NCBI RefSeq assembly: GCF_020921035.1
Contig: NC_063158.1
Coordinates: 27,018,962 to 27,082,961 of the forward strand
From: Rhodamnia argentea
Lineage: Eukaryota > Streptophyta > Magnoliopsida > Myrtales > Myrtaceae
Length of the DNA: 64,000 nucleotides
Direction of reading: 5' to 3'
The position numbers and the translations under genes are program-made. Below are positions 1 to 64,000 of the stretch, piece by piece. Numbering within the stretch: the first letter of the stretch is position 1; each line of letters begins with the position of its first letter. The notes below the pieces were generated by a model that saw only the letters and a list, made by a program, of their open reading frames with translations, did not search any database and was not told the DNA's origin.

Positions 1-900
1 TAAAGCGAGAATACAATTCAAAAGGAGAAAGGCATGGGGGCCAACCCCCCACTAAAAGAACTGGCCGAAAGGTGGGGGGAGGACCCAAATGATTTGCTTT
101 GACAACCACCACCACCACCCTCATTCACTCATCTCCATCTCCAACCGTAATTGAAGGGCAAATGACTCCCAGATGATAAATAATGAATAATAGAATACCA
201 AACATGCAATTTTTTTCAAACACCAAGAACAGGTTTGCATGTGACAAGTCTCAACCAATTAATATTTCATACTCGACCAACCACATGTGGGGTTGCGCAC
301 TGGCCTCACCCAGATCTCACTCTCAGAGCATCATCACTGCATACCCACATTTGACAGCTATTTCCCTTCCCAACTTCACAGCAAAGCTCACACCTTTCAT
401 CATCATCCTTACCTAACATCGTATTACACACACACACACATATATAGAACAAATACAAAAGAGCAGAAGAAGGAAACTCCAACAAAGTCCCAAACAAAAG
501 CTACTCAAAAATCAATACTTTGCTATATATTTCACTAATGGTCGGCAGTGGGCAACAACAAAGGACAAATGATCCACACCGGCTTTACTTTGGTTGGACA
601 ATGTAAAAGATTCACAACCCTCTTTCTTTGTCCTTTTGAAAGAAGGAATATGTCTGACAGTAAGCTCCCCGTTTAGAACATTCACCCAAAATGGGCACCA
701 GAACAACCCTTCATCCGTAGGTGAACAAAATGTTATGGTCAGGAACTCAAATAGAAAACCCTACACGTTCAGGCAATAAGTCCATTGGCATGAGCAAACG
801 AGTCGAATGTCAAGGAGAGGAGAATCACGCTCTTAAAAGATTGACATTGATTCTAATGACACGGCCGGCAAAGGGAAAAAAGAAAAACTGCTAGCTTCAT
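1..900. other. Spacer, no gene seen
   Basis: AT-rich sequence beyond the 3' end of the GAUT4 gene. It has a short CCA-rich stretch near 104-120 and a CA/TA microsatellite at 426-446. No open frame here resembles a known protein, and I saw no RNA gene. Some of the sequence between about 900 and 1158 is probably the 3' untranslated region of GAUT4. Confidence 0.5.
426..446. repeat. CA/TA microsatellite
   Basis: An uninterrupted CA run of about eight units passes directly into TATATA. Confidence 0.85.
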
Positions 901-1158
901 TCATTTACAAATTCACCTGCAAATTTTGCTATAAGGAACAGAGCATTGCATAACTCATTCTCGAACCAAATCTACTATGCCCAAAAATGAACCAAGAAAA
1001 AAGAAAAGAAAGGGGAAAACTGAAATGTGTACAGAAAGAATCGGAGAGCGTTAATTCCTGACAAAAAACAAGTGCCTACATGGAGAGTGATGTGGACCTG
1101 TAAGAATAGGTATCTTGATGCTCGGGGAAAGTCACCGACGGGCGAATCCAGAGTTGGT

Positions 1159-4100
1159 TTATGGATTAATGTTGCACTCCCGCAGATAGACATGATCGTA
1201 ATCAACATACTTTGTCCAATAGTTCCGGTACTTGGGCATGCCAATCTCAAGCCACGGTTTCATGTTGCCGTTGTAGTGAATGACGGCAGCCCGCTCTATC
1301 TCCCTCTGGTTGACATTAGGATTATAACCTAGTCCCAGCACATGCCACGACCGATCAAGTGGATAAGTACGATTCCAGAATGTAATCAAGCCAGGTGGCA
1401 GGGTCCCCAACTTCCACAGTTGTCTATCATGATTCTGCAAAAACAAATGCTTTTCAGTGATTTAAGCATTTCAGGCCTCGTGGACATGATTTAAATTGAC
1501 TGATCGGACAATGAAATTTTCTGCCTGAGGCTATTGCTTTAAAATAGTATCATGAGATAAGCACAATAGTTGAGTTCAAAAAGCATTGACCACCTGATAC
1601 TTTAGTTCCAAATCCGTCCACCATGGTGGGGTATATAAGTAAGTTCGGCATTCTATTCATGCTTTAAAACATGTAGCTTCACTTGTACTAAATAGACTGT
1701 ATGACCAAACAATGAAAGATGTGTTGAACTGAATATAAGAACGTCCCAATGACTACTTACAAGTTTCTGCCAATTGTGGTACACTCCAGTGATGTTTTGC
1801 TTCTTCCATTCCTTCAAGTCAAAGACGTTCATGCCATAGGCCCAGCCACAAGCATGGGGATTGAAATTCTTTGAGATGAGAGGATTAGAGAAATTGAGAT
1901 AGCGATCAAAGCGATGGAAGCTTTCCCCACAAGTCTCCACAGCACCATTGACCTTTCCCTTCAAATTTAGGGACCACAGACCAGTGAGGTCCTTTTGTAC
2001 CACTATATCATCATCTAAAAACAGCACCTTATCCAGCTTGGGGAAGATCTCCGGTAGGTAAAATCGAAGATGGTTCAAAATAGATAAGTACTTAGGGTTC
2101 CTGTACTTCAGACTTGAATCAGAATTCGCACGATGAGTCCTGAAGTAATAATCAATCATGGATGGAGAACCCAACTGCTTGAGCACTGGACTGTAACTCG
2201 AGTTTAACCAGGTATATTCTTCTATGTTCTGAACTTGAATAGTGGCTTTCCCCAGAGGATTTACTAAGAACCACATCCTCATTGCTGCATAGTTGAGCCG
2301 GTCTGTAACAACGTGGAAGACGTGTTTCGAGGGTTCCTGTCCATGATCCCGAAAGAAATAAACAAGAAGTCAAGCCAAAAAGAAAAGCAGAAGCATCACA
2401 ACATTATCATTTTCCCTAGTCACTAAGTTTTCGACCATTTACTTTCTTCTTAGAAGCCAATCTCAATAGAGTTAATCTTTACAGGCAAACAAAGATACCT
2501 TCGCATGGGTGATTGTTGAGTTCACGACAACAGCTGCTGCCAACACGTTGTCAGAGAACAGTGCATAATGGAACAGCCGGGGGTCCTCCAATTTCTCTTG
2601 GTTTGGGAAGTGCTGTTGGGTAGAATTCAGGGCATAGTACTCGCTAGTAAGGCGTAAAGGAAGACAATGAAGACCCTTTGGAAGGGTTTTTGCAGTCAAC
2701 TGTGTCAAGAACAGCGTCTGCTTCTTGTGCACTCGAAGCTGCTCTTCTGTCGAATGGAGCATAGCCCTAAGTTTCCGTACAATAGCAGCGCAGTCATCTT
2801 GAATTTGCTTGCCTTTGGCCAATGTTTGCTCCATAGCTTTCAACCGGTCATTTGAGCTGCACATTTTATGGCACTCTCTGTCAGTTCTCATAGCTAAACA
2901 AGATGAGAAAATGAATCACATTTACGACCATACGTCTGTATGTGCCAATCAAGATATTAATATAGACTCACATGCATATGAGAGTATGCAACTTGTGATC
3001 TTAGCAGTAGAGACACATGAACTTACTTCCTCGGCAGATCGGAATCTTTAACTGCTGCCCCAACCACTCGTTGAACTTCCTTGATCCGCTGTCGAAGCTC
3101 TCTAGTAAAATGAGGATTGTTCTTAGTGGCTGGTAGAGATAAGTAAACTTTGGCCCTGATCAACTGATCTTTAAGCTGCCGGACACGAGCATCGGGCATT
3201 GCCGTTTGCTCATTCTGTCCCTCCACAGATTTTGCAGTCTCTTGTTTTCCACGGATGACAGGAGTCTTAGGAGACCGGTCTTCGGCTTTCACTTCCTGAA
3301 GAAGAATTGTGAAATCCTAATTATATGGAGTCGAATTACACTCTCTGAGACCTAAAAGTTCATTCATTTCTCATGGATTGTCAAATTCAATTGAAACATT
3401 CAAGAAATCAACCAAAAAATGTGCATACAAGTTGGGGACCTAAACAACACAACTGATGGATAAAATCAATCAGTCGACTGTGTTCTCTACCTTGACAAAT
3501 AAGAAAGGAAGGACAAAAGAAGATTCTCATAAGCAATTAAGTTTGATTGTCAAATTCTAAAGTCACAACCAATACCCAACTCTATATGCATTATGAAAAT
3601 TACTCCGACCCTTGTAAAAAATCACTAAAAGCAACTAAAGGAACTCCTTACCATCAATTTCAACACAAGACCTGCCTGCAAGTTGTATTAATTTAGGACC
3701 AAGAACAAAAGCACGAAACAAGCCTTTACTGCACCATATTTCCAACAACTAAGAGATTTAATAAGCCAACCCGCCACATGAAAACTAGTCAAGGTCGAGA
3801 TGAATTTACCACATTCTGTGCAACATTATCTGATGATGACCGCCTGGAAACTTTAGCTTTCCCATCCTTGTCCTTGGGAATTTTCCCTTCTCTCCTAACT
3901 TCATTGTCCCCTGCCACAGTAGACTTTCCCGAAATTCCACTCTGCATTTCTTGATTTTTCCCATCAGTTACCTGTCTGATGGGGTTCTCCTTTTGAGCTT
4001 GACCGTCATCAGCCGTTGCTGACAATACTCTTGCAGATTTATGCTCTATTCCCTCTTGTTTTTGCAAATCTAATTTACAATATCAACAAAATAAAAATTG

Positions 4101-4867
4101 AATAAATTACAAAAAAAAAAATCAACAAAAATTTCCACCGATTGACCATTTTTTTCTGGGATGAGATTCACGACTTGTACCGTACAATTTGATGTGGAGC
4201 GGAAACAGCAAAAGCAAATCCAAAAACAAATCAAACAGATAAATCGATCCAAAAAGAGCACCTTTAGTTGTATTATCTGTGTACACTAATCCAATCGGCT
4301 CTTTAAGAGTTGCTGATGATTCCTGCATTCAAAACAAGGGGGGTGAGAGCGAGATCTCAGTTAACAGCAAAAACAACCACAGAAAAAGAGAAAAAAAAAA
4401 GCAATAGAAGAAACAATTAAAACCCAGGACTAAACATACCTGTGGAAGCACGTTCAAACGCCCTGTATCACCACTAAAAGTCTGAGTATCAACACCAAGC
4501 AAAATCACCAAAAATCAGTAATTAATCGTCTTGGGTGCTCGTGAAATAAATCTATAAGTGGAAAAAACGTACAAAGGATGTGCCTTCCTCTATGAATTCA
4601 TTCCTAGCTGCAAGAAATAGACAAAGAGGCAAAAAACCAATACACGTAAGACAGAGAGTGAGAGAGATGGAGAGAGAGAGGAATCAATCAATCTGACATT
4701 TCGAGGCAAGATTCATTTCTTGAAAGAACTTGCGTAAGAAATCATAAAAAGCTAAAAGGAAACTTACAAGAGGCAGATTTGAAAGTGCCGATTCTATCAG
4801 TGTAGAGAATAATCGGAGCAACAACCGTCACCAACAGCATCAACACCACCACATTCCTCACCAACAT
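1159..4867 (-). CDS. GAUT4: GAUT4-type galacturonosyltransferase (GT8)
   Basis: Homogalacturonan alpha-1,4-galacturonosyltransferase of glycosyltransferase family 8, a type II Golgi membrane protein that makes pectin. Nine coding exons read on the minus strand: 4867-4768, 4607-4573, 4481-4440, 4322-4262, 4069-3810, 3295-3027, 2856-2499, 2336-1761 and 1434-1159; they join in phase to 658 residues (Arabidopsis GAUT4 has 616). A hydrophobic segment follows the first few residues (VVVLMLLVTVVAPIILYT). The stem carries PDARVRQLKDQLIRAK and KAMEQTLAKGKQIQDDC. The catalytic part has the DxD site in VLFLDDDIVVQKDL, ETCGESFHRFDRYLNFSNPL, ACGWAYGMNVFDL and HYNGNMKPWLEIG, and ends YLRECNINP as in GAUT4. 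The exon 7 acceptor is a choice between two in-phase AGs; the one at 2857 gives the better family match. The stem region in exon 5 is longer than I recall for Arabidopsis. Confidence 0.93.
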
Positions 4868-5164
4868 CTTTCCCTTTCGTCCCTTTCGCAACCCAAGAAT
4901 TTTCCAAACCCAGAATCGCAAACGAAAAGGAAAGGAAGGAAAAAACCCAAAAAGCTCCTTCCTTGAGGTCTAGCGCAAAGACCCAGATGACGGCTTCTCG
5001 AAGCTAAGCTCTTGAAAACTCGAATCTGAAGTCACATTGAAGAAACGCCATGTAAAAAGCACTGGCTTGCTGTTGGGATCGAGAATTCTCGCGCGAGAGG
5101 GCGTGTCTGGTTCTCTGCTTTATGTAACTGGGAAAGTAAAGCGAGGCGTTGATAATGGCTAGGA

Positions 5165-5183
5165 AGAGAGAGAGAGAGAGAGA
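5165..5183. repeat. GA microsatellite upstream of GAUT4
   Basis: A GA/CT run of about nine units lying roughly 300 bp upstream of the GAUT4 start codon, in its 5' leader or core promoter. On the gene's strand it is pyrimidine-rich (CT), a common plant 5'UTR/promoter feature. Confidence 0.7.
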
Positions 5184-7217
5184 TGGATTCTTGATTGTGG
5201 GTTTTTCAATATTCCACCATTTTCAAAGCTTTTCGTGTTGCTGATATTATCATCTCTTTCGATGAACCACCAAAAGGGATAAAGAAAATGAAAAACGGGA
5301 AAGGAATATTACGCGGAAAAGACGCGATAAGTTCACGAGTGAGAAGCACGCGCGTTGAATGAACACACTGCTCAAAAATGAAAAATGGAAAGTTTGTCAT
5401 TTTGTGATTTCATTTTATTTTATTTTTGCTTAGAAAGGAAAAATATCACCATAACACTAGCGAAATCTATCTTATGAGTAATAAAAGGTTGTCACTTTAT
5501 TTCATAATCTATCTATCATGTAGGAATCCACCTCCAGTTGAGAATTTCAGTGTTAATTAGTGATAAACATTTTATGAAGCACCGGTTTAAAATTTTTCGA
5601 AGAAACAGACGAAATGTTATTCGGAGATAAATGTGTCGTAAGAGTACTGATTTGGGATTTTTTATGAGACGAATATTGATTTTGAGAAAATGTGTGATAA
5701 GATATCGATTTAAGATTTCTAATAATGTTAACCCTTGTAACTAATCCCCAGCATTATTTTTTTTTTACTTGCTGCCAATGCCCAAGTGGCTTGTGGCGTT
5801 TGGAGCTTTTCTTCTTTTGCAAGCGGTCTATTTTGTTTGGGTCTCTTTCTAGAATAGCAGCAACGGAACTCCTATCTTTCCATGCTTTGCAAAGGGTTCA
5901 TTTTACAGGGTTTTCTGCTACAGTGAAATTGCTCACCAGCTGCCAACTTAAAAAATTTCTTGCCCCTAATATAGAGGGACAATTACTAAAGAAGTCCAAT
6001 TTGATCTTATACCTTTTAATTATGCTAATTGTTCATTTACAACGTTTTTCACGTCGGTGATTTTCGATCAAAATTGGTCAGATTAACTCAATTGAAAAAA
6101 ATGTGAAAACGCTTGTAGTTCAATTGACACAATTTTCGATCAAGAAAAATTGGCACAATTAAAAGGTTTATGATTGAATTGGTACGAGTCTAATAAGCTT
6201 ATAACTTTTTTTTGGTAATTTTCCCATAATACAAATGAAAGATAGCGATCGTGATAAATGCCTATTTGTGAACAGGTAAATGAACTAAGGAATTTAAGGT
6301 TTTTAGTTTCTCGATCCAAAAGATAAATGAGCAATTCAATCATTGTATAACAACACAAGCATTATGAAATTTCTTATTGTCTTCCAACGTTAGCTTAGAG
6401 CGTACCGACGCGCCGTGTTTCGTGTCCATTTGAAAATATTTGTTCTTTTACACATATTATATTTTTCATATTATTCCAGTAGAGTTTGATCAGATAACTT
6501 CTTGAGCGATTATTTAACTCCTAAAACTTAAAAAAAAAAAAAAAAAGCACTGTGGCAATTGATGTATATCAGATCATAGGCATTGTGGTTTTTATTAAGA
6601 CTCAAAACGGCACCGTCTTGGTAACATTCACGTCAATCTTTGAATGTGGCGAGGGCAAGAGATCAATTCAAAAGCCTAGGGCACCTGAACTAAGTGCTCA
6701 AATGATGTATCCCCACATGGTCCAACAGCCATATTAGTGTTAACTTAGGACATAGGCAAAGCTGAAACTAGCACTCTATAGAGACAAAAATAAAAATTTT
6801 AACGAACTACATTATTATATTTGTCGAGTATATGGCAACTAAGATAGGGACTAATGCATGCATGCATTCTCCCAACCAACCCTAGGCATCTGGATTGGAA
6901 GCCTGCATAATTAGAAAACGACCAGTCGTTTATAGGACAAGACCCCGTTTCTTTTTTTTTCTTCTTCTTTTTTTTTCTAAATTGACACCCTCTTTTAGCA
7001 AAAAAATTAAACTAATAAATTATTATTTAAAAAATGAAGAATAAAATAATTGTTGAGAAGGAATAGGGAATGATAATGAAGGAGAAGGGCGCTAGGACCG
7101 ATAGTGTCGGCACAACGGCTGTGTGGCAGAGGCTGTCTGTTCGTGCAATGCCGTTGAGGAAAAGCCCACCCCCCAAAACCAAAACCCCACAAACATTAAA
7201 TCACATCATGCTTGTTA

Positions 7218-7220
<3 letters not shown>

Positions 7221-7252
<32 letters not shown>
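7221..7252. repeat. (CT)16 microsatellite
   Basis: Sixteen uninterrupted CT units, ending exactly where a possible MITE terminus (TAGGGTGAGCA) begins. Confidence 0.95.
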
Positions 7253-7254
<2 letters not shown>

Positions 7255-8024
7255 GGGTGAGCACTGAGCAGTCAGTCACCATTGGAGTTGCTCTCCTCTG
7301 TGCCTATATTACTCATGTCCTTTAGCGAGAATTGTTTCCAGGGGTCTTATTTGAATGAAAGAATCCTCTGCGAAATAGTACCATGAACTTTCACCGAGGG
7401 AGAACGATTTCAGGTTTTTTGTTTTTTTTTTTAGATTTCACCCGGAACATGAAACTTATCGGTCGGAAGTGGTTCCCCGTTTATTGGAATTATGAACCTA
7501 TCGTATCACAGGTTTTAAGGTTGATTCCAAAGTCTATCTAGGTTTCACGTGTTTTTTTAATTGAACGATTGCAGCGAAGTATCACCTTTAATGACTATCG
7601 TTTGATGTTGCAATCCACTTACCGCAACTCATATTTAGATACACGAAGAATATGAAACATTAGCAAAGTAAAAGTCTTAGCTATGAATATCGCCGTAAAT
7701 AAAAGCTCGGACTAATGATTCACCGATAATATGATAGTACTGTCATTATTTCTAATCCTGCGATCTTTCAATTAGTGAGTGTTTTATGCAAAATACGCGG
7801 TGATGATGTGTGGATCTATGGTCGGAAATAATTGACAAGATCGTCAATGAAGCATTTTCCTAAATAAGAAAAAAACATAAAGACTTGTTCTAGGTTTCGA
7901 TCCGAAATCTAGTAACCCGCCTATTAAAATTGATTCCCCAATATTTCGAACCCGAAACCTATCTTGTTTCTACTTGTTCGATTCTTCGGTTCACGGTGCT
8001 ATCATAGAACCATGCTCACTCTTA
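7253..8024. mobile_element. Possible degenerate hAT-type MITE
   Basis: The left end reads TAGGGTGAGCA and the right end TGCTCACTCTTA, an imperfect inverted pair close to the termini of the well-supported MITE at 37582-38167 (TAGGGGTGAGC). The interior has repeated phrases related to GGTTCC and AACCTAT in both orientations, as in that family. I see no clear target-site duplication, since the left flank is a CT microsatellite. Presumed non-autonomous: no coding capacity seen. Confidence 0.35.
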
Positions 8025-9077
8025 ATTTTGACATATTTGGTTTGTTAAAAATGATCAGTCAACTAAAAATTATTCACAGTGAAAGAAAAAAAAGAATTCC
8101 CAAACTTTAAGAAGCAAAAACATTTTCCTAAAAAATATTTTTTTTGAAAAGTATTTTCCTTTATTGTGAAATTTTTCTCGAAACCAACACAAGTTCAGTA
8201 TTCAACGCATCGGACTATATTCACCTCGTCGTTCCCTTTTCTTTTTCTCACTTTATTTTGCACGTTTACAAATTCAGTTTATCGTAACTGTTAGTCGAAT
8301 CCTGAAGTCATATGCGATACTGAATAAGAACTCGTCATGTTACTTAAAAAATCAAGTTTTTTTTTTTTTGGTCAGATATATTACTTTAAAAATCAAGTTT
8401 GCAAACCAGAATGGATGTCATCAGCATTATGGTATCTGCAAATGGCATTTTCAACATGTGGGGGTGGGACACATGGAGGAGATGTTTAGTTTAGTTGGTT
8501 TGAAGTCTTTTGCTGAGAAATGCCGTGTGATTGGGATCTAAACAGGAACCATGAGACAGGCAAGTTCAAAGTTTAGGCCCAGCCCAAATTTAGTGGATCC
8601 AAAGCCTCGGAACTTGATGAGGAAGCTCGGTCCGGATCATGGGAAAATTGTTCCGTTTGGTTTGGTTTGGTTCGGGTCGAGTTTTCAAACAAAAGATTCG
8701 CCTCCTAAATTAAGTGATATATCTTACTTTTAAAATCAAAACCTGCAAATCCCAATCATATGCTAATGTAATCACCAGTACAAAAACATAATAGGGATGA
8801 AGATTCTTAAAAATTTCAGTCACAAATAGCATCTCCAAGAAAATCAAAACATAGATGGTAACAGTAGATCAAAATCTTTATAGTAGGTAAGGTTGGCCTT
8901 TTAAGCTTGGAGGCCTAAATCGAGCCCAACTTGACAAGGAGGCCCAAAATCTTAAATCGGTATACGTTGGGACTAGCAAGCTCAGTCTATAGAAAAAAAA
9001 AAAAAAAAAACCCTCACTCTATACACAAAGTTTTAGGAAAATGACTTTACATTTAATCATATGCTCATGTAATCTTT

Positions 9078-10046
9078 AGGCTCCATTTATTTTGTGAAAA
9101 TTATGACTTTTTTGGAAATTATTTTTGAAAATTATTTTTCAGAAAAATGATAATATTTTTCAATATTTGGCTAAGATTTGAAAATGAAGAGAAAAATATT
9201 TTTTTATCATTTGATAAGAAAAATCTCATTTAATTTTTTTCTTTGTGGTTTGGTCGGAAATCGCTGATATTGACCTAGCATTCTTACATGGCACAACCAG
9301 CGCTAATGTGAATAATTTTCTAATTTTTTTTTAAATTGAGGTTTTTGAAATTTCTTTTCCTTTTTTTTCCCTTTTCCTCTTTCCTCCATTGGTCATCGGC
9401 CTTGGCGACGGCAGGTGATAGGCCATAGGCGAGGGCCGACCTCATCGGGATCTCGCGAGCTCGAGCTCTCCGGCTTGTGTTTGTGGTTGGTTGCTAAGCT
9501 CAGCAATCGGGTGAGGAAGAATGAAAAAGGAAAAGAAATAAAGAAAATAAAAATAAACCATTCAAAAATTTAAACAATTTACAAAAAATTTGACCTCAAT
9601 GGATCTGGGAATGAGCTCGAGGACTAGGGCTTGGTCTCGATATTATCAGGTCTAGCGTCTCTAGTATGGACACTAGTTTCTTGGGCTTGACCTCAATGGA
9701 CCCAAGGTGCGATGGCCGGGGTCTCGACAGTAGCCTAGATGGACCCGAACTAGGGTGCCAAAGTCCCGGGCCCAGCCTCGATAGACCCGAGCCCAAGTGA
9801 CGAGAAATCAGCCCCGTTGCCAAGAGCTCAAGAATGAGCGTTGAGGTTTCCGTGCTCAAACGCGGGGTTTTTAGTTTAAGTCTAAAGAATGATTTCCGAT
9901 TTTTTAAAGAGAAAATTATTTGTCAAAATTTAAGCTTTGGTAGGAAAAATTTTAATATTCACTAAAAAAAAAATTCCATCGATACAAATGCCGAAAAATA
10001 AAAATATATTCTCAAAAAAATATTTTTTATGAAATAAATGGAGCCT
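9078..10046. mobile_element. MITE-like element with AGGCTCC inverted ends
   Basis: The left end is AGGCTCCATTTATTTTGTG and the right end, read in reverse complement, is AGGCTCCATTTATTTCAT, about 17 bp of near-perfect terminal inverted repeat followed by AT-rich arms with AAAAATATTTTT phrases. The roughly 970-bp interior includes a GC-rich block (9400-9480 and 9600-9860) without a protein I recognise. A block at 9270-9340 resembles 16160-16230. I found no convincing target-site duplication, so superfamily (hAT, Harbinger or Mutator-like) is open. A one-ended relative lies at about 37240-37355 with counterparts in the other tandem units. Confidence 0.55.
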
Positions 10047-10379
10047 GAATAAAGTTCTACTCCAGATGTAGTTGCTCATAGTCATTGTCCTTGGAACTAT
10101 ATCAAGCATTAATTGGCTTCCTTCTCTGGTGAGATTCACAACATGAATTGTCGGTCCATATTGAAGACTGTCAATTAGACTCCTCTCAAAACTGATTTAA
10201 CTTCTGACAAATTTGAGAATTGTCACGTTTTTTCTTGAAGAACTATTGAAAAGTCCATTTGTTAACTATGCAGATGGAGTATTAATGTAAACAAGAACAA
10301 GCAAACAAAGGGAAAAAGAAGACTATATGAAAAGTGAAAATTGGATGATATATGTCGAGGATTGCAATGTCGAGTTGAT

Positions 10380-10916
10380 TCAGAACCCTCCTTGAAGCGG
10401 CTGATTGAGGACGGAGCTCCAAATGCAATCCAGCCCCTCCAAATCATCACCGCCTTGCGCCGATATCTGTTGTTGTTCCGGGGATGACATGTCATGATCG
10501 TCGCCCGGTGAGTCGCCAGGTGAATCTAGCAAAAAGGCCGAGTTCTGGCACGACAATGGCTCGCAGAACTCCATGCCATGGTCAGCCGTCAAAGACAGCG
10601 AGAGCGAGAACGCGAACGCGTCCTCGACTCTGCTCTCGCCGTCCTCCTCCGACCCGAAGATCATGCCATCGCCTTCCCTCAGCCATGGGAAATCAAACAC
10701 TCCCAAGGAGGACATGCAATAATCCCACTCGTCCAAAGCTTCATCATGGCAATTACTCTTATCCTCTAGCTTTTTGTCTCTGTGATCCTCGTGATTGTTG
10801 CTGTGCTCATAACTAACACCACCTAATTGCCTCCTCGAGGAGTTGTCTGAGGTGTCAATCTTCTTGTCTTCCATATCTCCTTCCCTCCCTCTTTTCCTGC
10901 TCTGCGGCTCCATCAT
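10380..10916 (-). CDS. Uncharacterised acidic protein, 178 aa
   Basis: A single coding exon starting with ATGATGGAGCC at 10916; 178 residues. I do not recognise the family. The N-terminus is basic (QSRKRGREG, a possible nuclear signal), the middle is rich in Asp, Glu, His and Ser, and two hydrophobic-aromatic patches stand out: DEWDYCMSSLGVFDFPWL around residues 64-82 and DLEGLDCIWSSVLNQPL near the C-terminus. No transmembrane segment or signal peptide is seen. That layout (disordered acidic chain with short aromatic motifs) would fit a nuclear regulator or adaptor, which is inference only. A canonical intron can be read in the 5' leader (donor after 11230, acceptor before 10930, 299 bp) and a TATA box lies at 11325-11334, which supports a real expressed gene. 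Confidence 0.7.
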   Translation of the reverse strand: MMEPQSRKRGREGDMEDKKIDTSDNSSRRQLGGVSYEHSNNHEDHRDKKLEDKSNCHDEALDEWDYCMSSLGVFDFPWLREGDGMIFGSEEDGESRVEDAFAFSLSLSLTADHGMEFCEPLSCQNSAFLLDSPGDSPGDDHDMSSPEQQQISAQGGDDLEGLDCIWSSVLNQPLQGGF

Positions 10917-10930
10917 TTTCACTCAGCTTT

Positions 10931-11229
10931 CTGTCAAGAAAACAATTTACCGGCACCCAATCAAAATCCATGCAAGATGAGACCCATCAAAAGAACATTG
11001 ATCTGGTATGGATATGCATAGAATGAGTTGGCAGTGAAATTTGTGAAGGTAGAAAGCAAATCATTGCAAGCCAAAACATGATTCTTGCACAACCATGAAT
11101 GGCAAAAGAAAGAATTTACACAACTTCAAACCAGTGGACAACATTACTCGAGTGGGCAGAAAAAAGATGGATAAACAATCAAGACCCAGAATTCAGATGA
11201 ACAAGATTCAGGCTTTTTTGTAGCCAAAC
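10931..11229 (-). other. Inferred 5'UTR intron of the acidic-protein gene
   Basis: On the minus strand a donor GACAG|GTTTGG at 11230/11229 and an acceptor TTCTTGACAG at 10931 bound 299 bp of AT-rich sequence. The acceptor lies 14 bases before the start codon. Splicing is inferred from consensus only. Confidence 0.5.
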
Positions 11230-11324
11230 CTGTCAATGCAGCAGTTGCTCTTCCTTCGTCACCAGCTCCAACTTGAATTGTTATCTCAACAGAGAGACAT
11301 AGATGTACAGCTAACACACGTACC

Positions 11325-11334
11325 TTTATATAAA
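11325..11334 (-). promoter_or_regulatory. TATA box of the acidic-protein gene
   Basis: TTTATATAAA, about 95 bp upstream of the inferred first splice donor. A TACGTGTG (ACGT core, bHLH/bZIP type) lies just downstream of it on the minus strand. Confidence 0.5.
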
Positions 11335-11339
11335 CTTTT

Positions 11340-13663
11340 TTTTTCCTTTTTTTTTTTTTTGGGTGCAGCAAGGAAGGATGAAGGAGAAGGTGAAGGTGGT
11401 TGCTGTTTTTGCGGGGGGGATTTGAAACGCCTGACGCTGCTTAAATCTTTCTTTTTTTGTTGGTGTTGGTGTTTTTTGCGAGGGGGGGACTAAAATTAGT
11501 GAAGGTGAAGACACCACCATGCAAGAGCGTTTCTCGTTCCCTTGGTTGCCTCGCAGTCCACCAAGGCACACCTTCTGCTCTTTTCTTGCCACGCAGTTGC
11601 CAAGGGTCACCTCCTTCTTCTCTCTCTCTCCCTCTCTCTCTCTCCCCTACAGCCACACCCACACACAACCTCACCTGAAACTTCCTTTCGTATTTTCCTA
11701 TATTTTTTTCATCGTCAACCATAACCCTTCATTTCCCTAGGATGAATGTAAATTTGAACATTCCAATGCAAGATTCAATCTTCTAACATGCTATGTAATG
11801 TCAGGTGCATGTTTTCGTAGCCTGACCGATCGATATGGTACGAGAGCTTTCACGGAATTTATATCAAAAGAAATCTCTTTAGGAAAGCAAGTCCCCGTCG
11901 AGTTAGCCGTTGGAGGAAAGGCATGCCTTGAGAGCACAGCCTTCGGAACAGTTTTGGGGGGCTAAGAAAGAGCTTGATGATTGACTTGTCTAGGTAAATC
12001 CAACGTAACCATCACTCGAAAAGCCCTAGTTTAAAGCTCAACCTTTTGTCCTTAATCTCTCTGTCAATTCATTGTTAATTCATGGCCGGATGATGAGCGA
12101 GAGACGAGCTTTTTCGGGTGCGAAACCGCCTTTGTCCATTTGTCTTTTTCTTCACTTTGTAAGAGGGAGAAAGGAGAAAAAGCCGATTTACCAACAAACC
12201 CTGTATCTGGCACTTTTCATGCAACAGCAAGGCATGAAACATACTACTGTGTATGCGTTTTAATTGTTATGAAATGTCCGAATTTGGGCAACTATACGGA
12301 CAATGTCCAAGACCCTTGAAAATGACTCCAGTAAAAGACAGAAAGATGAGAATCAAGAACTAAATGATGTGAATTTTACCTCTTTAAATTCACCCTCATT
12401 TTGCCGCCATTCGGCCCTCGGTACCAAGCCTATGTAAATGAAACCATGGTGAAACACAGGGAAGCTATGCTTAAATGAAGAGATCAGGGAGGGAGGAGGA
12501 GAGATACGAAATTGCAAATAATTGATTCTATGGTTTTACACTGCTGAACAATGAAGCGGATCAAAATTGAAACTGAACGAGATACAAGATACATCACCCA
12601 CTGTCTCACATGATGCAGAAGACACATTTCCTATCGGGCACCTAAATTTGACCTAGGGAGATTCAGTACCGTTCAACCTTGAACCTTGAAACAACATGCA
12701 GCTTGCGAGGCCTCAGTTCCGTCAAATTCGACATTTGAATGCCTACTCTGTGATATGCGTGAACACTGTCCATTGACATGGGAAAGCTGTCCATTTGACA
12801 TGGGCAATTAACAAAAAAGAGTTGCTAATTCTAATGGCAACTAAATGGGCATACGTCTGGCCAACCTCAGAAGGTTGCTCCTTGCTTCCTTGTTATCCGC
12901 TTTCAACCCAATCTTCACTTATGATTTCCTTTGGATTGATTCATGCCTTTGATAGAAAAGACCATGCTTTTCTAGCATGAGAATCGTCTTCTGCTTCATA
13001 TCAAGCTTCACCACTTGATCGCCTTGTCTGAGTGAACAAAAATTAACAAAAGAATAGGCTCTCAACTGAGATTCAAGTCAATCCAGACGTATAAAATCTA
13101 AGTTCGGTATGAGCATGCACAAGCTATAACTTTTGTATCTGCAATGAGCATGCAAACCATCAATCGGGATACCATCCTAACCTTGTGTGTTTCCTGTTGA
13201 AGCTTCATCGGCCCAAACCAAAGAATCCCTTAGATATTGATGCAAAATGGACTATCGCTTGATCCAAGATGACAATCAACATACCATGCAACCAGGCTGA
13301 TAATCCTTTTCTTTGCTGCCATATCACAAAGCTCAATAAATAGTTGGTGGGCTGATTGATTACCACAATCGCAAAAACTCTACTCTCTGGCTTTCCAAGA
13401 TTCACCATAGCCTTGGTCCTTAAAAAATCCAACATTTCCACATGCCGACCTTCTTTTTTGGAGCTGCCTAAGGGGGCTCTCTTATTCCACCAACTCCCCA
13501 GACCCTTCATTACAACTATTGCAGGGCAAAACACCTGCTTGGGGGCGCGCCAAGCAGGCGAAGCCATTGATTCGAATTTATGGCCGATGAAAGCAGCAGG
13601 TAAGTAAGCAATAGAATCACTAATAACCAGTCAACCTTATAGGGTTATGCATTCTAGCTTGCA
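11340..13663. other. Spacer, no gene seen
   Basis: Upstream region of the acidic-protein gene plus the 3' flank of the PPR gene. It holds poly-T and poly-G tracts (11338-11480), a CT-rich tract (about 11610-11650), and otherwise unremarkable sequence. A 120-codon frame at 13205-13567 is mentioned under rejected items. The part nearest 13663 may be the 3'UTR of the PPR gene. Confidence 0.5.
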
Positions 13664-15676
13664 TTACCAATAGTCCCCACAAGAACAGGAGCCATCATGG
13701 AAATGATGAAATCTATTGGTATCTCTAAGGATGATTTCTCTATCCAACACCTTAGATGCCAACTTAAATGCTGAGTGACAATCACCACAAACTCTGATGT
13801 TCTTCTTGATCCGGATGGTAGATCCAGGGGGTGTACTTAGAATTGCAAATGCCAGAGCAAGCTTCTCACTATGGTGTTGCAATCTCGATTCCCTCTCTTG
13901 TTCGTCCGCAAAGAAAAGCACATGGCTAGTGTCTGGAACATAACCCATCTCCTTGATCTTTGCACTGACTTCTTCCCACATCTTTCGGATTTCTTTTCCA
14001 TGTGGATGAGAATCATCATTAGCCACAAACATATGGACCTTGTTCTCAATATCCACCCAACTACATGCGGGCTCCTTTTTCACCCCACTCTTCTGCATCA
14101 TCCTTCTCACTTTAACCACATCGCCCCATCTACCCGCTGAGGCATATATGTTAGACAACAACACGAGGGGCCCCGAATCATTGGGATTGAGCTCGAAAAC
14201 CCGCTCCGCCGCATATGCACCCAACTTCATGTCTTTATGCATCCTACAAGCACCAAGCAATGCCCCCCAAATTTCCGCAGTAGGTTCAATAGGCATCTCC
14301 TCTATGAACTTTTTCGCTCGATCCAAAAGACCCGCTCGACCCAGAAGATCAACTATCGTCACATGATGCACAATGCGTGCCTCCACATTATATTTCTTCA
14401 TCAAATGGAAATAGTACTGCCCTTCGTCCAAAAGTCCAGCATGACTACAAGCATTCAGAACACAGAGGAAGGTTATGTTATTCGGTTGAATTCCTATCCT
14501 CCGCATTTCTTCAAATTTGCTCACACATTCCCTCCCACGCCCATGTTTAGCATATCCAGTGAGCAGTGAATTCCAAGAAACTAAATCCTGTCTCAACAAC
14601 CTATAAAAAACTTTTTCAGCATCCTCAATGCTACCGGACTTCGCATACATGTCGAGGAGAGCATTTCCCACAAATTCAATAAGCTGACCCCCTGATTTGA
14701 TCATATGTGCATGAACCCATTTTCCCTGCTCCAAAGATCCGGTAGCCGATAAGGCACCAAACGCACTGGAGTACGTGAAATGAGTGGGTTCGAAACCAGC
14801 CCTCAGCATCTCCTGGAGCATAAAAAGAGCGCGCTCGCCCTCGCCTTTCCTAGCATATCCAGCAATCAAAGCATTCCACGATACCTCATTCTTGTTCACT
14901 AGCAGACAGAAAATTGACTGGGCTTTGTCAATCCGGTCATGCCTAACATACATGTCAACCAAAGCACTACCAACATAAAGATTCGAGCAATATCCATATT
15001 TCAAACAATAGGCATGAAGCTGCCTACCGCACTCATCGCTAGGCCAGAACCCAAGAGCCTTGAGAAGGCTTGACAATGTAAACTCATTTGGCTGCAAACC
15101 CATCCAAAGCATCTGCGGAAACAAAGCAACCGCCCCATCAGACTGGTTGTTCTGGGAATACCCAGTTATCATAGTAGTCCAAGTAACCACATCCCTCACG
15201 GGCATTTCATCGAACAACTGCCGAGCTTCATCCATGAGGCCGCACTTGGCATACATATTGAGGATTGTATTATGGAGCAGCCTATCATGCTTGAATATCG
15301 ACTTGAGAACGTGGGCACTGACCAACTTCCCCTCTTTGAGCTTCTTCAACTGGGTACATCTCCTGAGCATGCTGTTGTAAAGAGCTCGATCAGGCTGCAA
15401 CATACCGCGATCGAATAAGTCGAGGACGTGAAGCCCAGTCCCAGGACCTGAGCTTCTGCGAAGAAGGTCCTTGGATTGTATGACACAAGGTTCATTCGAG
15501 CTCTCAGGTTCTGACGCATCTGGGTCCGAGACGGCTGCATGAGTCGCGGAGGAGGTAACGGGCCTTGAGACGACTGATCCAGCAATCACGTACTTGTTAC
15601 AAGCGAAGGAAACAGTTTTGCGACACCAAGTTTGCATCTTCATCACGAGAAGGCAAAGAACGCACCGAGGGAACAT
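13664..15676 (-). CDS. DYW-class pentatricopeptide repeat protein (At3g24000-like)
   Basis: An intronless 670-residue PLS-class PPR protein with the E and DYW extensions, an organelle RNA-binding protein that specifies C-to-U editing sites. It aligns along its length with what I recall of Arabidopsis At3g24000 (mitochondrial). The N-terminal 60 residues look like a targeting peptide; the ATG at 15676 gives the longest form and a second Met at residue 12 (MKMQTW) is an alternative start. PPR motifs run from about residue 95 (LYNSMLRRCTQLKKLKEGK) to about 450, including NTILNMYAKCGLMDEARQLF and NALIAGYARKGEGERAL. The C-terminal deaminase-like domain has HSEKLALAF (HxE zinc site), CGDCH (CxxC) and ends GSCSCGDYW, so the catalytic residues are present. 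Confidence 0.95.
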   Translation of the reverse strand: MFPRCVLCLLVMKMQTWCRKTVSFACNKYVIAGSVVSRPVTSSATHAAVSDPDASEPESSNEPCVIQSKDLLRRSSGPGTGLHVLDLFDRGMLQPDRALYNSMLRRCTQLKKLKEGKLVSAHVLKSIFKHDRLLHNTILNMYAKCGLMDEARQLFDEMPVRDVVTWTTMITGYSQNNQSDGAVALFPQMLWMGLQPNEFTLSSLLKALGFWPSDECGRQLHAYCLKYGYCSNLYVGSALVDMYVRHDRIDKAQSIFCLLVNKNEVSWNALIAGYARKGEGERALFMLQEMLRAGFEPTHFTYSSAFGALSATGSLEQGKWVHAHMIKSGGQLIEFVGNALLDMYAKSGSIEDAEKVFYRLLRQDLVSWNSLLTGYAKHGRGRECVSKFEEMRRIGIQPNNITFLCVLNACSHAGLLDEGQYYFHLMKKYNVEARIVHHVTIVDLLGRAGLLDRAKKFIEEMPIEPTAEIWGALLGACRMHKDMKLGAYAAERVFELNPNDSGPLVLLSNIYASAGRWGDVVKVRRMMQKSGVKKEPACSWVDIENKVHMFVANDDSHPHGKEIRKMWEEVSAKIKEMGYVPDTSHVLFFADEQERESRLQHHSEKLALAFAILSTPPGSTIRIKKNIRVCGDCHSAFKLASKVLDREIILRDTNRFHHFHDGSCSCGDYW

Positions 15677-16262
15677 GGAATTGGATGCGACCGTATCAAC
15701 CCGATATGGCGTCGGCTCGGCTTTATGTCTTGCCCAGTTTCTGTTTGATTGCGCAGGCTACAAGAATTATATCACCATAACGTTGACATTTATGGGTCAA
15801 CTAATTCTGTAGACTCCAAAAAGTAATGCAAATTGAAGAAATCTAAATATTTTGACCCAAAAAAAGAAAGAAAAAGAAATCGAAATACATGAATTCTTTT
15901 AAGCGATGATTTAACTAATTTCTCAAGGCCATGCAATTTCTCCTGATTGATTATTTAGAAGAATTAGTTCTTGAACTAATTAGGGAAGAACATATAAAGA
16001 ATAAATGGAAAAAATGTCTAAAAAGTCGTAAATCTATTGCAATTTTGTTAATTTAGTCCTAAATCTTTTAATTGTGACAATTGAGTTTTAAACATTTTCA
16101 CGTTTTACCAATTGAGTCCATTCGGTTAATTTTGGCCTGAAATTCTTGTTGTAGATGTTGGTCATTCTTCGTGGCACGACCAATGCTCGAGTGAGCAATT
16201 TTTTTTAAAAAAAAAATTAACAATTTTTTGAAATTTTCTATTTTGTTTTTTCCTTTTTTTTT

Positions 16263-16706
16263 GGGGGAAAAACTACCAAAAACCCTTAACTATGCCAATC
16301 GTGACACATTTACCCTAAACTTTTTTTTGTGACACCAAAAATCCCAAATTTTTACTCATGAGACACATTTACCCCAAACTTTTTCTTGTGACATTGAAAA
16401 CCCTAAACTTATACCCGTGTGATATATTTACCCCAAAATATTTTTTTGTGACATAAAAAATCCTAAACTTATATTCGTGTAACACATTTACCTCAAAATT
16501 TTGAGGTAAATGTGTCACACTAATATAAGTTTGGAGTTTTTAATGTCACAACAAAAAGTTTGGGGTAAATGTGTCACACGAGCATAAGTTTGAGGTAAAT
16601 GTGTCACATGCATATAAGTTTAAGGTTTTTTGCGTCACAAAGAAAAGTTTGGGGTAAATGTGTCACAAAAAGCATAGTTTAGGGTTTTTAGTGGCTTTTC
16701 CCCCCC
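16263..16706. repeat. Fold-back element made of inverted 60-bp repeats
   Basis: A large imperfect palindrome. Left end GGGGGAAAAACTACCAAAAA pairs with right end TTTTTAGTGGCTTTTCCCCC, and the axis is the perfect palindrome CCTCAAAATTTTGAGG at 16491-16506. Each arm (about 236 and 208 bp) is itself a tandem array of roughly 58-60 bp units, each made of a TTTACCCCAAACTTTTTTTG half and a TGACACCAAAAACCCTAAAC half. It has no coding capacity and folds into a long hairpin on paper. A second fold-back using the same phrases lies at 29333-29938. Confidence 0.85.
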
Positions 16707-16890
16707 TTTTTTTTTATAGCTATGGCAGGAGAGGGTCAACACCCTCCCCCGGATCTGGGTGAGCCCCTCACCATGGTTGGCGACCTTCATACTATGGTGC
16801 TTTCCAAGGTAATTCCCTGAATGCTTTTTCCTAAATGTAACGTTTACCCTTACATTTCTGCGGGCTATCGCACAACAAAAATATTAGTGT

Positions 16891-17050
16891 TAGGTGTGAG
16901 CATGGCTCTAATAACCCCTGGAACCTGGAATCGGGCCGATGGAGAATCGGTCCGGTTATAGGTTTCAAGATATATAAGGTAGTTTTATATTTCAAAAATT
17001 GAGGAATCTGTTTCCACAAATAGGTTTCAAGTTCCATTTCCGACAATCTT
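16891..17050. mobile_element. Relic of a GGTTCC-rich hAT-type MITE
   Basis: Starts TAGGTGTGAGCATGG, close to the terminus of the MITE at 37582 (TAGGGGTGAGC), then runs into GAACCTGGAATCGGGCC and TCGGTCCGGTTATAGG phrases of the same style. No matching right end was found nearby. About 60 bp (GGAATCTGTTTCCACAAATA region) recur in the same orientation at 18360-18410. Confidence 0.4.
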
Positions 17051-17399
17051 GCCGTATTCCATGATGTCCGATGATGAGTGCATGATTCGATACCACTAAT
17101 TTGAGCTTCCTTTTCTAGCGATATTTATGATAGCGACTTTTACTTTATTAATATTTCATATTTATTCATGTGTTTAAATATGAATTATGATCAATAGATT
17201 GTAATGACCATTGATGGTCATTAAAAGTGATAATTCACTACAATCGTTCAATTAAAAATATAGGACAAACCTATCGGGAAGTTTAATTTTGAAGGAAACA
17301 AAACTACCACACTCTGTTGAAAAGATTTTGATTTATGCTTTTAGGATTCTCTTTGAATATATCTCAACGTCTTTAAAGACTTAATTTGCCTAATGCTTC

Positions 17400-18290
17400 T
17401 ATTCTGATAGAAGCGGGATTTGTGGCTGATGCAGACTGATACGAGAATCATGACGAGATATATTTTGATCCCTAATTTTATCCTCATTGTTTAATCAATC
17501 TTATTCTTGCTTATTTTAGCAGATTAAATTTCCCCGCTAATGGTCAATTATCTAGTTAGGATTGCGTTCCTAAGTTAAATTGATTGACTAATCAATCTCA
17601 AAGATATTCTTGAGACTATCCATTCAATGAGTCTTGATTGATTGGCAACCACTTGTTAGACAATTATATTTATTAGATGCTTAGTTTAAGGATTCTAGGA
17701 TTTATTTGTATGGGTGAACAAATCATCTCAAAATTTCGATTGTTCTCACCTTAACGGTTCGTGATTTTTATCAATCAACCAACGGCTAGTTTTTGGATGT
17801 TGATCCTCGGAGTGGTTCCGTCCAGCGGGAGCTATGAAAGATGAGGAGTGTAAAGAGCACAAAGCTCGAAAACCAAGAAGAGAGATCAAGAATTCATTAT
17901 CCTTATTCCAAGAGAGTTTTATTTGATAAAATTGTCTACTTAAGCGTTTACTTGAAATCTTATGAGAGGTATGATACAGGATTAAGTGTGTAGAGTGAGA
18001 TGACCAAGACAACTCCCTTCTGTTGGAAGTGTTTATGATTAAGCGATCACATTTTTCCGTAATCTCTCATCCGATTACTTAATAGAATACAACTAGTAGG
18101 TTGCTAGTGTGGGAGAGTGGACGTAGGCTTACTAAAAGCCAAACCACTATAATTTCTTGTGCATTGTCTTCTACTATCTACTCACCTATATTTACTATTT
18201 AGTATAAGCATTACAAGATTCTTGATTATTTTAATTATGCATTATTTATCTGAGTTAAATTAAAAACACCTATTCGCTCCCTATATGTAT
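17400..18290. mobile_element. Possible fossil LTR segment (Copia-like?)
   Basis: Noncoding block ending with AACACCTATTCGCTCCC and containing GTGGGAGAGTGGACGTAGG and AGCCAAACCACTATAA, phrases I associate with the end of plant Copia-type LTRs. Boundaries are soft and no second LTR or internal coding region is seen, so it would be an old, incomplete remnant. Family assignment is from memory and weak. Confidence 0.35.
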
Positions 18291-18304
18291 TAGGCTTAGC
18301 CAAA

Positions 18305-18420
18305 ACAATAGAACCTGGGTAGACCTTCGTATTGACCTTGGAACCTACATAGGTTCTAAATTCCAAAAAATAAGAAATCTGTTCCGACAAGTAAGTTTCA
18401 AGTTTTAGGTGGAACATGTA
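18305..18420. mobile_element. Second relic of the GGTTCC-rich MITE family
   Basis: Contains GAACCTGGGTAGACC, TTGGAACCTACATAGGTTC and AAATCTGTTCCGACAAGTA, matching in order and orientation the block at 16920-17045. Both ends are missing. Confidence 0.35.
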
Positions 18421-19111
18421 TGGAACTTGAAATCACTAATCTCTAATCAGCGTGTTTTTGGCATTCGAAAGGATGTGCCACGGCAAGTCAATCATGTTAT
18501 ACCGAATTCCAATCCGTTTGTCCGAATATATTTGGTCTGTTACACTGTGTACCCGGACGGTCGGGTTCATCACCGTGTCTAATTCCCACTTCAATTGACC
18601 TCTAGCCCTCGGCTCCATGACGCGATGAGCAGTGACGTCCGAGCCGCAGTTTGACGCGTCCATAGAAAACTCAGCTCTTCCGGACAGGCCTCGGCAGTTT
18701 CCGCTTTGTGCGTGATGCCACTACTTTGTCTGTGATCAGGAATGCTTAAGGTGGCATCGTCCACGTGACGATCCCCTTTTTTCTAAGTTAACACAAGCCG
18801 TTTTCCTGGAATACAAGAGCGTGACGTGGATTGCTGGCTGGCCGTTGATGATCTCCAAATGAAGCAAAAGACACTTTCATCGAACCATGTGCAAAAACAA
18901 ACCAGGAACAGCAAAAAAAAACTGCCGAAACACACCATTTCAAGAAAATGGTTGGCGCCCACTGCATCCCTTCTCCTGCAACTCATTTAACACCCATCGC
19001 CACATCCTCCATCCTCCGCACACAATTCCTCTCTTCCCACACGATCAGTCCTTGACAGCTGAGAAGCTCTTTGCCTTTCAACTCACCTTTGTATTGTCTC
19101 TCTTCCGCGAT

Positions 19112-19522
19112 ATGTCGAAACTCCTGTCTCTTCCGCTCCCACATCTTCCTTCCAGTTTCGGAAAATCACATCCCAAGAAGTTCAATGTTATCTCGGCAGC
19201 TGCCACGGCTACTGTTGAGGCTGTCCCGATTGTCAGAGACTCGTCAGCCACGCCGTACCAAGTGCTCCGCGTCAAGCCTTCCGCTTCGCAGGCAGAGATC
19301 AAGGCCGCTTACCGTAGATTGGCGAAGCTCTACCACCCGGACTCGGCTTTGACAAATGGAGACGAGGGCGACTTCATCGAAATTCATAATGCCTACGCCA
19401 TGTTATCTGATCCAACAGCCAGAGCTCGCTATGATCTGTCCATGCGGTTACATTGTAGTTCTAGATGCTCGAGCATGGCGCCCCGGTCAAACAGAAGATG
19501 GGAAACAGATCAATGCTGGTAG
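19112..19522 (+). CDS. Small plastid-type DnaJ (J-domain) protein
   Basis: A 136-residue single-exon type III J-protein like Arabidopsis DnaJ11/DJC66 (At4g36040, At3g13310 group), a plastid co-chaperone of Hsp70. The ATG at 19112 was chosen because what follows ([17 protein letters not shown], rich in Ser and Leu with few acidic residues) is a credible transit peptide; an in-frame ATG at 18887 would only add leader sequence. The J domain spans about residues 47-110 with helix [14 protein letters not shown], the HPD tripeptide at 75-77, and [18 protein letters not shown]. The C-terminus WETDQCW is the signature ending of this subfamily. The catalytic HPD is intact. It stands alone, with no close neighbour on its strand. 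Confidence 0.92.
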
Positions 19523-20177
19523 CTACGACAGTATGGACATCAAAACCATGTTTTCTTTTTTGGCTCATCATTGTTTTGTAAGTGGTTGTCCAATCTGATT
19601 TTCCAAGTTTCAGAGCAGGGCGGCGGTTCTAACCAGAAATCAGATTTCTACGCTTCCTTTCATAACGTAGCTGAAACTCTGAAGTACTACTGATGTTCCC
19701 TAATACCAAGAACAGGAAAAACCATTGCCTGACATATAGTGCCAACTAAGTTCGATGAACACAGAAGAAACATTCGCAAGAAATCTGCTAACAACTTCTC
19801 ATTAGATTCCCATAATATGACGGTGCGTGTCTACATAGGCTGACGAGGTACAATGAACTTATATCTAGTTCAACCATCTTGAATTGGCCCGAGTCATCCA
19901 GAGACAGGATGGACTTTTGAGTACAGAAAAAGTCAATAGGACATACAAAAAGAATGGCCTCTTTTCCTTGTATTCCAACAACTTGTGATTGTTCCCAGAC
20001 CACTTACAGATGAAACTGAACACACTGCTGACTTTACAATCAAGATCACCAAAAGAAGTCCAGGCATGTCAAGTGTAGAATTTTTTCACTTACAAATAAT
20101 AACTCACAATTCAGACTGCAAATAAGAGATAAAGCAAAGTCAAAGTATCTTGAGGGAAGTGAAGATCCACTTCAGGT
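19523..20177. other. Convergent 3' flanks of DnaJ and RABB1C
   Basis: The two genes point at each other here, so the interval holds both 3' untranslated regions. No other feature is seen. Confidence 0.5.
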
Positions 20178-22579
<2,402 letters not shown>

Positions 22580-23937
22580 CCTCCGATCGAAACTGGACAC
22601 GACGGGACAGAGATTCGATCCGGTTCCGATTCGGTTCGTCCCTAAGCAAAGAACTCCCCGACGAAATCGGACAGAAACCGATCGAAATCTCAAAAAGAGA
22701 GGGAGGCTTTCGCCTTCACAAGGGAAAGAAGGGGAAGAGAGTCAAAGGTGTGTCCTCTGCGTCCTTCTCTCTCTTCCGCGATCTAGCAAAGGGGAAAGGT
22801 TATATCACGCGGTCCACTCAGCGCGTCTTTGTTCGGGGTGCGGACATGCGCGGGAGTACAAGTGTGCGATGCGTACGTGTACAGGTCTCAAGTCCCATAA
22901 AAAGGCCGCCTTGCGACCTTCCGCATCCAGACATTTTGCGATCTGGTTTTTCTTTTTTCTCACCTTTGACTTCATCCTGCCTATATCGAGCATTCCTGAA
23001 CATTCGTGTTCCGGGACCGGTCAAATGCTAGAAAGCTCTGTGTTTTTTTTCCGGTCGAAATCATCCCTGAACATCCGTGTTTCAGGACCAGTCAAACATT
23101 AAACTTTACCTAATAGTGTTTTACATTTTCACTTAAAGTCTGTTCTGATTGATGTCTTTGATTCTTGGCCTTGATAGGCTGGAGTCTACATTTTCTCAAA
23201 AAGTCAAAGAATGAACAAAGAATAGTTCCTTTCTTTTTTTCTTCCAGAACAAAGAATAACCGAAGGATATTGACTTTAATATGCTAATTTCAAAACCATC
23301 CGATCGATGCCAATTTTTCTATCAGACCCTTTAAATTTGAAGGAGATGATTTTTATGCGTACAAAGATTTTTGAGCGCTTTCAAAATACGATTTTTGTAG
23401 ATCACACCCGTTATCAGTGCACAAGCCGATATAAAAAATTTATCCTTGTTTGCTTGTTCTCCATTGACCATTAAAGTTGTCATATTTTGTCGGATTTAAA
23501 AAAAAAATTCACTTTGAATCCCGGGGCTCTCTACTAGACCTATATTCTCTTGGCATTTTCTACAGTATCTTAAATATATCGTACAATATTAAGGCATATC
23601 GCAACACATAAAATTATTTTACGACAGTTTCGACGATTCCATGGTTATTAACTGCGAAAGAACCGCAAAAAACAGAGCGGTCCGGTGGACAAATGGTTGC
23701 GTGAAGTTTCATCATCTTGTGCTCCCAAGCAGGCAGTCGTCCAAGCACACGTGTCGTCTTCCACAGATCCTCTGCTTCACCCACGTAACTCGTCAATCGT
23801 GTCAGCATCCAAGAGCTCTCGAGGAACCCACAATCCTCTGCAACTCCCTCCCTTCCCGGGAAAGTTCTTGCCCGGAGCAGAAACCCCTCGTCCCTCTCGC
23901 TCGTATCATCACCTCACCGTCCTCTTCGTCGTCGGAG
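22580..23937. other. Shared upstream region of RABB1C and PFK2
   Basis: Divergent promoters in 1.36 kb. Around 22993-23024 and 23069-23100 a 32-bp phrase of the type CTGAACATTCGTGTTCCGGG is repeated in direct orientation 76 bp apart. AT-rich sequence fills 23110-23630, and the PFK2 leader is CT-rich near 23880-23935. Confidence 0.5.
22993..23100. repeat. Imperfect 76-bp-spaced direct repeat
   Basis: CCTGAACATTCGTGTTCCGG at the first copy corresponds to CCTGAACATCCGTGTTTCAGG at the second; both are followed by GACC(G/A)GTCAAA. The repeat continues on either side in worn form. Confidence 0.6.
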
Positions 23938-26900
23938 ATGGCGGTCTCATGCCCAGAAGTCACCGCCAACCTCACCACTTCTGCCGACACACAGTCACCG
24001 AGCGAACAGCAACGGCAGCGGCAAGATCAGTCGCTCGACACCTTCTCATTCGCTCCAGTGAGCCTCCAGAGACTCCCCCACCTCGCCGATTACCTCCAGA
24101 ACCTCCAAACTCTGCCCAACCCGCTCGATAGCAACCGCTTCTTCCATCCGATCGACGGCTTCTACATCTACCCCTGCGACGTCATCCTCCGTCAGATCGT
24201 CTATGATCTCTCTGGTACTCCTTAGTCTTATTCATGTCTGAAAGTTCTCTCTTTTTTTTTTTACATGTGGGCAGTGCATGATTACTGGTTTCTTGAATAC
24301 TGATCAATGCGAGTTTGGTGATTCTCCTTGAAATTCAGCTTAAATTTAGCAGTCTTATTCTGTTAATCTAGTATTATGTTACTTTCTAAGCTAGTAACTT
24401 CGTATTTTGAGCTCTCGTGGAATGGATATTATAATAGGTGCCTTCCAAAGTTGTGAAATCGTGACACTGTCTGTTAACAGTATGTTAATTCGAGCTTTTG
24501 GGTATGTAATCTTTTGGGACAGGTATGTTTTCTCCGCCGGCGCCACACCTGGCCTACCACAGGGCAGGCCCGCGCGAGCGCGTGTTCTTTGAGCCCTCTG
24601 AAGTACGGGCGGCAATCGTCACATGCGGAGGGCTGTGCCCGGGGCTGAACACAGTGATCAGAGAGCTTGTAGTGGGGCTGTGGGAGTTGTATGACGTCCG
24701 TGAGATATATGGGATTACGGCAGGGTACAGAGGGTTTTACTCGTGTGAGCCAGTGAAGTTGAGTCCCAAGATGGTGCACGGGTGGCACAAGAGGGGCGGC
24801 ACCGCACTCGAGACCTCAAGGGGTGGCTTTGATCTCGAAAAGATTGTCAATGCTATTGAAGAGAAGGGGTTTAATCAGGTTCGTATTTTAGCGATTCTCT
24901 TCTGTTGTAGCGTTGGGGATTAGATTGTGAGCAGGACATTAGCTTGCTCATTTTCTAGCAAGTCGGTGATGAACCAGATATAGTCCAATCTTGGTCTCTT
25001 TTACTTAGGATGCACTAATTTGCCATATTACTAGTGGAGTTCTGACTGGATCTGGTTTAACATTAATTTTACCTTAACTTTTCATCTGTGATATGTCAAT
25101 ATGAGTTTGATTTACGGCTGACTGTCCTCATGTTGCTGAAAGGTCAGCTGTTGTTGGTTGAAGTGGCTCTCAATTGGATGAGGTGGTGCTGGTCTTTGCC
25201 TATGATTTCATATGGAGTCTTAGTTGTGTTGCCCATGCTTCTTAATAGTTTGTACATTCACACAACCTGGTCATTTTATGGTATGACGAGAGTTATCAAT
25301 TTCTGGGGCTGTCCCCACCATGCAGTTTGTTCAATGAAATCATGCATGAACTCTGGGCTTAACCATATTAATATGGGACATACTACTTGACTACACTTTA
25401 TCTTTGGGAAATTTGGGTTGCAGAGTTGGTTTTAAATAGAAGTTCTGCTAATAGTCAATTTCAACGTGGTTAATCTTTTCAAAAACTCAATGCTGCTTGA
25501 TGAACTTTGAACTTTTCTTGATAAGAATCTGAGCTGAAAAGAGGAATTTCTTCCTGTTTCTGAGATCCGGTAAGCCAAAAAAACGTCATTCGAAGACCGA
25601 TTTCTTAGCTTAGCATACTTGTAAATGTTTATTGGCTTAAGATGAGTCCTGCGTTTTCCTTTGCTACTGCAAATGAATTTTCTGTTTTATCTAGATAGCT
25701 TAACCTATTATGTTCATCTAAAGTTTGTGCTGTATTACCAAATTGGCATTCAGTAACCTATCTCTAGAAAACCACAGTCTGAAGCACTTTAGCAAGTACA
25801 TGTGCTTTTCTCTCTGTTATGATGTTGAGTTTTTTACTAGCCAAAGAAGATTGGGGTGATGTTTGTCATGGAGTACAGGGACAGGGTCGTGAGCATCCTT
25901 CATTGTTTATGGAGTTTTCGTTTGCAATTGTCAAGTTTGAAACTGTGATCTTATCTTGGACTTGCTTTAGGTATGAGGTGAACATCTGAATGGTGTAATT
26001 ATGGGAAAAATGACCTTATTCTCGAGACTTGCTTGAGGAGCTAAGCAAGCACAATAATGGGGGTAATTACAGGTATATGGACTGACTACTCGTCGGCACG
26101 CCTTTACTAACATACAGTGAGGAAGTTGTTTCCAAAAATTTTGGATCTGATAAGCTCAGGTAAGATGTTCATAAAGGAGAGCTTGTATGAAGTGATGGAG
26201 AGAGAGAGAGGAGAAGTTTATTGATCTTGAAGAACTTGACCATTCAAGTCCAATATTAAATACCATGGACTTAGGCCATGGATTCAAAGAGTGGTTATTA
26301 TAATGTGCATTTTTTTTTTGTTGGGACCTTTTCTGCCATCACCATTCTAGTTTGAAGATTGCTGCTAATTTTATACTGTTTGTTCGATATCTAATTTTAG
26401 TACAGTGCAGGTGTACATCATTGGTGGCGACGGCACAATGAGGGGCGCAGTAAAGATATTTGAGGAAATACGTCGCCGGAAATTAAAAATAGCTGTAGTT
26501 GGAATTCCCAAAACTGTTGATAACGACATTGGCATTATTGATAGGTCATTTGGCTTCCAGACGGCGGTCGAAATGGCGCAACAAGCAATCAATGCTGCGC
26601 ATGTGGAGGCTGAAAGTGCAGTTAATGGAATTGGGCTTGTGAAACTGATGGGCCGAAGTACGGGCCACATTGCTCTTCATGCAACGCTCAGTAATCGTGA
26701 TGTCGACTGCTGCTTGATTCCTGAAGTCGAGTTCTTCTTGGAAGGGAAAGGTGGACTGCTCGAGTTTCTTGACAGGAGACTGAAAGAGAATGGACATGCG
26801 GTGCTAGTGGTTGCTGAGGGCGCGGGACAGTCTATTATACCGCGAACCGAATCACAGAAGGAAGAGAGGGATGAATCGGGAAATCCCGTGTTCTTGGACG

Positions 26901-27232
26901 TTGGTGGGTGGTTGAAGTCAGAGCTGAAGAAATGGTGGGACCGGGATCATCCGAACGAGCTGTTCACAGTCAAGTACATCGATCCTACCTATATGATCCG
27001 GGCAGTCCCGGCGAACGCCACCGACAATCTGTACTGCACTCTTTTGGCTCACTCAGGAATTCATGGACTCATGGCTGGTTATACTGGCTTCGTCTGTGGT
27101 CCTATAAATGGAACCTACGCGTACATACCTCTCGACGATGTGGCCAAGGCCAAGAACGTGGTCAACACGCAGGACCATAAGTGGGCGTGGGTCAGGTCAG
27201 TAACCAATCAGCCTGATTTTGTGAGGAGCTAG
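23938..27232 (+). CDS. PFK2: ATP-dependent 6-phosphofructokinase, PFK2 type
   Basis: Phosphorylates fructose 6-phosphate with ATP in cytosolic glycolysis. Three exons, 23938-24214, 24523-24878 and 26411-27232, join in phase to 484 residues. The N-terminus (MAVSCPEV) shows no convincing transit peptide. Nucleotide-binding GGLCPGLN lies near residues 128-135, GGDGTMRGA at 216-224 (GGDGT is the ATP-type signature; PPi enzymes have GGDD), the substrate loop PKTVDNDIG at about 244-252 with the catalytic aspartates, and [10 protein letters not shown] follows. The ending [15 protein letters not shown] is that of Arabidopsis PFK2 (At5g47810) as I recall it. Intron 2 is 1.5 kb and holds nothing recognisable. 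The start is the first ATG in frame with good context (GAGATGGC). Confidence 0.94.
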
Positions 27233-30200
27233 ATGTCCGATGCCAAATTTTGCGGTGCTCGTTTTATGAGCATGCTGTGATCCTATCAGCTCCGCATTCC
27301 GGGGTGATTGGAAACGTCGGAGTCGCCCGATATGGTAGTGAATAAAAGCGCTGATTAATGTGCTTTATAATCAGTTGAAGTACACACATTTTTTGTTTTT
27401 TTGCCAGAACAAGAACTTGGAAACATAAATCAGCTGATACATATTTCATGGTATTCGAAGTTGTCTTAGCTTTGATGGTGTTGTGAAATTTATGTCGGTC
27501 GTGGGTTTCCCCTTTCTCTACTTTCTTTGTTGTTTGACAAAGTTTAGGTGCAATTATTTGTGGACAATCGTGTGTTTTCTTTCTTTGGTCTTTTGCTTTG
27601 GAATGCGGGAATGGAATGTGGGGCCAATATGTCTCATCTGGCCTTTGTGAAATCTTTGCAAAACCGCAAAGTGAAAAGATGCGTTATGATTGAGCACTGA
27701 AGATGTAATGTTCACATGAAAAGTTTCAGACAAGCTCTGTTTTGGGGTCCCTAAATAGCCAATTTTTCTTTGTTTCGGGAGAGAATTGGCGATGCTTTCG
27801 TGGTTCTTTTCTCAAAAGTAAAAGATGAGAATGAGAATTGCAACTTTTGTGGAATGCAACTTTCCCGAAAGCTACAAAACCTTATCAGCATACAAAGCAA
27901 AGTCTCCAAGGGGAACGACTGCCCAAAGACAGATTTAAGGAAAAACGCAAAAGCTCATGAACCGAGCCCATGGAATCATAAGGTGGACTTTTTTTTGTGC
28001 AATTTAGGTGCCAAACCAGCTTCCCACACATGTTACCATCGGAAAAAGAAGTGCTTGGAATGTTACAACTGTCCTAGTCTGCTTCGTCGCATGTGAATTT
28101 TGTCGTTTGCCAGTCACTTTGAGTCGAGCATATGTCCTGAGGGAATACTTTGTCAGCTTTCATCCGATGTTTGAAATGGGAAAATACCCAAAAAGTAGTA
28201 CCCTGGTTGGTGCTCATTTTTCTGGGGTGTTCTTTTTAAATCATTCAGTAGATTCCAGACAAGTTAGAATGGCATGTTTTAATCGGTGTTCAAGATCGCG
28301 TGATTGCTTCTTATGAAGAATTACCATGGTAAAACTTTCTCCTTTTTTGGTCTCTACTCCATAGCAACCGACAATAGTTGATCAGAATTGTATATGCAGC
28401 CGATTGAAAAGAGATTTGAGTTCCTATTTTGAACAACTTAGGAATTTTGTCTGAATGATGGATTTTCAGGATAATGGCACCGGTTTGAAAAAAAAAATAG
28501 ATTGCAACCCTATAAGCATCAATGCTACTTTCTGCAGCGACGGCCACAGTTTGGCGGCGATCGGGGCCGAGTTGACCCCGGTGAAGACTTGTCGAGGTCA
28601 CTAACCAAAAAAAAAAAAAGAAGAAGAAGCATTAATGCTTTCGTTTGCATTGTTGACAGAAGACTAACTTAAATAAAAAGAAGCATGGTTCAAGGATCAT
28701 GTTTGCTAAAAAAAAAAAAAAGGACGGAGACGAGATTGAACAATTTGAAAAAATTATGAAGAATATGTTTGGTCGAATATGGAGATTAGTAGGATGGGCG
28801 AACATAACCTATATTTCCGAAATCGAATGGTGGTTATTCAAATACTCATCTGAAAAGGCTCATGAAAGAAACGCTCGAACTCAGGCTCGGTTCAGTCACA
28901 AAATAGTTATGTCCCTGTCCTGGTTTATGTGCAGCAAAGTTTGAATTTTTCAGGGCTAAGCTGCCGAAAGATCAATGGCAGAATCTGCCTGGGGCATAAG
29001 AGTATTTTTCTTGTCAGTTTTTCCTTTCCTAATAAAATAGACGCATTGCGATGAGATGGATAGGACAAGAAATCTCATCTTCACGTGAAACTCGGTAGTG
29101 CTATCAAAACTGCTCAAGCAAAAGGACAACATCAGGACTCAGGGCTTCTAACCAATTGAGTTTTATCAGGCGCCACTCGTTGGTGTCTGCAGCCACACAC
29201 GGCCTCTGCAAAGGCTTCATCTCTCTCATTAATGTTCTCCAGTTCGTTTTCTGACACTCATGACAAAGGTTTTCTGCATACATTGGAGTATCGTTTAAAT
29301 GACCGGTGTAAAGCTTTTCATTTTGAAATAGGATTAATATCATGAAAATTTTAAACTAGTACAAATATGATAAATTTATCTCGAATTAATTTTTAATCAT
29401 AAAAAAATTCAAAGCTAATACGTTTGTGACAAATCAACCCTCTGTTAATTTATGTTAATTTTTACTCTTGGATGTTACGTGATAGTTTTTTTTTTGTCGG
29501 AAAAGTATGATATTCATAAACTAACTCAAAGAGTTCGAATACAAAGGACTTGAATCCAAAGAGTTTTTGGGAGATTACATAGCCAATTAGGTAAAATCGT
29601 AGTTCTGTGTCCAACTTAATCTCACCAGCTCCCACTTTAGACATAAAAAAGGTTGTATTCCCATGTATTGAGAAGAGATGTCATATGGTAGCCGACGTGT
29701 GTACAAGTTTAAATTTTTACCCTTCGTTTGTCACATGTGTATCGATTTTGGATTTTTCGTATTATTAATTTAGTTTAACGGAAGGTAAATTCGTCACAAT
29801 TGTATCAATTTGAGGTTTTTGGTGTCAAAAAATTATTTTGAGGTAAATTTATCCCAAGTCTCATCAGTTTGGGATTTTTTGTGGTAAAAAAATTAATTCG
29901 AGATAAATTTATCAAATGCATCATTCATGATATTAAACCCTTTGAAATAAACTCACAAACGCTGCTAATGGCACATGATTGTTGGATTAAAGGGTAAACG
30001 AAATACGTATAATTTCATGAGCTTGTAGAGTATTTTCATACATTCTAATCATGATCTTAGTTGTTCGGTCACATCATTTGCAGAAGGACCCCCATGGCCT
30101 CCATCCTCCAAATAATGACAGAAGGATGGTTTTCCTTCCGTTCTTTCCTTCTGTCTGTCGAACTAAATTATGGACGTCTAAGAGGAGGGCCCCAGCAAGA

Positions 30201-30495
30201 TTACCAAGCGGGACTCGATAATCTCCACTTGCCACGCGCTAATAAGCAGCTCAAAAGAATAAGCAAAAATGAACCAAAAGATCTCCGTCACTGGCACTGG
30301 CAGCTTCTGCAACCTCTCTTCTTTCGTCGGCCCTTCTTCTTTATAGACGGTTACACACACTGCTGCTCCTTGGCAGCTCCAATCCGAATCGACCCACCAC
30401 CGCCTTGCCCCTCCAGAGCACTAAAAATCACTCCTTTATGCGATCAGGAGCTCCTACCCATCTCTCACCTGAATGACCAATCTTGAAACCCGGAA
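27233..30495. other. Spacer between PFK2 and the GH17 gene
   Basis: No gene seen. The first 300 bp are probably the PFK2 3'UTR. A short GC-rich block ending in a run of 13 A (28530-28620) could be a SINE-like tail but I cannot place it. A fold-back element occupies 29333-29938. The last 400 bp are the glucanase promoter. Confidence 0.5.
29333..29938. repeat. Second fold-back element, same phrase family
   Basis: The left end ATTAATATCATGA pairs with the right end TCATGATATTAAA, followed by matching arms (GATAAATTTATCTCGAATTA on the left, its reverse complement on the right). The right arm is a tandem series of phrases such as GAGGTAAATTTATCCC and CAGTTTGGGATTTTTTGTGG, built like the units of the element at 16263-16706. 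An unrelated block beginning with a T-run (about 29484-29655) sits inside, probably a later insertion. Confidence 0.7.
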
Positions 30496-32612
30496 ATGTT
30501 GCAACCCAGGACCAATGTTGCAATCTTTTCGCTCTTCTTGGTGCTCTCGCCCTCGCTCCCGGCCACGGAATCCGCCATTGGAGTGAACTGGGGCACTATC
30601 TCCTTCCACAGGCTGAGGCCATCCGCGGTGGTGGATCTCTTGCAGCAGAACAAGGTACAGAAGGTGAAGCTGTTCGATGCGGACCCGGGCTCGCTCAGGG
30701 CTCTCGAAGGGAGCGGGATTGAGGTGATGTTGGGGATACCCAATGAGATGCTGGCCGTGTTGGGATCTTCGAGTGTTGCCTCTGATCTCTGGGTTCGCCA
30801 GAATGTGTCTAGTTTTGTGGGTAAAGGCGGTGTTGCCATCAGGTATGATGTAACAGGTTCTTGTTTTTGCATTTTTTTTCCCTTTGTCTGGGGTTTGGTT
30901 TGTGCACGATTGATTGATTAATTGCTTGATTGAGAGCTAAATTTTGCTTTCTTGTCGGATGATAATCTTTGGTTGTTAGATGAATCTAAAGTGGGGGCTA
31001 GTGAGATTAAGTTGGACACTTCTCTAAAGTGGAAGAGTGGAGATACGGCCTTTTTTCTGGCATTCCCTCCTTCACATTATATTTGAAGTAGAGAGAGTAA
31101 CTTAAATGTAGCACCTTTTAATTGAATCGTCCCAAGTCATTGGTTTGAGATGGTGGGGAGGTGGTTGTATGGCCGATTATAGTCTTACACAGGGTGGAGG
31201 ATCTCTTCTCATCTCAATACAGCGGGTGAGAGGGAAGTTTATGGCTTACTTAAACCTGTCTCTAGTAATCAGAAGGACCAAAACTAGTCTAGACTCGATG
31301 TTTCTTTAGTATATATCTAGCAACGGAAGATATATGCGTAACGGTTAACTCCTAAGGCCCTGCCAGTGTCCTTTCCTGCTTAAATATCATTATGCCTGCT
31401 TCCCAAGAAGTTTCTTCATTCTGCATCTGTGGGTTATGACATGGCAATGAACTTTAACGTGTCGATGTGTAGATTCAATTCTTCTTGACTATCAAATGAC
31501 AAAATGACAGGTATGTTGCGGTAGGCAATGAGCCCTTCCTCTCAAGCTATGCGGGTCAGTTTCAGAACTATGTTATGCCAGCCCTCCTCAATCTGCAGCA
31601 GTCATTGGCCAAAGCCAATCTTGCTGGCTACGTGAAGCTGGTGGTCCCTTGCAATGCTGATGCATATGAAGCGGACCTTCCTTCTCAAGGGGCATTTCGT
31701 CCTGAACTTACAGAAATCATGACGCAACTCGTCTCTTTCCTGAATTCGAATGGTTCCCCTTTTGTAGTGAACATTTATCCATTCCTAAGCCTGTATGGGA
31801 GCTCGGATTTTCCTCAAGACTATGCATTTTTTGAGGGAACTACTCATGCTGTGACAGATGGGGTCAATGTATACACTAATGCATTCGATGGGAATTTTGA
31901 TACTTTAGTTGCAGCACTTACCAAATTAGGTTATGGTCAGATGCCCATAGTTATCGGGGAGGTGGGCTGGCCAACAGACGGAGCTGTGAGTGCGAATCTC
32001 ACTGCTGCTCGGGCATTTAATCAAGGCCTTATTAATCATGTACTTAGCAACAGAGGAACTCCGTTGAGACCTGGAGTCCCTCCAATGGATGTGTATCTCT
32101 TCAGTCTACTCGATGAAGGCGCCAAGAGTGTACTTCCTGGGAACTTTGAGAGGCACTGGGGAATTTTCTCTTTTGACGGCCAGGCTAAATATGCCTTGAA
32201 TCTCGGTATGGGCAACAGGTTGCTAAGGAACGCGAGGAGTGTGCAGTATCTCCCGTCTAGGTGGTGTGTGGTGGACCCATCAAAGGATCTTTCAGCCGTC
32301 ACGAATCACATGAAGCTTGCTTGTAGTGTTGCGGATTGCACTACGCTCAACTACGGTGGATCGTGCAACAGTCTAGGAGCAAAGGGAAACATCTCATATG
32401 CATTCAACAGTTACTATCAATTGCAGAAGCAGAAATCACAGAGCTGTGAATTCGATGGGCTAGGGATGGTTACTTTCCTGGATCCGTCGGTCGGTGAATG
32501 TAGGTTTCTGGTCGGGGTAACTGATGCTAGTTCTGCTGCAATTGGGACACATTGGAGAGGGGTCCTTGTTTGGGTTTTGGTTTTGTGGGGTGTCTGGGTG
32601 TTTGAAGTGTGA
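30496..32612 (+). CDS. GH17 endo-1,3-beta-glucanase with X8 domain, GPI-anchor type
   Basis: Two exons, 30496-30842 and 31511-32612, give 482 residues; the intron splits an Arg codon just before the first active-site motif. Layout: signal peptide (about 1-25), GH17 barrel starting IGVNWGTISFHRL, proton donor in AVGNEPF (Glu about 123), nucleophile in VIGEVGWPTDG (Glu about 266), then an X8/CBM43 domain from about residue 367 (RWCVVDPSKD, with CSVADCTTLNYGGSCN and spaced cysteines), and a hydrophobic tail (VLVWVLVLWGVWVFEV) expected of a GPI signal. It resembles the Arabidopsis At1g64760/At5g58090 group, acting on callose at the cell surface or plasmodesmata. Both catalytic glutamates are present. 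The first ATG after the CT-rich leader was taken as start. Confidence 0.94.
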
Positions 32613-33235
32613 AATTTCTTACTTGGGGTTTTTGTTGCTCCCCTCTTCTGAAAGTGAAACCGATAGTCATAGAAGTCAGGTCACTATACTTAGACATACG
32701 CAGGATTATCTTAGCATATGTAGGCCCTTTGTAGTTGTCAGAGAGAGTGAAGTTATGTAGTGAGTTGAGAACCATTGATTATTACATTGACATTGGCATA
32801 GTATATCTTATGATTATGTCCTTAAGATTTCCGTACCAGAAATTTGCTTGAACATCGTGCTTTCAATAAAAAGAACATCTCCATGTGCGAAATTGTGGGG
32901 CGATTGCACAATGCAGTAAGATTCAAAGTAAAATTATGGAGTGATTGCATCCAACCTTTCGTGCCAAAAAGAACCTGTAAGTAATTAGATGGTGTTGTAG
33001 AATGTTGGAGTATGATGTAAACAAGGCAGAACAGAGGTAGAATTTACATCAACGGCAAATAGCAAAACAAAGAGCGAAGAAACCGAAAACAGAACTGGTT
33101 ACAGCAAACAACATATGTCAACTACATGTCCGCAAAGGCTCACAAACTCGAAGAGACCCGCACCGGAGCCAAAAGAATCCACCAGTAAATCACGAAACTC
33201 ATCTACCGCTTTATCCATCTACTTGGTTCCGATGT
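32613..33235. other. Convergent 3' flanks of the GH17 and RGLG genes
   Basis: Contains the 3'UTRs of two convergent genes (AATAAA-like signal near 32866). Nothing else is seen. Confidence 0.5.
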
Positions 33236-35349
33236 TCAGTCGTAAAGCTTTATCCTGGTAGTTATGAATGTGCGACAGATTGGACACGAGGTCAAGTCCG
33301 TTCCGCACTCATAGCAGGTCTGCAAAAGTGACACTGAGATGTAACGGATCCTGTAGAGACGTAACAGCAAATAAATCTGGTGTTCTTTTACCTGATGCCC
33401 GCATCCAAATGCAAGATCCTTCTTACTCCACAAGCACACGGGACAATTCTGGAAAAAGAAAACAAGAACCACCGAGGTTTACAAGTGATCGGAGACTTGT
33501 GTTAAAGATCAAGGAATGGGACATCACATGAAAGTACATCAAGCTAGCGAACATTCATTTCTGTATCGGTCACGACATTTACTTGAGTTGAGCTCTGCAT
33601 TTGAGGAAAAAAAGTCACCTTGTGAGAAGGACTTTCAGTAGGAGTAGAAGCGTAAGAGAAACCACTCCTGTGTTCGTTAGTGCTTGAGGGCATGCGCTTC
33701 GGGTAAGATTTTGCAGAACGGATCTGCTTTGGTGGAGGTAGAGGAAACCTTCCTGGAGTTCCTCTTCGACATCTGAAATTATAAGTACAAATCCTATGTT
33801 TATAAATTGCTAATTTAAACTACACTTTAAAGTGTATACTCAAGTGTTACCCAAGAAGTTGGAGATCGAGTGTAGCTTTGTATTGTGTTGGTATTTCCAT
33901 CAATGCCGCAAGGGCGAACTCTGTCTCCTTCTTGGATGTGGGCATGTACTTCAACATAATGTCGGTAAAATTTACAAACTACAAGACAGAAAAAGAGTTC
34001 GGTCACACCAAGTCGAAGTCTCATTATACAAGCAAGTTCTATAATCATTGTAGCTCAGTCTGTTAACCTGGAAGTTGTCAAAAGCTCGGTAAGGAATGTT
34101 GTCATCAAACTTGTGCATCATATCCCACGGTCCATCCCCGACTCCAACCAACACGATGGACAATGGATACTCGCTGAAAAAATGGAAATGTAGGTTCAGG
34201 ATTGTGATTTATGCAGTAGATGCATCAGATCTAGTAAAATGGATATCCAAACCTTGCTTTCACGATAGCATCTATTGTGTTCTGCTCTTGGGGGCTCAAA
34301 TGGCCATGACCCGTGTCAACGCTTCTTGTAACCTTGCAAATGAAGTTAAACCGAATAATTTATGCTGAGAAATTCCTCATATGGGAGAGACATAAAAAGA
34401 TTAGGGCTGCAGTTACTGCATAAACAAGAGCTCTTTATAAACTGACCTGTCCATCGGCGATGATCACAAGGACATGATACTGTCCACCACTGCTATCCAC
34501 TATTTCAATGGCAGTGTCAATTATCGGAGCAAATGATGTCGGTCCTGTTATTTTGGTAAACATAGGTACTTTGTCATTTCAATAGTTCCATAAACAAAAT
34601 CTGTAACATATTTGCTAATTGTTTAAAACTAACCAGACAAGTGTACATCCGGAACTAGATCTCTGTAACGGGAAAGAACTTCCTCAAAGCCCTCGCATGG
34701 TCTATTGTCGGCATAAAAGCTAAAGACTTCCTGATCATGCGTTGTAGCTGCAAAACCAATGGAATTCCAACCATCCAGTAATTAGCAACTCTTTCAGTTA
34801 GTGTTACCTCTAGTAACAACATCTGCAAGTACTGACCATCGCCAAAACCGAAACAAGGAATGAGATTGTCTTCATCGAAACTTGAGAGCGTCCTCCCAAT
34901 TATAGATATTGCCTGTTCATACGGATTAGGGGTATCCGCAAGGTGATGTAGGCTCTTGCGGTTGAATGATCGCGCACCTGTCCATTCATTGCTTTTTGTG
35001 AAATCGATACCCACAATAAGATTGGAAGACTCGAGGCCAGCTTGAGCAAGAGCATTTGTGACCTGCATTTCCGCATTTATTCAGTGAATTAAGCTTGAAA
35101 CTAGTGTTCTTTAATTTGCGAAATGTAAATAAGCTTGAAAGGTAGAACATAGAGTTGAGATACCTGTTCCAGCGAGCTGTAATCATCACCGATTTTGGAG
35201 TATTTTGACTGTACCTTGCCTTTTCTTTCATGATCATGGTAATTCTCAGAAAATGAAGAGCGATTGGATGAGCTTCGAAATGATCGGGAGTCATAACTGC
35301 GCGAATCATAGTAGTAGCCGCTGTTACTTCTCGATTCTTTATTCCCCAT
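33236..35349 (-). CDS. RGLG: RGLG-type copine-domain RING E3 ubiquitin ligase (complete copy)
   Basis: Ten coding exons: 35349-35164, 35062-34837, 34747-34634, 34544-34447, 34332-34253, 34173-34068, 33978-33851, 33772-33619, 33448-33392 and 33319-33236. They join in phase to 410 residues. The start MGNKES is a myristoylation signal, as in the plasma-membrane RGLG1/2 proteins; the GTG six bases upstream is not needed. A Ser/Tyr/Arg-rich linker precedes the copine-type VWA domain (about 55-315): [26 protein letters not shown] with the MIDAS residues, [32 protein letters not shown]. The C-terminal C3HC4 RING reads CPVC, FGCGH, CYEC, CPIC and ends RIKLYD. Family members attach K63-type chains and act in hormone and drought/ABA signalling. 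Paralogue number (RGLG1-5) is uncertain. Its first two exons and promoter are repeated twice downstream in truncated form. Confidence 0.92.
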
Positions 35350-35438
35350 ATTCACGTCCCGCCTTTCTCAGTTGCCAATAGCCTCGTTTTCACCGAAGAT
35401 TACAAGCCTCACACCACTAATCTGCTACCAGAAAGTGC

Positions 35439-36700
35439 TCTGTAACCAACAATACCATCATAATTGTAAGCATGTCAAGTACACAGAATTAAGTAAGTAG
35501 AACATTGTCGCAACATGTAATACTATGAACTCATTGGCTTGATAAAAAACCACAGACAAAACATATGCAGATCACTATCAAACAAGGCATTTCATTGTAC
35601 AGTTTCCTAACCACACCACTTTAAAAAATTATGGTGGATTGTGCATGACCTGAAGGGTATTCTACATAAGCTGCGAAATCGCTTTCATCCACTTCTACCA
35701 GTAGCACAGTGACTCGAGCAACATGCGAAAAACAGAGGAAACAAATGCTAAATGCAACCAGATTCTGTCACTATTTTCACTGAAAATTGCGATCCTTTCA
35801 CAGAAACACGTAGAGGATTCATGATTGGATTCCAGCTAATTCAGCAACAGATACAAACTGAGAGAGACAAACTAATACCAGAGATCATATCATAACTCTC
35901 TGGACATCATAGACAACACAAACAGATTTTGTTTACCTCCATGCCAGGTGAAAACAAAAAGCAAAGAAAGAAAAGGCTCTCACAATCACAAGGTCTCAGA
36001 ACAAATGCTCTGCAGGAAAGAAGAGGTTTTCATCCAGACTATATAGGGATGTAGGAGTGTTGGAACTCTCGATAAAATATAAAGTCAACGCCATCATCAA
36101 CAAAGAAAATTAAGGCAAAAACGAAGGGGTTGAAGCTTCAAAACTGATGCGGAGCGCCACTTGAGCTGATCAGTTCTTCACGGAAATTACGGTCGACAAC
36201 AACGCCCCACCTAAAAGCTGTGCTCATACTATTATTAAAAACCCATTTCTTGAGAAAAACTGGTGAAGGCACCCAATAAAAGTCAGAGGCTTGACTCTTG
36301 AAAAGCTCTGTACTTCACAAACAGCTTCCCTGCAAACTTCCCAGGAAACAACGAGATTGAGAAAAAAAATGCAAACCCTATTGGCAGACAATCATCAGAT
36401 GTTCTACTAGTTGACCAAAAGATTGACGGGAAGCAGGCAAAAAGAGAAATTGCGAAAACTAAATTCAATCCATAAATCAGAACATGGTGAGCCTTGATTG
36501 CATAAAACGATGAGGGGGAGTGAAAATCGAAAAATCCAACCTCAGTTCTCCAAGCATGCAGAGATCACCTCCCTCCCGCAGGTTGTTCCTCAGAGCTGCT
36601 GTTTCAAAATGAGGAAGACGAATTCAAAGCAGAGCCTTCTCTCTCGCTAGACAAGGCCAATGGAGTTCATTAGCGGTTTAATTTTTTTTTACTTTGTTTA
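35439..36700 (-). other. RGLG 5' leader with inferred intron, and core promoter
   Basis: An acceptor GGTTACAG lies at 35440-35447 before the start-codon exon. A candidate upstream donor (GAACTGAG|GTTGG) lies near 36540, and a CT/GA-rich first leader exon near 36600-36650. This suggests a leader intron of about 1.1 kb. The whole segment is repeated in units 2 and 3. Splicing is inferred. Confidence 0.45.
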
Positions 36701-36895
36701 AGATTATACACTACAAGTTTGCTTTGTTTCCTTCTGCATCTCTCTCACCCTTAATTATACGCAACAATCTTGACGTTAATCATATAAAAAGATGATTTTT
36801 TTTTTCAATCTAACAAAATCCCTTCTCAGTCGCCGAAAAAAAAGCGGAAAAACAAGACCAATTCCGAATCTTTCGATTCGCTTATGATATCTCGC

Positions 36896-36901
36896 CACGT
36901 G
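36896..36901. promoter_or_regulatory. G-box (CACGTG) upstream of RGLG, unit 1
   Basis: GCCACGTGGAAA, an extended G-box/ABRE-type site about 250 bp upstream of the inferred RGLG leader. It is kept in all three units (47885 and 58191) although the surrounding sequence varies. Confidence 0.5.
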
Positions 36902-37239
36902 GAAAATGTCATTCTTTGGGGTGTGTAATAGCGGACTTTTCCTTCATTTTTAATCGGGTCGTCGCTATGACGGTGGAGGCAGGACGTCACCGTACTCATC
37001 ATTTATTATCTTTGACAAACATGCTGCAAGAGAACTATCAAGGGAAGAAGAAAATTCTAGTTAAGAGGTTGCCGGAGTCTACGACACTATGCCTGATTCC
37101 AAGGTGCAACCGGGCAAGAAAGACAGGTCACGAGATCAATAATTTGGACAATATTCTTCTAGAATTAATAGCTTATATCGCCTACAAAAATACGTGCAAA
37201 AAAGAAATATTTTCATCGTTCATGAAAATATTTAGACAT

Positions 37240-37355
37240 AAATTATTGGTAGTAATTAATAAATTTTTATTGGCTAATTAGGTCAAACGATGCAAGTAAA
37301 TATTTTGAAGAAAATATTTTCTAAATTATTTATTTTTCGCGAAACAAATGGAGCC
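37240..37355. mobile_element. One-ended fragment of the AGGCTCC element family
   Basis: Ends CGAAACAAATGGAGCC at 37355, the same terminus as the element at 9078-10046, preceded by AAATATTTTCTAAATTATTTATTTTT. No opposite end is found upstream. The fragment is present in all units (ending near 48341 and 58641), so it predates the triplication. Confidence 0.5.
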
Positions 37356-37581
37356 TTAAAGTTTCAAAAGATAGGATTGCTAAGAACAATTAAAGATGCA
37401 TTACGTATGCCAAAGAAAAGGCAAAAACTACTGAATAGCCGGATAGTATGTTTCCGCACTACGTACACACTATGCTAAGGGTCGTTCACGCTCTATTGAT
37501 ATGCATAGAGAATGACTCTACCTGTACTAAAATCGATTTATGACATAACATTCACAAGCAAAAACTTGAAGCAGCAGAGTT

Positions 37582-38167
37582 TAGGGGTGAGCGGTCTCCG
37601 GTCCGGTCCGGTTCCCATCAAAAACCGGGAACCGGACCGGTGTTCCCTGTTCCCACTTTTCGGAACCGCGGACCGGACCGGCCAACCTTGGAACCGGGAA
37701 CCGGACCGGACCGTCGGTCCGGTCCGGTTCCTAGGCGGTTCCAAGAATTTCCGGTCCGCGGTTCCGAAAAATAGATGCACACTTTGTAGGCGGTGCCAAT
37801 GAAGTTTGAGAGGAGACAAACGGTAGGATGACTCAAAACTCGTCGTGTGTAACGAAATAAGTGGAGATTGGACAGTGGAAAGGTAAGAAAAAATGTTTGC
37901 GTCACTACATTAAAGTAAAGCAAAGAAATCCTAAAGGACCTAAACCTAAACAACAAGTAAACGTTAAGTTTATCTTTTAAAAAAAATTTCAAAAAGAGGA
38001 CCGGTCCGGTCCTAGGCCTTGGAACCGGGAACCGGACCGCCCGGTCACCGGTTCCAATTTTAGGAACCGGGAACCGGACCGGATCCCCCTAAAACCGGGA
38101 ACCGGACCATCGGTCCCGGTCCGGTCCGGGCGGTCCCGGTCCGGGCAGTCTTTTTTGCTCACCCCTA
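37582..38167. mobile_element. hAT-type MITE with 8-bp target duplication (unit 1 only)
   Basis: Termini TAGGGGTGAGC and GCTCACCCCTA are perfect inverted repeats, flanked by the direct repeat GCAGAGTT at 37574-37581 and 38168-38175. Eight-base duplications with TAGGG-type ends are the hallmark of hAT elements. Units 2 and 3 carry the uninterrupted site once (AGCAGCAGAGTTGTG near 48560 and 58865), which proves insertion. Both arms are dense in CCGGTCCGG and GGAACCGG phrases; the middle (about 37760-37985) is AT-rich. It has no transposase. Presence in one unit only dates it after the unit 1 copy separated, or means conversion removed it elsewhere. Confidence 0.9.
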
Positions 38168-39197
38168 GCAGAGTTGTGCATTGTGCATGGCCATACGTAA
38201 TTTTCATGCGAATCTATATCGTGTAGTCATTGGAAAATTTGAAAATTTACCATCGATGGTAGATTTCGGATTTCGATTAATTTGCACATGACAATCATTA
38301 CGATATGCGAATGGTCGACATGCTAGAGCATGTCATGTAGATTGCCGCCAAGAATTGTGGCCATTGTTGTTGTCTGAGAGAGTTACATAAATTCGCTACA
38401 AGGTTTTTAGTTTTAAATTGATGTTTGAACCTGAAAGATGTTATTGCAGATGTAGATCATCTCTTCCATTGCACGTATATCAAGTATCGTCAAGCAAATC
38501 TCTTCTTAGCTTGCGGATTGTAGGGAGATGCTGTGTTTTTCTTTTGTGGAATCAAGTGCAAATTGAGCAGAAAAGAGCATGTAAACATAAAAGGCCAAAG
38601 CTATTAAGGCGGCAATTTTCGTGGATCTGATGATGGAGCTGGTGTGTCAATAGGCTAGTTTCATATTATCCTCATTAACAACACCCAAAAGAAGATTGAC
38701 CCTTTAGTATTTTCCTTTCGGAAAACGATGCTAATAATTCATAAATTTTGGCGCAGCGTGTAACGTGATTTTGAACTTTTGATATGTTCAATACAATCTT
38801 TTAACTATTTCTAAATATTCAATCTAGTCCATCAACTTTCAATTTGTTCAATTTAGTTCATTCACTTTTCATAACACTCAAATCAGCCCTCCACTACTAT
38901 TCACAAGTTTTTCACTTTGTTGTTCATATGTGTGAATATATTTTCATCTCAACCTATTTCATAGATGAAAACAATTATGTATTCTTTTTACTACTTTATT
39001 ACCCTTTTTTTTTTTTTATCTTTATTAATATTGTGATAGTTCCATTTAAGCATATTTTAGCTTATGAACATAAAAGAAAAAGTAAAACCTTATTGAGAGT
39101 TATATTGAGCTAATATTCCTGCTATTTACAGGATCTAGTTGTTTTTATATGTGCTAGGGTATCTCATCTTTGATTGGAAGATACCATATGATATAGC
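38168..39197. other. Unit 1 spacer downstream of the MITE
   Basis: AT-rich sequence with close counterparts in units 2 (about 48560-49600) and 3 (about 58865-59890). No gene is seen. Confidence 0.5.
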
Positions 39198-39614
39198 CAC
39201 GAACAAGGGGAGACAAAACACGACTATCACCGAGGAGTAACAAAATGACCTTGGGAAAATTCCTGCGGCCGGGTTGGATTGCAGGTAATCGATCGCAAGG
39301 GGAAAAAATGTGGGCAAGGCTGAGAAATGATAGAGAGAAGTGAACCATCAAAGTGTCGGGAATTAGTGAAAGAGCGGTGACCCAGATTGTGCCGATGGAG
39401 GCGTAAAAAAGTGGTGTTGTTGAGGACGGTGAACCCGAATAGCTCCCAATTATTGAGGATCATGTTTCCGGCTTAACGAGGCCTCCCAATGGCAATGCTG
39501 CTAGAATTATTGGCGGTAACTACGGTTGAATTCGTCGGGAGATTTGCAGAGGAGTCCCGCCAATATTCTCTCGGAGGATTGAGGGTGGCTTGGTAAGTGG
39601 CGGTCGCGATTAAG
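39198..39614 (-). pseudogene. Relic of a PGG-domain exon, unit 1
   Basis: Homologous on the minus strand to ankyrin-gene exon 2 (compare CACTTACCAAGCCACCCTCA here with the QAALTPPGG coding stretch near 41070-41095). The region still corresponds to AATYQA-TLNPPREYWRDS-type sequence but has several frame breaks and no exon 1 nearby. It is an older duplicate than the tandem units, since all three contain it. Confidence 0.7.
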
Positions 39615-40310
39615 TGACCCCTCTCCAAATCCTTCTTTGAGACTTAGTTAACCACTTCGGGTTCTTATTTGATATAATGTCCATTTTGGGTTCTCTTTTG
39701 AGAAAGCAACTCCTCTTCGGTTCCTTATTTGAAATTTACCCTAAAACAGATGAAGTACAACAGTATAGGGGCATCCCTAGCATTACAAAAGGAGCTAATA
39801 ATGCGAAAAGATGGAGATAGAAAGCCTCCATATAGTAGCCAATACAACATTCGTTTGGGAAGGTACGAATTTTTGATAGAGGAAACTTGATGTCTTACAT
39901 TTTTACGCACTTTAGCATCATCGCTATTTAAAGAATCAATTGATAGATCGATCTTGAAGTTTGGTGGGGATCTTTTCTTAAGCAAGAAATTGATTGATTT
40001 TAGAGATATGGTTCCAAATTCCAAGAGGATTTTAAAACATATGCTTTATCAAATAACCCGACATTCTAAAATCAAAAACTCGAGGTCGAGTTGTTGTTTT
40101 TTTTTTTTTTCCAATGATGTGAGAACGATGTGGGGCACCTCAAGCTTGGATTTACATCTTTCATTTGATAAAGATAGGCTTTTGAAGTTCGATATTTTCT
40201 TATTTAATAAAATTTAGAGCATTCAATTGGTATAGAATATTTGAATTTTCTGTTTCTATTGTTTTAACATTTTAAATGCGTTAAGATATCTTGTCTTTCT
40301 CAGTATTTCT
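39615..40310. other. Spacer segment shared by units 1 and 3
   Basis: Begins GTGACCCC(T/T)CTCCAA directly after the PGG relic, has phrases TTCGGGTTCTTATTTGA and TTTGGGTTCTCTTTTGAG, and matches 60308-61010. Unit 2 has different sequence here (50031-50530). No gene is seen. Confidence 0.55.
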
Positions 40311-40571
40311 ACTTTTGATTTGTAAATTTTTGGAAAAGGGTTGCAGCTGTGCTTAGTTGTTGTGTTTTGTCAGATCACTCAGTTTGCGTCTTTGCAGAAA
40401 TCCAGGAAATCAAGAGATTCCACATTTCGCGTTTTGGGGCGCACGCACTTCTGGCGTCCGTCTTTGCGAGTTGCAGCTCGGTGCTTTTCGTTTTCACAAG
40501 CTGGATTAAGAAAAAGCTGTTCGGAAAGCACCGAATTCAAGCATGATTAAAGGTCTCCGGTGACCAAGGAA

Positions 40572-42969
40572 TTAATATATCGTGACAAGAATTATGAAAA
40601 TAAGTAATGCTAGCCAAGTACGTTGAGTCATTCGATCGTCGAAAGTTGCGACGCATCCCCTTGTGGCATCGATTCGTCGCCGAACTCTTGTGTACGCTAC
40701 CCTCCAGAGCACGGGGACACAAAACACGGCGATCAAACAGAACCCAGCAAGTACACGTAGGTAAATTGCTACCACCTCAGGGTGTTGCGGAGTTTGGACA
40801 ATAAGAGAAACAGAGTAAGCAAGGCAGAGAAGGGGTATAGGGATGTGAAACAGAGGGTTGGCCTCCGCAGTGAAAGTGGTGGCCCAGATTGTGGCGATGG
40901 AGGCGAAAAAGGTCAGGCTATTGAGCATCGCGTACTCATAGAGTCCCGAACCTCTCCGGATACTATCTCTGGCTCCATGTGTTTTTCCGGTAGCCATGCT
41001 GCTGGAATTGGCGGTAACGAAGGTGGAATTTGCTGTGGGATTTGAAGGGGAATCCTGCAAGTATCCTCCTGGAGGAGTGAGAGCAGCTTGGTAAGTGGCA
41101 GCCGCGATTAAGGAAGACACTATGAGGATTATGTTGCGAGCGGATTCATCTGGGATTCTGAAAAAATTTGCGCACTTCTCAAAGTAAGTTAGTTCCTTGC
41201 TAAAAAACTGTGATAGAGAGAGGGTAGGAGTAATTGCCCGACGTCCTAGACGGCGTGACCTATTCGCTAGATCTTGATCGCCGCTAGGATTCTCTTGGAA
41301 GATGTCCAGAGCGGTCTTGCCCTGGAAGTTCTTCGCTTTTACAGCTGTGTACCCAATCAACCGCTTGATGATCTGGAAAAAAAATTGCAAAGGAAAAGAA
41401 ATTAAAGTACACGGTTCCCTTCAATTTCGATCACTGCTTTGTCACAAGCTTTACTATCGTACACAAAATGAGCTCATGGCCATATGTCTATTGGAGTTTG
41501 ATGATGCTAGTGTAGTGATGCAACGGCCGATGTACAGAGGGAAGAGGTTTATTTAACCTTACTTATTGAATACAATCATTCTACCCGATTTAATGAAGTC
41601 CCGAGTCAATTTCAAAAAGTGCAATTTAGTCCTTTCACTTGAAATGGTTTAGATGATAGCTGAGAAATGATCATGCGAGTAGTAAATAACATAAGCCAAT
41701 CCACCGAAGTGATGACCGAAATGACCATAACTTTTTATAAAAAAGTTGAAGACTTAATCACATTAACTAAAAGATTTAGGATTTGATTACATTTTGTATT
41801 TACGGTGTTTTACTTGAAGAGAAAGTCTACCTTTAGACAGGTGTATATATATACTCTATGCATAGTATTCAACTGATCATGGAGCAATTCTCCCTTCAAC
41901 AAACTGATTATTTTATGGCTTTTGTCGGATTGTCCTTTGTTAGCATCCATTTGACTAGCTTCTATCTCGTACAGTATGTTCGGATGGACTGATATCGAAA
42001 GAAGGAAAGAGATTCTGCTAATCAATAGGCAAAAATGAAAGAAAAGAAAAGAATAAACTAAGCTATTGTTGCGTTCTGTGGAAGCGATTGTGATGTCAAG
42101 AGTCGAAAAGAAATTATTTATCCAAAATAATCCAACATAGAAAGATTTAGAGCTCACTAAAAACTGAGTTTTATAGGAATTCTAAGGGAAACAATTTTGA
42201 TCATAACTTTTTTCTCAACTTAGAACAGGGTGGATCTCTCTACAGCACTACTTTTCTTTCCTTCCTTTTTCTCTGTATCCTCCAACCAAAACGTTGTTCT
42301 TGGATAAGATTGTCTTGAATCGAAGGATCCAAAAACAAAAGTGCGAATAACTGAAAAATCGATGAACTATACCTCGGGTTGCCTTTCGGCTGCAGCAATG
42401 TGTAGGACGGTGTCACCGTTTTGGTCTTTCCAGTCCAAGATTCGCGTCAGATGGACTCGCTTAAGCCATCCAAACAAAACCTTGAATGCTTCGCTGTTGC
42501 CCGTCCTAACGGCGACATGAACCGCAGTCTCGCATTGGTTCGTCAAGTCTTCAATGGACGATTTGCAAGCAGATAGAAACTCGGCCAGGAGTTCCAAGAG
42601 CTCCACGTTGTCCCACCCATTGTCTCCTCTTTCCCCGGCTACAAAATGCAAAGGGGTGATCCCGCCTCTTCCTCGGACTCGAACCAATTCAGGGTTGAGG
42701 GTCATCAGTGCCCTCACAGTGCGATAATGCTTCTTTTGCAAAGCCAAGTGTATGGGGCTATAACCCCCTCGATTCAGCTTCCGAGCGAATGGCGGCTTCA
42801 AGGTGGCTATCTCCGTGGCCACTTTAGTTTTCCCCTGCCCTGCGGCAACGTGTAGTGGAGTATTTGGGAAGGGTCCCTCGGATCCATGATCTAAGATGTT
42901 TTCGTCCTGCTCAATTAAGCTGTAGAGCTCATTGACACTATCAGCTGCTATTGCTTCTTGAAGGCTCAT
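40572..42969 (-). CDS. BDA1/ACD6-like ankyrin-PGG membrane protein, copy 1 (open)
   Basis: Two exons, 42969-42373 and 41372-40572, joined in phase 0 to 465 residues. It resembles Arabidopsis BDA1 (At5g54610), a plasma-membrane immune signalling protein, along its length. MSLQEAIAADSVNELYSLIE matches the BDA1 start. About five ankyrin repeats follow (TPLHVAAGQGK, SPIHLALQKKHY, RGRGGITPLHFVAGE, TAVHVAVRTGNSEAF, DTVLHIAAAE), the last spanning the splice site. Exon 2 carries the PGG domain: RNIILIVSSLIAAATYQAAL then TPPGGY, and four membrane segments including SLTFFASIATIWATTF and LLIFIILVTIY. An in-frame ATG at 43089 would add 40 residues (MNNDC...). This is the only one of three copies without a premature stop. 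Confidence 0.88.
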
Positions 42970-43089
42970 TGTTTTGAGGAGGGAGATGTAGGAGAAGGGG
43001 GGCTTCGGCTCGTTGATGATGGATGGAAGCAGGAGTGGCGGACATGCGAAGTCATAAACAGGGCCATAGCCAACGCAGTCATTGTTCAT

Positions 43090-43665
43090 GATTCAATCGG
43101 TCGGGGGATTTTTCTCTTTAGAGAACTTACATGCGAAGTTCCGTAATTAATTGTGGTCTGAATTTTCCCTCTCTCTTTTTTTTTTTTAATTAATTGTTGG
43201 GTGCCATTTCTCCGCCACTACTTTGCGAGTTGTGGGGAGTACTGAGTAGTAGCGGAGGGTGTCCCACCCACCCGGCTCGCAAAGATGGTATCTGCTCGAT
43301 ACTGTTGGAACCAAAACAATAATTGTGACTTTGGAAATTTAAAACAAGGAAACAAATACAAATCGGAGAGAGAAATTCTTCATTGGAATGCAAAATACTC
43401 GTACTACGTACTACAACTCGAAGCTCACTTGGAGTTCTATGGCTTGATTACAGTGCTGAACAATCGCCCATACCTTCTTACAATCATAAAGCAACAAAAA
43501 GTCCACACAATTATTGCTCTTGAACCATCCCTAGCCTTCACACAATAAAAGTAAAAAAAAGGCCAAAACACTATCCAAGACATCAGAAAACATGCTTATC
43601 TTTCCATGAAAAATGCAATGGCTCTTGGGGACCTTTTTGTTCATGCATTTGTTCATTCAGCATCC
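43090..43665. other. Upstream region of ankyrin copy 1
   Basis: Promoter-proximal sequence with a T-run near 43170-43190 and TGTGGGGAGTACTGAGTAG. It is nearly the same in units 2 and 3. No separate feature is seen. Confidence 0.45.
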
Positions 43666-45650
43666 TGTTGATACCTAAATTTTGATTAATCCTTTTTAGT
43701 CATTTCTCGCATAAAAATTAGAACTGATTTTAGTTCTAAATAAAAATAACAAAATCATCTTTCATATTTATTTTTAGCATTCATTACATTACATTTTGCA
43801 TTTGATTGGATCGGCAGTGGATGAACTTATTTCGAGATTTTGGGCTTAATTGAATCAATTGAATTATTTGGATTGAGCCCACAAGAGCACCAAATTGGGG
43901 CAAAGTCCATAACTATCAATAGGGAGCCGAAAATTGTAAATAAAAGTGCCAAGTAGGAAATTTGATTTATTAAAAGAAAACTTGGGCAATAATTTGGTAA
44001 TTTGAAACCCTAAATCTGTCTCTATAAATAAGCATGCCTAGGGTTCGCAAAATGGAGGCCACACAATTGTCATTCACGGCTAGAGAGAATTTTGACGGCC
44101 ACAACACATGCTCACGGCCATAGAGAAAGACAGGAGGTGGAGAAAGCGTGAGAGAGACGGAGAAGACTGAGGCTTTCTTTTTTACCACCGCTTCACCAAT
44201 AGGGTCAAGAACTTTGAACAACCATCCACGAAGATCCAGGCGTCTAGGTAATTTCCAACGAAGGTTTCTTGGCAAGTCCCTGCAAAAAGTCTAGCAATCT
44301 CAATGAAAGTACTTACATGGTGCTCCCGAAGACACCGTAATCAGTGGACAAATTCCAGACAAGACCCTTGCCTTCGGATATTCACCATCGTTATCTTATG
44401 AAACACTACGGATTCATGCCTCTACTTTGAATTCTTTATTGTTTTCTCATGTTTACCCACTAATCATGAAGAAAACTTGTAGGGAGAAAAGGAGCGCACA
44501 TAGGAATACATGACAGAAAATTCACATTAAAAAAAAGAGCTTTCAAAAGAGAAGAGAAAAGTTTCTTTCTTTTCTTTGCAGGTAAAACCAAAATCCTAAG
44601 CGGCGGCCAAGATAGCTTCTGATAGAAATTTGATTTGAATTGAGGAATGTTCAACGAAGACTTGGAGAAGATTCCACCTTGGGGATGGAGAGACATTCAC
44701 TTACATAAGTCGAGGTATTTACGTGTTGAACGACTCAAGTCTCAGACATCAAAAGGGAAGTTTTTTCTCTAACAATCTGTTTGACTCCATTAGATTTTTA
44801 TTGTTATTAAGTTCTATCAATTCCAGAACCAGAAAGCTTCCCACTTTCTTTTTGTTGCAGGTTCTCATTCGGTCTCACCCAGTTGTGGACGTGTCGTCTT
44901 CAAGTAAAACCCATCAGAGATGTTCAAGTCCTTGTTGCATCGATACTTTATTTTCATGTAGGTTTGCTTTCGTTCATTGGGAGCAAAGACGACATCTTCA
45001 TCATGCCCAAGCGTTTGTCATCTACTTGATTGTTTATTTAATTCTCGGTGGAGTCCTCTGACTTGCGACCACATTCAAGGAGTCCACTAGTTATTGGCTT
45101 GGCTCTGGTTTAAGTTATTAAATCTACAGGTGTTGTTGTACTTGCCAAAGTGTCCCATCGAAAGTCCCTCCGCCGTGATCATCCGTGTGCATGTGAGCTC
45201 TGCCGGTCCAATCCGTAAGCGATCTCAAGCAATTCGATCCAATTCGAATTGGAAAAGATATCTGCAAGATAGGTAAAATTATGATTTTAAATATTTTTAT
45301 TGCCTATCTTGAATATATTTGCATATCTTATGTTTGCATATTTGAGCATATCTTGTATCTTGCATCAAAGTGGATATCTTTTAAAATACAGGTTGATTAG
45401 GAAATTTTCCTAATCCGCAACTTACCAAACAATCGAGAATTAGGATTATTGATGGAATACTCGATTAGGCAAGGATTTGAGTTCAATCGTTAATCGTAAG
45501 ATTACGAATTAAAAAGTGGATTCAAATATTTAGGAAATCTTTTCAAAAATTGATTGATATATCCACTTTCTTGATTGATATAGATTGGCATATTTACTTT
45601 CTTTATTTTGCTTGATTGTCATATTTTTTAAAATATATCCGTCGCATGAT
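43666..45650. mobile_element. Fossil LTR-like block, unit 1 end
   Basis: Begins TGTTGATACCTAAATTTTG, a start I associate with plant LTRs, and has a TATA box (CTCTATAAATAAGC) near 44020. No internal retroelement coding region is present, so it would be a solo or partial LTR, possibly Ty3/Gypsy. The right limit is uncertain (anywhere from about 44300 to the unit boundary). It is repeated at 53964-55957, so it predates the duplication. Confidence 0.4.
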
Positions 45651-46336
45651 GTAGCTGCAAAACCAATGGAATTCCAACCATCCAGTAATTAGCGACTCTT
45701 TCAGTTAGTGTTACCTCTAGTAACAACATCCGCAAGTACTGACCATCGCCAAAACCGAAACAAGGAATGAGATTGTCTTCATCGAAACTTGAGAGCGTCC
45801 TCCCAATTATAGATATTGCCTGTTCATACGGATTAGGGGTATGCCCAAGGTGATGTAGGCTCTTGCGGTTGAATGATCGCGCACCTGTCCATTCATTGCT
45901 TTTTGTGAAATCGATACCCACAATAAGATTGGAAGACTCGAGGCCAGCTTGAGCAAGAGCATTTGTGACCTGCAGTTCCACATTTATTCAGTGAATTAAG
46001 CTTGAACCTAGTGCTTTATATTTTTGGAATAGCTCAGACTACAAATGCAAAGTATTTCCGCATTTATTCAATGAATTAAGCCTGAAACTAGTGTTCTTTA
46101 ATTTTCAAAATGTAAATAAGCTTGAAAGGTAGAACATAGAGTTGAGATACCTGTTCCAGCGAGCTGTAATCATCACCGATTTTGGAGTATTTTGACTGTA
46201 CCACGCCTTTTCTTTCATGATCATGGTAATTCTCAGAAAATGAAGAGCGATCGGATGAGCTTCGAAATGATCGGGAGTCATAACTGCGCGAATCATAGTA
46301 GTAGCCGCTGTTACTTCTCGATTCTTTATTCCCCAT
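45651..46336 (-). pseudogene. Truncated RGLG copy B (exons 1-2 only)
   Basis: Coding exons 46336-46151 and 45969-45744 correspond to RGLG exons 1 and 2 with both frames open, the MGNKES myristoylation start and splice sites kept. Protein differences from the complete copy are few (for example HLGHTPNP for HLADTPNP). Homology stops four bases into exon 3; the rest of the VWA domain and the RING are absent. The intron between the exons has an 80-bp local duplication (repeat of CATTTATTCA-TGAATTAAGC) that the complete gene lacks. Spliced to the vestigial exon 3 it would run into LTR-like sequence. The leader and G-box promoter are present to about 47900, so it may be transcribed. Confidence 0.85.
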
Positions 46337-47884
46337 ATTCACGTCCCGCCTTTCTCAGTTGCCAATAGCCTCGTTTTCAACGAAGATTACAAGCCTCACA
46401 CCACTAATCTGCTACCAGAAAGTGCTCTGTAACCAACAATACCATCATAATTGTAAGCATGTCAAGTACACAGAATTAAGTAAATAGAACATTGTCGCAA
46501 CATGTAATACTATGAACTCATTGGCTTGATAAAAAACCACAGACAACACATATGAACTCATTGGCTTGATAAAAAACCAGACAAAACATATGCAGATCAC
46601 TATCAAACAAGGCATTTCATTGTACAGTTTCCTAACCACACCACTTTCAAAAATTACGGTGGATTGTGGATGACTTGAAGGGTACTCTACATAAGCTGCG
46701 AAATCGCTTTCATCCACTTCTACCAGTAGCACAGTGACTCAAGCAACATGTGAAAAACAGAGGAAACAAATGCTAAATGCAACCAAATTCTGTCACTCTT
46801 TTCCCTGAAAATGCGATCCTTTCACAGAAACACGCAGAGGATTCATGATCCAGCTAATTCAGCAACAGATACAATCTACTAGAGACAAACTAAAACCAGA
46901 GATCATATCATAACTCTCTGGACATCATAGACAGGTGAAAACGAAAAGCAAAGAAAGAAAAGGCTATCACAATCACAAAGTCTCAGAACAAATGCGCTGC
47001 AGGAAAGAAGCGGTTTTCATCCAGACTATATAGGGATGTAGGAGCGTTTGAACTCTCGATAAAATATAAAGTCAACGCCATCATCAACAAAGAAAATTAA
47101 GGCAAAAGCGAAGGGGTTGAAGCTTCAAAACTGATGCGGAGCGCCACTTGAGCTGATCAGTTCTTCACGGAAATTACGGTCGACAACAACGCCCCACCTA
47201 AAAGCTGTGCTCATACTATTATTAAAAACCCATTTCTTGAGAAAAACTGGTGAAGGCACCCAATAAAAGTCAGAGACTTGACTCTTGAAAAGCTCTGTAC
47301 TTCACAAACAGCTTCCCTGTAAACTTCCCAGGAAACAACGAGATTGAGCAAAAAAACTGCTAACCCTCTTGGCAGACAATCATTAGATGTTCTACTAGTT
47401 GGCCAAAAGAGCGACGGGAAGCAGGCAAAAAGAGAAATTTCGAAAACTAAATTCAATCCATAAATCAGAACATGGTGAGCCTTGATTGCATAAAACGATG
47501 AGGGGGAATGAAAATCGAAAAATCCAACCTCAGTTCTCCAAGCATGCAGAGATCACCTCCCTCCCGCAGGTTGTTCCTCAGAGCTGCTGTTTCAAAATGA
47601 GGAAGACGAATTCAAAGCAGAGCCTTCTCTCTCACTAGACAAGGCCAATGGAGTTCATTAGCGGTTTAATTTTTTTTTTACTTTGTTTAAGATTGTACAC
47701 TACAAGTTTGCTTTGCTTCCTTCTGCAACTCTCTCACCCTTAATTATACGCAACAATCTTGACGTTAATCATATAAAAAGATGATTTTTTTTTTCAATCT
47801 AACAAAATCCCTTCTCAGTCGCCGAAAAAAAAGCGGAAAAACAAGACCAGTTTCGTATCTTTCGATACGCTTATGGTATCTCGC

Positions 47885-47890
47885 CACGTG
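47885..47890. promoter_or_regulatory. G-box upstream of truncated RGLG copy B
   Basis: CACGTG in the same GCCACGTGGAAAATG context as the complete gene. Confidence 0.45.
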
Positions 47891-48927
47891 GAAAATGTCA
47901 TTCTTTGGGGTGCGTAATAGTGGACTTTTCCTTCATTTTTAATCGGGTCGTCGCTATGACGGTGGAGGCAGGACGTCACCGTACTCATCATTTATTATCT
48001 TTGACAAACATGCTGCAAGAGAAATAACAAGGTAAGAAGAAAATTCTAGTCAAGAGGTTGCCGGAGTCTATGACACTATGCCTGATTCCAAGATGCAACC
48101 GGGCAAGAAAGACAGGTCACGAGATCAATAATTTGGATAATATTCTTCTAGAATTAATCGCTTTTATCATTTATGAAAACACGTGTAAAAAAATATTTTT
48201 ATCGTTCATGAAAATATTTAAATATAAATTATTGACAGTAATTAACAAATTTTTATTGGCTATTTAGGTCAAACGATGTAAGTAAATATTTTGAGGAAAA
48301 TATTTTCTGAGTCATTCATTTTTTGCGAAACAAATAGAGCCTTAAAATTTCAAAAGATAGAATTGCTAAGAACAATAAGAAAAATGCATTATGTATACCA
48401 AAGAAAAGGCAAAACTATTGAGTAGCTGGATAGTATATTTCCGCCCTACGTACACACTATGCTGAAGGTCGTTCACGCTCTATTGATATGCCTAGGGAAT
48501 GGTTCTACCTACACTAAAATCGGTTGATGTCATAATATTCAGAAGCAACAACTTGAAGCAGCAGAGTTGTGTATGGCCATACGTAATTTTCATGCGAATC
48601 TATATGGTGTAGGCATTGGAAAATTTGAAAATTTACCATCATCGGTAGATTTTGGATTTCGTCGGATGAAGGGTAATTTGTACAAGTCGATCATTACGAT
48701 ACGCGGATGGTCGACATGGTGGAGCGTGTCATGTAGATCGCTGCCAAGAATTATGCCCATCGCGGCTGTTTGAGAGAGTTACATGAATTCGCTGTAAAGT
48801 TTTCAGTTTTAAATTGATATTTGAACCTGAAAGATGTTATTGCAGGTATAGATCATCTCTTCCATTGCACGTACATCAAGTATCATCAAGCAAATCCCTT
48901 CTTAGCTTGTAGATTGTAGGGAGATGC

Positions 48928-48957
48928 TATTATTATTATTATTATTTTTTTTTTTTT
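48928..48957. repeat. (TTA)n/T-run specific to unit 2
   Basis: GCTATTATTATTATTATTATT followed by a run of T; units 1 and 3 read GCTGTGTTTTTCTTTTG at this place. Confidence 0.8.
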
Positions 48958-49600
48958 GGTGGAATCATGTACAAGTTGAACAGAAAAGAGCAGGTAAACA
49001 TAAAAGGCCAAATCTATCAAGGCGGCAATTTTCGTGGATTTGATGATAGAGCTGATGTGTCAACAGGCTAGTTTCCTATTATCCTCAATAACAACACCCA
49101 AAAGAAGATTGACACTTTAGTATTTTCCTTTGATAAAGATAGTTGCTGAGCCTCAAGAGCAAAAAGTCAAAGTTTTCGAATTTCTCTTTGATAAAACGAT
49201 GTTAATAATCCATAGATTTTGGCTTAGTGTGTAATGTGATTTTGAACTTTTGATATGTTTAATACAATCTTTTAACTATTGCTAAATATTTAATCTAGTC
49301 CATTGACTTTCAATTTGTTCAATTCAGTTCCTCAACTTTTTATAACAAACTGAAATCAGTCCTCCACGACTATTCACAAGTTTTTCGCTCTATTGCTCAT
49401 CATATGTGTGAATATATTTTCATTTCAACCTAATTGATAGTTCCATTTAAGCATTTTTTAGCTTATGAACATAAATTGAGAGTTATATTGAGCTAATATT
49501 CTTGCTATCTACAGGACCTAGTCGTTTTTATATGAGTTAGGGTATCTCATCTTTGAATGGAAGATATCTCATCTTTGAATGGAAGATACCACATGATATA

Positions 49601-50030
49601 GCCACAAACAAGGGGAGACAAAACACGACGACGACAGAGGAGTAACAAAATGACCCTAGGAAAATTCCTGCGGCCGGGCTGGATTGTGGGTAATCGATTG
49701 CAAGGGAAAAAAAATGTAGGCAAGGCTGAAAAATGATATAGAGAAGTGAACCATCAAATTGTCGGGAATTAGTTTAAGAGCGGTGACCCAGATTGTACTG
49801 ATGGAGGCATAAAAGAGGTGGTGCTGTTGAGGACGATGAATCCGAATAGCTCCCAACCGTCCAGGATCATGTTTCCGGCTTGATGAGGTCTCCCAACAGC
49901 AATGCTTCAGGAATTATTGGCGGTAAGGACAGTTGAATTGGCTGGGAGATTTGACGAAAAGTCCTGCCAATATCCTCTCGGAGGACTGAGGGTGGCTTTG
50001 TAAGTGGCGGTCGCGATTAAGGTAGACACT
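49601..50030 (-). pseudogene. Relic of a PGG-domain exon, unit 2
   Basis: Counterpart of 39198-39614. Its homology to the live exon 2 extends about ten bases further (GATTAAGGTAGACACT), so the units differ in where the relic is cut. It is broken in several places. Confidence 0.65.
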
Positions 50031-50530
50031 GGCTGCGTTTGGTCGTCTAGATTTCTAGACACGACATCGATCGAGCAAACATAGTAGAAGGTCAGGATGC
50101 TGTTTCAACTTCCTGTGATGTTTGAAGGCGTGATTTCTGGAATTCCACTGCTGGTTTGTTTTATTCGTGATCAGTGATGGCATTGAATGTTAGTCAAGAA
50201 AAGAGTGAGAAAGTTGGAAGTCTTTTGTTTGCACTGCCTTGGCGGTGTTTTGATCGATTCAGAATGTTAAACCTGATCGGTGCAGGAGGTTTCTCGATTC
50301 ATTCATGTCATTCAGGATTTCATGTCGAGATTGATTGATAAAATTGGTTTAAAAAGTGGCATGGTAATTTGACTTCCTTCGGGAAATCATCAAAAGTTTC
50401 CTCGCCTGCATTTTCTTGGATTGATGATAGCGCTAATGTGCCGGCAAGCCAAATTCAGGTTATCCTCGACAAACATCAATAATAATTAATAAAAAGTTCT
50501 AGTAGTTCTTTTACGTTTAGCTAGGATTTG
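50031..50530. other. Segment found only in unit 2
   Basis: Follows the relic with GGCTGCGTTTGGTCGTC, a start that looks like a MITE terminus, but I find no matching inverted end. Units 1 and 3 have other sequence here. No gene is seen. Confidence 0.45.
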
Positions 50531-50868
50531 GTTACATTCTCAGTGTTTCTACTTTTGAGTTGTGTTTTTCAGGAAAAAGGGTTGCAACTGTGCATATTTG
50601 TTGTATTTTATCAGATCACTCAGTTTGCGACAATACAGAAAATCAAGAGATTCCACTCTTTGTTCGCATTTTGGGCGTATAAACTTCTAGCGTTAGTCTT
50701 TGCGAGTTGCGACTCGGAAAGCTTTTCGTTTTCAGTGCTTCATTTTGTAAAGCTGGAATTAAGAAAAAGGCTATTCGAAAGTTTCGAATTCAAGCATGAT
50801 TATAAGGTCTTTGGTGACCAAGGAATTAATGTAGCAGTTCATTACATGAAGAGCGTTTCTTGCAAACC

Positions 50869-53275
50869 TTAATTTAAAAAAGCTAGCATGACAAGAATTA
50901 TGACAATAAGGAATGCTTGCCAAGCACATCGAATCCTTCGATCGTCAAAAGTTACGACGCATCCCCTTGTGGCATCGATTCGTCGTCGAGCTCTTTCGTA
51001 CTTTATCTTCCAGAGCACGGGAGCACCAAACACGGCGATCAAACAGAACCCAAAAAGTCCAAGTAGGTAAAAGTCTGCCGCCTCACAGTCTTGCGGAATT
51101 TGGATACCAAGAGACCAATAGTAAGCAAGGCAGAGAAGGGGTATTGGGATGTGAAGCAAAGGGTTGGCCTCTACAGTAAAAGTGGTAGCCCAGATTGTGG
51201 TGATGGAGGCGAAGAAGGCCATGCTATTGTGGATCGTGTACACAGTGAATCCCCAACCTCTCAGGATAGTATCTCCGGCTCGATGTGTTTTTCCGGAATC
51301 AATGCTGCTGGAATTGGTGATAACGACAGTAGAATTGGTGGTGGCATTTGAAGAGGAATCCTGCCAGTATCCTCCTGGGGGAGTGAGAGCGGCTTGGTAA
51401 GTGGCAGCCGCGATTAAGGTAGACACTACAAGGATTATGTTGCGAGCGGATTCATCTGGGATTCTGAAAAAATTTGCGCACTTCTCAAAGTAAGTTAGTT
51501 CCTTGCTAAAAAACTGTGATAGAGAGAGGGTAGGAGTAATTGCCCGACGTCCTAGACGGCGTGACCTATTCACTAGATCTTGATCGCCGCTAGGATTCTC
51601 TTGGAAGATGTCCAGAGCGGTCTTGCCCCGGAAGTTCTTCGCTTTTGCAGCTGTGTACCCAATCAACCGCTTGATGATCTGGAAAAAAAATTGCAAAGGA
51701 AAAGAAATTAAAGTACACGGTTCCCTTCAATTTCAACCACTGCTTTGTCACAAGCTTTACTATCGTACACAAAATGAGCTCATGGCCTTATGTCTATTGG
51801 AGTTTGATGATGCTAGTGTAGTGATGCAACGGCCGATGTACAGAGGGAAGAGGTTTATTTAACCTTACTTATTGAATACAATCATTCTACCCGATTTAAT
51901 GAAGTCCCGAGTCAATTTCAAAAAGTGCAATTTAGTCCTTTCACTTGAAATGGTTTAGATGATAGCTGAGAAATGATCATGCGAGTGGTAAATAACATAG
52001 GCCAATCCACCGAAATGATGACCGAAATGACCATAACTTTTTATAAAAAAGTTTAAGACTTAATCACATTAACTAAAAGATTTAGGATTTGATTACATTT
52101 TGTATTTACGGTGTTTTACTTGAAGAGAAAGTCTACCTTTAGACAGGTGTATATATATACTCTATGCATAGTATTCAACTGATCATGGAGCAATTCTCCC
52201 TTCAACAAACTGATTATTTTATGGCTTTTGTCAGATTGTCCTTTGTTAGCATCCATTTGACTAGCTTCTATCTCGTACAGTATGTTCGGATGGACTGATA
52301 TCGAAAGAAGGAAAGAGATTCTGCTAATCAATAGGCAAAAATGAAAGAATAGAAAAGAATAAACTAAGCTATTGTTGTGTTCTGTGGAAGCGATTGTGAT
52401 GTCAAGAGTCGAAAAGAAATTATTTATCCGAAATAATCCAACATAGAAAGATTTAGAGCTCACTAAAAACTGAGTTTTATAGGAATTCTGTGGGAAACAA
52501 TTTTGATCATAACTTTTTTCTCAACTTAGAACAGGGTGGATCTCTCTACAACATTACTTTTCTTTCCTTCCTTTTTCTCTGTGTCCTCCAACCAAAACAT
52601 TGTTCCTGGATAAGATTGTCTTGAATTGAAGGATCCAAAAACAAAAGTGCGAATAACTGAAAAACCAATGAACTATACCTCGGGTTGCTTTTCGGCTGCA
52701 GCAATGTGTAGGACGGTGTCACCGTTTTGGTCTTTCCAGTCCAAGATTCGCGTCAGATGGACTCGCTTAAGCCATCCAAACAAAACCTTGAATGCTTCGC
52801 TGTTGCCCGTCCTAATGGCGACATGAACCGCAGTCTCGCATTGGTTCGTCAAGTCTTCAATGGACGATTTGCAAGCAGATAGAAACTCGGCCAGGAGTTC
52901 CAGGAGCTCCATGTTGTCCCACCCATTGTCTCCTCTTTCCCCGGCTCCAAAATGCAAAGGGGTGATCCCGCCTCTTCCTCGGACTCGAACCAATTCAGGG
53001 TCGAGGGTCATCAGTGCCCTCACGGTGCGATAATGCTTCTTTTGCAAAGCCAAGTGCATGGGACTGTAACCCCCTCGATTCAGCTTTCGAGCGAACTGTG
53101 GCTTCAAGGTGGCTATCTCCATGGCCACTTTAGTTTTCCCCTACTCCGCGGCAACGTGTAGTGGAGTATTTGGGAAGGGGCCTTGGGATCCATGATCTAA
53201 GATGTTTTCGTGCCGCTCAATTAAGCTGTAGAGCTCATTGACACTATCAGCTGCTATTGCTTCTTGAAGGCTCAT
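50869..53275 (-). pseudogene. Ankyrin-PGG copy 2, nonsense codon in repeat 1
   Basis: Same two-exon plan as copy 1: exons 53275-52679 and 51678-50869, equal exon 1 length (597 nt) and intact splice sites. Codon 45 is TAG (53143-53141) where copy 1 has CAG, cutting the protein in the first ankyrin repeat. Everything after it is open, so reinitiation at the in-frame ATG near 53122 could give a shorter product. Exon 1, the intron and the first part of exon 2 are almost the same as copy 1, but from about 51350 to 50869 (the PGG loop and last membrane segments) it differs strongly (TVYTIHNSMAFF for YEYAMLNSLTFF; KIKYERARRR for RVAYTRVRRR). The alternative upstream frame of copy 1 (MNNDC) is out of phase here. 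Confidence 0.85.
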
Positions 53276-53963
53276 TGTTTGAGGAGGGAAATGTAGGAGA
53301 AGAGGGGCCTTGGCTCGTTGATGATGGATGGAAGCAGGAGCGGCGGACACGCGAAGTCATAAATAGGGCCATAGTCAACGGAGTCATTGTTAATCATTCA
53401 ATCGGTCGGGGGATTTTTCTCTTTAGAGAACTTACATGCGAAGTTCCGTAATTGATTGTGGTCTGAATTTTCCCTCTTTTTTTTTAATTAATTGTTGGGT
53501 GCCATTTCTCAGCCACTACTTGCGAGTTGTGGGGAGTACTGAGTAGCAGCGGAGGGTGTCCCACCCACCCGGCTCGCAAAGATGGTATCTGCTCAAAACT
53601 GTTGGAACCAAAACAATAATTGTGACTTTGGAAATTTAAAACAAGGAAACAAATACAAATCGGAGAGAGAAATTCTTCATTGGAATGCAAAATACTCGTA
53701 CTACGTACTACAACTCGAAGCTCACTTGGAGTTCTATGGCTTGATTACAGTGCTGAACAATCGCCCATATCTTCTTACATTCATAAAGCAACAAAAAAAT
53801 CCACACAATTATTGCTCTTGAACCATCCGTAGCCTTCACACAATAAAAGTTAAAAAAAGGCCAAAACACTATTCAAGCCATCAGAAAACATGCGTATCTT
53901 CCCATGAAAAATTCAATGGCTCTTGGGGACCTTTTTGTTCATGCATTAGTTCATTCAGTATCC

Positions 53964-55957
53964 CGTTGACACCTAAATTTTGATTAATCTTTTTCAGTAA
54001 TTTCTGCATAAAAAATTAGAACTGATTTTAGTTCTAAATAAAAATAACAAAATCATCTTTTATATTTATTTTTAGCATCCATTGCATTACATTTTGCATT
54101 TAATTGGATCGGTAGTGGATGGACTTATTTTGAGATTTTGGGCTTAATTGAATCAATTGCATTATTTGGATTGAGCCCACAAAAGCATCAAATTCGGGCA
54201 AAGTTCATAACTATCAATAGGGAGCCGAAAATTGGTAATAAAAGTGCTAAGTAGGAAAATTGATTTATTAAAAGAAAACTTGGGCAATAATTTGGTAATT
54301 TGTAATCCTAAATCTGTCTCTATAAATAAGCATGTCTAGGGTTCACAAAATGGAGGCCACACAATTGTCATACACGGCTAGAGAGAATTCTGACGGCCAC
54401 AATACAGGTTCACGGCCATAGAAAAAGACAGGAGGTGGAGAAAGCGTGAAAAAGGTGAGAGAGACGGAGAAGACTGAGGCTTTCTTTTTGACCACGGCTT
54501 CACCAATAGGGTCAAGAACTTTGAACAACCATCCACGAAGATCCAGGCGTCTAGGTAATTTCCAATGAAGGTTTCTTGGCAAGTCCCTGCAAAAAGTCTA
54601 GCAATCTCAATGAAAGTACTTACACGGTGCTCCCGAAGACACCGTAATCAGTGGACAAATTCCAGACAAGATCCTTGCCTTCGGATATTCACCATCGTTA
54701 TCTTATGAAACACTACGGATTCATGCCTCTACTTTGAATTCTTTATTGTTTTCTCATGTTTACCCACTAATCATGAAGAAAACTTGTAGGGAGAAAAGGA
54801 GCGCACATAGGAATACATGACAGAAAATTCACATTAAAAAAAAGAGCTTTCAAAAGAGAAGAGAAAAGTTTCTTTCTTTTCTTTGCAGGTAAAACCAAAA
54901 TCCTAAGCGGCGGCCAAGATAGCTTCTGATAGAAATTTGATTTGAATTGAGGAATGTTCAACGAAGACTTGGAGAAGATTCCACCTTGGGGATGGAGAGA
55001 CATTCACTTACATAAGTCGAGGTATTTACGTGTTGAACGACTCAAGTCTCAGACATCAAAAGGGAAGTTTTTTCTCTAACAATCTGTTTGACTCCATTAG
55101 ATTTTTATTGTTATTAAGTTCTATCAATTCCAGAACCAGAAAGCTTCCCACTTTCTTTTTGTTGCAGGTTCTCATTCGGTCTCACCCAGTTGTGGACGTG
55201 TCGTCTTCAAGTAAAACCCATCAGAGATGTTCAAGTCCTTGTTGCATCGATACTTTATTTTCATGTAGGTTTGCTTTCGTTCATTGGGAGCAAAGACGAC
55301 ATCTTCATCATGCCCAAGCGTTTGTCATCTACTTGATTGTTTATTTAATTCTCGGTGGAGTCCTCTGACTTGCGACCACATTCAAGGAGTCCACTAGTTA
55401 TTGGCTTGGCTCTGGTTTAAGTTATTAAATCTACAGGTGTTGTTGTACTTGCCAAAGTGTCCCATCGAAAGTCCCTCCGCCGTGATCATCCGTGTGCATG
55501 TGAGCTCTGCCGGTCCAATCCGTAAGCGATCTCAAGCAATTCGATCCAATTCGAATTGGAAAAGATATCTGCAAGATAGGTAAAATTATGATTTTAAATA
55601 TTTTTATTGCCTATCTTGAATATATTTGCATATCTTATGTTTGCATATTTGAGCATATCTTGTATCTTGCATCAAAGTGGATATCTTTTAAAATACAGGT
55701 TGATTAGGAAATTTTCCTAATCCGCAACTTACCAAACAATCGAGAATTAGGATTATTGATGGAATACTCGATTAGGCAAGGATTTGAGTTCAATCGTTAA
55801 TCGTAAGATTACGAATTAAAAAGTGGATTCAAATATTTAGGAAATCTTTTCAAAAATTGATTGATATATCCACTTTCTTGATTGATATAGATTGGCATAT
55901 TTACTTTCTTTATTTTGCTTGATTGTCATATTTTTTAAAATATATCCGTCGCATGAT
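53964..55957. mobile_element. Fossil LTR-like block, unit 2 end
   Basis: Duplicate of 43666-45650. From 54673 onward it appears identical to the unit 1 block; before that it differs by scattered changes. No retroelement coding region is present. Confidence 0.4.
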
Positions 55958-56643
55958 GTAGCTGCAAAACCAATGGAATTCCAACCATCCAGTAATTAGC
56001 GACTCTTTCAGTTAGTGTTACCTCTAGTAACAACATCCGCAAGTACTGACCATCGCCAAAACCGAAACAAGGAATGAGATTGTCTTCATCGAAACTTGAG
56101 AGCGTCCTCCCAATTATAGATATTGCCTGTTCATACGGATTAGGGGTATGCCCAAGGTGATGTAGGCTCTTGCGGTTGAATGATCGCGCACCTGTCCATT
56201 CATTGCTTTTTGTGAAATCGATACCCACAATAAGATTGGAAGACTCGAGGCCAGCTTGAGCAAGAGCATTTGTGACCTGCAGTTCCACATTTATTCAGTG
56301 AATTAAGCTTGAACCTAGTGCTTTATATTTTTGGAATAGCTCAGACTACAAATGCAAAGTATTTCCGCATTTATTCAATGAATTAAGCCTGAAACTAGTG
56401 TTCTTTAATTTTCAAAATGTAAATAAGCTTGAAAGGTAGAACATAGAGTTGAGATACCTGTTCCAGCGAGCTGTAATCATCACCGATTTTGGAGTATTTT
56501 GACTGTACCACGCCTTTTCTTTCATGATCATGGTAATTCTCAGAAAATGAAGAGCGATCGGATGAGCTTCGAAATGATCGGGAGTCATAACTGCGCGAAT
56601 CATAGTAGTAGCCGCTGTTACTTCTCGATTCTTTATTCCCCAT
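55958..56643 (-). pseudogene. Truncated RGLG copy C (exons 1-2 only)
   Basis: Exons 56643-56458 and 56276-56051, with the same predicted residues as copy B, including the 80-bp duplication in the intron. I saw no base differing from copy B between 55958 and 57707. Like copy B it stops four bases into exon 3 and lacks the RING, while its leader and promoter continue to about 58200. Confidence 0.85.
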
Positions 56644-58190
56644 ATTCACGTCCCGCCTTTCTCAGTTGCCAATAGCCTCGTTTTCAACGAAGATTACAAG
56701 CCTCACACCACTAATCTGCTACCAGAAAGTGCTCTGTAACCAACAATACCATCATAATTGTAAGCATGTCAAGTACACAGAATTAAGTAAATAGAACATT
56801 GTCGCAACATGTAATACTATGAACTCATTGGCTTGATAAAAAACCACAGACAACACATATGAACTCATTGGCTTGATAAAAAACCAGACAAAACATATGC
56901 AGATCACTATCAAACAAGGCATTTCATTGTACAGTTTCCTAACCACACCACTTTCAAAAATTACGGTGGATTGTGGATGACTTGAAGGGTACTCTACATA
57001 AGCTGCGAAATCGCTTTCATCCACTTCTACCAGTAGCACAGTGACTCAAGCAACATGTGAAAAACAGAGGAAACAAATGCTAAATGCAACCAAATTCTGT
57101 CACTCTTTTCCCTGAAAATGCGATCCTTTCACAGAAACACGCAGAGGATTCATGATCCAGCTAATTCAGCAACAGATACAATCTACTAGAGACAAACTAA
57201 AACCAGAGATCATATCATAACTCTCTGGACATCATAGACAGGTGAAAACGAAAAGCAAAGAAAGAAAAGGCTATCACAATCACAAAGTCTCAGAACAAAT
57301 GCGCTGCAGGAAAGAAGCGGTTTTCATCCAGACTATATAGGGATGTAGGAGCGTTTGAACTCTCGATAAAATATAAAGTCAACGCCATCATCAACAAAGA
57401 AAATTAAGGCAAAAGCGAAGGGGTTGAAGCTTCAAAACTGATGCGGAGCGCCACTTGAGCTGATCAGTTCTTCACGGAAATTACGGTCGACAACAACGCC
57501 CCACCTAAAAGCTGTGCTCATACTATTATTAAAAACCCATTTCTTGAGAAAAACTGGTGAAGGCACCCAATAAAAGTCAGAGACTTGACTCTTGAAAAGC
57601 TCTGTACTTCACAAACAGCTTCCCTGTAAACTTCCCAGGAAACAACGAGATTGAGCAAAAAAACTGCTAACCCTCTTGGCAGACAATCATTAGATGTTCT
57701 ACTAGTTAACCAAAGAGCGACGGGAAGCAGGCAAAAAGAGAAATTTCGAAAACTAAATTCAATCCATAAATCAGAACATGGTGAGCCTTGATTGCATAAA
57801 ACGATGAGGGGGAATGAAAATCGAAAAATCCAACCTCAGTTCTCCAAGCATGCAGAGATCACCTCCCTCCCGCAGGTTGTTCCTCAGAGCTGCTGTTTCA
57901 AAATGAGGAGGACGAATTAAAAGCAGAGCCTTCTCTCTCACTAGACAAGGCCAATGGAGTTCATTAGCGGTTTAATTTTTTTTCTACTTTGTTTAAGATT
58001 GTACACTACAAGTTTGCTTTGCTTCCTTCTGCAACTCTCTCACCCTTAATTATACGCAACAATCTTGACGTTAATCATATAAGAACATGATTTTTTTTTT
58101 CAATCTAACAAAATCCCTTCTCAGTCGCCAAAAAATAAGCGGAAAAACAAGACCAGTTTCGTATCTTTCGATTCGCTTATGATATCTCGC

Positions 58191-58196
58191 CACGTG
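58191..58196. promoter_or_regulatory. G-box upstream of truncated RGLG copy C
   Basis: CACGTG in the GCCACGTGGAAAATG context shared by all three units. Confidence 0.45.
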
Positions 58197-59891
58197 GAAA
58201 ATGTCATTCTTTGGGTGCGTAATAGTGGACTTTTCCTTCATTTTTAGTCTGGTCGTCGCTGTGACGGTGGAGGCAGGACGTCACCGTACTCATCATTTAT
58301 TATCTTTGACAAACATGCTGCAAGAGAAATAACAAGGGAAGAAGAAAATTCTAGTCAAGAGGTTGCCGGAGTCTGTGACACTATGCCTGATTCCAAGATG
58401 CAACCGGGCAAGAAAGACAGGTCACGAGATCAATAATTTGGACAACATTCTTCTAGAATTAATCGCTTATATCGCTTACGAAAATACGTGCAAAAAAGAA
58501 ATATTTTCATTGTTCATGAAAATATTTAGATAGAAATTGTTGGCAGTAATTAACAAATTTTTATTGGCTAATTAGGTCAAACGATGCAAGTAAATATTTT
58601 GAGGAAATATTTTCTAGATTATTTATTTTTTGTGAAATAAATGGAATTTTAAAGTTACAAAAGATAGGATTGCTAAGAACAATGAAAGGTGCATTCTGTA
58701 TGCCAAAGAAAAGCCAAAAACTACTGAATAGCCGGATAGTATATTTCCGCACCACGTACACACTATGCTGAGGGTCGTTCACGCTCTAGTGATATGCATA
58801 GAAAATGACTTTACCTATACTAACATCGGTTGATGACATAACATTCACAAGCAAAAACTGGAAGCAGCAGAGTTGTGCATTGTGCATGGCCATACGTAAT
58901 TTTCATGCCAATCTATATGGTGTAGTCATTGGAAAATTTGAAAATTTACCATCGTTGGTGGATTTCGGATTTCGATTAATTTGCACATGACGATCATTAC
59001 GATACGCGAATGGTCGACATGCTAGAGCATGTCATGTAGATTGCTGCCAAGAATTGTGGCCATTGTTGCTGTCTGAGAGAGTTACATAAATTCGCTGCAA
59101 GGTTTTCAGTTTTAAATTGATGTTTGAACTTGAAAGATGTTATTGCAGATGTAGATCATCTCTTCCATTACACGTATATCAAGTATCGTCAAGCAAATCT
59201 CTTCTTAGCTTGCGGATTGTAGGGAGATGCTGTGTTTTTCTTTTGTGGAATCAAGAGCAAATTGAGCAGAAAAGAGCATGTAAACATAAAAGGCCAAAGC
59301 TATTAAGGCGGCGATTTTCGTGGATCTGATGATGGAGCTGGTGTGTCAACAGACTAGTTTCATATTATCCTCATTAACAACACCCAAAAGAAGATTGACC
59401 CTTTAGTATTTTCCTTTCGGAAAACGATGCTAATAATCCATAAATTTTGGCGCAGCGTGATTTTGAACTTTTGATATGTTCAATACAATCTTTTAACTAT
59501 TTCTAAATATTCAATCTAGTCCATCAACTTTCAATTTGTTCAATTTAGTTCATCAACTTTTCATAACAAACTCAAATCAACCCTCCACTACTATTCACAA
59601 GTTTTACACTTTATTGTTCATATGTGTGAATATATTTTCATCTCAACCTATTTCATAGATGAAAACAATTATGTATTCTTTTTACTACTTTATTACCCCC
59701 TTTTTTTTTTTTTATCTTTATTAATATTGCGATAGTTCCATTTAAGCATATTTTAGCGTATGAACGTAAAAGAAAAAGTAAAACCTTATTGAGCGTTATA
59801 TTGAGCTAATATTCCTGCTATTTACAGGATCTAGTTGTTTTTATATGTGCTAGGGTATCTCATCTTTGATTGGAAGATACCATATGATATA

Positions 59892-60307
59892 GCCACGAAC
59901 GAGGGGAGACAAAACACGACTATCACCGAGGAGTAACAAAAAGACCTTAAGAAAATTCCTGCGGCCGGGTTGTATTGCGGGTAATCGATCGCAAGGGAAA
60001 AAAATGTAGGCAAGGCTGAGAAATGATATAGAGAAGTGAACCATCAAAGTGTCGGGAATTAGTGAAAGAGCGGTGACCCAGTTGTGCCGATGGAGGCGTA
60101 AAAAGTGGTGCTGTTGAGGACGGTGAACCCGAATAGCTCCCAACTATTCAGGATCATGTTTCCGGCTTAATGAGGCCTCCCAATGGCAATGCTGCCGGAA
60201 TTATTGGCGGTAACTATAGTTGAATTTGCCGGGAGATTTGCGGAGGAGTCCCGCCAATATTCTCTCGGAGGACCGAGGGTGGCTTGGTAAGTGGCAGTCG
60301 TGATTAA
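59892..60307 (-). pseudogene. Relic of a PGG-domain exon, unit 3
   Basis: Counterpart of 39198-39614, closest to the unit 1 relic, and followed by the same GTGACCCC segment. It is broken in several places. Confidence 0.65.
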
Positions 60308-61010
60308 GTGACCCCTTTCCAAGTCCTTCTTTAAGATTTAGTTAACTACTTCGGGTTCTTATTTGAGATAATATACATTTTGGGTTCTCTTTTGAGAAAG
60401 CAATTCCTCTTTGGCTCCTTGTTTGAAATTTATCTTAAAATAGATGAAGTACAACAATGTAGAGGCATCCCTAGCATTACAAAAGGAGCTAATAATTCGA
60501 AAAGATGGAGATAGGAAGCCTTCATATAGTAGCCAATACAACAGGAAGGTACGAATTTTTGATAGAGGAAACTCAATCTCTTACATTTTTACGCATTTTA
60601 GCATCATGGCTATTTAAAGAATCAATTGATAGATCGATCTTGAAGTTTGGTGGGGATCTTTTCTTAAAGCAAGCAATTGATTGATTTTAGAGATATGGTT
60701 CCAAATTCCAAGAGGATTTTAAAACATATGCTTTATCAAATAACCCGACATTCTTAAATCAAAAACTGGAGGCTGAGTTTTTTTTCCAATGATGTGAGAA
60801 CGATGTGGGGGCACCTCAAGTTTGGATTTACATCTTTCATTTTGATGAAGATAGGATTTTGAATCTCGATATTTTTTATTTTATAAAATTTAGGGCATTC
60901 ATTTGGTATAGAACATTTGAATTTTCTGTTTCTATTGTTTTAACATTTTAAATGCGTTAAGATATCTTGTCTTTGATTGGGTGATATAATAAGATCCAGT
61001 AGTTCTTTTA
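60308..61010. other. Spacer segment shared with unit 1
   Basis: Matches 39615-40310 with small indels. Near its right end it also has AGTTCTTTTACGTTTA, which units 2 and 3 share but unit 1 lacks, so the ancestral spacer was longer than any present copy. Confidence 0.5.
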
Positions 61011-61282
61011 CGTTTATCTAGGATTGCAACTGTGCTTAGTTGTTGTGTTTTGTCAGATCACTCAGTTTGCGTCTTTTGCAGAAATACAAGAAATCGAGAG
61101 ATTCCACTCTTCGCGATTTGGTGCGTACGCACTTCTGGCGTCCGTCTTTGCGAGTTACCGCTCAGTGCTTTTCGTTTTCACAAGCTGGATTAGGAAAAAG
61201 GCTATTCGGAAAGCATCGAATTCAAGCATGATTACGGGCATTCGGTGACCAAGGAATTAATACAGCAGTCCATTACATGCAA

Positions 61283-62556
61283 CTAAAAATAAACTAGCGT
61301 GACAAGAATTATGAAAATAAGTAATGCTTGCCAAGTATGTTGAATCTTTCGGTCGTCGAAAGTTGCGACGCCTCCCCTTGTGGCATCGATTCGACGCCGA
61401 ACTCTTGTGTACGCTACCCTCCAGAGCACGGGGACACCAAACACGGCGATCAAACAGAACACAGCAAGTACAAGTAGGTAAATTGCTACCACCTCACGGT
61501 CTTGCGGAGTTTGGACAATAAGAGAAACAGAGTAAGCAAGGCAGAGCAGGGGTATAGGGATGTGAAACAGAGGGTTGGCCTCTACAGTAAAAGTGGTAGC
61601 CCAGATTGTGGCGATGGAGGCGAAAAAGGCCAGGCTATTGAGCATTGCGTACTCATAGAGTCCCGAACGTCTCCGGATACTATCTCTGGCTCCATGTGTT
61701 TTTCCGGTAGCCACGCTGCTGGAATTGGCGGTAACAACGGTGGAATTTGCTGTGGGATTTGAAGAGGAATCCTGCAAGTATCCTCCTGGAGGAGTGAGAG
61801 CAGCTTGGTAAGTGGCAGCCGCGATTAAGGAAGACACTAAGAGGATTATGTTGCGAGCGGATTCATCTGGGATTCTGAAAAAATTTGCGCACTTCTCAAA
61901 GGAAGTTAGTTCCTTGCTAAAAAACTGTGATAGAGAGAGGGTAGGAGTAATTGCCCGACGTCCTAGACGGCGTGACCTATTCGCTAGATCTTGGTCGCCG
62001 CTAGGATTCTCTTGGAAGATGTCCAGAGCCGTCTTACCCCGGAAGTTCTTCGCTTTTACAGCCGTGTACCCAATCAACAGCTTCATGATCTGGAAAAAAA
62101 ATTGCGGAGGAAAAGAAATTAAAGTACACGGTTCCCGTCAATTTCAATCACTGCTTTGTCACAAGCTTTACTATCGTACACAAAATGAGCTCATGGCCAT
62201 ATGTCTATTGGAGTTCGATGATGCTAGTGTAGTGATGCAACGGCCGCTGTACAATGGGAATAAGTTTATTTAACCTTACTTATTAAATACAATCATTCCG
62301 CCCAATGTAATGAAATCCCGAGTCTATTTTAAAAAGTGAGATTTAGTCCTTTTACTAGAAATGGTCGAGGTGATACCTAGTAAGTGATCATGCGAGTAGT
62401 AAATAACATTGGCCAATCCACTGAAGTGATGGCCGAAATGACCAAAAGTTTTTATAAAAATTTTAGGACTTAATCACTTCAACTAAAATGTTTAGGATTT
62501 AATTACATTTTGTACCTTAGGTCTTTTGCTATGAAGAGAAAGACTACCTAAGACAG

Positions 62557-62588
<32 letters not shown>

Positions 62589-63650
62589 CCTCTATGCATG
62601 GTGTTCAACTGATTCGGGAGCAATTCTCCCTTCCACAACGTGATTATTTTATGGTTTTTGTCGGATTGTCCTTTGTTAGCATCCGTTTGACTAGCTTATA
62701 TCTCGTACGATATGTTCGGATGGACTGATATCGAAAGAAGGAAAGAGATTTTGCTAATCAAAAGGAAAAATGAAAGAAACGAAAAGAATCATTAAGTTAT
62801 TGTTGTGTTCTGTAGAAGTGATGGTGATGTAAAGAGTCGAAAGCTGAGTTTGTAGGAGTTCCGAGGGAAACAATTTTGATCATAACTTTTTTTCTCAACT
62901 TAGAACAGGGTGGATCTCTCTATAACATTCCTTTTCTTTCCTTCCTTTTTCTCTGTATCCTCCAACCAAAACATTGTTCCTAGATAAGATTATGCTTGAA
63001 TTGAAGGATCCCAAAACAAAAGCGCGAATAACCATGAAACCGATGAAGTATACCTCGGGCTGCTTTTCTGATGCAGCAATATGTAAGACGGTGTCACCAT
63101 GTTGGTCTTTTCAGTCCAAGATTCGCGTCAGATGGACTCGCTTAAGCCATCCAAACAAAACCTTGAATGCTTCGCTATTGCCCGTCCCGACGGCGACATG
63201 AACCGCAGTCTCGCATTGGTTCGTCAAATCTTCAATGGACAATTTGCAAGCAGATAGGAATTCAGCCAGGAGTTCTAGGAGCTCCACGTTGTCCCACCCA
63301 TTGTCTCCTCTTTCCCCGGCTACAAAATGCAAAGGGGTGATCCCGCCTCTTCCTCGGACTCGAACCAATTCAGGGTCGAGGGTCATCGGTGCCCTCACGG
63401 TGCGATAATGCTTCTTTTGCAAAGCCAAGTGCATGGGGCTGTAACCCCCTCGATTCAGCTTCCGAGCGAACTGCGGCTTCAAGGTGGCTATCTCCATGGC
63501 CACTTTAGTTTTCCCTTGCTCCGCAGCAACGTGTAGTGGAGTATTTGGGAAGGGGCCCTGGGATCCATGATCTAAGATGTTTTCGTCCTGCTCAATTGAG
63601 CTGTAGAGCTCATTAACACTATCAGCTGCTATTGCTTCTTGAAGGCTCAT
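61283..63650 (-). pseudogene. Ankyrin-PGG copy 3, nonsense codon late in exon 1
   Basis: Exons 63650-63054 and 62089-61283 with intact splice sites. Codon 180 is TGA (63113-63111) where copies 1 and 2 have TGG (Trp in ILDWKDQNG), so translation would stop before the membrane domain and leave a soluble ankyrin fragment of 179 residues (219 if the upstream in-frame ATG at about 63764 is used). Exon 2 is open and very like copy 1 (YLQDSSSNPTANSTVV, YEYAMLNSLAFFASIATIW). The intron is the most diverged of the three and contains an expanded GT/AT microsatellite. Confidence 0.85.
62557..62588. repeat. GT/AT microsatellite in ankyrin copy 3 intron
   Basis: (GT)7 followed by (AT)9. Copies 1 and 2 have only GTGTATATATATAC here. 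Confidence 0.9.
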
Positions 63651-64000
63651 TGTTTTGAGGAGGGAAATGTAGAGGGGCTTTGGCTCGTTGATGATGGATG
63701 GAAGCAGGAGTGGCGGACATGCGAAGTCATAAGTAGGGCCATAGTCGACGCAGTCATTGTTCATGATTCAATCGGTCGGGGAATTTTTCTCTTTAGAGAA
63801 CTTACATGCGAAGTTTCGTAACTAATTGTGGTCTGAATTTTCCCTCTTTTTTTTTTTAAAAATTAATTGTTGGGTGCCATTTCTCAGCCACTACTTGCAT
63901 GTTGTGGGGAGTACTGAGTAGCAGCGGAGGGTGTCCCCACCCACCCGGCTCCCAAAGATGGTATCTGCTCAAAACTGTCGGAACCAAAACAATAATTGTG
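63651..64000. other. Upstream region of ankyrin copy 3
   Basis: Matches the upstream regions of copies 1 and 2, including TGTGGGGAGTACTGAGTAG. The window ends here. Confidence 0.5.

Follow-up and report, generated by a model that had tools for sequence, protein, structure and literature searches.

Clusters of ankyrin-transmembrane (ANKTM) genes, including the wheat Lr14a region, are expanded by tandem duplication (PMC9353636), and the ACD6 locus varies in both copy number and sequence (PMC6168153). Immune roles are known for some members of the family, as stated in the cited passages of these reports (PMC9353636, PMC6168153). Tandem duplication is also a source of chimeric genes. In Drosophila yakuba, chimeric gene structures formed in this way are described together with measurements of their expression (PMC5460883). 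At the PEP1 locus of Arabis alpina, a full-length gene is preceded upstream by a tandem partial copy that holds the first exon and some of the promoter; both first exons, 6.3 kb apart, splice to the same exon 2 (PMC3527215). In Arabidopsis, MSH2-AT3G18530-AT3G18535 is a multi-copy region that arose via recombination between 99%-identical flanking sequences (PMC5101643).

The locus described here lies in a 64,000-nucleotide stretch of Rhodamnia argentea DNA (hereafter the window). Ankyrin repeats, a hydrophobic tail, and tandem expansion are common to this array and the ANKTM clusters as presented in the passage cited above. In contrast to those clusters, the added units also bring a 5′ piece of a neighboring ubiquitin-ligase gene, and two of the three ankyrin copies are broken. 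As in the part of the Drosophila yakuba study cited, tandem duplication gives chimeric genes; here, expression is only predicted, and the junction itself is repeated. The combination of a complete gene and a partial tandem copy upstream of it recalls the published outline of PEP1, but the distance is ~11 kb for unit 2, an ankyrin gene lies in between, and shared splicing is hypothetical. The multi-gene change in tandem copy number resembles that reported for MSH2-AT3G18530-AT3G18535, although the stretches compared here show no repeat of the kind cited there that could have served the first join.

The best reading places the locus among these known kinds, i.e., tandem ankyrin-transmembrane clusters and chimeric genes at duplication edges. 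In the open-access literature searched, RGLG, ankyrin, and tandem together returned no title on such a locus, and nothing was found on a truncated RGLG E3 ligase produced by tandem duplication. According to a preliminary description, repeated co-duplication with a truncated ligase gene is not known to have been described. Partial and chimeric genes are a described outcome of tandem duplication in the passages cited (PMC5460883, PMC3527215).

The Tandem Array

The sequence GTAGCTGCAAAACC has three exact matches in the window (34744, 45651, and 55958), exactly as first noticed, and this number was reached in 0 of 100 shuffles of the window. Self-comparison of the window bears out the collinear homology claimed from each site to the next and defines the following units.

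34743..45649: unit 1; 10,907 bp, including a 586-bp insertion
45650..55956: unit 2; 10,307 bp, mosaic
55957..64000: unit 3; 8,044 bp present, the unit being cut by the window end
34743: left boundary of the duplication, 5 nt into coding exon 3 of RGLG (34634-34747)

The copies are head-to-tail, collinear, and share a common edge, as expected of a tandem segmental duplication. Their exact left edges (34743, 45650, and 55957) are spaced by 10,907 and then 10,307 bp from start to start. Unit 3 is incomplete at 64000, and the right end of the array falls beyond the window; thus, the tandem array originally proposed stands, with two of its three units complete in the window. Repeated co-duplication of a ligase piece with an ankyrin gene is supported across units 1-3 of the window. 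The term "cassette", which had been applied to this pair, is not, since the ligase part is whatever adjoined the breakpoint and two of the three ankyrin copies are broken; nothing indicates that the pairing is maintained as a functional unit.

The gene search in the right part of the unit covered two open reading frames (44639-45061, plus strand, and 43970-44290, minus strand), neither of which has a Pfam match at E 0.001. The whole window holds no Rfam match at the gathering score and no tRNA under bacterial-code settings.

The Ligase Gene and Its Fragments

33236..35349, minus strand: gene for an RGLG-type RING E3 ligase, intact; 10 coding exons with GT/AG borders, 422 aa
45530..46336, minus strand: predicted chimeric RGLG gene at the unit 2/unit 1 junction (exons 46151-46336, 45744-45969, and 45530-45654); 178 aa, Copine match, without RING
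55837..56643, minus strand: predicted chimeric RGLG gene at the unit 3/unit 2 junction (exons 56458-56643, 56051-56276, and 55837-55961); protein identical to that of the other chimera

The intact gene at the array edge encodes a Copine/vWA domain (Pfam Copine, E 5e-73) followed by a C-terminal C3HC4 RING (zf-C3HC4_3, E 5e-8). Its best matches in the PDB are chains of RGLG2, RGLG1, and RGLG5, with E values of 1.5e-148 for RGLG2 chain 8hmg and 2.5e-137 for RGLG5 chain 8xt5. The domain and PDB matches both support the initial identification as an RGLG E3 ligase.

Because the left edge lies in RGLG exon 3, units 2 and 3 carry only coding exons 1-2 and 5 nt. The preliminary description assigned the 5′ half of a truncated RGLG gene to every unit. 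A 5′ part is indeed present in units 2 and 3, but "half" overstates a piece of roughly one third (two of the 10 coding exons and 5 nt), and fragments occur only in these two units, as unit 1 adjoins the complete gene. The fragments have neither a complete Copine/vWA domain nor a RING, and of the 218 positions in the Copine profile only 41 are covered by native sequence.

Splicing on paper joins the first two RGLG exons to 120 bases of new sequence. The predicted product is an open, RING-less frame of 178 aa, composed of 139 RGLG residues and 39 new ones, and its Copine match (positions 1-77) extends into the new tail. Compared with the intact gene, exons 1-2 of units 2 and 3 have 5 altered bases of 412, distributed over four codons. 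All four differing codons change the amino acid, and these small numbers thus give no sign of constraint on the fragments.

The Ankyrin-PGG Genes

40572..43089, minus strand: ankyrin-PGG gene of unit 1; open, two exons (exon 1, 42373-42969 with the inner ATG or extending to 43089 with the outer one; exon 2, 40572-41372)
50869..53275, minus strand: unit 2 copy of the ankyrin-PGG gene, which has lost the outer ATG; coordinates taken from the inner one
61283..63764, minus strand: ankyrin-PGG copy of unit 3; nonsense codon in exon 1
39301..39613, minus strand: degenerate second PGG relic of unit 1, found by tblastn with the unit 1 ankyrin protein
49602-50029 and 59882-60307: counterparts of this relic in units 2 and 3, respectively

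The unit 1 gene encodes 505 aa using the outer start and combines N-terminal ankyrin repeats (Ank_2, 4.8e-20) with a C-terminal PGG/transmembrane region (PGG, 1.7e-8) in one open frame. Five hydrophobic segments are recognized, two of which overlap, leaving four distinct ones. These Pfam matches agree with the membrane-type ankyrin-PGG protein that had been proposed; its assignment as a BDA1/ACD6-like immune gene, also proposed, is putative. A whole gene in each unit, as also proposed, is not supported, since units 2 and 3 carry differing nonsense codons: a TAG at 53141-53143 (codon 45, exon 1) in unit 2 and a TGA at 63111-63113 (codon 180, counting from the inner start) in unit 3. No single open frame spans both parts in either unit, and the gene is open in only one of the three.

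For ankyrin exon 1, dN/dS is 0.36 between units 1 and 2 (Fisher p 0.02), 0.18 between units 1 and 3 (p 1e-6), and 0.17 between units 2 and 3 (p 6e-6). Positive selection on the PGG half was considered and rejected, as the excess in the comparison of units 1 and 2 (dN/dS 1.49) is non-significant (p 0.18). Stops interrupt the second PGG relics of all three units, and those of units 1 and 2 also show a change of frame. The presence of such a degenerate relic in each unit shows an earlier duplication of ankyrin genes.

Mosaic Units and the Identical Junction Block

44366..47400: 3,035-bp block crossing from unit 1 into unit 2; matches 54673-57707 at every base
54673..57707: the matching 3,035-bp block, crossing from unit 2 into unit 3
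50031..50488: part of unit 2 for which neither unit 1 nor unit 3 has a BLAST segment of at least 80 bp

Unit 2 is a mosaic that is unit-3-like at the left, divergent in the center, and unit-1-like at the right. In the three-way comparison, unit 1 stands apart at the left, unit 2 in the center, and unit 3 further right; the labels for the odd unit switch at 316 of 956, compared with 552 ± 13 in 2,000 shuffles (minimum 506). In the center, unit 2 has 38–92% identity with the others, compared with 83–98%, mostly >90%, between units 1 and 3. Aligned identity falls to 38–63% in the three 250-column windows around 50031..50488. All three units differ from one another in 57 of the 78 tested 100-column windows. 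The windows flanking the 3,035-bp block show ~1–12% difference between the same units.

The mosaic units and the exact block point to unequal exchange or conversion. Beyond ~42.65 kb in unit 1 coordinates, and as far as unit 3 extends, none of the units clearly differs from the other two, the last three-way bin having 10, 9, and 11 sites for the three units. This is unexpected under a single crossover, so conversion must be added.

Origin of the Array

The array is probably a segmental duplication whose breakpoint fell by chance in RGLG and which was later expanded and partly homogenized, with the RGLG fragments most likely as passengers. A tandem duplication of ~10.3 kb would have had its left edge 5 bases into RGLG coding exon 3 and its right edge ~2.5 kb upstream of the ankyrin-PGG gene, on the same strand as RGLG; the present edges of the segment appear to be the original break points. 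The first join was probably made without long homology of the kind that a start by NAHR would call for at both original break points. The right edge of unit 1 (1.5 kb) has no notable repeat in common with either the 2-kb left flank or the 1.5-kb left edge; the best of the 15 edge matches listed covers 15 of 16 bases (E 0.11), and the native right flank lies beyond the window.

Judging from the pattern of similarity, misaligned units probably then underwent unequal exchange or gene conversion, giving the third unit and the mosaics. The original RGLG gene would have stayed intact at the array edge, and each new junction would have left a 5′ RGLG fragment. The ankyrin half of the copies was presumably under purifying selection for a time, with the nonsense codons of units 2 and 3 arising later. 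As only the first ankyrin copy is unbroken, this looks like ordinary growth of a gene cluster that leaves chimeric fragments, and the locus is most likely one intact ligase gene beside a birth-and-death cluster of ankyrin-PGG genes. The order of events would be an older PGG relic, the 10-kb duplication, exchange between units, and the nonsense codons. The locus mainly illustrates a known process well, showing growth in progress in a plant ankyrin-PGG cluster, with repeated chimeric 5′ fragments of a neighboring ligase gene, and it warns that copies of this sort should not be annotated as complete genes.

Alternative Explanations

The exact junction block might stem from assembly rather than recombination. 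If each haplotype had two units and the assembler joined the haplotypes via the identical block, unit 2 would be a splice of the left of a last unit and the right of a first unit, which would account for both its unit-3-like left, unit-1-like right composition and the exact identity of the block. An allele would not be expected to make unit 2 the central outlier while units 1 and 3 are alike, and all three sequences differ in most 100-column windows; such a join is rather unlikely. Even then, one diploid locus supplies only two sequences, and short of polyploidy no fewer than two units would be left. Capture of the ligase piece and the ankyrin gene by a transposon (Helitron, Pack-MULE, or similar) that spread both would explain why a gene fragment and another gene travel together in the repeated unit. 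This origin was rejected as highly improbable: the copies are strictly head to tail, no further copies occur within the window, the unit edges are without notable terminal or inverted repeats, and the left edge sits natively within the intact RGLG gene.

Passive passengers are the most likely status of the RGLG fragments, and two functional readings deserve mention. The RING-less product or its RNA, if expressed from the duplicated RGLG 5′ region, could interfere with the intact ligase, as a dominant negative or through silencing. The duplication includes this 5′ region together with the start codon and splice sites, and an open frame runs across the junction, identical in both units, as it would be in a functional gene. 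Against this stand the few native Copine positions, the apparent lack of constraint on the fragment exons, and the absence of any inverted repeat of at least 200 bases in the window, a structure on which the VIM4-VIM2 silencing case depends according to the passage cited (PMC13213937); such interference is improbable. Comparably doubtful is an alternative-promoter array in which transcripts starting in the RGLG fragment of unit 2 or 3 would skip the ankyrin gene and splice exons 1-2 in phase onto exon 3 of the intact gene, much like the two first exons of PEP1, or in which ankyrin exon 1, joined in frame to RGLG exon 2, would yield a RING ligase guided by ankyrin. Orientation and phase permit the fragment exons to join intact exon 3. 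If this were true, the copy number of a putative immune-type gene would be coupled to the supply of ligase isoforms. Expression of the fragments, should it occur, would let one ask in a natural setting whether passenger exons at the edges of duplications acquire a role.

Past the stop of the chimera, two polyadenylation-like motifs are present, AATAAT at 79 nt and AATAAA at 228 nt. They favor an interfering transcript only weakly, since the same test finds a single motif for the intact gene, at 452 nt. In the product of the chimera, MGNKES fits a myristoylation motif.

Structure of the Array

GTAGCTGCAAAACC is found as exact copies at 34744, 45651, and 55958, as the preliminary description stated, while 0 of 100 window shuffles contain three matches. 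Self-comparison of the window, which holds no N bases, places the left edges of three head-to-tail units at 34743, 45650, and 55957. Units 1 and 2 span 10,907 and 10,307 bp, respectively, and the window end truncates unit 3 at 8,044 bp. The head-to-tail order of the proposed three-unit array is thus upheld, but the third unit is seen only in part, and calling the unit a "cassette" was an over-reading. Once corrected, the original observation is largely right.

The units are mosaics, as judged from their aligned sequences. Units 2 and 3 are identical over the first 1.75 kb, where unit 1 departs from them by ~1–6%. Throughout the center (37.1–41.2 kb in unit 1 coordinates), unit 2 is the outlier at 38–92% identity, whereas units 1 and 3 are 83–98% alike, mostly >90%. 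Between ~41.2 and 42.6 kb, the close pair is units 1 and 2 (96–99% alike), with unit 3 at 85–96%, and from ~42.6 kb to the end of unit 3 there is no clear odd one out. The odd-one-out labels are strongly clustered, switching 316 times in 956 as compared with 552 ± 13 in shuffles. An exact block of 3,035 bp extends across both junctions (unit 1/unit 2 and unit 2/unit 3), and the unit 2 stretch 50031–50488 has no matching segment of at least 80 bp in units 1 or 3 by self-comparison.

Unequal crossover of neighboring units would generate a middle unit that resembles its right neighbor at the left and its left neighbor at the right. Unit 2 follows this pattern (unit 3-like, then unit 1-like) over part of its length only; the uneven divergence and the divergent unit 2 center would require later conversion in addition to crossover. 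The center of unit 2, including 50031–50488, may derive from another unit beyond the window. A two-unit locus whose two haplotypes were assembled together through the exact 3,035-bp block would also yield a unit 2 of the kind seen. This artifact is unlikely, however, as the unit 2 center resembles neither neighbor and the three sequences all differ from one another in 57 of 78 tested windows, which implies at least two units in a diploid.

Neither the left flank (2 kb) nor the left edge (1.5 kb) has notable similarity to the right edge (1.5 kb), the best of the 15 matches listed having an E value of 0.11. Long repeats therefore probably did not initiate the first duplication, as judged within a window that ends before the native right flank.

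RGLG-Derived Sequences at the Junctions

An intact gene of the RGLG (RING E3 ubiquitin ligase) type lies at the left edge of the array:

35349 to 33236, minus strand: intact RGLG gene, 10 coding exons with GT/AG borders, 422 aa

The encoded protein harbors a Copine/vWA domain and a RING, and its closest solved chains are RGLG2, RGLG1, and RGLG5. The left edge shared by the units falls 5 nt into coding exon 3 (34634–34747), such that units 2 and 3 hold only a partial RGLG. They retain the 5′ region, the first two coding exons together with the splice sites of each, and, from exon 3, the acceptor and 5 nt. The "5′ half" ascribed to each unit is reduced here to two coding exons and 5 nt of a 10-exon gene. 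Exons 1–2 of units 2 and 3 differ from the intact gene at 5 of 412 bases; these fall in 4 codons, each of which encodes a changed amino acid. Relative to unit 1 (35063–35163), intron 1 of units 2 and 3 (45970–46150 and 56277–56457) has an additional 80 bp, which by eye appear to be a local duplication.

Past the exon 3 acceptor, the chimeric frame crosses into the right end of the preceding unit, where 117 nt can be read before the first stop. The predicted product has 178 aa, comprising 139 RGLG residues and 39 new ones, and is the same in units 2 and 3, with no differences over 1,807 bp (chimera plus 1 kb upstream). AATAAT and AATAAA occur 79 and 228 nt beyond the chimeric stop; these motifs are weakly informative because the intact gene, in the same test, has just one AATAAT, at 452 nt.

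That the RGLG fragments share exons with the intact gene, or that ankyrin splices in frame to RGLG, is highly improbable, although both are permitted by the exon phases (phase 0 after the first exon of both genes, phase 1 after RGLG exon 2). RGLG and ankyrin exon lengths are equal across the three units.

Ankyrin Gene Copies

The ankyrin-PGG gene of unit 1 (40572–43089, minus strand) consists of two exons, and its frame is open for 505 aa when read from the outer ATG and for 465 aa from the inner ATG. Its protein contains ankyrin repeats, a PGG domain, and, in a simple window test, four distinct hydrophobic segments. A whole ankyrin gene had been assigned to every unit, but only this one of three is intact, with nonsense codons interrupting the others. 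Counting from the inner ATG, codon 45 of the unit 2 copy is changed from CAG to TAG, the outer ATG of this copy also being gone, and codon 180 of the unit 3 copy is changed from TGG to TGA. Downstream of the gene, every unit further contains a degenerate second PGG relic.

For exon 1, dN/dS is 0.36, 0.18, and 0.17 (pairs 1-2, 1-3, and 2-3), synonymous change per site exceeding nonsynonymous change (Fisher p 0.02, 1e-6, and 6e-6, respectively). For later exon 2 (the PGG half; 40578–41132 and counterparts), the values are 1.49, 0.83, and 1.15, with no significant departure in any of the three pairs (p 0.18, 0.65, and 0.69). These sequences fit copies that functioned for a time and were broken afterwards. 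Alternatively, the dN/dS pattern may reflect older divergence shifted between units by conversion.

Each element of the array is of a known kind. Ankyrin-TM genes are expanded in tandem in Triticeae (PMC9353636), ACD6 varies in copy number in Arabidopsis (PMC6168153), tandem duplications yield chimeric structures in Drosophila (PMC5460883), and the plant PEP1 has an alternative first exon from an upstream partial copy (PMC3527215). The combination may be unreported, as no tandem pairing of RGLG and ankyrin was found in the open-access literature searched.

Insertion, Small Repeats, and Neighboring Genes

Unit 1 carries an insertion at a site that is empty in units 2 and 3:

37582–38167: 586-bp insertion, 11-bp inverted ends TAGGGGTGAGC, 8-bp target duplication GCAGAGTT

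We take it to resemble a hAT-type MITE. A 40-bp unit is repeated about twice at 46511–46592 and 56818–56899, in units 2 and 3 (not reported in unit 1), and both sites sit within the exactly identical junction block.

Pfam matches identify the following genes:

1653–2369: glycosyl transferase family 8 gene
18863–19522: DnaJ gene
20905–21225: Ras-family GTPase gene
26369–27232: phosphofructokinase gene
31500–32612: glycosyl hydrolase 17 + X8 gene

A long ORF at 13664–15757 presumably resembles a PPR protein. Repeats of ~30/60-bp units with GTGACACATTTACCCC-type motifs occur at 16279–16667 and 29783–29914; part of one resembles part of the other in inverted orientation.
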